This document shows, piece after piece, positions 1 to 64,000 of a DNA stretch of 64,000 nt. The stretch spans positions 86,464 through 150,463 of the forward strand of contig JAHBBC010000047.1 in NCBI GenBank assembly GCA_019915015.1, read 5' to 3'. Numbering within the stretch: position 1 is the stretch's first letter; every line of letters begins with the position of its first letter. Made by a program: the position numbers and the translations under genes. The notes beneath the pieces are model-generated. The model had not been told where the DNA came from. It ran no database searches and saw nothing but the letters and a program-made list of their open reading frames with translations. The DNA is from Auriscalpium vulgare. Its lineage: Eukaryota; Basidiomycota; Agaricomycetes; Russulales; Auriscalpiaceae.

Positions 1-62
1 ATAGTCGTCGCGGAATACCTCTACGAGGATATAAGAATGAATATTGAGAGTGTCGGGCAATG

Positions 63-1441
63 TTACTCACGGAGAAGGTTTTCAACTGGTGAAGGTCGAT
101 TAGCACCGATGAGGCTACGGTACGCGGAACTCACCTGACGGATCCACGATGATGAAATCGACATCAACCTTGACATCGAAGTTGACGACGTCTGGGTTGG
201 CGGCGGCGGCAGGGCCAGGAGGCGCGGCAGCCTTGGCGGCGATTGCGGCGGTCGCGGCGATTGCGGCGGTCGCGGCGGGTGCGGCGGTCGCGGCGGGTGC
301 GGCCTTCGCGGCGGGTGCGGCCTTCGCGGCGGGTGCGGCCGTCGAGGCGGCCTTCGCGGCGGGTGCGGCCTTCGCGGCGGCTTTCTTCGGCAGCGGCGCC
401 TCGTCCATGAATGATGAGCTTGCAAGAACCTCTGGCACAGGAGAAGTGTCGGAGTCGGACAGCGACGCCGGCTCCAACGAGCCTGCAAAATGCTACTTAG
501 TAGGAAACCCGTACCTCAAACAGCATACACGTACCGAACTTCAAGGGCGTGACTGGCGCGCGCCGCATCTTCTTTCCGACCTTGGTTTGGATCGGGGTGG
601 AGCTCTCGTCTTTACGACGCTTTTTTGGGTCTTCCGTTGCATGGGGTGCCTTTTCGTCCTCGTCGTCGGCGTCCTCGTCTTCTTTCCCAGGCTTGTATCC
701 CCTGAACGAGTTCGATAGCATCTGTTCGGCTTTCCAGTGATTGCCACACAGTGCAAGAAGCGGCTGCATTGACTCAAGCTTGACGTATGCCTTGTTAAGT
801 TCACCTGGGTAAAAAGAACGGAAATATCCTAGATTGTGTTGCTTCAACTTCTGTTTCCCGGGCAGCAGCGCAAGAAGATCTGCGCGCACGATTCGTGCTG
901 AGTTACGGATGTTGATATATTCATTTTCGGGGACCAGGTTGCCTACTTCATTCCGGATGCAATACCGCATCGGTGGGCGGCTGGCATTCGTCGTCGTCCA
1001 ATGGGAGTCGTCGTTGCCTCTGCAGTCGTCTTTAGTCCAGAGGATCGAGACGGGATGATGTGCCGGCCTAACCGACGATTTGGGCTCGACGACAAGCGCA
1101 GGGGTCGACTCCTTTGAGGACTGATTTGAGAACGGAGTGGAACCGCGGCTGTTGTCTAAAAATGCCGGGTTAGTACGCGAATAATGAAGAAGATACTGAA
1201 CATTACCAGGATAAAGGGAACTCAATCGCAAAGCATCCTGCAATCGTGTAACCTCTGCGTTCAGTCGAAGTATTTCGTGGACTTGACGCTGCTGCGAGAA
1301 AAACATTTCGTGAACGAGCGGGTTGCGCATCAGGTCCTGGATGCCGAGGCTCTCAACTGGCGTAGAAGAAATATGGCTGGGGAAGGAAGAGGAAATTGAG
1401 CTATCCGAGAAATTTCCTGACCACTGCTCGTAGTTTGCCAT
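63..1441 (-). CDS. Hypothetical 425-aa fungal protein, 3 exons
   Basis: The function is not recognised. Reading the minus strand from ATG 1441, exons 1441-535, 482-135 and 85-63 join in frame (907+348+23 nt) to a TAA and give 425 aa. Both introns are GT...AG, 52 and 49 nt. The N-terminal half is Ser/Thr-rich. A central region (about residues 175-270, around NSARIVRADLLALL and NHWKAEQML) looks like a globular domain that I associate from memory with repeated agaricomycete hypothetical proteins. Next comes an acidic-basic stretch (DEDADDEDEK, KKRRKDES) suggesting a nuclear location, then an Ala/Pro/Lys repeat tail. The gene is divergent from the one starting at 1617, with 175 bp between the two ATGs. 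The clean three-exon join argues for an intact gene. Confidence 0.7.
215..375. repeat. GCGGC-type minisatellite inside exon 2
   Basis: Imperfect 15-30 bp GCGGC-rich units repeat here. On the minus strand they encode an Ala/Pro/Lys tract (AAPAAKAAPAAK-like) of the 425-aa protein. The tract is likely length-variable between strains and is a low-complexity tail, not a domain. Confidence 0.7.
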
Positions 1442-1616
1442 GGCTGGGGATGTTGGAGGAAGAGGAAGAGGAGAGACGGCGAACTTCATCTCGTCGGGCG
1501 CTCCGCCGCGCTGACACAGCAACTTCCCATGGCTTCCCACCTGCAAGCGCGCTCAGGCTGCGGCCAACTTGAACGTCCGAGTTCTGTCTTCTACGAGGGC
1601 CGAAAGCCATACCACA

Positions 1617-2163
1617 ATGGCAGGTCAGCAAGAGCAACGCAACGCTGCGACGCACCTAGACTGTTTATCTCTGATGTATGTGTATCTTGCTCGATGTTCT
1701 CACCGACTCGAACTGACTTTGCTTCTCGAAAAGCCATTCGCCCACGAGGTGATTTCTTTCTCTCTCGGTCCTCTTGATGAACTGACGTCCTCGAGCCAGG
1801 GTGGTTGTCGCAACAAAGAAAAGGCCTCAGCGAAGCGGAGCGACGTTCTTCCTAGAGTCGGCGCCGACGGGCCGGTACGAATACTACCCTCCGAACGGAG
1901 CTCATACCGTGCCACTCCCACCGCCCGCAAAGCCAACCGCACCTACAAGTACCCCTGGGAATGTCCTGCAATCTTCAGCTTCCGGAGGGCCCGAAGGTGT
2001 GGTGCCCGTGGCCAAGGGCTTCTCTGATGAAGTAGCGGCATGGCCCCGAGTCCTCAAGCTGAGGCGACAGAGGAAGGGCAGCCACGGTGAGTACTATTCC
2101 CTGCTACAATGCAGGCGGCCGCTGATTCCTCGCTTGTGAGAAGCTTTCAAGGCGATCCCATGA
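1617..2163 (+). CDS. Small hypothetical protein, ~127 aa, 4 exons with a 15-nt microexon
   Basis: The function is not recognised. ATG 1617 opens MAGQQEQRNAATHL. Exons 1617-1675, 1734-1748 and 1800-2086 join in frame through GT...AG introns of 58 and 51 nt. A last intron (2087-2140) with exon 2141-2163 ends in TGA, total 384 nt. The body holds TKKRPQRSGATFF and a Pro-rich stretch around PLPPPAKPTAPT. There is no signal peptide or membrane segment. The second exon is only 15 nt. It is supported because skipping it would shift the frame, while both flanking introns have normal borders. Exon 4 is the least certain part. Confidence 0.55.
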
Positions 2164-2583
2164 AACTGCCGCCAAGTCGCGCCGACTCGAGGAAGGGGAG
2201 GAGTTGAGGCGAAAAGTCCGCATCATACCGAGTTATTCACCAAGTGGGGGCGGATCGAGGCGAGGAGTTCCCCGCTGGGTCGAGACTGACGCACGTTGTT
2301 TTAAAAGCCACTTACTGGCTAGCTTGTCTATTGAAATGAAATATTTCTTGCATTGCACGAGACATCCGGCCTGTGTCGCGCATGCTATACCTTTACGCAA
2401 TCGTACGTGCATTACCCCTCGCTGAGGCTTACACAACGTTGTACATCCTATCCTCGATGACAGGCAGCGACTTCCCGCGCCTGCACTCTCCTGCCCGTGA
2501 AGCTGATCGGCTGCACCGTCGCGGACTTGCCGAGCCCTGGATGCCGAGCCCTGGATGAATCTCAGCACGGCCTCGTAAACAGT
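2164..2583. other. Intergenic, no gene seen
   Basis: About 420 bp between the plus gene ending at 2163 and the minus-strand coding at 2584. Open frames are short and lack motifs. It holds a duplicated 12-nt word (TGGATGCCGAGC-like) near 2538-2558. Confidence 0.4.
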
Positions 2584-3470
2584 TTACTCACCAAAGTAGA
2601 AGCCCTCGCGCCCGATTGGCGTGTACGGGTCCGCTGGCGCGGCGTCTCGGGAGCAGCGTCGTCGTTGCCGGCCTCTGAACCAGCCTCTGAGTCGTCTGCC
2701 TTGTATTCCTCCACGCGTTCGAGGCGGCGTAGTACTCGTCCGAGTAGAACTCCGCCTCGTCGACTGCCTTGTTGTCCTTCTGTGCCGCCTTGATCGCCTC
2801 ATCCTCGGTCGCCTTACTCGCAGCGGCAGCGGCGGTCGCCTCCTTCTGCACCCAGCCACGGTCCCACTCAGAAGATGTTGCCGTCGCCGGTGCCTGCTTT
2901 GCCCAAAGATCCTGGGAGGAAGCCAAGAGCGATGGAGGCAGAGCGGGAGCCTGTGGGTGTGAATGCGCTGCCAGAGGCATTCCGATGACCTGAATCGCCG
3001 CGGCTCATGTTGTACGTAGACTGTTCGGACGGTTCAGCATCGAGGAGCGCATAATTATCTGACTTCTCACCGGCATGATTGCAGCAGGAAGTCGCCTTGC
3101 AGACGCGCTCTTCCTCCTCACGGCGAGCCTTCCCCTGCTGCTCCTTCAGCTGCCTCTCCTCCTCCTTGTGCTTGCGCTCCTCAGCATACTCAGCCTCCTC
3201 CTTCGCGGGTTCCTCGGCACGGTCCTGTGTGCGGAAGCAGGCCAGCGGGCGCGCTTGTAGAGGGGCGGATGGTGGGAAGGGGCTCAGGCGGGTCTGCAAA
3301 GAACCGTTGCGCGTTGCGGCTGCCTTGACTAGCTTGACTCTTCTGCTGTACGGGTCGCTGTGTGCACCTGTTTGATGTACTGTCACACACTCCACTACTT
3401 GGTAGCAATGTACTACACTCACCTGGGTCCGCAACATCCCCTCCCATTGCTTGTACTGCTCTCCCATGTC
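2584..3470 (-). CDS. Hypothetical Glu/Lys-rich coiled-coil protein (boundaries uncertain)
   Basis: The function is not recognised. Two minus-strand open stretches look like exons of one gene. The first (about 3470-2870) has a charged run near 3240-3090 (EEAEYAEERKHKEEERQL) predicting a coiled coil. The second (about 2980-2588) is Ala/Lys/Glu-rich (KEATAAAAASKATEDEA) and ends in a stop at 2588. A probable intron with donor GTGAGT lies at about 3422. The frames do not join cleanly by eye, so a frameshift or missed intron is possible. It lies just upstream of, and opposite to, the Tnp2 transposase and may be a passenger of that transposon or a host gene. Confidence 0.35.
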
Positions 3471-3649
3471 AGTGTCATGTCTCTCGGGGCACGAGACCAC
3501 CGTGCGCAAATAATCAAGCCGTAGTGGGGTAGAAATATGCAGCAGAGGGGGCGTCGAACATGAAGATTTTACCCAGGAGATGGAGATGGGGGTGTAAAGA
3601 GAATATTGGTCGCCAGTCGCGCGACTAAGCAGAAGTTCCCACGCTGCGC

Positions 3650-5732
3650 TTGCAAGGCGCGCTGACTCGAATAGCTCCAAGTCTACGTCGACGTCCTCCC
3701 CTGATCGTCTGCTGCGATGCCGACCTGCTGCTGCACAAATTGCTTCCCAAGAAGACTGTCGCAATCGGGACATTGAAGAAACACTTAGCACTCGACAGGA
3801 AGCGACTGAATGATCCCCTCAACACTGACGCGTTCAAGGCTGCTGTTCGACAGAGTATGGCCCTTTGCTCGCAGGAGATACGAATGTTCAACAATGGTAT
3901 GTGTTCCTTAACATAGACTTCATGCTTATCTTATAGTAGCTGCCGCTGATGGCCCAGATCATGACGATCAGGAGCCACTTGCGCCGGGTGACTCGGATGA
4001 GGCTCTTGCAGATGATGCTGATGATGCTGATGACGAGGCTGAAGAGGCTCGGTATGCCAACAGGGAAAGATCTGAAGGTGAGTGAAGTAGATTCATCTGT
4101 AGGCATGGATCAGTAGACTCATTTATTCCCAGAATATCAACAGGATGAAACTGTCTCTGATTCTATGGACTCTGGTGCTGCTATGATGCCAGAGCTGCCA
4201 ATGGATATAGACAATCAGGCTCTGGAATCAGGCTCTGATGATGATGATGATGGAAACGAAAATGAAAATGAAAATGAAAATGGCAGACAAAATGACTCTG
4301 TGGATGATGATGATGATAATGAAGATCTTGATATTTTGGACATTGCTGAAGAGCAGCAACCTGTGGACTCAGAGGCTGCAGGAAGCAGTGAAAATGAGTC
4401 AGATCAAGATGCTATAAATGCTGAACCCAATTTTGAGCACTTGAATATGCTGCCTGATACAGCTGCTGCATTGAAGAAGTCTCTCCTTGATGGCTATACT
4501 TGCCCACCAGTAGCCAATGAAGATACTCTTAGGACTATGCCTCTGGAACAGTCAGAGAAGCTGTCACTCAAGCATTGGGTTGCTTGGAAAAGGTCTAATG
4601 GCACTGTCCAGGCATACATAGAACATGGCCAAGTTCTTGCTGAGAGTACTGGTGCTGAAATACTCAGCCTATATAATGTTAGAAAACTTGCTAGCAAAGC
4701 CACAGGTCTGCAACCTCAGAAAACAGATATATGCTTGAACAGCTGTCTGGCATATACAGGAGAGTTCAAAGAACTGGCATCATGCCCATATAAAAAACAT
4801 GGGATGGTATGCAATCAACCACGATATAAGCCTACTAAGAAACCTACATCTGTCAAAAAGCCCAGGGCTCAAATGCTGTCATTGCCAATAATTCCGACGA
4901 TTCAGGCATTATTTGCAAATGCAGATACTGCAGAGTTGATGAGATCAAGAGATAGGTGCTTGAAGGAGACTCTTACATTGCTGGCTGAGGCATCAGGTGT
5001 TCAAAACCATTCTGACTTTGCTAATGGGACTGTCCATATACATCACTACAAGAAATCTGGCTTATTTGAGAAGGAAAGAGATATTGGCTTTGCTTTGTCA
5101 ACAGATGGGGCACAGCTTACTATGAAAAAACAATCAGATACTTGGGTATTAATACTTGAAGTGCTCAACTTTCCACCTGAGCTTCGATACAAAGCCTCCA
5201 ATGTTGTGATCCCATTGGCTATTCCTGGACCTCAGCCACCTGGAAATGTAGAGTCATTTTTATGGGGACTATTTCAAGAAATGATGAAATTGTCAGCTGG
5301 GGTGTGGATATGGGATGCATGTGATTCATCCTATTTTATCAACAAAGCATACTTGTGCATGGTGCTTGGTGATATGTTAGGGTCAGCTAAAATGAATGGT
5401 ATGGCTGGTCATGCAGCTATCTTTGGTGATCGATTCAGTATGATGCGTGGGGCTCAGGCCTCTCTCAATAAGGGAGCCAAAGCTCAGTACTATCCTGCAG
5501 CCCCACCACAGCAGGAGAAGTACAATCCAGACAGGCCAATTTATGATTTTGCCAGATTACCTATGCGCAATGAAAATGACTATAGAAAAACTCTGGACAA
5601 GCTGAACAAAGCTGCTACAAAGACTGCTCGTGCCAAGATTACCCGTGAGACAGGTGTTTCACGTATGCCTTTGTGTATGGCTATGCCAGCATTTCTACAT
5701 CCATCATTCTTTCCACTTGACCCATTCCATTT
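3650..5732 (+). pseudogene. Tnp2-type (CACTA/EnSpm) transposase, N-terminal piece
   Basis: This is the 5' part of a DNA transposase gene. Exons of about 3650-3896, 3937-4077 and 4133-5732 join in frame through introns of 40 and 55 nt. The start is uncertain. After a short Cys/His-like N-terminus comes a long acidic linker with Asn/Glu repeats. The catalytic-type region follows: DIGFALSTDGAQ, then VIPLAIPGPQPPGNVE, then WIWDACD and a conserved GDMLGSAKMNGMAGHA block. These fit the order of the Tnp2 transposase family (Pfam PF02992). The frame runs to FFPLDPFH and is cut at 5732/5733 by element A. The rest of the protein resumes at 40645. The product cannot be made as a single polypeptide here. 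Confidence 0.75.
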
Positions 5733-5750
5733 ACGATTACTCTTAATCGT
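5733..5750 (-). repeat. Terminal hairpin of element A
   Basis: A perfect 7-bp stem (ACGATTA/TAATCGT) with a 4-nt CTCT loop lies exactly at the element boundary. The same sequence starts element B at 41575 and, inverted, ends element C at 39734. Terminal hairpins of this type occur at the 3' ends of Helitron/Helentron elements. Confidence 0.8.
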
Positions 5751-6164
5751 TCTTTTCTCTAACCAGTCAGGCCAAAAAATGTGTGTTTGGATCGTTACCA
5801 AAGGAAATTATATCCCACGGTCAAGTCGCGTCGTCCCACCTGCCTAATTGAGTAATTCTTACCTAAGTAGCTTCTGCCCAATGCTTTTTCACACCTTTGC
5901 ATCTCAAAAGACACTCGTGTCTGTGAGTATTTTGTGTTTTGCAAGCTAAATAGCACAGATATGCATATGATTCAAATTGTTCTGTGATGAGAATAGGAGG
6001 CCCTACAGTTTCCGTTTTTGGTAAAAAGTTCCCACGCATGGTGCAGAGAAAGATGACGTAGTTTTCGAGGGCAAACCGCCAATTGATCCGGTTTACTATG
6101 TCATTTTTCTCTACTCCGGCTACTACAATACCCGGGCCCAACTGTTTCATTACTAAAAATCCAC

Positions 6165-6250
6165 ACACAGCGGGAATTGAACCCACAGTACATGGTTCAT
6201 AAGTTACATAATATAGGCTAAGAGCGTTAACCACTAGACTACAAGGCTGC
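6165..6250 (-). ncRNA. tRNA-like sequence with Pol III A and B boxes (element A)
   Basis: Read on the minus strand, TAGTCTAGTGG matches the A-box consensus. About 45 nt later GGTTCAATTCC matches the B box, set in a T-arm with a perfect 5-bp stem (GTGGG/CCCGC, one G-T pair) and 7-nt loop. The acceptor and anticodon arms are degenerate, so this is a tRNA-derived relic or Pol III promoter, not a working tRNA gene. It points toward the hairpin end of the element about 430 nt away. Diverged copies lie in B (42005-42094) and C (39221-39310). Confidence 0.6.
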
Positions 6251-6253
6251 ATA

Positions 6254-7380
6254 TCTATAATAGTTGTGTATAGCTTGTATCAACCTTCTACCTCCTTGTG
6301 CCTTACAAAACATTTTGCTCTTTCTATCAGATTCTTGCCTTTTCCCTGATACAATGTACACATATTATATATTGTCGGAAAGCTACAACCAATGCACACA
6401 CAATGGTCATGGTGCTGGAGTCTGAAGGACTTGTGATGTATCTCTGGTGCGTATTTACCACCTGTGTGTAGACCCAGGTCTACCAAGCGCGGGCATGTGT
6501 AAGCCTACAGCTTACTACATACATTTTTCCTTTCTCTTTTCTCTCTCATCGGACTCGTACATAGTATATATTCTCGTCCCCGTACTTACGCACCAGCGCG
6601 CCCCGGCAATCGCCGTGCCGCTGCCACGTCACAGTCGCGTTGTGTTCGCTCTGCTCTCTCTCCTCATCTACAACTGCCTCTCCTGTACCCACACCTCCTC
6701 TGCTTCCTAGCAATCCCGACTTGGTTCCTATCTGCGTCGCCTGATTCTTGTCTTTGAGTGTTTCCGCCGCACGGCGGTCTCCAGCATGTGACCAATGATA
6801 AGCCTCACTCCGCGCTCCGATGCAATTCTTCACCAATTTTCGCACTTTTGACAAGTTAACAGTCATGCAATTCTGGAGGTTGGAGAGTCGCACACATGAG
6901 CTCCAACCACCCGATATAGTCTCTCTGAATTCTTGCAAGATTGAAGCCAGAGTTCTGACCGTTGGAGTCTCGCAGGGCATTTGGGCGATCGGAATCATAC
7001 CTTGGACACCACACTCAGACCATCAACTCAGTTGCACACCCCACACACAGTCATCCGACCACTCGCACATTGTTTCAACCGCATCCACATGACCTCGAGC
7101 ATAGCATCCTCTCACAGCTGTCACAACTTGGCGGGATTTCATATGACATTTTTATTGTTGAGATTGTTGTTAGAACATGTTCGCCACACCGCTCCAATAA
7201 CTCTGTGACTGCCGGGTACCTCTATAGTTTGCGCCATTATCCTCCATCCATTGTCCAGCTTAGCTCTTGAGCTTACACCACATTTCTCTGATCTAGATTG
7301 TTCTGTGATTGCGCCAGTGCTCCAATTATTGCTCCACTGCTCTGACCGTTGCACACACCATTCCAGTACATTCCTCTGAA
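6254..7380. other. Non-coding left arm of element A
   Basis: The arm aligns by eye with B unit 1 (about 42097-44668), B unit 2 (45396-47972) and, inverted, with C. It lacks the 1.45-kb block that both B units carry (the join in A is at about 6640). No protein-coding signal was seen. The last bases before D are CCTCTGAA. Confidence 0.7.
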
Positions 7381-7445
7381 CTTGCTGGGAGTGGGCCGGT
7401 GCATAGCACGGCAAGACGATTCCCTGCCCAGGGTTGGATTCTATA
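7381..7445 (+). repeat. CTTG terminus of element D with subterminal ACGATTCCCT motif
   Basis: The boundary is placed by loss of similarity to B after CCTCTGAA. The subterminal motif at 7411-7420 is followed by CCCAGGG, so the region CCCTGCCCAGGG can also form a stem. It lies only 87 bp from the stop codon of the protease exon. Confidence 0.65.
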
Positions 7446-7467
7446 AGGTTCAATGGATATTTTTATG

Positions 7468-10400
7468 TTAATAGATATTGCTATATATAAGTACACTTGC
7501 TTTTCTACCTCTACAAGAATATATGTCATTAATAGCTGATATTTTACCATCTTCTATGCATGATTTTCCTGTAGATATCCCATCATGATACCAGAGAGTA
7601 CCATTGTCTGTTACAAGACGTACAGTGAAGTGTGCATCACCATGGTATACAATGCCTTTTAGTCTATAGGTGAACTTGTCATCCCCTTCACCTATTGTCA
7701 TAGTATGCTTTATTTTCAACTCTGCCACATTATGAGGCAGAATAACCACAAGAAATGGAGGGGGTGGATTGGGAAATCTCACGCATCGAGTAAGGATATG
7801 CTGACATGTTACACATCTGTTACCTGCCCTTCTAGTCAACCTCTTTTTCAGCTCAGCTGCAATGGTCTGTGGGACATCATTGCTTAACGTCCAAGAGGGG
7901 GTATTGACAGCATTCTGCTGATTGACAATATTACAATGGGCACATTTGACATCTACTGACATTAAATATTGTTCACTTTTAAATACTTCTTCACACAAAC
8001 TATAGATATCTGTACCTGTATGGTCATCCATAGGAAATGATTGAGCATTAGAAGTATGCAGCATAAGCTGAATTTTATCTCGAGTGCTTTCCAAACTGTG
8101 TTGCTGATGAACCAAGATCCAGTTATCTGAAAGGGCTTTGAATACTGCATTCATATTTGCAGCTCTTTCCATCCAGAGCTCTTGGTGAGTTGTGTATATC
8201 TGATAGAGTATAGTTAGAATACTGTCATATGCACAGCTCCAAGTATTAGCATTCCACACCAGGCCAACTTGTTGAGATCCAGTATTTGCCACAGTGCGCC
8301 TTCTCTTTGTCAGTCGTAAAGGACCTTGATCTTCATTTACTGTGTTGAGAGTGCTTGTTCCCAATGCAGGAATGAGCATATCTTTGTCTATATTATCAAA
8401 CTTTCTCTTTTGTTGTTTTGACTGTCAATACTTGTGACCTTTTTCACTCCCTTATGAGATGTAATTTTTCTCCAAGGTGTGTCATCTTCTGTGGAAGGGA
8501 TCATCATTGGATTAGATTTTGACCACCTGATAGAGTGATGGACCTTGTCAGGGACAACACCTGCTCCACGCCAGCTTTGATACTGCCTTATTAAACTTGA
8601 ACGTGTAGTAGCATTGATAGTCTCTGGAAGCTCCCCTACATAACGCAAGCGAGTGATTTCATCTAATATCTCCAACTCCCGAAATTCCTGCCTTAGATAT
8701 CCAGGCAAGCCACCTGTGATTTTTGAAATATCACACATCTGCAAAATTATGGTACCTTGTAAGCTGGAGCCTCTTGACAGACAGGTGTATACCGAATGAT
8801 GAGTTCTAGAGTTTTTGAGATCAACTACATTAAAGGGTCGTGTGCGGCCCTGTGAGCCATAGTCCGTCATTGCAAAATTTGGCAGTATAGGTACCTGCTC
8901 TCGAGAAACATAGACTGTGCTGTCATTTTGCATTTTGCATTGTATTGGCACCAACTGTTTTGATACAGGAACAACATTCAACGGCAAATCTTTGAGCTGT
9001 ACATCAGTTGGGGGCTTTGTGAGCTTAACAAATACAGTCTCCAGTGTGCTTTTATTATTGTTATGCAAGTTTGCCTTCCAGCCAACAACTGTTCCTTCTG
9101 CACCATTTGTAACACACACTTCAGTTGCCTCATTTTTCTTGATGAGAACAGGCATGCCGCGGCAAAGCCTCAGAGTCCCAGGAATATGCATAGATGCTGC
9201 ATGAGGCAACTGCTGTAATTTATCTTGAAGTGACTCTGGCAAAATGTCTGAAGCTCTGCGAGGGTCCATAAAATTATCCTTCTTTCGTTTGGACACCACC
9301 TGTGACTTCCACTTGTCCACAGATACAAAGTCTGTGAGCTTTTGCTTTGTATCATGAGCAAATTTGACACAGCCCAGTGCATTTATTTGATCACGTTGAG
9401 CATTTAAAGCTGTAATAACAGAGACATGCCTAAAATTAGGGTGTGAAACATCAACCAAAGGATTCTGGGGTCCCACCACTCTTGATCTCAGCAAAGAAAT
9501 ATCATCTGAGGTACAAGCTTTATATCGCATATTCTCAAGTGCAGTGCGAAAGCGACTATCTTCCTCTGATATAGTATTCTGCCTCATATTCTGTCTTAAT
9601 AATACCACAACTGTTGTCTGATGCCACTGTGCCTTTCCCATTGTATGCTTTTGATCGCGTATACTATTTGTTGTACTTAAAACAGTTCCAACTTTGTGAT
9701 TGAATAAAGCAGGTCCCTTAGTATTAATTGGGGGTAATTGGGCAAAGTCCCCAGCAAAAATCATGTTTTTCCCCCCAAATGCTTGATCTTCAATTTGCAT
9801 GGCAGTACTCATCTGGCCACTGATGTTGTATAAATCACCGCAATCAACCATAGATATCTCATCTAAAAAGACATATTTTACATGTCGCAGTCGATCTCGA
9901 ATGGCTGTCATTGTGCCAGCAGACTCATTCACGCCACTGCCAGATGTTTCTCCGCCACCTCTAAAGCCAAGCACAGAGTGGTAGGTTGATCCAGAGACGA
10001 GAGCAGCAGCAGACCCTGTGGGAGCTACTATCAAAAACAGGAAAGACTGCCCACGTTTTTCAAAGAACGCAATAAGAGCTTTTATCACTTGTGATTTCCC
10101 TGTACCAGCCATGCCCCCTACATGCATCTTCAGCTGTGAGGCTGTATCATCAACAGAATGGTTAGCAATAATACTGAAAGCACGTTCTTGCTCTTCATTC
10201 AGAGTAAACTGTAAACATGTCTCAGCAATTAAATCTTGATCCCTCTTCTGTTGAGGTAAGAATGATTTGAAGAGATAGGCATAGTCTACAACTTGAACTT
10301 TATTTGCAGTAGATATAGACTTTCTGAAAGGCCCAGTGGGCTCTTGATCACTATTCTCTGTGCCCGTCATCTGCACTTGTACTTGGTTTTGCTTTTGTGA

Positions 10401-13400
10401 TAAAACATCTGCCTTTTTATCAGCTAACACATTCTTCCAACCTGATGCACTATTGCTGTTTCCATCAATAAATTCAGGCAAAGCTTCTGGATCTACAGAT
10501 CCCACATCTGTGGGTTTCATCCACCCACTAGCCTCTAGTACATTCTCAATTTGTACCATCTGAGCCATTTTGTTAGCCGTTTGTGGCCCAATCTCATCCC
10601 ACTGGGATTCAAGATGAGACACCAGATCAGGTATGCCCAAGTCAGTCCCCACCAGCTCTTCATTATTTTGAGTATCAAGATCATATGTATTGTAGCCAAA
10701 TATAGGATGTACAGGGTTCTCTGCTAACTCTTTTTTTCTTTTTGCTGCAAAGTCATGTCTAGCATCATTGCACTCATATTTTATGTTGCAAAAACTGATT
10801 ATTTGATGATGCCTTGATGAGAAGCTATGAGAGGCAAATGCATCTTCCCATGATACATTTGGTGCCTTCAAGTCAGCCCCAGATCGCCACGGAGAGAATA
10901 ATGCAAGCATTGTTAGATAATAATCCTCAGTATTACCATGGTCTTTTCTTGGCAAAGTTCCCCCCACAAGGCAAGGCACATGTGCTTTATCATCTGAGTA
11001 AACTTTGATACAGTGTGTTTTCCATTGGGGATGGTCATATAAAAACTTGTAAATTGGCTTTGTCTTTCTCTTTGTGCCCTTTTTCCTTTTCTTTGCCCCA
11101 TAGTCATCATCACTACTATCTATATCATCTAGATCTAACTCATAATCATCATCGTCACTACTATCTTCTTCTTCTTCTTCTTCCTCCTCATCGCCATCGG
11201 TATCGCTGTCGTTTTCACTATCACTATCATTATGATTATCATTGTTATTGTTCATGTTCATGTCATTTGTAATATTCTCATTTTCATTTGCCAAAGGCAT
11301 TGCGGCATCAAAATCCACCAGAGTTGCTTGCGTAGATGTCATATCTACCATATCAATATCCCCATCAACATCTTCACCAGGCACAACTTTATCCTGTTCA
11401 ATCACTAGTGTGATATTTGGATCCGTACTGTCACTGTTAATATCATCACTCTTATACTTGTCCTTTGCAGTAACAGTTTTACTATTCTTTGCTTGCAGAC
11501 TTGACATTCTTACTTTATGTGCTCTAGACATCCAGTCATATAGACACCATGACTCAAACTCCATAGGTCGGTAAATGTAATCTGAAATAGGTGACAGGGC
11601 AATGACTGTATCTTCCGCTCTGTTTAGAACTACACGGTCATCTTTCTCTTCATCTATGTCTGAAAATGACCAGTAGGTTTTTACTTGATTGATGAAAGAC
11701 TTCCAATAGAAAGTCTTAAATTTGAACATTGTGTAGTGGTCAGGGTGGCCCAGAATGTACATGGCGGACATTGGAGCCCCAATTTCTTGTTTTACAGTTA
11801 AAGCATTTACTACTTTTACAATGATTTTCCTAGCCTTTTCAATTCTTGTGGCATCTCCATTGATAAACTCAGAATTCCTGTTAAATATAGTCTTTATGGC
11901 TTCCAGCATTGTACTTGTACGCAATGGAGTTTTTGTGATATAATCAGTAATATATGCAATACTAGACTTGATAGCTGTACCAGAAAGCAGACTTGTCACA
12001 TCTGTATTACAACGCATTAAGAACGATACCAATGGGGTGACTGTATTGAGCCAAGCCTCACCTTGTTTCATCTCTAACAGGCCTTTATCTATGTCAATCA
12101 GTGTCTCTGCGTGAACCTCACGAGGAAACCTTGACTTGCATGAAGGATATCGTCGATTTCTGCACCCTGCATGACATGTGTGTCTATTAGACCGGAATAA
12201 TATCTCATTCACAGTGTCCTTGAAAGATGTCCACCAAGATTTGGAGCTAGAGCAGGCTATGCAATTGACAGTGTCAGTAGTAATGTGTTCTTTGCAGGAA
12301 GGTGGGGGAGCTTCAGGTACTGTCATAGTAGGATCAGCCCGAGTATGGTCATTGAAAGCTTTTTTATCCATCATATCAACTACCTGTTGCATGCTGTTAT
12401 CTACAAACTCACCTTGATGAGTAGATTCCAAGTATTCCACAAGTGCTTTTTGAAAGGCTGAGTCATTCTCCATTATGCGTTCTTTGATCTGCTGAGGTGA
12501 AAGGGCACTTTGTATCCATAGAAGCATATGCAAATGAAGAGTGAGACGACCCTGTTGCTCAACTGTTCCATAATACCCTGAAGTCTTGCCATAAAGGCCG
12601 GGATGACCTGAGCCAACACCCAAAACATGCTTAATAAAAAGCTCCACCATAACCTTAAAAAAACGGGCACCTGCAATAGGATTGTTAGCAATAAGTCTGT
12701 ATCTTTCACTATGTGTTAACACTTTGGGATAAATATGAACATCCGCATCTGCAAAGTACAGTGCAATTGGGTGCTTAATGTCTGTAGGAGAAAAGGTGAT
12801 AAACCATGATGGCGCTCCTAGCCAGATGATCAGGGACCATATTTCATTTCGCATGAATTTTTTGTTGGTTGCAGAGCCTTGCACATGATGGGCAACATGA
12901 TCTAAGTCGTTAATCATTTGATAGACTTGCTTCTCTTCATCAGTTTGGGGACGGCTCCTGTCATCCTCTTCAAGTCTTGAAATTAAAGTGTCTAATACCT
13001 CTGGCTTGATATTCATTATTCTATCTGCTATTTGAGGAAAGTTAGTTTTACTAGCAAGAAGATAGCCACCCGTTGAACTCTTCATAATCTGACTGTGGTT
13101 TAAGGCAATGAGAGGAAAAAGAGGCTCCAATTGGAAACGCTTGTCATAGTACATCAACATTGCTCTCTTTCGTGCTGTATCACTTACCACCCTTAAACCA
13201 TTTGTATTTGAAAGGCCACCCAGGCCGTAAGGAAACAACCACGGAAAAGCAGAGGGGTAAAGTTGAGGATTTCCCCATATAGACTCAGCTGCCTCAGCAT
13301 GTCCAATACCCAAGACCTTCTGCCCTTGCTTCAGATATTTCATCGCCAAGACCTTCCGCTCTTTTCCCGACTTTTTGTCCAGTTGCTCTCCAGTCAAGGT

Positions 13401-14984
13401 ATGGACGACGAAAGGACACTGCCCCTCAGTGGTCCCATCATTGTCTTCATCCTGTTGTACGGCTAGGTTTTCAGAGTCACTTTCTAGAGGGGGTTGTCTG
13501 TAGTCAACAATTACTGGAGGCATGTCTTCCGGATAGTCTTCAAGATTCTCATATGAGATTGCCAGATCAGCATAGTCATAATGATTAAGTTTCAACCATT
13601 CCAGTGCCTTTGCTACTTTGTTTCTTCTTACTAACATGGGGGTACGCCTATATTCTTTCTCGGTAGGTTTAACAGGACCTATATAGATAAATGCAATTAC
13701 CTCATCAAGCTCCTCCTTCTTGGGTGGTAAAACATGATACACTTTTGGCATAGGTATCTGATACATAACAGTATTTGCACGCATTTTATAGTGGCCTGAT
13801 GTGTGAACTTTAACAATACAAGCGTTATGACTGACACGGCCAATTAGTAATTTTTCCACAAAAGACAAACCCTGCAGCTCAGGTGGAATAGGCCCAATCC
13901 AGTTTCCATTTGCCAATGCATGCAAAGGAAGTTTGTTTTTCCTCAAGTCTCTTACACAGTTCCGGCATACCATATCACAATTAGGAGCAAACAAAGGCTC
14001 TGTTAGGGGACGGATTGGATCCATGTCACATGTTCTTGTCTCTCGCGAGATTGTGGGACTGTCACTGGTAAGTAAGGAGAGATCCACATTTGATTCAATG
14101 TCTCTCCATGGTATGAGAGTCTTTGATAAAGTCAAAATGCCACAGATCTTGCATCCTTCCTCTTTGATCATATCAAACTGTATGTCCTTGCAGTAGTCTC
14201 TGATGATCTTTTCCTGTAGACTCTTAGAGGCAGGCTGTGGAGGGAATACATTAGTATCTTCCTTTTGACCCTTTTTGTTCTTTGATGTATGCTGAGATTG
14301 TTTCTTGACTTTGGCCCTATGCAGCTGACTTTTTATAGTGTTCGAGAGTCTGGGGCCACCGCAGTATCTGAAATATGTAGAGGCACACAAGCAAGCTGCA
14401 CAGCTGTTACACTGATGTGATTCAATTGCTGTCCGAAGTGAAGCCAAGTCATCTTCCCGGTGCACTTTAATATCATGTGTCAGACATATATCCAGCAGTT
14501 CTTTTCTGCTCTGTTTTGTTAGCTTAGCTATAGGCATGTGAACCTCTAGTAAATCTGACTCAGATATGTCTGTGGGCCGAATACCATGACCAGCAAAGCG
14601 GAATTTTGAACCGATAGGAAAGTCTTCAACTGCAGCATTGTTATACTGTTCCAATTCTGTAGCCATCCAGAGCGATACGCCACCCCCGATGAGTTCTGTA
14701 TTGACAAAATGATATTGATGGGGAAAGATATGATATTGCATCGCGGCCAGGGCCAGCAGTGTGGTCAAGACCATGAACACCAATGTGGTCCAGTAATTAC
14801 TCAGACCCCATTGGGTGATGAACACCATTGTGTAAGATGGCCACTGCCACTGTTCTAACAGCCCTTGGGCTATCTGAAGTACAAACTGTATCCTAGTGTG
14901 ATATTCAGGGATCATGGCAATACAGTGGGAGTGTGAAGGTCGTATGGTAGTGAAGAAACAGATAGAAGACAGCAAGTTCAACAT
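7468..14984 (-). CDS. Helitron/Helentron Rep-Pif1 helicase with C-terminal USP-like protease
   Basis: This is the transposition protein. A single 2,198-codon exon (14984-8388) holds, in order: a hydrophobic N-terminus of doubtful reality (Met107 at 14666 is a better start), a SAP-like helix pair (about 153-175), a Cys cluster, a DUF6570-like region, a Helitron-like N domain with the HUH motif LHLHMLLW (about 815) and the two-Tyr motif YITDYITK (about 1010), an acidic linker (about 1245-1290), and a Pif1-type helicase: GMAGTGKS (about 1620), FLDEISM (about 1705), GDFAQLPPI, YTCLSRG (about 2065). A further 303-codon frame (8379-7468) has a Cys box NTWSCAYDS, two CxxC pairs and a His box GDAHFTVRL...WYHDG, typical of ubiquitin-specific proteases. 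A 44-nt GTATTG...ATAG intron (8431-8388) would join the two in frame. No AP-endonuclease domain was seen. Confidence 0.85.
8388..8431 (-). other. Predicted 44-nt intron joining helicase and protease
   Basis: On the minus strand GTATTGACAG opens and TTTGATAATATAG closes this segment. Its removal places ACAAAGATATG in the protease frame and skips the helicase stop at 8388-8390. The alternative is two separate proteins, with the protease starting at ATG 8379. Confidence 0.5.
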
Positions 14985-15317
14985 TCCAACATGTCACGTG
15001 CACATTAGTTAATATATTCCCACGCCACATGAACTTTTGCATCACTTTACCCCAAGTATCAGTGTTTGAATTTACGGCTAGCATCTTCATCATTCTGTGC
15101 TTGAGTCCCAGGAGGGTGATTTCCAGGTAGACGCTTCAGAGAAACCAGGCTGCTCATGAGTGCAAAGACCCCCGACTGCTAGAATATCACAGACAATTTA
15201 CGAGCTCATTGGATAGTGTACACTCTCATGGAAATATAAATCAGACGGCAAAGGGGCAAGACATTGTGCATTATGCATACGTTAGACATACTTTGTAATA
15301 GGTGATATAATATATAA
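14985..15317. other. Gap upstream of the Rep-helicase gene
   Basis: Here lie 333 bp between two minus-strand genes. A TATA-rich run (GATATAATATATAAC, 15303-15317) could serve the helicase but is about 320 nt from the first ATG. No other gene was seen. Confidence 0.35.
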
Positions 15318-18300
15318 CTACTCTGACCCCTTCGGAATCACCAGGATAATGATACCAGAAATATTGCAGGAAAGGAGCCGGTTACCCTCTGCCCTTTTGC
15401 TCTGGCTGGCTGTGACTGTATGCATGAAGAGACAAAGCGAAAGTGGGGGAATAGGCTCGCGCCATAAGGGATCCTGTGCAGGGCATTGAGCAAGGAAAGC
15501 ATGGACAGAGCCTACGCGATCCTTCGACCCCGACTTGAAGCGACGGGTGGCGTCAAAAACGGGTACTGTAGAAAGCGAGAGTGAGCGAGAATTAGAAAGC
15601 ACGCAAACCAGACACGTACTCTTTGTGTCCGCAGCCAGAGTCCGGCGTTGGTAGAGCATGTTGCAGGACTCATTTTGCTTCATAGTAGCCGAAGACGTCA
15701 CCAACAAAGACTTATCCAGTGGACGTGCAGTGGGCTGTGACTGGGATGCTGACAGTGGATGTTAGTGTATGAGCGACAGGGATGACAAACAATGGAAATA
15801 CATGATGGGGTGCTTCCGGCAGGAACACTGTACGTCCCAATTTTGAATGTCCCCTCGACACCCAAAATAGGAGTTAAGTTGGGACCAACAAGCCTGTCGT
15901 ACGCGGCAGCAGCCAACTCAATCTCTTGAGAGATTGGGTACATGCTCGCGCTGGCGGTGAGCTTGTCATTGACCACCACCGGAAAGTTCAGAGTTGAGAA
16001 CGCAAGGAAGCCAGGCATCACGGACAGCGTCAACTTGTCGAGTCGAGATGCGCCCTTGCGAATGATGTCGGTATACAGCCCCGTAGTCCGTGTAGAGTAT
16101 AAATCGAGGTTTGCACGTGCGGGGTTGAAGATGTTCGATGTCGCGTGAGATGAGAATGTGATGACCTTGACAATGTCACTGGAAACCAATATCAGACTGT
16201 AATTGACCCCTCCATGGTGACACAATATGTACCTTTTAATGACCTTGGGATACATCCCATTGTCCAGCATGGCAATCTGTACGGAAGACCACATCCCAAT
16301 GAGAGGTGAGTGCCTGGAATGGAGTGAGCTGAAGAAGTACAAATTGATTGACATCTGCTCACTCTCTCGGTGGGAGGTTATGGTATGTTCCCTGTAATAA
16401 AGGTTCCTGAAGGTCTTTGCGGAGAACTTCATTGTATGCTGGTTCACTAGATCTTCATCATATGAGCATTCAGGAGGAGACTGAACAATGCGCCAAATGA
16501 GCACGTACACTGGCACAACATCCTCGGTGGTGTCGTCGACATCATCAGGATTTGCGTCGGTGAGTTGCCTTCAGTGCACTTCTTTAGCATGTAACATGTA
16601 GTCCAATTGAACAGGACGTACTGTGCAGGATGTTCTCCATTTGACTGGGGCTCAGGCGCATCATCATGATCTACGTAGACCAAGCTTGACTGTGGGCGAT
16701 CAACCGCCTTCCCCTTTCCTGTGGCCGAGCGTCGCTTCCTGTATGGAACTTGATTAGATCAAGTGAGCGTTGGTTAACGAGCACTTACTTTGGCGGCTCG
16801 TCATCACTCTGAGACTCAGCCCTCTGATGAGAGCGCTTGCTGCCCGGTTGAGTGGATGGAGGGCTACAATGTCATGAGCTGACAGATCATTGACTGTAGA
16901 GAGGAAACATACGGTTCACGATGATACCCAGCCGAGACCGCATCATCGTCACTACCATTGGCATCTGAAGAGAATGATATCAGACCAGGGGAAGAACGGA
17001 CATAATGAGAGTGTATACCATCATTTCCGAGATTTGCCGCATTGTCAGCCATTGGCACAGGAGCAGCAGGATCAAGGACAGGTGCCATACTGTCGGAGAA
17101 GCCGGCAAAGTCTGAGAACGCATCTGAATGGACACATGAGTACAAAAACCAGCTCTCTCACAGAGGAAAGGCAGAATAAGAACAAACATACCATCGCCAC
17201 TAGCTTCCAGGGCATCATCATCAATATCCATAGGCATGTCGTCCGGAAGGAGACCGTCCGACAACTGAGCATTCTCCGTGTCGACAAGATCATGCTCATC
17301 ATCAGCATCAACATCAACATCCAATTGAGCTGCACGATCATCGGAGAGCAGGAGATGGTTGTCATCTGCAAAGATGTCGGCGAGAGCAGGTTGAGGCAGC
17401 AGCGTCTGCTCCGGGTGGACATCCTCCATGTCGACGTCGGCCGTAACAATAGTAAGCCTCCTGGGAAGCAATCAGAATATGATCAAGCTCAAAGGGAGAA
17501 AACACACTGTGACCGGGTGCTTTACCACCAGTGGACATGCGTCCCGGCTTCCGTGCTTTTGCATTTCTAATTGCACTGTCAACGAGAAAATGCATGAGAA
17601 ACAAGGAGCAAAACAGACAGGACAAAGGGGTACAAACAGCAGCGAAGCCGCAGGCGTCCGGGCATGCGGTCTGGCAAGAAAATACATGTTAATATATTGG
17701 AATGATAACATAGACAGCAACCGTACGTTGCCACCGGAGAAGGAGACTCTGCAGAGTATGTTGCCGCAAGAGAAGCAGATGAATCTTGACTAGATGTTGA
17801 TGGAGCGGCAGGAGCAGACACCGGGGCAACAATTGGGCGACCAGTGCGTCTAAGAATCAAGAAATAAGAGCAGGCCCACAAATAGAGCAGACTACCTTAC
17901 CGTCCTGCACGTAACTCCGGACTCTCTTGGATATCCGGAATGACAGGCTTTTTGACCGTGCGCTTGGCATTGACCTTGATGATAACATCAGGGATAGGTG
18001 CCGGAGTTGCAGCAGCCTGAGCGCGGCCTCTGGTCCTCATCGGACGGGACACCGCAGGAGATGCGGCTGGGGCACGCACGCCAGCAGACACCTTCGAGTT
18101 GGCCTTGGCCTTTGCAACAACAGCAGCCGCCCTGACTGTAGCAGTCAAAGCGGACGCCGTGATCGCAGCAGAAGGCGCAGAAGCATCGACCGTGGCAGTT
18201 GCCGCAGAGGTCTTGACCGTGCCCACGGGTGCAGAGGACTTAGCCGTGCGTGCCTTCTGAAGGCCCCTGTAATAGGATGTGAATATGTGTATGCCAAATG

Positions 18301-18985
18301 TAGACTGAGGACGTACTTGGGCACTCCTTGGGCCGGTGTAACAGGCACGAGTACCACGCTGTGATCATAGTGTCAACTTTTAAGAAATACATATAGTGGA
18401 ATGACAGAAATACCTTGAGTGAGATGCGACAGGGCCCTTGTTAGCCAAGGGACTAGAGTCGGAGCAAGTGGCACCTTCCGAGCTCACGCTACAAAGATCA
18501 CAAAGTGAGCCAATGCAAATGGAATCACAGTGGGAGGGATAACTACTCACACCGGGGAGGGGGACCTGGAGACTACCTGTGCATATGTCAAAGGGGACAC
18601 TGGACGCGGGGCCGGACGGCTGACGCTATAGTCCATGCTCAAGTCAGTAAAGCCTTGAACAGAAAAGCAAGAGAGCAGACGACTGACCGAGTACGACGCG
18701 CAAGGCGTGGGGCTTCTATAGCAGTAGCAGAGGCCGGGGTGGCAGTGGCCCCAGTAGAGGATCCAGATTGCGAAGACGCAGGCCCGGAAGCATTGGCTGC
18801 GACGGGCTTGTGAGGGGCACGTCCCTTGCCAGATGCCTTGGGAGCCTCCAGAATCTGAAGGCACGACAGAGGGACACATTAGCAATGAAACAGGGAACGA
18901 CGACAAGGAAGGGGCTGACATGCTCTGGGGTAGCACTGGCAGCTTTGGTAGCTGTAGCAGATGCACGACGAGTTGTAACAGTCAT
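15318..18985 (-). CDS. Cargo gene 1: large acidic multi-exon protein of unknown function
   Basis: The function is not recognised. Translation starts MTVTTRRASATATKAAS at 18985. The first exons (18985-18920, 18854-18688, 18625-18551, 18488-18414, 18358-18317, 18266-about 17902) join in frame through 50-65 nt GT...AG introns. The N-terminal part is Ala/Ser/Pro-rich with a RPVSPLTYAQVVSRSPSP segment. A middle part (about 17460-16900) is strongly acidic (PMDIDDDALEASGDG). The C-terminal exons (about 16480-15318) hold an ordered region around LDNGMYPKVIK and GASRLDKLTLSVMPGF. About 15 exons are expected. Exon joins below 16500 were not all checked, and the last exon to 15318 is tentative. The intact frames over many introns argue for a functional gene. 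It sits between the helicase and the 321-aa gene inside D. Confidence 0.6.
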
Positions 18986-19164
18986 TGGGAATATATGCGA
19001 GAGCGATGAAGTAGTGTCGGTTGATGGATGAGCTGCAAACCGTCTTCAGGCGACCGTCTTATATGTCGATTCACTAGGCGGCCAAGAAGCCAAAGAATGA
19101 TGATTTATTTCTAAGGTTAGAGAACTAAGAATGCAACAACTTCATGATGTGGGACAAACAATGG

Positions 19165-19302
19165 AGGTGAGGCGCGAATCCTGACGGCAGTAACGTACAC
19201 TTAGCCGAAGCAATTAGACGAGATTTGGTTTAGAGGTGAGGCGCGAATCCTGACGGCAGTAATGTACACTTAGCCGAAGCAATTAGACGAGATTTGGTTT
19301 AG
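19165..19302. repeat. 69-bp tandem duplication
   Basis: Two adjacent copies beginning AGGTGAGGCGCGAATCCTGA (19165 and 19234) differ at one seen position (AACG versus AATG). The near identity suggests a recent duplication. Confidence 0.85.
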
Positions 19303-19856
19303 AGTCATTACGCACGTAGAAAAGTCCAGGTCAGGGTCGAGAGGAAATGGAGCCGTCAGGGCAACCAGTGATGGTACCTGGTAAGAAGGCAAAGGAGATC
19401 ACGGAGATATAGCTAAAACTCAGATCCATCTATGGTCGACGGACCCACAAACAGTCAGTCAGTCGTGTTAGGTTCTGAGGCTTCACTGCTACATATAAGA
19501 AAATCAGTGAGAGTTGTTGCCATGATAGCCAATGCAAAGAAGCAGTCCTGTCTGTGAGCGGAGGGGAAAATAGCCGCAAATAAAGTGAGACCGCGTACAG
19601 CATAGTGCCAAGAGTCCCGACATCGGGCAGATTCACGGGGAATGCTACGCTGCCGATGAGACTAAGGAAAGATGTGCATCCTCCGAAAACACCGGCACGG
19701 CAGTGTGTTTGGGCCTGACAACGCACTCAAGGAGCACGCTTCGACTAGAACCTGGCTGAATTCAAGTATGCAATCAGCTTAGTAGCATTCACGGTTTGAA
19801 TTCAAAGAGCATACGAGCACAGCTGAATACAGGGTGACCCGCCACCAAATGGGCCC

Positions 19857-20285
19857 GGAACCAGAGCTGCAGTAGGAATGACAACTCTGTACGTCAGTTA
19901 TAGAAATACGCCGGAGAAGGAACAGTCAGACATACAAAGTGCCTGCAAGGACAGCCGATGTCCGACTCCAGCGGGCACGTAGACTTCAGTGAGACACCAC
20001 AAATGTTGCCCCGAACCTGAGTTGCGGTTGGAATGACAACTCTGTACGTCAGTAATAGAGCAACCACAGCCGTTGTCCGACTCCAGCGGACGTGAAGGGC
20101 CCTGTGAGCCGCCACAGAAGGTGCCTGGAGCCTGAGTCGCGGTGGAATGACAACTCCGTACGTCAGTAGTAGAGTGGGCACAGCCGTCGTCCGACTCCAG
20201 CGGACGTGAAGGCCCCTGGGAGCCGCCGCAAAAGTTGCCCGGAACCTGAGTTGCGGCAGAATGACAACTCTGTACGTCAGTAATC
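19857..20285. repeat. Tandem array of four ~110-155 bp units
   Basis: The word AATGACAACTC(T/C)GTACGTCAGT recurs at about 19876, 20033, 20147 and 20260. It is preceded each time by a CCTGAGTTGCGG-like word (less well conserved in the first unit) and accompanied by GTCCGACTCCAGCGG. The units are diverged and non-coding. Confidence 0.75.
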
Positions 20286-20650
20286 GAAACAGCAGGAAGA
20301 AGGAATATCCCCACGTACCAAAGAACACTCAACCGCTCTCCCGTTGCGAGTCGAACTCGCTTGGTCTTGAGTCGAACATGGCCAAGCTGAAGACTGCCAT
20401 CAAACAGATCTCGCATAGCTTGAAGGAGAAAATGAAACAGTGGGAACCCAAGAGAAAATTACGGCCACTGTGAGACTGCGACAGTATGGAAACCGAAATG
20501 TGCGGTGCGAGGCATACGGACGGTCCGACCAAGGCACGGGCGATAGTAACCACCGCACACACATGCTTGATGACAAGATGGAATGACGCCACGCTACCTG
20601 GATATAATTCTAAGGCAACAGCGGGTCAGGCGAACTCAACCCTCCCAGCC

Positions 20651-21885
20651 ATGAACCTCCCCACGTTGCGCGACCTCTTGAACTTCGCTGAATTGAATGC
20701 ATGTCGTGCGTATCCACATTAGCCCCAGGTTACTGCACCTCCAATCTAACAGCATACAACAGCAGAGCATGTCAGCAGCGTTATTGATGACTTTACTGAG
20801 CACCGCGACAAAACTTACATGTTGGCCTCCGCGGCAAAGGTATGTTGGTGTATGGACACAATCGACCCCATATAGTATTGACTTTTGTTAGGCACCACAG
20901 AGCGGCCTCGTGCTTGTCTTGGAGAGGAATGAGGACGGGACTGCCACGGTCATGACGCCTGATGGCGCCGAGATGATTGAGGCCACACTTGAAGTGCAAG
21001 GTGTCTTGGTCAGCTATGATCTGCCGCCGGTCACAAACAGGAAGCAGTGAGTCAGATCCCATGTATACATTGACAGATGACTTACCACGTTGCAAAGGAT
21101 TGGCCCGAAACCGGCATGGGCAAAGCAGAGCGTCAAGATCATGGGGTTCGGCGCACCGGAATTTCAACAGGCTGTGAGAGGCTTCAAGGATGTACACCAC
21201 CGACTTAGTTCATTGTACAAGCTCAACGCACTTGAACCACATGGGCTCGACGCACCAGACTCTGCCTTGGAGCTGGATTTTTCTAGCAGATACGTCACAC
21301 CGCGAAACCAGGTCAAGGGTGAGATCGCCATACCTTTCGGAAGTGTCATCGACCCCAATGGGATCTTGACGTCTACCATGGCTGGCGTCGGTTCACACCT
21401 GGAGGACAATCAAGTATTATATTATGATTGCCTGAAAGATCCAATGTGAGTCTTATTCGTACCACCTGTGTGATTGTACTTTGCTAACTTATATCCAAGG
21501 ACTGGGCAGCCACATTTTGTCCCGATCGATCCGTCGATACTGCGCATTGGTCAAGTTGTGCAGCTGCAAGTCGCTTTCGCATCTGTACCGCTCTGGGGAA
21601 GAAAGGGAAGCTTCCGCATGGTTGCCAAGCTGCGGTCTATCGCAATCCTGGACCGGGAGTTGCAAGATGTAAGCATGGTGTTCAACGTTCATGGTTAAGA
21701 TGAGACTGAGCGCACCATAGGCATTCGAGCGTGATCTGGCCGACAAACAAGGTCAGGTAGAGAAAACATGCTCCATTAGTAAACGCGTCAAACGTAAAAT
21801 TGGTTACTCTGAGACCGGGGAGACCAAGAGAGCGAAAGCATCCCCACCAGAGGAAGGTAGAATGGAGGATGATCTGCAAAAGTAG
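20651..21885 (+). CDS. Cargo gene 2: intact 321-aa protein, 6 exons
   Basis: The molecular function is not known. ATG 20651 (MNLPTLRDLLNFAEL) opens six exons: 20651-20702, 20763-20839, 20892-21046, 21098-21445, 21500-21668 and 21721-21885. They total 966 nt with one open frame and normal GT...AG introns of 51-60 nt. A C-terminal block (PHFVPIDPSILRIGQVVQLQ, then KLRSIAILDREL) followed by a basic tail (KRVKRKIGYS) resembles a family I recall as highly repeated in agaricomycete genomes. No membrane segment or known catalytic motif was seen. It is convergent with the dioxygenase-like gene, only 19 bp separating the stops. All five introns being intact indicates selection or recent arrival. Confidence 0.8.
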
Positions 21886-21904
21886 TATACATGGTAGTCG
21901 CAAC

Positions 21905-24900
21905 CTAATATATGTCCAGAGAGCTCTTGTTACACAACCGGCTGATTTTACAAAGGGTATGTTCTGCTGTGATAACATCCCATCCCATGTGCAACTGCTC
22001 TGCAGGCGTGAGCACAGAAGAAACAACATTGAAGAATGTGCGGAAAGCCCAGATAACATGTTGCACAGGCGGGGGTTCGTCATCGAAGTCCTTGATGCCT
22101 GGATCAATCAACTCCAGGCGCTGAAGACCACGCATTGCACCTCTACGAAGACTGTGAATGATGCGCCCCACCTCTTCCACTGTAGGCATGTCGACCACGC
22201 CTGCATGGACGTAGTCTGCGGTGATGAGATACCCAAGCAGTTCACCACATTGTGGATAGACTCGTGTTCTGCGTTCCATCCGTATGATCCTCTCATAGAA
22301 CTCAGTGAAGGGAATGGGGGGCGACTGTGAATCGGCATTGACAAAATTGAACGGAGTCGCAGACTGGGTTGCGGTCCATAGCTTCGAGGCATTGGTAATG
22401 GAGCGAGGCATGGGAGGGCCATAGATATCCATAACGATGAAGTATCCATTGGAGCGGCAAGGACTGGCGCTCGGTGCCGTCATAGATCTGTGGTCATCCA
22501 AGAGTGTTTTGCTGTGGTTGAAAAATATTGGATGGTCGAACATGTAGTCGCTTCCAAAGAGAAGGGTCCGAAAGACCAGGGCACTGTAGAACCCCGCACG
22601 TGTCCGAGTATGTTCAGGTGCGTACGGGCCAAAAATACTTCGCGCACGTTTGACAGCAGGTGCCTTCTCCCGGAACGGGAGATACCTGTCGAGATTCGTG
22701 GCAACAAAGGCCAGAACCTCCCGATCACGTTGAGAATACCCAGATGGCACCGTGCAGATTGCAGCACCACGGTGAGTAGGAGCATCGATTAGATACTCCA
22801 ACATCCTCAGAACCTCCACCGCACGCCCGATGAATGGGTAAATGTCGATTGTGTCAGGGATGGCGTCGATATCAACAGGCTGTGGAGTCGGCGGAGGCGT
22901 CGTGTCAGGGAGGAACAGTGGAGAAAGTCTTGCAGGGTTCCGTTGATGCAGGCCTGTCGTAAATGAGGTCCCTGCCACACCAATGCTTGCGCTTGATGCT
23001 GGTGAGGAGGAACCAGACCCGGATGCCCTCGCGGCATCTACAAGGGCATCATCGACCCCATTGCTTGACATGTCGTTGTCCGCCAGTTCTGAAGGCCCGG
23101 AGGACAACTCCAGTGGTAGCACTGCGGGCGTGACACTCTGCAGAAACGCTTGCTGCGCCGGGGACAGGTCACTGACTTTGCCGGAAAACGCGGAACGTGT
23201 GAGGTCGGCAATGAAACAAATGGTCTGGGCAAGTGGAGAGTTGGGTGCGAGGGCTGTGTTGTGGATGATGGATGTGATAAACGGCACGAGCGCCAGTGGA
23301 GAAAGAGACTTGGGCATGCTCCGAACCCCCAAAACCTTCCCAGCAATGCAATTGTAGAGGTTGTAGGCACCCGACGTGAACAACACATTGGAACCGAAGA
23401 CCTGTGATAAGGCCGAGACGAGCCAAGCCTGCATGCGGGCACCCTCTCCAGAGGGGAATCCCAGCCACTGCGCAAGGGTGTTAACCATCAAGTTGAAGAC
23501 GCGTCTCTGATGGATGAACGGATTGTCGAGGAGTGGATCAGTCTGCCTGCGTGCCAAGACAATAGTATACGGGGCGGTCGACAAGGATGGATGAAAGTCG
23601 TGGGGAGTGACGGTTGTGTGAGACCGCGTCGTGATGATGGCAGAAAGCTTCTCCGCCAGAAGTGACATGCGGTCGGTAGATCGAGTACCAATGGATAGGG
23701 TATATTGAAGCGCAAAGGACTCGAGCCACATGAACATTGACGCATGTTGTTGCATGAGCAATGCCCTCGTATGGCGAACATCCAGCGCGTTAGCAGATTG
23801 GGTAGTGGATAGGGACTGCCAACCCTTCCAAGCCGCTGCGACAACCGATATTGTGTCTGGCGATGTCCAGCCTGTTGAGCCCATCTCACGCTGCACTTTT
23901 GTCAGCTGTTTGGCAGCCTGATGGGCGGACGATTTGGCCGTCGATGCCCGCATGGAGCGGAATGCAGCTGCTACAGATGTAGCCTCGCGTGCCAGGGCAG
24001 GAAGAGACAATGCATGTGATCCTGCAGGAAACAAGGTCAGAAGAAATTCGTTACAGCCATAGAAGGAGCGACGTACCTAGGTCACGCACGGGACCAACAG
24101 GCTGCTGCAAGATCTCATCACGGGTGACATTTGTAGGAATGGCCCATGACTGGATGACGCCCGATATGATGGGCGCTGTTAACTTCTGACTGGTCCCAAT
24201 AGTGGAGACGCCAAAATGAGAGCACAACTGCATCAAGCACTTGGCATGATTAGCGGCAGGATCTGGGCGCTTGAATTAGCACAGAACTTGCATAGTAGGA
24301 GGAAAAAGAAAACGAACCGTCTTCATCATCAGAGGTGTCGCTTTGAATAACGAGTGCACGCCTCTTGGGATGTCGACCTGGTTCTTGCCATTCCTCATCA
24401 TCACCGTCCGGGCCGCGCATACGTTTGCGGCTAACTGGTAGTGCCCCAAGTGTAGACGCTTCAGTCCTCGCCAACGCGTTCGACATCTGTTGCTTGTCGC
24501 CACGCCCAATAACACCGGCAATCGCGTTGCGACGCCGAGCACCTACAAGATTCTCAGCTGCTGAAGTCAAGATGGAGAAGCTGAACTACGAACGAGTGGC
24601 CATGCCTGTCCGACCATCCGTAGCAACGGCATCTGTCTTGTCGGCGGCAGGTGCAACCTTGTCAGCCACCGTCCTTGACTTCACTGAATTGGACATGAGT
24701 AAGACATAGTCATCAACAGGAGGCACGTACTGGAAGTATACATAAAAGCAGGCGGCCGGCCACCGATGACAGCAGGTGGTGGGTCCGGGTCAGACGCAAT
24801 CTCCAAGTGCTTGATATTGGCCATGTCGGCATGACAGCTTGGGAGGAAAGACCCGGACTTGTTGTTGTAGACTTTCCACGATGCAGAAGCCGCACGACGA

Positions 24901-26740
24901 GCAGCAGCACAGGGATGCGTGAAATCTAGAGAAACATACATCAGACAGGCGGGAAACAAGCACAGAGGGAAACGAACTATTTAGCACAGGCGCCAGTTTC
25001 CACGGCTTCGCCACAATGACTTGGTCGCCAACTTTGATGCTGCACGCGGAAAAGAAAATGTCGGGGTCAACATACGCCTGAATGTCCGCTTAAGTGACTT
25101 GTGCGCGAAAGGTGCTTTGTAAAACCACGTACGTCGACACCCGGTGGCAGTTGGGCAAGCACGAAGACCATCAGGAGGTACATTGAGCGGCACAAGAAGG
25201 TGTGCAAGGCGATGATCGACATGATAGTTATGGCGTCGGCCGCGAATGTTGCGTGGCGTGACCAACCCTGGCGGCTGCGATCCTCAGGGCTGAAAGAATA
25301 AACCATTCACGCTGGGTATCAAGGAGCATGGAACAAGGATACGCACTTATTTTTGACCGCCATATCCAACGTCAGCATACCATGTGCTTTTCCAGACTGG
25401 TCCTCACCCGCAGACCTGAGCGTCGCCAAAGCAGTGATACCTTGGTTCTCAAAGATAACACTAGGGGGATAGCATACGACGACGACCCGGTACGCCGAGT
25501 TCTCAACCGCTTGACCTGCCGGAGCGCGAGGTGGTGTTCCTCCATGTCGTCGAAGCCCGTTGAAATACATCACTTGGAGGCCATCCATTCGAGAAAATGC
25601 CCCGATCTCAATGAGATGAAATGTTCCGGATTCAAACGTCTCGGGAATCACGGGGCACGAAACCATACCGGTCAAGCCCGAACGATCGTCGTACTGGTCG
25701 AAATGGTCGCCCCCAACAGGGCCCAATACACCCTGGAGGTCTTCCTCCTCTGTGCAGGTGTCAGTCATTGCGACTCGAGATGGCGGAAAGAAATCTCACC
25801 TGATTCCGCCGGCAGCGGTGGGGCTATATTCAATTGATTATTTCCAAAATACATATTGCCGTCGACACCAAGTGCCGGAGCATTGACCAGGTCCGCTTGA
25901 GTCTGCATCGCTTCGCGATGGTTTTCCGGAAGGAAGTCGTACCCTGCGGTAGCCACAGCGTTGGCTGACTGCAACAGAGTGCTAAGCACGAGATTCCAGA
26001 TAACGTAGGGGCAGGCGCACCTTCTGCATTGCCTCACGCATTTTCTGGCCCTCAGTTAAGCCGACCTTTGGAGAACCTTTGTTGCCGACGGATGGCGCAA
26101 CAAGCTGCGTCGGCTGCTCGTAGCCGAGGCACAAGCTGTAGGTGCGTGTCCCCTCCCGTACAGGGATCGCGTTGCCAGACCTCTCAAACGCAGTGCCTGT
26201 AGCAGATAGATTGCGATCCTCCGCAGGCCCAAGGATCCGGTCACGAGCCGCCAGCAAGTCATCGCACAGTTTGTCGCCGCCAGGCAGTGCGCGCAACCAT
26301 TCGCTGAAGCTGAGTGAGCGACAAAGCGTGAAGGCAAAAACGCAGCGTGACGGACCCATCAACGAGCAGCGCCTGGATCATGTCTTCACAACCACACGCG
26401 CAGCTACCGATAGCCCGAGCAAAAATCGCATCCCCAGCCTCCATCTTTAACAATCCTGTGAAAGTGCAATGAGCAATGGGCCACAGGATGCAGAATGCGG
26501 CGCACCTGCACCACCATCAGACGCCTGGCTGTCGATCTTGGAGGGGATCTTCAAGCCACTCAGGACATCCCACCGCTTCTTCATCGCAGCAAACTTTGTA
26601 TCTTCCATGTAGACGAAAGTCCGCCCCACACCATGAGTCTCTGCAGCAAGCCTGGGATCTTCACGCAGTGGATGCACACCAGTGACACGATGAAGTGATG
26701 GGAGTCGATCGTCGCGTGCGGCAATGTGGTGGGTCTTCAT
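21905..26740 (-). CDS. Cargo gene 3: ~1,400-aa protein with 2OG-Fe(II) dioxygenase-like region
   Basis: ATG 26740 opens exons 26740-26506, 26455-26356, 26309-26021, 25968-25800, 25749-25347 and 25289-about 25130. Further exons at about 25055-25005, 24926-24727, 24679-24599, then about 24552-24319, 24262-24079 and 24023-21905 keep the frame through GT...AG introns. Residues about 265-355 show H-x-D (DHFDQYDD, near 25705), His 51 residues later (RRHGGTPPRAP, near 25547) and Arg 19 after that (AYRVVVV). This is the metal and 2-oxoglutarate ligand order of 2OG-Fe(II) dioxygenases. Fungal TET/JBP enzymes of this superfamily are known to travel with transposons, but a TET assignment is inference. 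The long C-terminal part (709-codon last exon) is unrecognised. It could be two genes if the intron near 24700 is not used. Confidence 0.6.
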
Positions 26741-28364
26741 CGGCAAAGCAGCATGGAGAGAAGGCTTTGGGGAGTATGGGCGGGCGGCATGTCCTCAGCA
26801 CCGACGTTCATGGTGACAGTCGAGTGCAAAAGACAGTGGGGCAGCGAGCGCCCTTGACCACGAGAGAAACCCAAATATGTCGGCGATGATGTCATTCTGA
26901 CTCAGCACACAATGCACTCAGGCCAACACACGTCAATGAAGTAGTTTCACCCCGCAGAGTACGACTGCTTCAGCATCAGGATCACGTCCTTGACCACAGC
27001 ACATGACAATTTAAAACCCCCCCGCACAAGTACAGCACCCGGTCAAGAACCTAAAGACTGGCCTGCACGGTACACCAGGGTGCGGCGGCCATGGAGTGTC
27101 CCTGATGCGGGAAATGTGGAGCCGTGCGCAGAGGCCATTGTTACTCCGACAGTTTACCGGCGTTCATATAGCAAATCAGTCCCAAGTACTGACCATAAAG
27201 GCAGGGCGCGACGTACGGTAGAAGCCAGCTGGTGTCCGCGCAGGGCTGCCTGGCGTACATACGCCAGGACTGGTCCAGCGACGTGGCAGCCCAGTCGCAG
27301 CACCTCTTCCGGGATGACATGACAGCGCCACCCGGCGCTGCGACGGGTGTTGACGTGGCCGCGCCTCGTTGCCCACCTTGCCCGTCTTCCTCAGGCATCA
27401 GTGCTCGTCTTGCTGTACATTGACCATGGCCGACCCTTGATGCCGAACCAGCGCACTTGCCGGACTGCTGTCTTGCTCTTGCGCAAGCATGCACGCCGAG
27501 GACGGTGAGCTGAACTTGAAGTTGCTTGCGAGCGACCTCTCAACCTTGAGAGTGTGATCCATGCCCTGAAATTGCAGGGCCGTGCCGCCAAATCCTCGCC
27601 CAGGGTGCAGCTCGCTCTGCACACGTCACGTCCGTGGTCGACGTTCGGTGCAGGGAGGAGGTCGGAAGCTCGCCTTGCGGTGCGTGTGTACACGAGTGTG
27701 AGTATGGAAAGGGCAGGGAAGGTGGGTGGTGACTGCGGTCCACGCAATGAGTGTCCGGATTGTCGGGCGTTGAAGCGCAGGGGCTGCTAGGCAGAGCATG
27801 GCGCAATATTGAGGAAGAAGGCGCAGAGGCGCGTGGCAACATCTCCGGCTTCAAGATGAAGGTGGTGCTGCTTGCAGGCTTGCAGAAGTCCGGGGTGCGT
27901 GTGAACGCTAGGCCCCTGGTTGGCAGGCGGAGGTGGAGGTTGTGCTTGAGGTCGCCCCGTGCGGGCACTGGAGTTGGTCAGGGTGACGACACCCATCGCA
28001 GGGCCGGAGGCGGCGACTATTGCAGTGGCGGAGATGGTGGAGGGAAGGTTAAGTGAGTAGATGCCTGCAGTGAGGACGAGAACAGTGCTGAGGCGGGTGG
28101 CACCTCGAGCGGTTGATGGGCGTGCTGTCAACGTCACTGGCCTGCGGGGCAGCGCCGGCAGTGGAGGGGGAGTCCGGGATTGCGGCGAGAGCGACACCGC
28201 GATCAAGCCCGCACATCAGCGGTGGATGGGCAGGAGGAATGCGCTGTGGGGTGGCGGTGCAAACAAGTCATCCAGAGCCATGCGGCCTAAGACGTCCGAG
28301 CGCGTGTGCCGACGCGACGCTGGTGCACAAGGTGCACCTGCCACGCGGGCGGTTCCTGTGAGCC

Positions 28365-30110
28365 TTGTGAGCGGACGATGCACGCATGGCGAACAGGAGC
28401 TTACCCAACATAGCTCGCGCAATGTCGCGCGCCTGGTTGCCCATGCGACCACCGGCCTCAAAAGGAGTCGGCCCGAGGTATGACGCACTTTTCGGATGCA
28501 CACAGCAGTGCATGTTGAAGTGACGTCATTCCGCTCCACGCAGTCTGCAGGAATGCAAGTCCCCATCCGTCTTCATGTCTTCGCAAAGTGACTTGGGCTG
28601 GAGGGCATGGGTACCTGCGCGATAGCCGGTGAGATTCTGAAAGGATACTGCTCAGAGGTACAACTCACTTTTCCAAAGCAATGGGTGGTGCGTGTTGAAG
28701 CGACGTCACTTGACAACGCGCGCCTACAATTTGACCACATTGAGGGCATCGTCCGTGTCGCGCATGCGCCGCCAAGCCCTTGTGCACGGCACAGTTGGGC
28801 CTGCGCGAGGCAAGCGTGGCTGTTGCGTCCGTGCTCGTCGTATAGATGCAGTGAGGAGGTCGCGCTTCGGGTTGGAAGGGTCCGGACCACGCGGTGCATG
28901 TGCGGCAACGACGGGCTGGGAGACAAAGAATAGGTAAGCCAAAGAAACAGTGGGAAAAACAGACAACGTACCAGCCAAGCACGTCCAAGCGAGTCCGCAC
29001 ACTTGCGCCGCGGCGGATGTTGCAACAAACACAGCGGCACCGAAGATAGCAGCTGTCCAAGTCGCAGCACAAAGGCCACGCTGCGAGGCGTCCAGCGGTG
29101 TTGTGTCGACTTGAAATATTGCCATGCCGACGCACGGGGTGTGATCAAAGCGCGCAGGGTCGCAACGCTTGATTAGCGGATGTGAGCGTTAAGCACCGGT
29201 TGCTGCACGACCTCCGAATTTGAACGCGTCCCGGCGACCTAGATTGGATTGAAAGATCCCAGCGCACCAGCGCAAGGCATGGGAGATGCCGTGGTGAGTG
29301 ACTGCTGCGAGTAACCCCGCCAGCAAGCCCGCGCGGTGGTGTTTGAGATGCAGGAAGGCGACATCGGCCGTGGAGGGACGGGAGGTAGGCTCTGATGGGC
29401 GGTGCTGATCATGTGTCGCCGAAGCGAGCTCCGCTGCCAAGATAGGAACTGAGCCATTTGTTCGCCCTTGCAGGTCCTGCAGCGAGAGGGATCACGTATG
29501 TCAGGCAATGTTGATGAGAGTATGATACAAATAGATAGCTTACTTGCGCCGTTCACGAATGCAGAGAACCACAGAGCGAGCTGGACGAAATGTTGGGTAA
29601 GCCCGAGCCCGGAACATGAAGACAAGCTACTTACAAAGCCACACGTTGCAGGACCGAACATTATGTTGAAGCGGCACGTCTTGAAGAAAGGAGGCTTGTC
29701 ACAGTGGATGGGAGATCGGCACGGGGAGCAGGTGCCGCGACGGATCTTGGTGCGCAGGAACAAGACACGGGCACCCTTTCGCTAACACACAGACAACAAG
29801 TCGAGTGTGGTCGCAGCCAGGGCGCGAACGCGCTCGTGTGACTTGAATGATGACTTGTTGATGAGGGAAAGGGGCAGTGTGTCGGGAGGTAGGTAGGTCC
29901 TCGAGCGCTCGGTCTTGCAGGTGCTCGGTGTCGTATGCGGAAAGGAATCAGACGCACCTTCATTGAATGCAATGGGGCGCACCCACTTGCATTTCCAGAC
30001 CAGCTCCGACGCCCAATGACAATGATCATCGAAGATATAGCATGAAGACGAGGATCTGAGGGAGCTGGATAAAGGCATGCGTGAGACCAAATCATTGATG
30101 ATAAACACAC
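28365..30110. repeat. Segmental duplication, copy 1
   Basis: It matches 32680-34060 in direct orientation. Shared stretches include GCTTACCCA(A/G)CA(T/C)AGCT, TTTTCGGATGCACACAGCAG, GGTCCTCGAGCGCTCGGTC and GACACGGGCAC. Similarity is patchy with indels, so the duplication is old. Confidence 0.65.
28740..29125 (-). CDS. Possible exon of a small membrane protein
   Basis: ATG 29125 opens MAIFQVDTTPLDAS followed by a hydrophobic span (WTAAIFGAAVFVATSAAAQV) that predicts one membrane helix. A GTACGT...CCCAG intron (about 28971-28916) follows. The next exon ends at a stop near 28735. No family is recognised, and a pseudogene or chance frame is possible. Confidence 0.25.
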
Positions 30111-30727
30111 AGACACGTACTGAATGACAGCAGAACGAAACCTTGACAAGACAACAGAGATCAAGGAGAGTTGCAGGGAAGGAAGCACAGTTGTGGAAGG
30201 GGAAGGTAGAGAAAGCGCGAGGTGCTTATCAATCAAGGATCAGTGCGTGCTCATATGGGATCGTGGGAACATATCTCACCCACAGTCATGGGCTGCAGCG
30301 ACCGTTGGCCTCTCGTGTCCCCCTCTCTCGCCCTCTTCGTCGTGGCACTACGCCATGATCGTCGTTGTCGTACTGTGCGCGTTCAGCGTCAGGTATGTGC
30401 GAGGTCTGTTGATATGAGACAATGTGCTTACCTTTGCGATGCAGGCCGAGCCGTCATCGTGCACCTCGTGCGCTGCGCGCGGCATGTTCGCTGTCTGCCG
30501 GTGCCTGCTGTGCGCGTCGGTTGTCAAAGGTATGTGCGACATCCTTGATCTGAACCCGTGTGCTTACCTCGAGCTTGCGTTTTCCAGACCTTCCTGTGAT
30601 CGCCTATGCATGTACGTGCTGCCTTGTGTGTCACTGTGTTGCGCTGACGTGCCGCTTCGTGCGCGCGTGCGTCCAGACCGTCACCCTCCGCTCGCCAGGT
30701 CCGCTGCTCTTTTTAAAAGCACGTCTG

Positions 30728-32105
30728 CGGCGCCCGCCGACGCTTCAAGATGCTGCGCACGGCCCCTCTGCACATCATCGCGCTGCCCGCAGCCCCAGGG
30801 CAGCGGCCTGTCCGCCGTCCTGACGCCGTCATCTTGCGGCCACGATCTTCGCGCCCGCGCGCCGCCGGCCGCGCTGGAGCCGCCGAGTCAATGCAGAGGA
30901 GTTGCGGGGGTGCTAGTAGGGGTGTGCGGTGCCCGCTGATGCCCTCCACCCCTAGACGCCACCTCTGCTGTTCTATTGGGGCTGGACGCCGTCTGGAAAG
31001 GGCCAATCCGGTGGAGCGTGCTTCGGAAACGCGCGCGCACGTCCAAAGCGCGTCTGCGGCGCCCGCCGACGCTTCAAGACGCTGCGCACGGCCCCTCTGC
31101 ACATCCTCGCGCCGCCCGCAGCCCCAGGGCAGCGCCCTGTCCGCCGTCCTGACACCGTCATCGTGCGGCCATGTTCTGCGCGCTCGCGCGCCGCTGGCCG
31201 CGCTGGACCCCCCGAGTCGACGTGGAGGTGTTGCGGGGGTTCCAGGAGACGAGCACGGTGCATACATCCGCGTGGGCAAGCCGTCAGCTGTGAAGATCTG
31301 GCAGCATGTCGGTTATTCAGCGGGCGCGCACGGATATGGCTGCAACTCACCAACGACGTGCCCCACGCCGACGCGGACGGGTGCCCGCAGACGCCCTGCG
31401 CCGCTGGACGCCGCCTCCACCGCCAAACAGAGCGCTGGACGCCGTCTCAAAATCCCTGTTTGGCGGGGAGGCGTTTTCGCAAACGCATCCGGGGCGCCCG
31501 CCGACGCTTCAAGATGCTGCACGCGGCCCCTCTGCACACCCTCGCGCCACCCGCAGCCCCAGGGCAGCGCCCAGTCCGTAGTTCTGGCAGCCTCATCGAG
31601 CGGGAACGATCTTCGCACTCGCGCGCCGGCGGCCGCGCTGGATCCCTCAAGTCGACGCGGAGGTGTTGCGGGGGTGCTAGGAGGGGAGTGCGGTGCATAC
31701 ATTAGCGTGCACAAGTCGTCGGGCGCGGAAATCTGGCCATACATCGAATTTTCAGCGGGCGCGCAGGAAAACATGCATAACTCACCTACAACGTGCCCCA
31801 CGCCGACGCCAACGGGTGCCCGCGGATGCCCTCCACCCCTGGACGCCGCCTCCGCCGCTAAACGAGGCGCTGGACGCCGTCTCAAAATCCCTGGTTTGGC
31901 GGGAAGGCGTTTTCGAGAACGCGTCCGGGGCGCGCGCCGACGCTTCAAGACGCTGCGCACGGCTCCTCTGCACCCTGGCGTGTCGTCCACAGCCCCAGGG
32001 CAGCGCCCTGTCCGCCGTTCTGACGTTGTCATCGTGCGGCCACGATCTTCGTGCTCGCCCGCCGGCGGCTGCGCTGGGGCCTCGAAATCGACGCGGAGGT
32101 GATGC
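30728..32105. repeat. GC-rich tandem array, four ~330-440 bp units
   Basis: The word GCCGACGCTTCAAGA(T/C)GCTGC recurs at about 30736, 31068, 31500 and 31937. Each is followed by GGCCCCTCTGCAC-like and GCAGCCCCAGGGCAGCG words. Period lengths are about 332, 432 and 437 bp. Long open frames in several frames are a by-product of GC content. Confidence 0.8.
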
Positions 32106-32679
32106 TGCAGGATGCAAGACTGTCGCGTCCGTTCGTGCGGAGAGCGGGCGCAGTCGGTGGATGGGGCGAGACAGTGTAGCGCGCAATTGTCGCGGCTGGC
32201 GGAGCGGACGGACAAGTTGGTAGAGTTGACGTGTGGTAGGTAGACATGGAATCCACGGCTGGGCGGGCGAGTGTGTATGTGAGTCGAGTCGGGTCGTGCG
32301 ACGGGCGATAAGCGCGGACGCGTCGCGAGCGGGCTGGTCTTGAGGGCCTTCGTGCATGCACCGGATGTGGCGGCAGAGGGAGGTCCATGGTGCGCAGGGC
32401 ATGCTCGGTCATCCCGTGCGTCAGCGTCGTCCATGTCCGCGAACGAGAGCCGAAGGAAACCGCAGATGGACGGACAAGGCTCGCGCTACACACCTGGGTC
32501 GCTGGTGGGTGATGAGCGTGCGGCGCGAGGGCCCCTGACGGTAGGCATATGCAGTTCTTGGCCTTGGGTTGGGTGCGATGGAGGGGTGGGTAACAGGGGT
32601 TGTGACGGTGGGTGGGGCGATGGTCGCGGTGTCGTCGAGTATTGAGAGCACTCAGGCCACGTGGCCAGTTCCTGAGAGT

Positions 32680-34060
32680 GGACACAGCCTCATCAGCGGA
32701 CGACGCACGAGTGGAGCAAAAAAGCGAGCTTACCCAGCACAGCTTGCGCAACGTCACACACATGGCTGCCCTCGACTCTGTGCTCTGAATCCCCCGCGAG
32801 GCTTGTGAGTGCGCGCCTACGGCACGTCGACTCTCTTCCAGGTGATCCCAGCGTCGTCGAGTGGTCAGAAGTGTGATGGCGGCGCACACCCTGTCTTGCC
32901 AGCTCGAGGGTGAGTGGATCTGACGACATATTTTCAGACTTCATTATTGTCTGACAATTGAACATAGCCTTGATCAAGTGCAGCGCTTCATCGCTGAAGT
33001 GGTCCGCAGCCAAATGTTGAATGCTGCGGATGGACAATGAGTATCCCACACGCAATAGAGGCCTGAGGATGCACTGACCAAGCTCGAAGCTACCCGGTGA
33101 TGTCACCACCGGCTTCGGAAGTAGCCGGACCCGAGGTATGACGTACTTTTCGGATGCACACAGCAGTGCATGTCGAAGTGACGTCATTTCTCTCGACGAG
33201 GTCTGCAATGATGCAAGTGAGTGTCTACCTCGAAAAGAGACGTGGGCTGGAGGGCACGGGCACCTGCGGGATAGCCACTGAGTCATGCTGGACGCTGTGC
33301 GCAGATGCCCAGCAGGTCAGGATGCGGCGCGATGGCAACGTCGGCGGTGCTTTGGAAGGCCGGTGAGTAACAACACCACTTGTTAAGACACTGAGATACC
33401 CACATTTTGCGCTTAGCTCAGGGCTGCCCAAGCGGTACAACTTTTGGCGTGGTACGTGGCTCCGGATCTCACTGCAAAAAAATGTGAGACGAACTGCCAA
33501 CTGATGCTATTACGTCAGCATACCCCGGAGCGATGCGGACGCACAGGCGCAGTGAGAGCGCACGCGAGGACGTGCTCTTTGGAATGCACTGTTGTAGATT
33601 GAATGCCGGGTTTTGTTGTTGTGAAGATAGGGCCGGGGCACTTTGATCCACGCAGTTTCTTGGTACGTGTGGAGGCATGAGACACGGGCACTCCAGAGCT
33701 AACACGCAGACAGCATGTCGAACGTGATGTAGCCGGGGCGCAAACACGTTCGCAGGCCCTGAAGGATGAGGCGTGGAGAGAAGGATGATGTCGAGAGGTA
33801 GGTGGGTCCTCGAGCGCTCGGTCTTGCTGGGCTCGGTGTCGTATATGGTCTGGAATCGAACGCACCTTCACTGAATGTAATGGGCTGCACCCACTTACAT
33901 CCACACATGTAACCAAAGCGCCAGGACACTGGAAGACTGGAGACAATGCCTCAAGAAGCAAGGAAAGTGCAGAAAGGAGACGATGAGACCCAAGTGAGCA
34001 GGCATACTGACGCAGACACACCTCATAGCTCTGTGAAGACCGTAGTGAAGCCGACAATTT
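32680..34060. repeat. Segmental duplication, copy 2
   Basis: This is the partner of 28365-30110. The pair flanks the GC-rich array, as if an ancestral unit duplicated around it or the array expanded between two copies. Confidence 0.65.
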
Positions 34061-34509
34061 GGTAAGGGATATTTCAGAGTGTTGTGCTGGTGGAAGATTG
34101 ATGTCGACGAGGGAGCTAGATGAAGAGACACGTTATCTGAGCAGAGATCACGCACCGTGGGAATGTGCACTTCCACAAACATCACACTGCTGCCCTTCAC
34201 TACACTTGATCATCCCTTGATCATCCTGCTACGCAAATCCACCTGGGCCCCTCAGTGTACTCAATCACCAGGACACTGAAGACACACCGCTCACAGACAG
34301 AGAAGGATAGGTATGTCTACAATTCATCGAGGGATTGATCAAATGACGAACAGTGACCGCAACGCAGTGTGCAGATAACCGGGCACCTGCAACTGGGCTC
34401 AGAGGTTGTAGGGATAGGAATCAGTGTGCACGGGGGTATTTGGTGCTAGAGGCAGCAGGTGCGCAGCAATCTGTCGAACCTGCAGCCGACTAACAAACAC
34501 GCGCGGCCC

Positions 34510-36622
34510 CTGCAGGATTGCTTTTGGGCGGTTCGGACTATGTTCTCTGAGTGCTACCACGCCTGGGCGAGCGCGCCGAATTCTACACAAGGCCTTGCTG
34601 CTTTGAATACAACAACTATCTTTGAGCAACGCACTTCTGACCTGGCAAACATCCATGCTGATGGTTGGTGGGGCGAACACGAATGGACAGCGTTTCCACA
34701 GCCCTACGACGCGACAGCACCATATCTTGCATACATCCCACTCCCAACAGGAGACCACAGCATTCAATTGGATGTGGAAATCTTGTGGAAAACTCCTCTC
34801 AAACGCGAGATGGTGCAGACATCAGAGAAACCCCGCCTCTACTCGCTAGCTGCCTCATTCCTCGGACGACTTGACAAACGTGTCGAATGGGCCAAAGACA
34901 TGAAGAGGCAACTCGAGCGCGCCTCATTGACGGACATGGCAGAGACAATCACCATCCCCTACGACGCTCTTCTCCGTGCACGTGTAGCTCGCGCCGACAT
35001 CCGTGACGGGTTGCCAAGCTGGAACCAGCTCTTGATGTGCGTCAGAGCAGCCCAGCGAGGACTCCTGGAGGTGACGGCCTTCATTCTTTGGTGGCGCGAC
35101 ATCGACCATGGTGGGCACGACAATGCTATCACAGGAAACGCACGGAGAGCGATGAGGGGCAGCATTGTGGCGGACAGCTTTGCTTACCGTGACATCTCGC
35201 GACATGGCTACCCGGTATTCCTTCCTGTGGACCTTTCAACGGTTGTGTTGGACTTCAAACTGAGGGTCAGGGGGACCAAGCGAGGAACGCGCGTACAAAC
35301 AGATGGGAACGAACACCGCGGTCCTATATTAGAGCACGACGGCCCGCTTTGGTTCTACCCGCCTACAACCGATGCGCACGCGAAGTTCGAGGCGGCCGCA
35401 AGAGGATACGTGGAACGTATGGACACATGGAAGCCATCCGCACAATATCAGAGCGTGAACAGAAAAGGGAAAGGTAGGCAGTAATCTGTGCAACGTGCGA
35501 TCAATAACTCACAGATATCCCAAAGACCGCAGATGGGTACGGGAAGTGCAACTTCCAGAGCTTCGACGCTGGCTGGACGATCGGCCTAGTGATCGACCAG
35601 AGTACCTGCCCAGCCCGGTCGCCATCTGGGACCAAGCTATGCTGCACGCTTGTGATCACCGCATCCTCAAAAGCCTGCAGGAACCTCGCAGGTTCGATCT
35701 ACCACCCCTGCGCCTTTTCTGGGGCCGCGCAGAGGCGCTGCAAACAAAATTCTATTTGCGCGCGCAGCAGCTGTACGCTTCAAGTGAACGAAGGATAGGA
35801 GCCAGACAACCAGGATTCACAACGCAGGGGTGGCGCGATTTTCTCAGTGACACATACTGGAAGAAAGCAACACCAACGATGGACGAACACTTCGACCCGA
35901 CGAGCGACTACATTTTCAACAGTGAGCTGTTCTACCAGTTTGGGTCGACGACTTTCTTCACACCTGAAGACAACATACAAATCAAGGCCGGTCAACACAT
36001 ACCCATCACGCCGATGGCCTGTGGATGCCAGGCAAATAATGACACGTTCGACAACTTCGACAACCGTGCAACATTCATCTATAAGCTCACACTTCACTCT
36101 TTCCTCCTTGATCTTGCACAATTGGACGCGGAGTTGGGTCTTGGCGGATCAGATGCTGGAAGGAACCTGGCACAGGCCCATGCATGCAACACGCGCAGCG
36201 AGCTCCTGATGCGTTTTGTCTTCTTCAATGGGGTGGACCGCTCGCCGGCGTGGTCCACGGCGGATGTAGCGGATAGGATGGGTTGGCTGTTGGTATTGCG
36301 TGACATGGTCGCTGCGTACCCAGTCCAGAAACACCTGGCAAGTGACACAACAGGTTTCGATCCGAAAATAAAGAAGCAGGTGGAGAACATGACATGTGAA
36401 CCGGAAGCACATGTCCAGCAGGTAGAGATATATTTACTTGCTGTCCTCGCTGATACCATGAAGTCTACGCTTGGTATCTATCCACCACCGCTTCTATTGC
36501 CTCCCAAGTACTATACCTTAGCGTGCCATACCCATCGCCGCAGTCATGTATGAGTCTTATTTCAATGCAAGGAAAGCTACAAACAAGTTGGACAGGTGGG
36601 GTTGGCGTGAGAACTCGTAACT
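34510..36622 (+). CDS. Cargo gene 4: two-part hypothetical protein near the right end of D
   Basis: The function is not recognised. The first part is open to 35483 (MFSECYHAWASAP at 34540, then HEWTAFPQPYDATAPY and RRAMRGSIVADSFAYRD). The second continues from about 35515 to 36550 (RRWVREVQLPELRRWLDD, then FGSTTFFTPEDNIQ and KYYTLACHTHRR). GT...AG borders at 35474-35514 or 35481-35514 are short for an intron, and only the second restores the frame, so a small frameshift is possible. Residual coding (NARKATNKLDRWGWREN) runs on to 36622 in another frame. An acceptor at 34506-34512 suggests an upstream exon that I cannot place. Element C is inserted 20 bp after the last stop. Confidence 0.5.
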
Positions 36623-37714
36623 TTCAAGACGACCCTTGGTTACTTGGGGTTAATGGGCCAATGCACGCATGGCAGTACAATTACTCTTCATCATTTAGGG
36701 GGGAGGGGGGCTTGGCCATCCAACATACAACTGACTGCCTGGTGTAGTTATGTCCTTTTTGAATATGTTGGAGATATAATACTTGGGGTTAATGGCTCTG
36801 GCTCCGCGTGCAGGAAAGTGACTCTGTGACTGTATTGAGATGTCAGGGCAAAGTTGTGGTGATGGGCACCCACATGTAGTAGGGTGGTAATGTCACATGT
36901 GTCCAAAACCAGATCCCTAGTACAGCACTAAAGGGGATATTGTAATGTGTGTGAGCAAGTGAAAGAGACAAGTGAGGGGCAGTGCAAGCGCATGGGGAAT
37001 GGTCAGTGCTGTCAAGAAGTGTGGAAGAGGTGTCCTACAATGTGGAACAAGACAATATGAACGGAATAGAAGACAATGGAGATGTGGCGAGCAATAGAAT
37101 GCACTCTGATATAGGAGGGAGTTGTAGGCAACTGCTGCGATGTTGTGACACTGCAATTTTTCAGAGGAATGCACTGGAATGTGTGTGCAATGGTTGGAGT
37201 GGTGGAGCAATAATTAGAGCACTGGCACAATCACAGAACAATTGGGATCAGAGAAATGCAGCATGAGCTCGAGAGCTGAGCTGTACTATGGTCGGAGGAT
37301 AGGCGTGACTGTGGAGGTACTTGGCAGTCACAGAGTTATCGGAGTAGTGTGGCGCACATGTTCTAACAACAATCTCGATGATCAAAATGTCATATGAAAT
37401 CCTGCCAAGATGTGACAGCAGTCTGTGCTCAAGGTCATGTGGTCGCAGTCAAAACAATGTGCGAGTGGTTGGATGACTGTGTGTGGGGCATGCAACTGAG
37501 TCGATGGTCTGAGTGTGGTGTCCAAGGTATGATTCCTATTGCGTGAATGCCCTGCGAGACTCCAACGGTCACAACTCTGGCTCCAATCTTGCGAGCGTTG
37601 AGAGACTAATTGGGTGGTTGGAGCTTGTCTGCGCAACTTTCTGACCTCCGGAATTGCGTGACTGTCGGCTTGTCAAAAGTGTAAACATTGGAAAATGATT
37701 GCCTCGCAGCGAGG

Positions 37715-38953
37715 TGACAAGCCTCGTCCCGCGCGCTGAGATGAATTCTTAACTATCTTTTTGCAGTTTCAACCAAGTCCTTGGTCACATTACCTAGGCC
37801 TTCCCGTGCCACAATGAGAACACTCTGCCGACTCCCATGCTACTCGCACTAAGCACCCGACCGCATGCCCAGTCGCCATACGCTAGCCAGCACAACATTT
37901 CCCATGCCTGTCATGGCGCATCAGATTTGCATTAGACTTGCACAGCCTGGTCGCACGACAGCCACACCCGGCGCTACACAGTGCTGGTGCTCCCACGCCA
38001 TCCGAGTACTGCCCCAGTTGCCCATTGTCCGCACCACTGTCCCGACCGCTCCAACACCCTCTGACTCAGCGCTCCCGACATGCCCGCTCCCCTCCAACAC
38101 ATCCTAGCATCTATCGACACATGCTACCATCTCATATTCATGAGCGCCTTGCGATTGACTCGCAACCCAGCCACTCCACATGTTGGAAGCATTGCCACAT
38201 TCACGATCGGAAGACGCAGCCTTGTGTCACCATTATCGGACCACCGCTATCATGCTCAATATGGCACGCCTTGTCTGTTCCCATGCTCCCCGAGGCTGTT
38301 TCCCACAGTCAACAACAGAGCGGATCATTTCCCGCGCTGTTTCCTTGTCCTTTGACAGTGCAGATCACTCGCTCGACATTGTCCCCTGCCTCGTTCCTCG
38401 TTGTCTGACTGTCGCATGACTCCCCCGCATTGTCCGTACCATTTGATATGATGCTGCTATCTTTCCTTTGTCTTTCTGATGTCTCTGTACTTACTTGATT
38501 GGACACGCACTGTATTTGTCACAACATATAAATAGTTGTCGGATACTCTGTGCAATGCAAGTTACGTTCCCCCTCATCGCTCCCAGCACATTTCATTTGT
38601 GCACTCTTGTCGCCTTCGTATCATATAGCGGTCAACACCGGTTGACTGCTCTGGCGCCTTAGCCTCAGCCATCGTCTTAGCCTTTGTTCTCGCTTCCTGT
38701 CTCATCGCTCCCATCTTGTTCCATCCTTGTTGCCTTTGCCCGAGTCATCGATTGCAGTCGCGTTGCAGTCTTCCGGCGTCGCTCGTCTTGTCACTGTCGC
38801 GCCCTCAATCGGAACGCCATAGGTTTGATCGGAGATGGTCGTTGCTTACTCCGGGACTCCTGACGCTCGCTCGCACACACATCAACACCTCGGTAGCGCT
38901 CTAGGGATCTGGTCGACTCTGCTGTTTACTGCCCTACCTGGTGGTGTCCATCA
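37715..38953 (-). mobile_element. Old solo LTR of the Gypsy family, CpG-depleted
   Basis: It begins TGACAAGC at 37715 and ends GTGTCCATCA at 38953, the reverse complement of the LTRs at 49159-50449 and 62343-63638. The TATA element is conserved (TATAAATAG, 38527-38535). Differences from the full-length LTRs are dominated by CG to TG or CA changes. No internal retrotransposon sequence adjoins it. Flanks CAGCGAGG and GCGGAACG give only a weak 4-bp target duplication. Confidence 0.75.
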
Positions 38954-39220
38954 GCGGAACGAGGAATATCATCAGCGTGAATGCACTTGGTAGATCTTGG
39001 TCTACACACAGGGAAATATGCACTGGCTAATACATCACAAGTCCTGCAGACTCCAGTACCCTAACCATTGTGTGTGCATTTATTGTAGCTTTCTGACAAT
39101 ATATAATATGTGTATATTGTATCAGGGAAAAGGCAAGAATTTGATAAAAAGAGCAAAGTGTATTGTAGGGTAAGAGGGGATAGAACATTGATACAGACTA
39201 TCCACAGCTGTTCAATGAGT

Positions 39221-39310
39221 ATAGCCTTCTAGTCTAGTGGTTACTGCTCTTAGACTATGTTATGTACTCATAAACTGCATGCTGTGGGTTCAATTCCCTC
39301 TATGTGCGCA
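39221..39310 (+). ncRNA. tRNA-like sequence in element C
   Basis: It shows A box TAGTCTAGTGG and B box GGTTCAATTCC with a weaker T stem. It is the inverted counterpart of 6165-6250. Confidence 0.5.
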
Positions 39311-39939
39311 TTTTTAATAGTAAAAATATTAGGCCCGGGTATTGTAATAGCCGGAGTAGAGAAAAATGACGTAGCAACCGGATCAATTGGTAGAATGCCC
39401 TCTAAAACTACGTCATCTTTCTCTGCATCAACCGTGGGAACTTTCTACCAAAAATGGAAACTCTGAGGCCTCTTTTTCTGATCACAGAACAATTTGAATC
39501 ATGAGCATATCAGTGTTAGTTAGCTTGCAAAACGCAAAATACTCGCAGACACGAGTGTCTTTTGGAGCGAGGATGTAGAAAAGCATTGGGCAGAAGCTGC
39601 TTAGCTAAGAATTACTGAATTTGGCAGGTGGAACGACGCGACTTGACCGTGTGAGACCATTTCCTAAAGCGACTTTCCTGACGGGCACTTTTTGGCCTGA
39701 CTGGTTGGAGAAAAAAACGATTAAGAGTAATCGTAATTACCCCGTTCCCCTTTGTTACCCACCCAAGTACTATACTCTGGCATGTTCGAGCCATCGAGAG
39801 AATCATGTTTAACTGTATAAATTCGTATCTTACACTGAATTGAGGGAGACGAGAAGCGTGGGAACAAACAACTATATATGGGGAGGAAGATGAAAGTTGC
39901 ATGGGGGTCCAAAAAGCGCGACTGGTGCTTACATAAGAA

Positions 39940-39957
39940 ACGATCCAAGGGAATCGT
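39940..39957 (+). repeat. Terminal hairpin of element D
   Basis: ACGATCCAAGGGAATCGT: 5-bp arms ACGAT/ATCGT, one mismatch, one further pair, loop AAGG. Its complement begins ACGATTCCCT, the motif found 30 nt inside the left end of D. It is followed by AACAATTGCAG, which matches the B shell. Confidence 0.65.
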
Positions 39958-40644
39958 AACAATTGCAGTGTTCCAACATCGCAGCACTTGCTTACAACCT
40001 ATCCCATATCGGAGCGCATTCTATTGCTCGCTGCGTCTCCATTGTGTTCAATTATATTCATATTGTCTTGTCCCACACTGTAGGACACCTCTCCCACACT
40101 TCTTGACAGTACAGACCATTCCCCATGTGCTTGCACTGCCCCTCACTGGTCTCTTCATCTTTAATGGTCATACACACAGTGTCTGATCACTCACAGTTAC
40201 TTGCATCATGTGTTCTTACGTCTGGACTCCCGTTGATAATTCTCCAAACGCTTGCACATTCCGATCATCACCTCCAATCACACACCCCACGCACATATGA
40301 AACACTCTGTTCGTCTTTGGGATCCTGACACTTGCTCACACACATTACAATATCCTCTTTAGTGCTCTAGTAGGGATCTGGTTTTGGACACATGTGACAT
40401 TACCACCCTACTACATGTGGGTACCCAACACCGCAACTTTGTCCTGACATCCCAATACATCACAGAGTCACTTTCCTGCAAGCAGAGCCAGAGCCATTAA
40501 CCCAAGTATTATATCTGCAACATATTCAAAACAATATAACTATACCAGGCAGTCAGTTGTATGTTGGATGGCCAAGCCCCCCTCCCCCCTAAATGATTAA
40601 GAGTAATTGTACTGCCATGCGTGCATTGGCCCATTAACCCCAAG
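39958..40644. other. Non-coding right arm of element A
   Basis: The arm aligns with B at 44669-45351 and 47973-48657 and, inverted, with the start of C. It ends GGCCCATTAACCCCAAG, with a subterminal ATGATTAAGAGTAATTGT palindrome-like motif at 40592-40609. Confidence 0.75.
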
Positions 40645-41574
40645 TGAAAACTGCATGGCATATTTTTGGGATCTTTGGACTACATTTAGCTCTCCAGGAG
40701 AGATCATGCATATAAAAACGGACAAGGCAAGGAGTTTGGCAGACTAGTTGCTGACGCTGTAATCACTCTTCCCCCTGTTTTTAGTGGTCCAATTCGAGAT
40801 CCTTTTCTGAAAAGACAAAGCCAGTATAAGATATTTGAATGGATGGCTTTATTGCACTGGTATGTCATACCTATTGGAACAGAGCTTGGCTTCAATCCTA
40901 TTGTTCTTGCACTTTTGCTGAATTTGTTGAGATTGTTGATTTTGCCATGGCAATCAAGCCTTATACCAAAGACGATCTCCGGGAGTGTCATATGAAGATC
41001 GCCCACTTTCTGAAAGAATATGAAAGGATATATGTGGGCAGTGATCCAGAAAAGGTTTCACGTTGTCGACTCTGCATCATGCAATTGATTCATATTCCAA
41101 CTCATATTGAATGGTATGGGTCTATAAGAGTAGGTTCTCAAGCCACTGTGGAGCGTGCTATAGGGGAGATTGGCCGTAAAGTCAGGTCTAAAAAAGCCCC
41201 ATTTGCAAATGTGGCTACTATCATATATGAGAGAGAGCTTTTGCGTGTGCTGTTATTGCATTATCCCCTCCTGCAAGTAAGCAAGCCAATGCCGCCAAAA
41301 AGACGGTTCAAAAAGGAGATTAGAATATTGAAGTCTGAGAGAAAAAAAACCAGATTCACAATTCAATGTCTTTCTCAGGCTATCTACCAGTATATCCAAC
41401 AGCCGATTGATAGAGAGGTTGATATTTGTCAATGGACTAAGCATCTTCTTAACACTGGACACACGCTATCTTCTCGACTTGCAGAAGCAAATTCCAATTC
41501 CAATCACAGATCAGCATACACTTTGAAGGGAAATCAAAGGCGAAGAACCAATATTTGGAAAGGCTTTAGCGTTT
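40645..41574 (+). pseudogene. Tnp2-type transposase, middle piece, with two frameshifts
   Basis: This resumes the transposase cut at 5732: GAAAACTGCATGGCATATTT encodes ENCMAYF directly after the right end of A. The reading frame shifts near 40735 and again near 40915 (single-base changes or undetected introns). It then runs open to GFSV at 41574, where element B cuts it. The late part contains a conserved block (GSQATVERAIGEIGRKV) and a basic tail. It is colinear with the N-terminal piece but beyond simple splicing. Confidence 0.7.
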
Positions 41575-42004
41575 ACGATTACTCTTAATCGTTCTTTTCT
41601 CTAACCAGTCAGGCCAAAAATGTGTGTTTGGATCGTTACCAAAGGAAATTATATCCCACGGTCAAGTCGCGTCGTCCCACCTGCCTAATTGAGTAATTCT
41701 TACCTAAGTAGCTTCTGCCCAATGCTTTTTCACACCTTTGCATCTCAAAAGACACTCGTGTCTGTGAGTATTTTTGTTTTTTCAAGCTAAATAGCACAGA
41801 TATGCATATGATTCGAATTGTTCTGTGATGAGAATAGGAGGCCCCACAGTTTCCGTTTTTGGTAAAAAGTTCCCACGCATGGTGCAGAGAAAGATGACGT
41901 AGTTTTCGAGGGCAAACTGCCAATTGATCCGGTTTACTATGTCCATTTTTCTCTACTCCGGCTACCACAATACCCGGGCCCAACTGTTTCAGTACTAAAA
42001 ATCC

Positions 42005-42094
42005 ACGCACAGTAGGAATTGAACCCACAGCACATGATTCATAGCTTTCATAATATAGGCTAAGAGCGTTAACCACTAGACTACAAGGCTGCAT
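42005..42094 (-). ncRNA. tRNA-like sequence in B unit 1
   Basis: It keeps the A box (complement of CCACTAGACTA) and B box (complement of GGAATTGAACC). In unit 2 only the A-box half survives (45352-45395) because the dimer junction falls between the two boxes. Confidence 0.55.
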
Positions 42095-42482
42095 ATCTAT
42101 AATAGTTGTGTATAGCTTGTATCAACCTTCTACCTCCTCGTGCCTTACAACACATTTTGCTCTTTCTATCAGATTCTTGCCTTTTCCCTGATACAATGCA
42201 CACATATTATATATCGTCGGAAAGCTACAACCAATGCACACACAATGGTCATGGTGCTGGAGTCTGAAGACTTGTGATGTATTAGCTAGTGCGTATTTAC
42301 CACCTGTGTGTAGACCCAGGTCTACCAAGCGCACGCATGTGTAAGCCTACAGCTTACTACATACATTTTTCCTTTCTCTTTTCTCTCTCATCGGACTCGT
42401 ACATAGCATATATTCTCGTCCCCGTACTTACGCACCAGCGCGCCCCGGCAATCACCGTGCCGCTGCCACGTCACAGTCGCGT

Positions 42483-43931
42483 CGCGTTGATACGCCTGCC
42501 CAGCCGTCTAGCAGAGAAACCCCCGACTTCTGGCATTTTCGGCATCTTCCGAATCACGTGACCTCAGCCCGCCGGCCTCGGTCCGCACCATCAGGTTTCA
42601 CTACCACCCCGCAGCGTCTATCGGAAGCGCCCCAAACGCACTTGAAATAGCCTACACGCCCCACCAAGCGCCCCGAGCCACACACCACAATCCTACGGCC
42701 CCCACAACAGTCACACAGTGGCTATCTGACTCGGAGCCATGCGCCACAATCCTTCCCCGCCGTGATGCGCCACTGTCAATCACACTTCCCTTCTGCGTCC
42801 CCCGATTCCTCGATATTCCCCACATCTTGATCCACGATACGGTCCCGCCTATGTTAATCCACAGCCGTCCGAGATAGGCAGGAGCGCTACACAGCGAGCC
42901 AAGACCGCCCGTCGTACGTCCCTCCCTTCAGTTTACACTTAGAATACATGGGATACCCCGCTCGACTTTACGATACACCACCAGCGCCTTACGACCTGAG
43001 CGCTAGCCGCGCTTTACACACTTCGCCCCCTAGCGGCGATCGTAAGTCAGAACTAAACCTAAACCATCCTTAATTCAATGATCCTCTCTTGCCACATCCC
43101 TCGTATAATTACTCCCCCGCGTGCACTTCGTACACCCCGTGATATCTGACCCATGTCTCCCGCGTTTTAGATCGTATTTGTCTTCACTATGTCAACGTCC
43201 GTACGATATGGATTTCTGACTTGCTTGGCATACAAATAGTTCTGAGTTGCTAGAAGACGGAAGAACAAGTTACTATTCCCCTCGTACTCAGGATCTCGAA
43301 AGAGCTTCTGAAGTGGTCTGACTTCACCACAACCGTCGCTCTAGCTCTTAAACGCACGAAACTTCGACACCAATACCACCCGCAATATCAATACGAATAC
43401 CAATACCACGACCCTCAACAAATCCCTCTCGCCCTTCGAAATCTCCCTACGCCTCACTACTCTCTCCCTCGACACCCCGCACCTTCAACGCAGAGATCAG
43501 GCCTATATACGCCCCTCTGTTCCTTCGTCACCACCTCGTACTTCTTCCCTCTCGTCCTTGATATATTCCCCCGACCATTGCCACCGCTGCGTAATTCCCC
43601 TTCAACTTTCGAAATAGTCCTCACGTCCCTTCCAACATTCCTAGCTTCTGTGACACATTCTTGGGAGCTCGCCCGTCGCGTCTCCAGCACTGCATCATTT
43701 CGGTGATCCGTGCTATGTCTAGCTCGCACGCCCTATTGTCCTCTCCCCCAGCCTCTCGCGCCCTCCGATCCAAGTCCTAGTCACCGTGTCCCACTCGTAC
43801 ACCAAGCAGGATTTGCCGTGCGTAGTCTCGGGACCCTGACTGCACTCCCTCAAATTGATACGTTCACTACTGCGCTCTGAGGATTGGACATCAATATATA
43901 TCCGCCTCACTACCAGTTGGACACCCATCAG
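42483..43931. other. B-specific 1.45-kb block, copy 1
   Basis: This block is present in both B units and absent from A (join near 6640) and C. It is non-coding, CpG-moderate and without visible TIRs. Its borders (ACAGTCGCGT|CGCGTTGA and CCCATCAG|TGTTCGC) suggest either deletion from A or insertion in B. Confidence 0.65.
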
Positions 43932-45790
43932 TGTTCGCTCTGCTCTCTCTCTCCTCATCTACAACTGCCTCTCCTGTACCCACACTCCTCTGCTTCCTAG
44001 CAATCCCGACTTGGTTCCTTTCTGTGTCGCCCGATTATCGTCTTTGAGTGTTTCCGCCGCATGGCGGTCTCCAGCATGTGGCCAATGATAAGCCTCACTC
44101 CGTGCTCCGATGCATTTCTTCACCAATTTTCGCACTTTTGACAAGTTAACAGTCATGCAATTCTGGAGGTTGGAGAGTCACACACATGAGCTCCAACCAC
44201 CCGATATAGTCTCTCTGAATGCTTGCAAGATTGAAGCCAGAGTTCTGACCGTTAGTGTCTCGCAGGGCATTTGCACGATCGGAATCATACCTTGGACACC
44301 ACACTCAGACCATCAACTGAGTCGCACACCCCACACGCAGTCATCCGACCACTCGCACATTGTTTCAACCACATCCACGTGACCTTGAGCATAGCATCCT
44401 CTCACAGCTGTCACAACTTGGCGGGATTTCGTATGACATTTTGATTGTCGAGATTGTTGTTAGAACATGTGCGCCACACTGCTTCAATAACTCTGTGACT
44501 GCCGGGTACCTCCATAGTTGCGCCATTATCCTCCATCCATTGTCCAGCTTAGCTCTTGAGCTCACACCACATTTCTCTGATCCAGATTGTTCTGTGATTG
44601 CGCCAGTGCTCCAATTATTGCTCCTCTGCTCTGACCGTTGCACACGCCATTCCAGTACATTCCTCTGAACAATTGCAGTGTTCAACATTGCAGCACTTGC
44701 TTACGACCCATCCTATATCGGAGCGCATTCTATTGCTCGCTGTGTCTCCATTGTGTTCAATTATATTCATATTGTCTTGTCCACACTGTAGGACACCTTT
44801 CCCACACTTCTTGACAGTGCAGACCATTCCCCATGTGCTTGCACTGCCCCACTCGTCTCTTCATCTTTAATGGTCATACACACAGTGTCTGATCACTCAC
44901 AGTCACTTGCACCATGTGTTCTTACATCTGGACTCCCATTGATAATTCTCCAAACGCTTGCACATTCCAATCATCACCTCCAATCACACACCCCACACAC
45001 ATATATGAAACACTCTGTTCGTCTTTGGGACCCTGACACTTGCTCACACACATTACAATATCCTCTTTAGTGCTCTAGTAGGGATCTGGTTTGGACACAT
45101 GTGACATTACCACCCTACTACATGTGGGTACCCAACACCGCAACTTTGTCCTGACATCCCAATACATCACAGAGTCACTTTCCTGCAAGCAGAGCCAGAG
45201 CCATTAACCCCAAGTATTATATCTGCAACATATTCAAAACAATATAACTATACCAGGCAGTCAGTTGTATGTTGGATGGCCAAGCCCCCCTCCCCCCTAA
45301 ATGATTAAGAGTAATTGTACTGCCATGCGTGCATTGGCCCATTAACCCAAGTTCATAATATAGGCTAAGAGCATTAACCACTAGACTACAAGGCTGCATA
45401 TCTATAATAGTTGTGTATAGCTTGTATCAACCTCTACCTCCTCGTGCCTTACAACAACACATTTTGCTCTTTCTATCAGATTCTTGCCTTTTCCCTGATA
45501 CAATGCACACATATTATATATCGTCGGAAAGCTACAACCAATGCACACACAATGGTCATGGTGCTGGAGTCTGAAGGACTTGTGATGTATTAGCTAGTGC
45601 GTATTTACCACCTGTGTGTAGACCCAGGTCTACCAAGCGCACGCATGTGTAAGCCTACAGCTTACTACATACATTTTTCCTTTCTCTTTTCTCTCTCATC
45701 GGACTCGTACATAGCATATATTCTCGTCCCCGTACTTACGCACCAGCGCGCCCCGGCAATCACCGTGCCGCTGCCACGTCACAGTCGCGT

Positions 45791-47236
45791 CGCGTTGATA
45801 CGCCTGCCCAGCCGTCTAGCAGAGAAACCCCCGACTTCTGGCATTTTCGGCATCTTCCGAAATCACGTGACCTCAGCCCGCCGGCCTCGGTCCGCACCAT
45901 CAGGTTTCACTACCACCCCGCAGCGTCTATCGGAAGCGCCCCAAACGCACTTGAAATAGCCTACACGCCCACCAAGCGCCCCGAGCCACACACCACAATC
46001 CTACGGCCCCGCACAACAGTCACACAGTGGCTATCTGACTCGGAGCCATGCGCCACAATCCTTCCCCGCCGTGATGCGCCACTGTCAATCACACTTCCTT
46101 TCTGCGTCCCCCGATTCCTCGATATTCCCCACATCTTGATCCACGATACGGTCCCGCCTATGTTAATCCACAGCCGTCCGAGATAGGCAGGAGCGCTACA
46201 CAGCGAGCCAAGACCGCCCGTCGTACGTCCCTCCCTTCAGTTTACACTTAGAATACATGGGATACCCCGCTCGACTTTACGATACACCACCAGCGCCTTA
46301 CAACCTGAGCGCTAGCCGCGCTTTACGCACTTCGCCCCCTAGCGGCGATCGTAAGTCAGAACTAAACCTAAACCATCCTTAATTCAATGATCCTCTCTTG
46401 CCACATCCCTCGTATAATTACTCCCCCGCGTGCACTTCGTACACCCCGTGATATCTGACCCATGTCTCCCGTGTTTTAGATCGTATTTGTCTTCACTATG
46501 TCAACGTCCGTACGATATGGATTTCTGACTCGCTTGGCATACAAATAGTTCTGAGTTGCTAGAAGACGGAAGAACAAGTTACTATTCCCCCTCGTACTCA
46601 GGATCTCGAAGAGCTTCTGAAGTGGTCTGACTTCACCACAACCCGTCGCTCTAGCTCTTAAACGCACGAAACTTCGACACCATACCACACCGCAATATCA
46701 ATACGAATACCAATACCACGACCCTCAACAAATCCCCTCTCGCCCTTCGAAATCTCCCTACGCCTCACTACTCTCTCCCTCGACACCCCGCACCTTCAAC
46801 GCAGAGATCAGGCCTATATACGCCCCTCTTTCCTTCGTCACCACCTCGTACTTCTTCCTCTCGTCCTTGATATATTCCCCCGACCATTGCCACCGCTGCG
46901 TAATTCCCCTTCAACTTTCGAAATAGTCCTCACGTCCCTTCCAACATTCTAGCTTCTGTGACACATTCTTGGGAGCTCGCCCGTCGCGTCTCCAGCACTG
47001 CATCATTTCGGTGATCCGTGCTATGTCTAGCTCGCACCCTATTGTCCTCTCCCCCAGCCTCTCGCGCCCTCCGATCCAAGTCCTAGTCACCGTGTCCCAC
47101 TCGTACACCAAGCAGGATTTGCCGTGCGTAGTCTCGGGACCCTGACTGCACTCCCTCAAATTGATACGTTCACTACTGCGCTCTGAGGATGGACATCAAT
47201 ATATATCCGCCTCACTACCAGTTGGACACCCATCAG
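45791..47236. other. B-specific block, copy 2
   Basis: Nearly identical to 42483-43931, differing by a few single-base indels. No gene was seen. Confidence 0.65.
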
Positions 47237-48657
47237 TGTTCGCTCTGCTCTCTCTCTCCTCATCTACAACTGCCTCTCCTGTACCCACACCTCCTCTGCT
47301 TCCTAGCAATCCGACTTGGTTCCTTTCTGTGTCGCCCGATTATCGTCTTTGAGTGTTTCCGCCGCATGGCGGTCTCCAGCATGTGGCCAATGATAAGCCT
47401 CACTCCGTGCTCCGATGCATTTCTTCACCAATTTTCGCACTTTTGACAAGTTAACAGTCATGCAATTCTGGAGGTTGGAGAGTCACACACATGAGCTCCA
47501 ACCACCCGATATAGTCTCTCTGAATGCTTGCAAGATTGAAGCCAGAGTTCTGACCGTTAGTGTCTCGCAGGGCATTTGCACGATCGGAATCATACCTTGG
47601 ACACCACACTCAGACCATCAACTGAGTCGCACACCCCACACGCAGTCATCCGACCACTCGCACATTGTTTCAACCACATCCACGTGACCTTGAGCATAGC
47701 ATCCTCTCACAGCTGTCACAACTTGGCGGGATTTCGTATGACATTTTGATTGTCGAGATTGTTGTTAGAACATGTGCGCCACACTGCTTCAATAACTCTG
47801 TGACTGCCGGTACCTCCATAGTTGCGCCATTATCCTCCATCCATTGTCCAGCTTAGCTCTTGAGCTCACACCACATTTCTCTGATCCAGATTGTTCTGTG
47901 ATTGCGCCAGTGCTCCAATTATTGCTCCTCTGCTCTGACCGTTGCACACGCCATTCCAGTACATTCCTCTGAACAATTGCAGTGTTCCAACATTGCAGCA
48001 CTTGCTTACGACCCATCCTATATCGGAGCGCATTCTATTGCTCGCTGTGTCTCCATTGTGTTCAATTATATTCATATTGTCTTGTCCACACTGTAGGACA
48101 CCTTTCCCACACTTCTTGACAGTGCAGACCATTCCCCATGTGCTTGCACTGCCCCTCACTCGTCTCTTCATCTTTAATGGTCATACACACAGTGTCTGAT
48201 CACTCACAGTCACTTGCACCATGTGTTCTTACATCTGGACTCCCATTGATAATTCTCCAAACGCTTGCACATTCCAATCATCACCTCCAATCACACACCC
48301 CACACATATATGAAACACTCTGTTCGTCTTTGGGACCCTGACACTTGCTCACACACATTACAATATCCTCTTTAGTGCTCTAGTAGGGATCTGGTTTTGG
48401 ACACATGTGACATTACCACCCTACTACATGTGGGTACCCAACACCGCAACTTTGTCCTGACATCCCAATACATCACAGAGTCACTTTCCTGCAAGCAGAG
48501 CCAGAGCCATTAACCCCAAGTATTATATCTGCAACATATTCAAAACAAATATAACTATACCAGGCAGTCAGTTGTATGTTGGATGGCCAAGCCCCCTCCC
48601 CCCTAAATGATTAAGAGTAATTGTACTGCCATGCGTGCATTGGCCCATTAACCCAAG

Positions 48658-48920
48658 TCTATGAAATGTTGGGGACTGATGATGCATATGTGATTTTCTA
48701 CCCACTGATAAATGCAAATATGTGTTGCAAGATGGAAAGGAAATGGGCTCAGAAGATCCAAGTCCTCCCTGTCTCTAGTATTAAGTGCATGATTGGTATA
48801 ATGGACTATAAAGGGACCATTCATATCTTAAGAAAGCATCCAGGGAGCGAAATGTTGAGCACAGAAGAGCTGGGAGTTGTAGAGGCAGACATAGATATTG
48901 AAGGTGCTGATGTCGAGTAG
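48658..48920 (+). pseudogene. Tnp2-type transposase, C-terminal piece
   Basis: The frame resumes right after B (YEMLGTDDAYVIFYPLINAN) and ends in a TAG at 48918-48920 after a short acidic tail. It completes the colinear order of the three transposase pieces and shows that B inserted near the 3' end of the gene. Confidence 0.7.
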
Positions 48921-49158
48921 ATAGCTAAGTAGATAGTTCAATGATCAGTTGATGTTCGAGGACGAGCGGCAAATGCCGAAGCACGTGCTGGAGACGGCCG
49001 TTTCCCGACAAGCCGTGAGTGGCGCGCCTTGGCCTACAAGTTCCTTCTCCTCCTCCCTCCCTGCCTTGCCCTGCTCTACTCCTTATCCTCCCGCGCAGTG
49101 CGTGTCCACAGCGCATCCTCTCCTTTGGACGAGACGACTGGTATGGCTATCTAGCCGC
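48921..49158. other. Sequence between the Tnp2 gene and the Gypsy element
   Basis: This is a probable 3' flank of the Tnp2 transposon. The last bases CCGC (49155-49158) are repeated at 63639-63642, the target duplication of the retrotransposon. No transposon terminus could be identified. Confidence 0.5.
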
Positions 49159-50449
49159 TGATGGACACAACCAGGTAGTAGGGCGGATGCGTAACGTAGC
49201 ACCATCCCTAGAGCGCTGCAGAGATGTTGGTGTGTGTGCGAGCGAGCGTCAGGAGTCCCGGTAAGCGACGACCGTCTCCGATCAATCGTACAGCGATCCG
49301 ATCGAGAGCGCAGCAGCGACGAGGCGATCGATCGACTCTCCGACCGATCGGAAAGCAAGACTTCGACGTACGACGTCGGAAGGCTGCGACACGACTGCGA
49401 TCGAGGACTCGGGCAAAGGGGCAACAACGATGGAACAAGATGAGGGCGATAAGACGGGAAGCGAGAACAAAGGCTAGGCGACGACTGAGGCTGAGGCGCG
49501 AGAGCAGTCAACCGATGTTGACTGCTATACGATACGACGAGGGCGAGAGTGCACGACTTGTGCTCGGAGCGATGAGGGGGGAACGTAACTTGCATTTCGC
49601 AGAGTATCCGACGACTATTTATACGTTGCGACGAGTACAGTGCGTGTCCGATCGAGTAAGTACGGAGACATCGGAAAAGACAAAGAAAAACAAGATAGCG
49701 GCGTCATATGAAATAATACGAACAATGAGTAGAGGTCATGCGCCGGTCAGACGACGAGGAGCGAGGCGGGGAACGGTGTCGAGCGAGCGATCAGCGCTAT
49801 CAAAGGACAAAGGAGGCGGCGCGGGAAACGATCCTCTCTGTCGTCGACTGTGGAAACAGCGTCGGGGAGCGCGGGAACGGAAAATGCGCGCCATATCGAG
49901 CGCGATAGCGGTGGTCCGATGATGTGGGCACGAGGCTGCGCCTTCCGATTGCGAACGTTCGAAGTGCACCACTCTCGACGCGGTCGCGACGGGTCACGTG
50001 TCGATCGCAAGTCGCGTCGTGACTGCGGGGGCGTAGCGCGGGTCGTAAGGCGCTAGGGCGCATCGGAGGGAAGCGGGCGAGTTGGTAGCGCTGAATCGGA
50101 GGACGTCGGGGTAGTCGGACTCGTGTGGCGGACAAATGGGCAAGCGGACAATGAGCGACTGAGGCGGAACTCGGATGGCGTGAGAGCTCCGGAGCTGCGT
50201 AGCGCCGAGCGTGGCTGTCGTGCGACCAGGCTGTGCGAGTCTGATGGAAATCTGATGCGTCGTGACGGGCGTGGGAAATGCTGTGCTGGCGAGCGTGTGG
50301 CGACTGGGGGCGCGTGGTGCGAGCAGCGTGGGAGTCGGCGGGGCGTTCCGATCATGGCGCAGGAAGGCCGAGGTCACGTGACCGAGGACTTGGTCGAAAA
50401 TGCGAAAAGACAGTCGAGATCCCCTCCCAGCGCGGGACGGGGCTTGTCA
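49159..50449 (-). repeat. 3' LTR of the Gypsy element
   Basis: 1,291 bp, CpG-rich, nearly identical to 62343-63638. It contains TATAAATAG on the minus strand (49615-49623). A purine-rich tract (complement of CCTCCTCCTC, 50450-50459) just inside is the candidate polypurine tract. Confidence 0.9.
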
Positions 50450-50879
50450 CCTCCTCCTCACTGAGAACCTGACCGTCCACGGTCAGTGCGTCGAGGCGAT
50501 GCAGTCGTACGGGAGTAGTCGGAAAGTGAATTGACACGGCGGGCACGCCCCAGGGCTGTTTTTAGAAACAGCCGGCGAGGCTGTTCTGACAGCCTTAATC
50601 AAGATTAGATACGAGTTCAATGTATACATCTGATCTAATCTATGAGACCCAAGTGACTGTGACGGTTGCGTCACAGTCGAACGTCGCCCACATGCCACTG
50701 CCACCCTTTCCTTACCACAATTCCTTCAACTCATTGAATGTAACATTGTAGTTATACAATCCATGTGTGAATTTTACAATTCATGTGTGAATTGTACAAT
50801 CCATGTGTGAATTGTGTCAACACAAACTCATCCTTGAGCTTCCGTCTAAAAAGACCATGTCAGTTGGCACAGGCTCCCA

Positions 50880-51541
50880 CCCCGCCGAACTTCGCGCCCG
50901 CCTTCCCCACCAGCCGCCCCTTGCATCCAACATGCCCGCACTTCCCGCCCATCCAGGAAGGGTGCGCACGACTCCTTCGTCCAGAGGCATTGCACAATGC
51001 TAACCGCGCACAGGTCATCGCGGGTGGCATCGCCATCGTCGCGGCGACCTTTGTCGGGCTCTACGCATACATGGACTGGAAACACGCCCGCAAAGCTGCG
51101 CGCGACCCCGCTCACCCCGGCTCGCTTCCTGTCTGTAAGCACACCCGCTTGCTCCCCGCCTGTCTTGTTTCTGACGGCGATCACAGGGGAGGTCCGCATG
51201 AAGGAGCACGCAACCCCTGCGCGCGGAGTGGCGGCCGACGTCGACATCGATATTACTCGGCGTGCGAGCGCCGTTGCGGTGCGCGCGACACCCCTCGACC
51301 CGCCGACGCGCGCGACGGATCGTGCACAGCACCGCACCATCGCTGTCGTCATGAAGGAGCACGGTGTGATCCCGGTGGACGAGAACGGTGCGAACACGCA
51401 GCCAGCGCCGCAGCCCGATCGTGGCGACGAGCTCGCGTACACCAAGAAGGTGAGCATTGGCTCGAAATAGTCCCTGCAAGTGCGACTGACAATTATCGGC
51501 AGACCGTCACAGTGAAGGCCAGCGCTCAAAAGGAGGCGTGA
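50880..51541 (+). pseudogene. Captured gene fragment 1: membrane-anchored protein 3' exons
   Basis: It encodes a Pro-rich leader, then a membrane helix (VIAGGIAIVAATFVGLYAYM) followed by DWKHARKAARD. Introns at 51135-51187 (GTAAGC...CACAG) and about 51451-51503 (GTGAGC...GGCAG) join to exons ending VKASAQKEA and a TGA at 51539-51541. The layout (short N-terminus, one helix, soluble tail) suggests a small organelle membrane protein, which is inference. The true 5' exon appears to be missing, replaced by TIR-side sequence. Confidence 0.5.
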
Positions 51542-51544
51542 GGT

Positions 51545-52200
51545 GTCCTTCGTGGCCCTGCCGTGTCGCACGCGCACGCGGCCTCGCCGTTCCCCACGCC
51601 CGCATCCATCGTCAACGACACGGCGCACCTGCAGCGGCTCCGCGTCCCGGGACCGCTCTCCCCTGCCCCCTCGCCCGGCTCGACTTCCCCACAGCTTGAC
51701 TCCAAGCGGCGCAACCGCCTGTCGATCGGCTAGCCGTTGGAGAACGACGCCGCGCTGGACAGGAGGCGCTCTCGGCGGCTCGATCGCGAGCATCGCGTCG
51801 CATATCAGCGCGAGCTCGGAAGACCGCGAGCGCAGGCGCGCGGGAGGACAGCGAGCGCGTGCGCCGCCTGCCCGAGGGATAGGCGGACGTACTTCCGCGA
51901 TCCTGAGCACAGGCGGAAACTTGTCTTTAGGCCCTACGTGAGTCGCCCTTCTTGTGTCTGTCACAGGGGCTGATTCCGCGCAGGACATCCTCACGGACTT
52001 TTGCTAGCATTTCCTCGACTTCTCGCCGACGCCGTCGCTGCATCTGCCGGGCGGCATCTCGTTCGACCCCATGCATTACTGGGATGGCCAGCCTTTGCGC
52101 TTCGTGTACTGGGAGCGCAAGAAGTTGGGCGACAACGGGACGAGGACACTCCGTGGGGACGTGTGCTCTGGTATGTGTCCATCAAGCCCACGGATATCGA
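51545..52200 (+). pseudogene. Captured gene fragments 2-3: DUF1769-like exon and another 3' exon
   Basis: A first piece (51560-51733) ends SKRRNRLSIG with a stop and is unrecognised. A second piece (about 51880-52200) encodes YFRDPEHRRKLVFRP, an apparent intron (GTGAGT...CACAG, about 51940-51967), then LPGGISFDPMHYWDGQPLRF and, in another frame, TPWGRVLWYVSIKP. The ISFD...YWDGQPLR signature is that of the fungal DUF1769 family (PF08588). An in-frame TAG and a frameshift show it is dead. Confidence 0.6.
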
Positions 52201-52209
52201 GCAAAATGA

Positions 52210-52745
52210 CCGTGATGATGACGTAGATTTAGCGACGCGCGGTTGCTTTTTGCATTTTTGCTCTGTCATATTGCTGTGTTAGCTTACGGTTCTCTATATT
52301 ATGCTATCGGTAGACCACTAGTGAACGGCAACTAGAAGTGACTTATTTCGATAAAATATGTTATTCACTTTGGACCCTCTTAAGAATATTCACCTATATG
52401 CTGTTTGGGATCCTCTACATAAGGGTAATTTTTTGTTTCTTACTGAGGGGAGTGAGTTTGTGCTGCAAAAAGCCTCAAATTGGCCCTTGGGCACACTACT
52501 AATTACCTAGATCTTGATGATCTACAAGGCCCGGTGAAAATTTACAGACACAATATAACGTGCATCTACATGTTTTAGATAGAAAATCCGCAGTCGCTTT
52601 TGGAGGGAGGAGGTGTATGGTCAATTAAATCAATGAAGAAGGTCGGCGCAGGCGCGGGTGGCGCGAGATTTGGCGCGTCGTTCACTTCCAGTACCCTCCA
52701 AAATCCTCACGCGCACGCCTGGCTCGGTCAGTCTCCGAAGGGCCA
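52210..52745. other. Non-coding interior of the TIR element
   Basis: An AT-richer stretch, unlike the GC-rich captured pieces. No gene or repeat was recognised. Confidence 0.4.
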
Positions 52746-52990
52746 TGGATTGTATAACTACGATGTTACATTCAATGAGTTGAAGGAACTGTGGTAAGGA
52801 AAGGGTGGCAGTGGCATGTGGGCGACAGAGGCAGGCTGTCGAGTTCGACTGTGACGCAACCGTCACAGTCACTTGGGTCTCATAGATTAGATCAGATGTA
52901 TACATTGAACTCGTATCTAATCTTGATTAAGGCTGTCAGAACAGCCTCGCCGGCTGTTTCTAAAAACAGCCCTGGGGCGTGCCCGCCGTG

Positions 52991-53440
52991 TGAATGGCGG
53001 GGGAGTCGGAGACGCATAGCGGGCATGTCGGAAGCGATTAGCGGGGTCGGTCGGGATCGGATGACTGCGGCGGGCGAGGTCGGCGGAAAAGTCCCAGGTC
53101 GGAGGCGATCGTGCGAGTCTGGAGGGTTGTCGCAGGAAGGGTCGATACTGGATGAAGACGTAGGCGCCGTGGTGATGTCATGGGCTAGGCGCGGCGCGTC
53201 ATGCAGCCGGGAAGGTGTACTTGGCTACCAAAGGCGATCGCAGGTGAGGCGGAGACGTGTGGTCGGAGTCCGGTATTCGTCGGCACGTCGCAGGCAGCAC
53301 AAGGGCGCGATCGCAAAATTTTACGAAGTCGAACGAGTCGCAAGGGCACAATGGGGGCGCCGGAATCGCATAAAAGGCGTGCGATCGCGAGTCGGAGGCA
53401 TCATTCTCCTGCCTTCCGACCTCTGGCGCTTCGTCGAAAC
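52991..53440. other. Upstream region of the antisense gene
   Basis: Gypsy interior sequence. CATAAAAGG at 53369-53377, about 65-70 nt before ATG 53441, is a candidate TATA element for the plus-strand gene. Confidence 0.4.
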
Positions 53441-55508
53441 ATGTCCGCCCCCACTCCTCGCCGACTCTCCGACAATAGCGTTGTTCGCCAACTCGAACGC
53501 GTCTTCAATCAGTGGTCGGCCGACGCAAGCGCCGCCGAACAACTCCAATGGGTGCGCAACATGGCCAAGGCAATTGTGAGTAACCTTGCGATCTTCTGCG
53601 CGACATTGCGACTGATCCACTTTTCGTCAGGCTTTCGGCCACGCCTATCCGAACGTCGAGGCGCGACTCGCAGAAATCATCGTGGATTTCCGCGCGATCT
53701 ACCGGGCGCACGGCCGTCCTGAGTGGAAGGAGCTGGCCCGGGAAGCTCTCTACGACGCGTCGGAGCTGGCCGTAGAGTCTGAGGTACGCCCTTGTTTCTT
53801 GATTGATGCTTTTGCGACTGACTTCTTCCTCCAGGTAGACGATGACGAGTACTTCCAGCAGATGCTCGCCAGCGACGCCGCGCCGGACGCGTTCGTCGCA
53901 CCGCTTGCTCCTGCGCAGCCGTCTGCCGCTCCTTCGCCCGCACCTCTCCCTGTCCAGCCTCGCCGCTCGGTCCCTCCACCCTACCAGCCGACTCCTGCTC
54001 GTGCAGTGTCACTGGCTCCGATCGCGGTCGAGGAGGTCCCGGAGACAGAGTCGTCGGAAGACGGCGAGGTACACAGGTCGGAGGACGACGAGATCGTCGA
54101 GGTCGCGCCTCAAGTTGCGGGGGCTGTCGTAGTTCGCCGGCACAAAGGCGAGTCGGACAAGCAGCTCAGCACCCGGCTGCAGTTCGCGAAGGCACGCGCC
54201 GACGCCCTCGTAACCCGCATTCAACTCGGGGAGTTCAACTACAAGGGGACCGCGGTAAGTCTTGATCGCCTGGTCGTTCCGATCGTGTGCTGACTCTTCG
54301 ATAGGCTTGCGACTACTGTGCGAGTACTGGGTCGGACGGCGGGATTGATTGCCGGTACAAGGCGACCCTCAAGCCGTCGGGATGGTTCGTGGAGTGCGAG
54401 AAGTGTCGAAAGGCAAAGAAGGGGTGTCGGTGGAGCGAAGCAGAAGCACGCGGTACGTCTCCTTCGCTTTCCTCTTGTCGCAGCTGTTGACCTATGATCG
54501 TAGCGATTATGCTTGCTCGCAAGGCGTCCGCAGCGGCCGAACACAAGACAGAGGCGGTTGCACCAGTCGCAGGCCACAAGCGGGTCGCGTCAGCAACTCC
54601 CGATCGAGAAGACTCCGGCCCTGCTTTCAAGGCTCCGAAGAGGGCACATGAGACCGCACGCAAGGAGACACGGGCGTCGGCACAAGGTGAGTACTTCCTG
54701 TGACGTCCTCCGATCGTTACTGACTTCGTTGTTGATCCCTTCTTAGGTCCTCCACGTTCCTTTGTCGGCAAGCCTCCGCCGCCTGTCGCCGCCGCCGTCC
54801 CCGCTCTAGCCAACATGGACGTCGACGTGACTCAAGAGGCCGGACCGTCGCATCAAGTCGAAGGAGCGCGTCAAGACGTGCCGCCAGAGTCGCAAACGCA
54901 ACGGACGGTGCCAGGTACGAGCGGCCAGCTCTTCTTGGCGAGTCCCGAGGCGACGACTGACGTGCCGCGCTCAGGATCGGAACGCGCAGGCTCGTGGGTG
55001 CAAGAGGTCGCGGAGTGGCAAACGCCGCCGGTCGACGTGTTCGAGGCAGAGGAGGAGCCGGTCGCAGGTGAGTCCTGTCTTGTACTTGATCGAGGCTACG
55101 CTAACCGTTTTCTTAGGTCCGTCGCAACCAGCGACCGCGCGTCCGACCGCCAGCAAGGGCAAGGGCAAGGGCAAGGCGCTCCGTCAACACATTCTCCCTC
55201 CCGGTCCACGTCCACGCGACTTCGTCGCGTTCCCTTCTTTCGCCTCTCTTCAAGACCTCGTTGCTGGGCCGATCGAGACGGTCTCGGGCGCCAGGACTCC
55301 GGGGGGCATCAAGCTCATCGTCAAGGAGGTGCGCAAGTCGCGCTCGGATGAACTCGCCCAGATGTTCGCCCTCCGCGACTCGTTCATCGACGGCTGGTGG
55401 CGCGACGTTCGATTGATCAACGCGCCACTCTGGAGGGCGTACGCGGCGGGGCAGGTGCCGAGGATCTTGCGCGAGGAAGACGAGTGGTACGAGGTGTTCG
55501 AGGAGTAG
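53441..55508 (+). CDS. Antisense seven-exon gene of the Gypsy element, 583 aa, Cys-rich domain
   Basis: It lies opposite gag-pol, between pol and the 3' LTR. ATG 53441 (MSAPTPRRLSDNSVV) opens exons 53441-53575, 53631-53783, 53835-54254, 54305-54452, 54504-54686, 54747-55067 and 55117-55508. They sum to 1,752 nt with an unbroken frame, and all six introns are 49-60 nt GT...AG. Exon 3 is Pro/Ala-rich and acidic. Exon 4 has a cysteine array (CDYC, then DC, then CEKCRKAKKGC) that would bind zinc and recalls fungal Zn-cluster DNA-binding domains. The last exon has a conserved-looking block (WWRDVRLINAPLWRAY). Its role is unknown, and a regulator or accessory factor of the element is inference. Unlike gag-pol it has no breaks. 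Confidence 0.8.
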
Positions 55509-55844
55509 GCGACGGTCGGGGATGTGAGGCGACTTTGTAGATACCCTGTACTTGTAGTGCGACTTGTTTCCTTGCGCCTTGACTTAAATACGAACTTCTT
55601 GTCCGCTCCGACTGTCTTGATGAACTCCTGGGAAACGCGAATTGACTCCGACTAAATGAGGATAAAAGAATGTGGGCGTCCGACTTAGTCGAACTAATGA
55701 CTTTTGTTTAAGCCTCAGTAATCCTTCATAGGCTATGGCCCTTTATCTTGAGTGGGCCTGCGCTACAGCGATACGACGCGAGCGACTTGGTGATGGGGAT
55801 GGAAAAGGAAAGGAATGTCGGAGGGATGATGCGATCGGAACTCT
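55509..55844. other. Convergent gap between antisense gene and pol
   Basis: 336 bp between two 3' ends. It must hold the terminator of the plus gene and 3' pol sequence. No other feature was seen. Confidence 0.4.
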
Positions 55845-58800
55845 CTACACTTGGTCGGGGACTTCGTCTTCGTCGTCGGGTGCGTCGGGAAGGGGTGGCT
55901 CTTTGCCGTCGTCGTTGCCATGTTGTGTCGAGGCTTCTAACTCGCGTAGTCGATGAGTGTCTATGTCGACGTCCGACAAGTGGAAGGGAATCTCCTTGCG
56001 AGCGAAGTAGGGGATGACTCGAAATGTGGCGATCGGACGGTCGAGTACAGAGCCGTCCAGCTCCGCGACGATGTATGCTCCTCCCCGATTGCGGGAGACG
56101 ACGACTAGGGGTCCTAGATAGCGCGGGCGCATCTTCCGATTGAGTGACTTCTCGATCGCAGTGTGTCGGATGAGTACTAGAGCGCCTCACTTGAAGTCGA
56201 AGTTCTTGATGACATGCGAATGTTCCTTCTCGAACTTCCTAGCGTTCGCGAGTCGCTCAGCGTATACGTCCGATCGGAGAGCGGAGACTTGATCATGTCG
56301 TTTCTGCAGTGCGATTGCCCGTCGCGCGATGAGGTCTGTGGTCGAGAGAAGAGATTCGGGAGGAGGCTGAAGATACGTCGCTTCAGAGATGTCAAGGGGA
56401 ATGATCGGGTGACATCCGGTGACAGCGAAGTATGGGGAGCAGCCCATGCGCTTCCGAACCGTGATACGTTCCGACCAGAACACCGAGAAAGCGCAGCGCG
56501 CCCACTGGGTCTGGTCACCATTCGCGGCCTTGTAGAGTGCCTGCCGAACGTCATAATGAGCACGTTCGGCTATTCCGTTAGCACGAGAGTTGTAGCCTGA
56601 GATGCGAATGTGGCGTATGTGGTATTTCTTCTCAAGATGAACCAGGGCTTTGACAAAAGGACCGCCATTGTCAGTGACGACCTCCGACAGGGAACCCCAG
56701 CGACAGAGGATGCTTTGGAAGATCCAGTCCGCGATCGCGACGGCGTTCTCCTTCTTGAGTAGGGAGAACTCCGGGTAGGTCGTAAGTGAGCAGCGACCTT
56801 GGACGATATAGCGGTATCCTCCTGAGACGGGCATGTGCAGCGTGTCGACGTAGATCTTTGCGAACAAGGGAGCGGGAGTTGCGACGGTCGGAGGGATGAG
56901 GATCTGTCGCTTCTGGCGTTGTTGACAGAGGTGGCATGTGCGAACATACCACATAACGTCCGATTCATAGGACGGCCACCAGAAACGTTCTCCGACTAGG
57001 GATCGAGTCGCAAAGACTCCGCGATGTCCGACTTTGTCGTGGCAGTCGACTAGGACTTGGATACGGCGCTTGGGGTGGGGAATGAGCTTGTGCGCGCCAT
57101 CTCCTGAGCGTCGATAGAGTCGATTGCCCGTGCTGAAGAATCGGAGGGCGTATCGGACGAAAGTCGCAAATTCTTGGTCGGAAAGGTGATCTGGTCGCAC
57201 GGGATCTTCTAACCATTCGCGAACATGGACTAGTCGCTTGTCGGCTTTGATCGCTGCGTCGCTGCGTGGGACTTCGTCGTACGATAGCTCCGGCTCCTCC
57301 TCCTCACTGAGATCTTGACCGTCCGCGGTCAATGCGAACACAGCGTTGAGTCCTGGGGCGGGGAGGGAGGGAGCTTGGTCGGGTTTGACTGTGGAGCTAT
57401 GCGTGGGGACTGCGAACAAAAATCCGTACAGGTTGTCGAGCCAATTGTCGTAGTCTTCGTCGGGGGGTTCCTCTGGATCACCTGGCTGTCGGACGCAACG
57501 CGACAGTCCGTCGGGACCATGTGCGATGCCTGGGTCGTGTCGAAGGAGGAACTTGAAGACGAGGATGCCGATGATCCAGCGATTGATGCTAGCCGTCGGA
57601 ACTAAATCGGGGTTCTTGAGCATTCCTCCGATCGAGCTGGCATCGACTTCGACGATGAAGTTCCGTAGTCCGATGAGATACATGCGAAGGGCGCGAAGCG
57701 ATCGGAAGAGTCCATAGATCTCGAGCTTGGGCTGGGAGAAGCGTCGTTCGCGATCGTTGAGCGAGATCGATCCAAAACGGCTGTAGTAACGCTTCTTCGG
57801 GTTGTTCAGTTCCTCTTGGGCGAGAATGTAGCCGACGGCGATGTAGGATGTGTCGACTGCGAGTACGACTGGTGCTTGCGACTCGTAATCGATCGCTCGA
57901 AGGGCGTCCGACTTGACCAGCGCGTTTTTGAGGTACTCTTGCGCCCTGTGCTGATCGGGACCGTACTCCCACTCCGTACCCTTCCGTGTGAGCTTGGTGA
58001 GAGGCCACGCATGCTTCGCGAAGTCCTTGATGAATATCCTGCAGACTCCGACTGTGCCAAGGAAGGCGCGAACGTCGGAAAGATCCTTGAGAGGACCCCA
58101 GTTCGTGATGGCTGAGATGGTGGTCGGATCTGCGCGGCGACCTTCCGGAGTGCAGAGGTGTCGGAGGACGGTGAATTCGCGAGCGATGAGTATCGACTTG
58201 GGACCGGAGAAGGTACCGCCGGAGTAGCGCATGCGCTGGAGGATCCGATTGACGTTGGTGAGGTGCTCCCAGACGAAGCGACGAATGTCCTTGTTTTCCG
58301 GGATCATCTCGTAAGATCCATCGGAAAGTCGATAGTCGGACTTGGGGCCTTTGAGGGGGACATCGTCGATGAAGGGCACGGTGAAGGTCGGGATCTCATC
58401 CTGCAAAATGAACGTGACGTCGTCGTGGAATATGGGGACCGAGTTCGTCCACCCCATCGGAAGGGTGACTAGACGAAGTGCTCCGTAAGGCGTCTGGAAG
58501 GTCGTGAAGTCGCGGGATCGGGGGTCGATGAGTCGCTCGTCGTATCCGACGTAGAGGTCGAGAATGCCACCACAGGCACGTCCTCCGAACTGCTCTGCAA
58601 GTTGTTCTTGGATCGGAGGGACGCCGGAGTGTGCGACCGTGACAGCGTTGAGTGGCTCGAGCGAGTGGACTATACGTAGACTCTTGCCATCCTTCTTTGC
58701 GACGCAGAACCACTTCGATCGATAGGAAGAGTTCGAGGGCTCGTAGACACCTGCCGCGATCTTCCGTTTGATATGGCGCAGACGTCGTTGTAGATGCCCG

Positions 58801-59640
58801 GGGGTATGGGGATGTTGCGATCAACCCATGGGACGTGTGCGACGACGGGAATCTGGATCGGAGGGAAGTATTCGGGCTTGAAGCTGCCGCGTTCGGTGTC
58901 GTCCCATGCGAAAGCCTCGTTCTGCTTTACGATGATGTCGTGCAAGAGGTCGCGCTCGGTCGGGGTGAGGAATTCGTAGCTAGGGTTCGCGTCCATCTTG
59001 TCGTGACGTTCTTGGGTGTATCGACCGGTGGGAACGAAGGGCGGGGGATGCGTCGATAATGGTGGCATGGATGCGAGGGGGTCTCCGATGATGTTGCGCT
59101 CGATGCGAAACCCGTCAGGTAGCGTGCCAAGAACGGGTCGGACTTTGTCTGCGACGGGCTTGTACTTCTTCTTGCCAAGAAAGATGTCGACTGGATCCGG
59201 ATCGGAAGGCGAAGGCGACAATGTGGACGAGTTCAAGAAAGTGGTCGGTGGTCGCGGGGAATGTCCAAGATATTGCTGAGTGTCGTCGTCAAGATGTGGG
59301 TGTCGATAGCGCGGTTTCTGAGTCGGAGATGGCTTGCGATCGGACGACGTATACTGGTGACCAAGATTTGATTCGGGAGTCGTACGTGATTTACAAGGCT
59401 CTGCGGGACATATTTTGTTCAAGAAAGACGGGGCTGCGTACTCTGGTAAATGCGTGCGGGCTTCGGAGGCGGTAACGTAGGCAGCTTGAATCGCGGAGTC
59501 GTCGGAGGCGTCAATTGGGGTATATGCAATGATGCGCGCGTCGTCGCCATCGCCTTCGATGATCATGGCGATGGCTTCATCTTCACCTAGATCATCAAAG
59601 GTGGGAGCCGCTACGGCATGCCTTGCGAAACCGATGATGG
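55845..59640 (-). pseudogene. Gypsy pol: reverse transcriptase, RNase H, integrase (one frameshift, one TGA)
   Basis: Minus strand from about 59640. The N-terminal linker contains KVRPVLGTLPDGFRIERN and GRYTQERHDKMDAN. The frame shifts near 58775, inside the reverse transcriptase, then runs open through FIDD (near 58370, the YxDD-type catalytic motif). RNase H follows with AVDTSYIAVG (near 57850). The integrase has a zinc region (HDKVGHRG...CHLC, 57040-56930) and catalytic D, D, E in YVDTLHM (56845), TDNGGPF (56668) and NGIAERAHYD (56565). A TGA at 56187-56189 interrupts the frame, which continues open to 55845 with RYLGPLVVVSRN, the usual integrase C-terminal motif. No chromodomain was seen. 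The breaks mean this copy cannot make an uninterrupted Pol by ordinary translation. Confidence 0.85.
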
Positions 59641-61298
59641 CCTCGCGGGAAGGTCGGGATCGTCAAGATGTCGTCGGAGTTCGGGTTGCGGATGGTGACC
59701 GTCTGATCCTCGTCGCGGTAGTTGCGGACGATGCTCTCGGTGAGCACGTCGAAGGGGCGACCGAGGAGAATGTCGTAGGCAACGTCGCGGACAACGTGCA
59801 CCTGCAGGTAGAGGGTCATGTTCCCGAACTTGATCGGAACGTTGCGCGCCATGCCCAATGAGCTGGAGACCTGTCGATTGGCGCTCTGGAGACGGATCTT
59901 GACGTTGGGGGAGTAGGCGAGCTCCAGGAAATGGGCGACCTCCTCAGACATCGCGATGACTTGCGAGCCGGGGTCCAGCAGGCACTCGATCGTGGCGCGA
60001 CCGGCGACGAGACCGTCGATCGATCGGAGAGCGTGCGAGTCGCGAGCGACTGTGAGCATGTCGGGGTCGGGGCACTCGCCGGGGCCGAGATCGTTGAGGT
60101 ACATCTCGATGGGGTCGGACATGTACAGGACGCACTCCTTCGATTCGTTCGACCAGAGCTGCTCCTTGGAGGCCTTTCGGGGATCGGGGGCGTAGTTGGA
60201 GAAGACGCGCTCCTCAGCTTGCCTTATTGCGGCGGCCGGTGACACGAGCTCCTCGTCGGGGACTTCCTCCACTGTGACGCGATGATAGTTCGTGGTCGCG
60301 ACGGGTGCTGCTGCTGCCTCGTTGACTGCGCGACGTGGGGTGACTGCGTCGCGGTACTTGGCGCGGACTTCGGGAGCGAGCGACAAAAGCTCTTCCGGCG
60401 TGATGACGATCTGGGAGTCCTTCATAGCACGAGCGAAGACTTGCTCTGCGATCTCCGATCGGTGGACCGGGGGCAGGTTGCGATAATTGGGCTCGCGAAC
60501 CGCCTTGGGAGGATTGGCTGGCACTGTCTTGGGCTTCACCGGCGCATCGGTCGCATCACGTGCACCTCGAAAGGGATGCGCCGGTGCGGGCGCCGACTGA
60601 TCGGAGGACTTGGCTGGTTGATCGGAAGCCGTCGGAGCGGCCGCAGCCTGCTTGGGCTTAGCGCGACGCGTGATCTCCACACCGTCAAAGACTTGCGCGT
60701 TGGTCGAGGCAGTCCTCTCGCCGCGTAGCTGTGTGAGCTCCGCTTCAAGCGTGGCGATGCGGTCGGAAGTCGAGAGGGTGAAGACTTGGAGGGGCTCCTC
60801 CGGGATTACGCCGACGAACAGCTGTGCGGCAGCCCCTGGCTGCTCCGCTGCCTTGCGACGATGCCACTCTCTAACCCGATCGCGAAGGAAGTCGCCCGTG
60901 ATGCGACTGGGCACGAAGGTACCGTTGGGCAAGGTAACCTTTCCGTCCGCGTTCCGAGCGACTATGCCTGCCCGAATATCTTCTTCGACTGCGGGGCACG
61001 CTGAGATGCGATGATCGGAAGCTCCATCGTACAGGCATCGACCTGCCAGGCGCTGCATGTTCGCGTTGGGGACAGCCGCTGGGGCGACTGCGACTGCCGG
61101 AACTGCGACTGCGACTGGTGCCGCCGCAGCCTGTTGAGTCACGCCTGGGAGTGCGCCTCCCTGCATCAGCGTTCGGACGAACGATGCGATGATGTCCTCG
61201 GCCTTAATTGCGGGCAGAGGGGTCTGCGACTGTGGAACTGGGGCTGGCGGGTTTGCGACGATGGTCGGAGCAGTCGTAGAGGTAGCGGTGGTGGCTCC
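59595..61298 (-). pseudogene. Gypsy gag 3' part and aspartic protease
   Basis: This continues the gag frame after the TGA at 61299-61301. A zinc-knuckle-like CLYDGASDHRISAC (near 61040) has Asp where the second Cys of CCHC is expected. The protease region near 59990-59700 has CLLDPGSQV, a D-P-G-S variant of the aspartic D-T/S-G, and later DILLGRPF, the usual retropepsin C-terminal motif. The frame shifts near 59645 into pol. I treat this as decay, but a programmed shift cannot be excluded. Confidence 0.75.
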
Positions 61299-61301
61299 TC
61301 A

Positions 61302-62390
61302 GATGTCCCTCGAGACCGACTGAAGCGCGAAGCGAGCAGCGCTATTGACGTCGGCGACCTCGTAGCTGTCGCCTGGGACCACATCGGGCTTCTTGACTTG
61401 CAGTCGCGCCTCGATGCGCGGCCAAAGGTAGTCGGGGATCCCACGCGGAAAATCGCTCTTCTGCTGCATGTCGGAGTACCGATGATGCCGGATGAGGAAT
61501 CCGGAGATCGTAATGAACGATCGGTAGTAGGCAGCAAAGTCGTCGAGCGTGACCATGTACGTGCGACGCGTGTCGGAGATGAGCGATTCGAGGTCGGAAG
61601 TGGAGTAGGTGCGATCCTCATCGGCGGTGGGGTAGAGTGCCTTGATCTCGGCCTTGAACACGTCGTACGTGCCCGCGAAGCCTGGCAGAGCCTCGAAACA
61701 ATCGGCGACCTCGATCGGGACATAGCGTTGTACCCAATCTTTCTTCTGCTGGTCGGTGAGACCAGACTGTGCCGCAAGCGTCTCGAGGTCGGAAAAGAAT
61801 CGCCTGATGGATCGCGGGTTTTCTTCATCAAAAACGGGGGCGGTCTTCGAACCGCGGGGGGGCATAGGAGTAGCCATCGGAAGCGGTGCGACGGGTGGTA
61901 CGGCAGCTATGGTTGTTGCGGGAGGGGGGATATACGCGATCGGAGCTGTGACTGGTCCGACGTTAGGAGTCGGAGAGGGTGGAGTGATCGGAGTCGGAGG
62001 GTGCGATGGACGTGAAGGAGTCAATGGGGTCAAAGGTGTGAGAGCAGGCGACGGTGTTCGGAACCCGCCTGGGATGTGTGGGTGATCGAGTAGCTCGAAC
62101 GACTCGCTTCCGGAGGTACTCGGAAGGTGATTGTGAGCCGCGTCCGGGCTGGGGACTTCGTCGAAGAGATCTCCGACGAGCGTGGGGGATCCGGGGATAG
62201 CAGGTGGGGGTACGACGAAGCTTTGTCGGACTTCGTCGGCGAGAGCGGAGGAACGGGTGTGGCGTCGATTGGAGAAGGGGGAAGGCGCTGGCGCTTGCTT
62301 CGGAGGAATCCTGACTGAAACCCTCGCAGTGGGCTCCAAAAGTGATGGACACAACCAGGTAGTAGGGCGGAATGCGTAACGTAGCACCAA
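61302..62390 (-). CDS. Gypsy gag N-terminal part
   Basis: The frame is open from ATG 62390 to the TGA at 61299-61301. The first half is Pro/Thr/Ser-rich. The second half (from about 61840) is a capsid-like helical region (IRRFFSDLETLAAQSGLTD, then PIEVADCFEALPGF) as in Gypsy gag. ATG 62390 lies 48 nt inside the 5' LTR, and the next in-frame Met is far downstream in the Pro-rich region. Gag may therefore start in the U5 part of the LTR, or the true start has been lost. Confidence 0.7.
62322..62338 (-). other. Candidate primer-binding site
   Basis: Minus-strand TGGAGCCCACTGCGAGG starts 4 nt inside the 5' LTR, the place and TGG start expected for pairing with a tRNA 3' CCA end. The tRNA was not identified. 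Confidence 0.4.
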
Positions 62391-63638
62391 TCCCTAGAGC
62401 GCTGCAGAGATGTTGGTGTGTGTGCGAGCGAGCGTCAGGAGTCCCGGAGTAAGCGACGACCGTCTCCGATCAATCGTACAGCGATCCGATCGAGAGCGCA
62501 GCAGCGACGAGGCGATCGATCGACTCTCCGACCGATCGGAAAGCAAGACTTCGACGTACGACGTCGGAAGGCTGCGACGCGACTGCGATCGAGGACTCGG
62601 GCAAAGGGGCAACAACGATGGAACAAGATGAGGGCGATAAGACGGGAAGCGAGAACAAAGGCTAAGGCGACGACTGAGGCTGAGGCGCGAGAGCAGTCAA
62701 CCGATGTTGACCGCTATACGATACGACGAGGGCGAGAGTGCACGACTTGTGCTCGGAGCGATGAGGGGGGAACGTAACTTGCATTTCGCAGAGTATCCGA
62801 CGACTATTTATACGTTGCGACGAGTACAGTGCGTGTCCGATCGAGTAAGTACGGAGACATCGGAAAAGACAAAGAAAACAAGATAGCGGCGTCATATGAA
62901 ATAATACGAACAATGAGTAGAGGTCATGCGCCGGTCAGACGACGAGGAGCGAGGCGGGGAACGGTGTCGAGCGAGCGATCAGCGCTGTCAAAGGACAAAG
63001 GAGGCGGCGCGGGAAACGATCCTCTCTGTTGTCGACTGTGGGAAACAGCGTCGGGGAGCGCGGGAACGGAAAATGCGCGCCATATCGAGCGCGATAGCGG
63101 TGGTCCGATGATGTGGGCACGAGGCTGCGCCTTCCGATTGCGAACGTTCGAAGTGCACCACTCTCGACGCGGTCGCGACTGGGTCACGTGTCGATCGCAA
63201 GTCGCGTCGTGACTGCGGGGGCGTAGCGCGGGTCGTAAGGCACTAGGGCGCATCGGAGGGAAGCGGGCGAGTTGGTAGCGCTGAATCGGAGGACGTCGGG
63301 GTAGTCGGACTCGTGTGGCGGACAATGGGCAAGCGGACAATGAGCGACTGAGGCGGTACTCGGATGGCGTGAGAGCTCCGGAGCTGCGTAGCGCCGAGCG
63401 TGGCTGTCGTGCGACCAGGCTGTGCGAGTCTGATGGAAATCTGATGCGTCGTGACGGGCGTGGGAAATGCTGTGCTGGCGAGCGTGTAGCGACTGGGGGC
63501 GCGTGGTGCGAGCAGCGTGGGAGTCGGCGGGGCGTTCCAATCGTGGCGCAGGAAGGCCGAGGTCACGTGACCGAGGACTTGGTCGAAAATGCGAAAAAAC
63601 AGTCGAGATCCCCTCCCAGCGCGGGACGGGGCTTGTCA
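62343..63638 (-). repeat. 5' LTR of the Gypsy element
   Basis: 1,296 bp, TG...CA. TATA element TATAAATAG on the minus strand at 62804-62812, leaving about 430 nt of R-U5 before the interior. Only about 15-20 differences, mostly single-base indels, were noticed against 49159-50449. Confidence 0.9.
62804..62812 (-). promoter_or_regulatory. LTR TATA box
   Basis: TATAAATAG on the coding strand of the retrotransposon. It is conserved in all three LTR copies, including the CpG-decayed solo LTR (38527-38535), which supports function. Confidence 0.65.
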
Positions 63639-63642
63639 CCGC

Positions 63643-64000
63643 AAGTCATACAAGCATGGAACCAAAATCGTGGTCTGTCTTCTTTTCTCTCCCTTCCGTT
63701 TAGCTGAGCCTCATCGCCTGTCCGAGCTCATTTCCCCCCTGCTGGTCTGCTGCTAGTGCACGCTTCGTTGCATGTAGGAATGCGCGCGACTCGAGGTACG
63801 TCGTTGGCTCTGTTCGTTCTCGCTCGATGCTGACAGGGCCAAGCGCCGCCCGCAAACTACCTTCCCCATGCCATCACCAGCAATGTCTCGCTCATTGCGT
63901 CTATCTTCTCTACCTCCCTCCTTCCCCGCACGCTCCGCCGCCAATAACCTCCATGCAGGGGACATGATGTCGTTCAGGAGCCACGTCTCCTCTGCAATGC
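63643..64000. other. Right flank of the Gypsy element, possible gene fragment
   Basis: Unique sequence after the target duplication. A GTACGT...GACAG intron-like segment (63798-63838) followed by an open plus-strand stretch (ANYLPHAITSNVSLIASIF) could be part of a gene, but too little is visible to call it. Confidence 0.3.

What the first reader, a model, noticed from the sequence alone, without database searches (positions are those of the whole stretch)
7381..39957. 32.6-kb Helentron-like element carrying a large intron-rich cargo
Paired ends related to those of smaller elements A, B and C bound a block containing a Rep/HUH-Pif1 helicase gene plus at least four other genes, two with every examined intron intact. 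Capture of gene fragments by Helitrons is known; whole multi-exon genes in a T|T-inserting Helentron-type element of this size would be unusual and could be a basidiomycete counterpart of large cargo-mobilising elements.
Basis: partly seen in the sequence, partly recalled or inferred. Interest (0 to 1): 0.88.

Follow-up and report, generated by a model that had tools for sequence, protein, structure and literature searches.

The report
Giant multi-gene rolling-circle fungal transposon
A 29-kb mobile DNA unit in a fungal genome (likely a mushroom-forming species), predicted to copy itself by rolling-circle replication, is present whole at two sites and carries a set of genes, several with predicted introns, that are conserved between its diverged copies; this matters because a 2019 review puts fungal elements of this kind at no more than about 14 kb.

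Summary
Window 7381-39957 is one insertion. A second copy, D', lies inverted on the same contig: 29.5 kb with 7 substitutions, homology stopping at the proposed ends, different flanks. Copies of the interrupted repeat give an empty site. Without a later 3.1-kb insertion the unit is 29.5 kb; a diverged sister with both ends (C10) is 28.4 kb.

The interpretation changes twice. First, the genes are not fresh host cargo. At 13 of 21 RepHel loci scored, a relative of the 723-aa ORF lies upstream on the same strand. Between D and C10 four to five further genes keep order and strand; one (orfE) is full-length in both, with a 52-bp intron and dN/dS 0.10. They look like element genes. Second, the endonuclease that defines Helentrons was not found; the ends are Helitron2-like (asymmetric inverted repeat), with TT before the 5' end in 22 of 22 and T after the 3' end in 18 of 18 junctions held.

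orfE also has a relative in a KDZ transposon nested in D', so accessory genes probably pass between transposon classes. Gene functions are unknown; both AlphaFold models failed. Verdict: a new variant of a known kind, a giant Helitron2-type element with a conserved multi-gene core.

The parts
7381..39957 (-). Element D as it stands (32.6 kb), element orientation = minus strand; original unit 29.5 kb
   Evidence: D' copy C47:6591-49200, homology ending at both ends; empty site in R copies
39931..39957 (-). 5' terminus: TT|ACGATTCCCTTGGATCGTTTCTTATGT, short palindrome
   Evidence: 63 exact matches to a 27-nt pattern genome-wide, reversed-pattern control 0; TT before it in 22 of 22 distinct junctions held; fold -2.9 kcal/mol, matched by 17 of 200 shuffles
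7381..7441 (-). 3' terminus ending in CAGCAAG|T; AGGGAATCGT, 35 nt from the end, is the inverted repeat of the first 10 nt of the 5' end (asymmetric terminal inverted repeat)
   Evidence: sequence; 202 exact matches to an 18-nt pattern of the end, control 0; T after it in 18 of 18 distinct junctions held; fold matched by 44 of 200 shuffles
8388..14993 (-). RepHel ORF, 2201 aa: DUF6570, Helitron_like_N (HLHMLL at aa 820, YITDYI at aa 1014), PIF1 helicase (GGMAGTGKS at aa 1626)
   Evidence: Pfam; motif positions (that these are the HUH, Tyr and Walker A motifs is recalled); PIF1 and Helraiser chains in PDB
7468..8424 (-). C-terminal part of RepHel, in another frame in D and continuous in D' (2508 aa). 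Contains WNANTWSCAYDS, which looks like a cysteine-protease motif (recalled, untested)
   Evidence: 0 Pfam families, 0 PDB matches
15480..16195 (-). orfA: five blocks conserved in C10 (37-67% aa identity), dN/dS 0.149 over 186 codons; one more block at 16812-16883
20758..21683 (+). orfB: gene with predicted introns, tail-to-tail with orfC, conserved in C10; the same stretch is also conserved beside orfC in L043, L045, L047
   Evidence: exon frames assigned by eye
21905..24076 (-). orfC: 723-aa open exon; with itself, 20 loci in this genome (28-100% identity)
   Evidence: no Pfam
24726..26764 (-). orfD: seven conserved blocks (51-70% aa identity, one stop in 467 aligned codons), GT-AG introns of 50-52 bp at matching places in C10 for two of six gaps; may be the upstream part of the orfC gene
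29726..29866 (-). short conserved stretch, also 0.7-1 kb upstream of orfE in the C4, C22, C10, C13 and C52 copies
30000..34380 (.). stretch without counterpart in C10, with a 435-bp tandem repeat (31058-32105); part (31046-31822) is 78% like an array on C12 with units about 10.9 kb apart (possible captured DNA)
34540..36553 (+). orfE: 653-aa gene with a predicted 52-bp intron (35474-35525), also 52 bp in C10; 82.5% aa identity to the full-length C10 gene, dN/dS 0.103; 80% identical to an Auriscalpium vulgare protein
36642..39736 (-). later insertion in D, absent from D': inverted R element containing an LTR-like stretch (37711-38957)
5731..7380 (+). left part of the target element R (smaller Helitron2-like element) that D interrupts
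39958..40645 (+). right part of the interrupted target R

Best explanation
Element D is a giant Helitron2-like transposon, 29.5 kb before a later 3.1-kb insertion, that is predicted to move by rolling-circle replication through its RepHel protein and that carries at least four further genes, conserved between diverged copies, which likely serve the element rather than the host. Shown: the whole unit exists at two sites with unrelated flanks and near identity; a diverged sister has the same ends and gene order, and further copies have the same gene order in part; several of the extra genes are kept by purifying selection; junctions are TT|...|T. Inferred: RepHel nicks at the TT 5' end, the helicase peels off one strand, and the region of the subterminal repeat, 35 nt from the 3' end, stops the copy. 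Inferred and untested: the extra genes act in trans for the element, for example against host silencing or in replication. orfE, which also has a relative inside a KDZ transposon, is the best candidate for a transferable helper gene, by analogy with the TET/JBP genes shared among fungal transposon classes.
For: Second copy D' with 7 substitutions and 14 small indels in 29.5 kb (alignment-edge differences left out), homology ending at both ends; paralogous empty site. Sister on C10 with both ends, 28.4 kb. Two further near-identical pairs, compared at the 3' end only: C22/C4, 1 mismatch in 1873 bp, homology starting at the 3' end with unrelated flanks; C13/C52, 1 mismatch in 684 bp. Linkage: 13 of 21 scored RepHel loci have an orfC relative upstream within 35 kb, all 13 on the same strand, 12 of 13 at 6.5-10.8 kb (naive binomial tail 1e-19). 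orfE full-length in D and C10, dN/dS 0.103 at dS 1.01; orfA 0.149 at dS 2.9; orfC stays open over 684 aligned codons although dS is saturated. RepHel domains and motifs. Junctions TT 22 of 22 and T 18 of 18 held. Two runs (8 and 7) of 3' ends about 1.4 kb apart on C4:632794-655849, as a rolling circle could make. orfE relative in the KDZ insert.
Against: No movement, transcript or protein was observed; introns are predicted. Only D, D' and C10 have both ends located; for the C4, C22, C13 and C52 copies the 5' end was not placed. In C10 the stretch 1044301-1050399 is known only through its RepHel match. D's own RepHel frame is split, and D' orfE carries small indels, so neither copy is intact as assembled; assembly error is possible. 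Eight of 21 RepHel loci lack an orfC relative (seven of these are the 47-51% identical ones), and five of the 13 with orfC have no orfE relative within 35 kb. Fold energies of the two ends are not better than many shuffles (17 of 200 and 44 of 200). The orfC tree does not place D with C10, unlike the RepHel and orfE identities (AU p 0.033, long branches), so the gene set is not strictly inherited together. No empty site was found for D'. The search for relatives of orfD outside elements never ran.
Confidence: 0.83

Rival explanations
1. Large Helitron that recently captured intact host genes and carries them as passenger cargo.
For: The genes have predicted introns. Part of the 30.0-34.4 kb stretch looks like DNA captured from an array on C12.
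Against: orfC relatives lie beside 13 of 21 RepHel loci in fixed order. Gene content is shared with C10 at dS of about 1 or more. Six of the 20 orfC loci have no RepHel scored nearby; whether these lie in elements was not checked, and the planned orfB and orfD searches did not complete.
Confidence: 0.08
2. Segmental (inverted) duplication on contig C47 or an assembly artefact gives two copies without transposition.
For: D and D' are on one 150-kb contig in inverted orientation. Small indels between them could be assembly noise.
Against: Homology stops at the element ends; each copy has a private insertion; D interrupts an R element whose empty form exists. The C22/C4 pair lies on two contigs and shows the same 3' boundary.
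Confidence: 0.05
3. Composite of a small RepHel element and neighbouring transposons that only look joined, with the real 5' end close to RepHel.
For: Nested insertions are frequent here.
Against: No other D-type 5' end lies between RepHel and 39957. D, D' and C10 share both ends and the interior gene order.
Confidence: 0.04

Closest known systems
Helitron2 / FoHeli elements of Fusarium oxysporum (PMC5148889; passages seen)
   Same: RepHel without endonuclease; 5' palindrome; inverted repeat some 20-50 bp inside the 3' end
   Different: FoHeli are about 5-6 and 9-11 kb and insert at TNAT|A where established; D is 29.5 kb, TT|T, with at least four more genes
Helentrons and their non-autonomous partners (PMC4067079; passages and one section seen)
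   Same: No target duplication, flanked by variable numbers of T; subterminal inverted repeats; extra ORFs
   Different: Helentrons have an AP endonuclease fused to RepHel; none was found in D
proto-Helentron-Pi of Phytophthora infestans, about 14 kb (PMC4067079 section 11)
   Same: RepHel without endonuclease plus several extra proteins
   Different: Inserts between A and T with CTAG at the 3' end; half the size; no SET domain was found in the parts of D scanned
HELPO1 Helitrons of Pleurotus ostreatus (PMC4289320; two sections and passages seen)
   Same: Basidiomycete RepHel with orphan cap genes found only inside Helitrons; capB lies with RepHel in other species
   Different: Autonomous copies in its table are 6.6-13.7 kb with one cap gene each (text: one to four); CT(A/T)G 3' ends; D has a larger conserved set
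TET/JBP-carrying transposons of fungi, including Helitron1 and Helitron2 (PMC12730594; passages seen)
   Same: One accessory gene family shared between KDZ and Helitron elements
   Different: No TET/JBP domain was found in the parts of D scanned; orfE has no Pfam family
Starship giant transposons (PMC12289983, PMC11623301: search listing only; PMC13066641: passages)
   Same: Tens of kb, many genes, fungi
   Different: Tyrosine-recombinase captain; D has RepHel and no captain-type Pfam hit in the parts scanned

Membership tests
Helitron superfamily (rolling-circle) | RepHel protein with HUH/Y nuclease and Pif1-type helicase | tested here: met
   Helitron_like_N E 1.2e-30, PIF1 E 1.8e-21; motifs at aa 820, 1014, 1626; PDB PIF1 and Helraiser
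Helitron superfamily (rolling-circle) | No target-site duplication of DDE type | tested here: met
   D' reads TT and TG, C10 TT and TC on the two sides; D reads TT on both, with TT in the empty site
Canonical Helitron1 | 5'-TC ... CTRR-3' ends, insertion between A and T (recalled) | tested here: not met
   5' TT|ACGATT, 3' CAGCAAG|T
Helitron2 | Asymmetric terminal inverted repeat | tested here: met
   ACGATTCCCT at the 5' end, AGGGAATCGT 35 nt from the 3' end; 9 of these 10 nt pair in C10
Helitron2 | Hairpins at both termini | tested here: inconclusive
   5' palindrome present, but fold energies are not beyond shuffles
Helitron2 | RepHel branches with Helitron2 in a tree | not tested
   no reference set was built
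Helentron | AP endonuclease domain fused to RepHel | tested here: not met
   Pfam on both RepHel ORFs of D, no endonuclease at E 0.01
Helentron | Flanked by T residues | tested here: met
   22 of 22 and 18 of 18 distinct junctions held
Starship | Tyrosine-recombinase captain at one end | tested here: not met
   No Pfam family in six frames of 15000-24990 and 26650-36640; 24991-26649 was not scanned; short exons could be missed
Polinton/Maverick | Protein-primed DNA polymerase B and integrase | tested here: not met
   Same scans, no such domain

The most novel reading that the evidence does not exclude
Giant rolling-circle transposons are a lineage of their own in Russulales: RepHel plus a fixed core (orfA-orfD) with swappable modules such as orfE, exchanged with KDZ transposons, so that eukaryotic rolling-circle elements have a multi-gene, near-plasmid or near-viral grade comparable in size to Polintons and small Starships, with core genes for replication, packaging or escape from silencing.
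Probability: 0.35. Interest if true: 0.9.

Novelty: new variant of a known kind. Interest (0 to 1): 0.72.

Why it matters
A 2019 review puts fungal Helitrons at 6-7 kb, up to 14 kb with captured DNA, and maize elements at up to 39 kb with gene fragments, and calls capture of full-length host genes exceptionally rare (PMC6431247, passages). A 28-30 kb element whose extra genes are whole, conserved and under selection is a different case: the genes look like parts of the element. If so, rolling-circle elements in eukaryotes can keep large gene sets, and orphan gene families such as orfE may be transposon helper genes that pass between transposon classes. The near-identical pairs make activity testable in living strains.

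Tried and rejected
Six-frame Pfam scans of most of the interior gave nothing. A 5.8-billion-protein search with orfC scored 7998 candidates and found no relative, but only proteins of 0.55-1.75 times the query length are candidates, so a longer orfC+orfD gene would be missed; the negative is weak. Viral-contig scans with RepHel and orfC found no relative. AlphaFold models of orfC (single sequence, mean pLDDT 37) and of the A. vulgare orfE relative (six rows, pLDDT 38) are too poor to use; a PDB fold search with the latter gave nothing at E 0.001 and is not used. Rfam (window 5000-41000) and tRNA (bacterial settings) searches found nothing. D' flanks gave no empty site: the 5' flank is single-copy and the 3' flank is a high-copy repeat. 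I first read the shared orfC position as strict co-inheritance; the orfC tree argues against that for D and C10, so I speak of a conserved set with some exchange.

Considered and rejected: simple deletion derivatives as the source of the 3.3-kb elements; the one read (L039) shares with D little beyond its ends and a second short 5'-end-like stretch. The orfE counts included 5' non-coding sequence and a stretch in the wrong frame; one search had the C10 exon border one base off; one search replaces both.

Full report
What was checked. The window is C47:86464-150463 of a 51.6-Mb genome in 96 contigs. The nearest protein relative of one element gene is from Auriscalpium vulgare, a basidiomycete of the Russulales, and a KDZ-borne gene in D' is 90% identical to another A. 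vulgare protein over 323 residues, so the host is likely in or near that family. The species is not known.

One insertion. D lies inside a repeat R. R reads through without D in two other places of the window; at 44640-44700 the empty site reads ...cctctgaacaattg.... In element orientation this is caattgTTcagagg, against caattgTT[ACGATT...CAGCAAG]TTcagagg when filled. A second copy, D', spans C47:6591-49200 in the other orientation. D and D' agree over 29.5 kb with 7 substitutions and 14 indels of 1-3 nt, after leaving out alignment-edge differences at the junctions. Homology stops at both ends and the outside sequences differ. D alone has a 3.1-kb insertion, 36642-39736, and D' alone has a 13.1-kb insertion. 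The common unit is therefore 29.5 kb.

Ends. All 22 distinct 5' junctions in the loci held read TT before ACGATTCCC, and all 18 distinct 3' junctions held read T after CAGCAAG. The genome has 63 exact 5' ends and 202 exact 3' ends by pattern, with 0 for the reversed control patterns. Only 100 of the 202 were listed, and my pairing of ends used 30 5' ends and 49 3' ends on C1-C9, so I give no copy number. Small elements of 823-826 bp and about 3.34 kb share both ends. The first 10 nt of the 5' end recur inverted 35 nt from the 3' end: an asymmetric terminal inverted repeat, the Helitron2 mark (PMC5148889, passages). Fold energies do not add support.

A family of giants. On C10, 1023187-1051587 is a sister of 28.4 kb with both ends; I read its letters except 1044301-1050399, which is covered by a 71% identical RepHel match. 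Protein searches place relatives of RepHel, orfC and orfE together elsewhere. Of 21 RepHel loci scored (the first look had 124 candidates, so this is a lower bound), 13 have an orfC relative upstream within 35 kb, all on the same strand; the gap is 6.5-10.8 kb in 12 and 24 kb in one. orfE lies further upstream on the opposite strand within 24 kb at D, C13, C4, C22, C10 and C23; in D' the orfE copy itself is at C47:7973-9003, displaced by the KDZ insert. Five other RepHel loci with orfC have no orfE hit within 35 kb, and one (C4:463060) has one only at 70 kb, so orfE is not universal. Of the 20 orfC loci, 13 are these; C52 has a D-type 3' end at the expected side but its RepHel was not among those scored; six have no RepHel scored nearby. 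C22 and C4 copies are 99.95% identical over 1873 bp from the 3' end inward, with unrelated flanks.

The genes. tblastx of D against C10 gives five stretches of coding sequence besides RepHel: orfA, orfB, orfC, orfD and orfE. orfE is full-length in both (653 residues aligned, 82.5% identical), with a predicted intron of 52 bp in both; a Nei-Gojobori count gives dS 1.01, dN 0.104, dN/dS 0.103. orfD has seven blocks; two of the six gaps hold a GT-AG intron of 50-52 bp at matching places in both copies, and orfC may be its last exon. By the same count on tblastx blocks orfA has dN/dS 0.149; orfC (dN 0.52, 684 codons, no stop) and orfD (dN 0.34, 467 codons, one stop) have saturated dS. The orfB count is not used, because one block was in the wrong frame; one search shows its exons.

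What the genes do. No Pfam family was found in orfA, B, C or E or in the frames scanned; orfD lies partly in the stretch 24991-26649, which was not scanned. Both structure predictions failed. orfE has four protein relatives in the large database: three from A. vulgare (80, 53, 30%) and one from a JGI source (23% over 42% of the query). The 13.1-kb insert in D' is a KDZ transposon (CxC2 and KDZ domains) and carries an orfE relative at 34%. So the orfE family sits in two unrelated transposon classes. A 2025 paper reports TET/JBP genes shared among KDZ, Helitron and other fungal transposons and proposes that they counter silencing (PMC12730594, passages). By analogy I propose that orfE, and perhaps the core genes, help the element in trans. 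This is inference.

Exchange. RepHel and orfE of D are closest to C10 and its group (71-72% and 77-79%, apart from D's own copies), but orfC of D is not: it is 44% identical to C10 and 47-48% to other families. A tree with D and C10 together is rejected at AU p 0.033, with long branches. This suggests reassortment among giants, weakly.

Naming. By the tests made this is a Helitron by protein, Helitron2-like by ends and by lack of endonuclease, and not a Helentron in the strict sense, although the T-flanked junctions match that group (PMC4067079, passages and section 11). Papers searched for the same thing. In their listings I saw no giant Helitron with a conserved gene set; several listings were cut at their maximum, and I read only passages or single sections of eight papers. 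The size figures come from a review (PMC6431247, passages).

Noticed in passing
C47:18511-31632 (L010-L012): 13.1-kb KDZ transposon inside D' with subterminal repeats of about 42 bp, a cyclin-like ORF (Cyclin_N E 7e-9) and an orfE relative.
   Followed up: partly
G000:C4:632794-655849: Two head-to-tail runs (8 and 7) of D-type 3' ends at about 1405-bp spacing, as rolling-circle tandem copies would give.
   Followed up: no
window 41572-48658: Tandem R (smaller Helitron2-like) units of 3.3 kb, 98.9% alike, each with a 1.44-kb insertion (42484-43931 in the first).
   Followed up: partly
window 4117-5847: Long ORF (576 aa, + strand) with Transposase_21 (tnp2), E 2e-13, next to the R target.
   Followed up: no
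window 49159-50451 and 62343-63640: Pair of 98.5% identical direct repeats flanking a retroelement-like block (LTR-like); described only.
   Followed up: no
G000:C2:2541034-2543202 (L042): orfC copy 98.9% identical to D's, 98.7% over 5 kb of DNA, with no RepHel scored nearby: a possible remnant.
   Followed up: no
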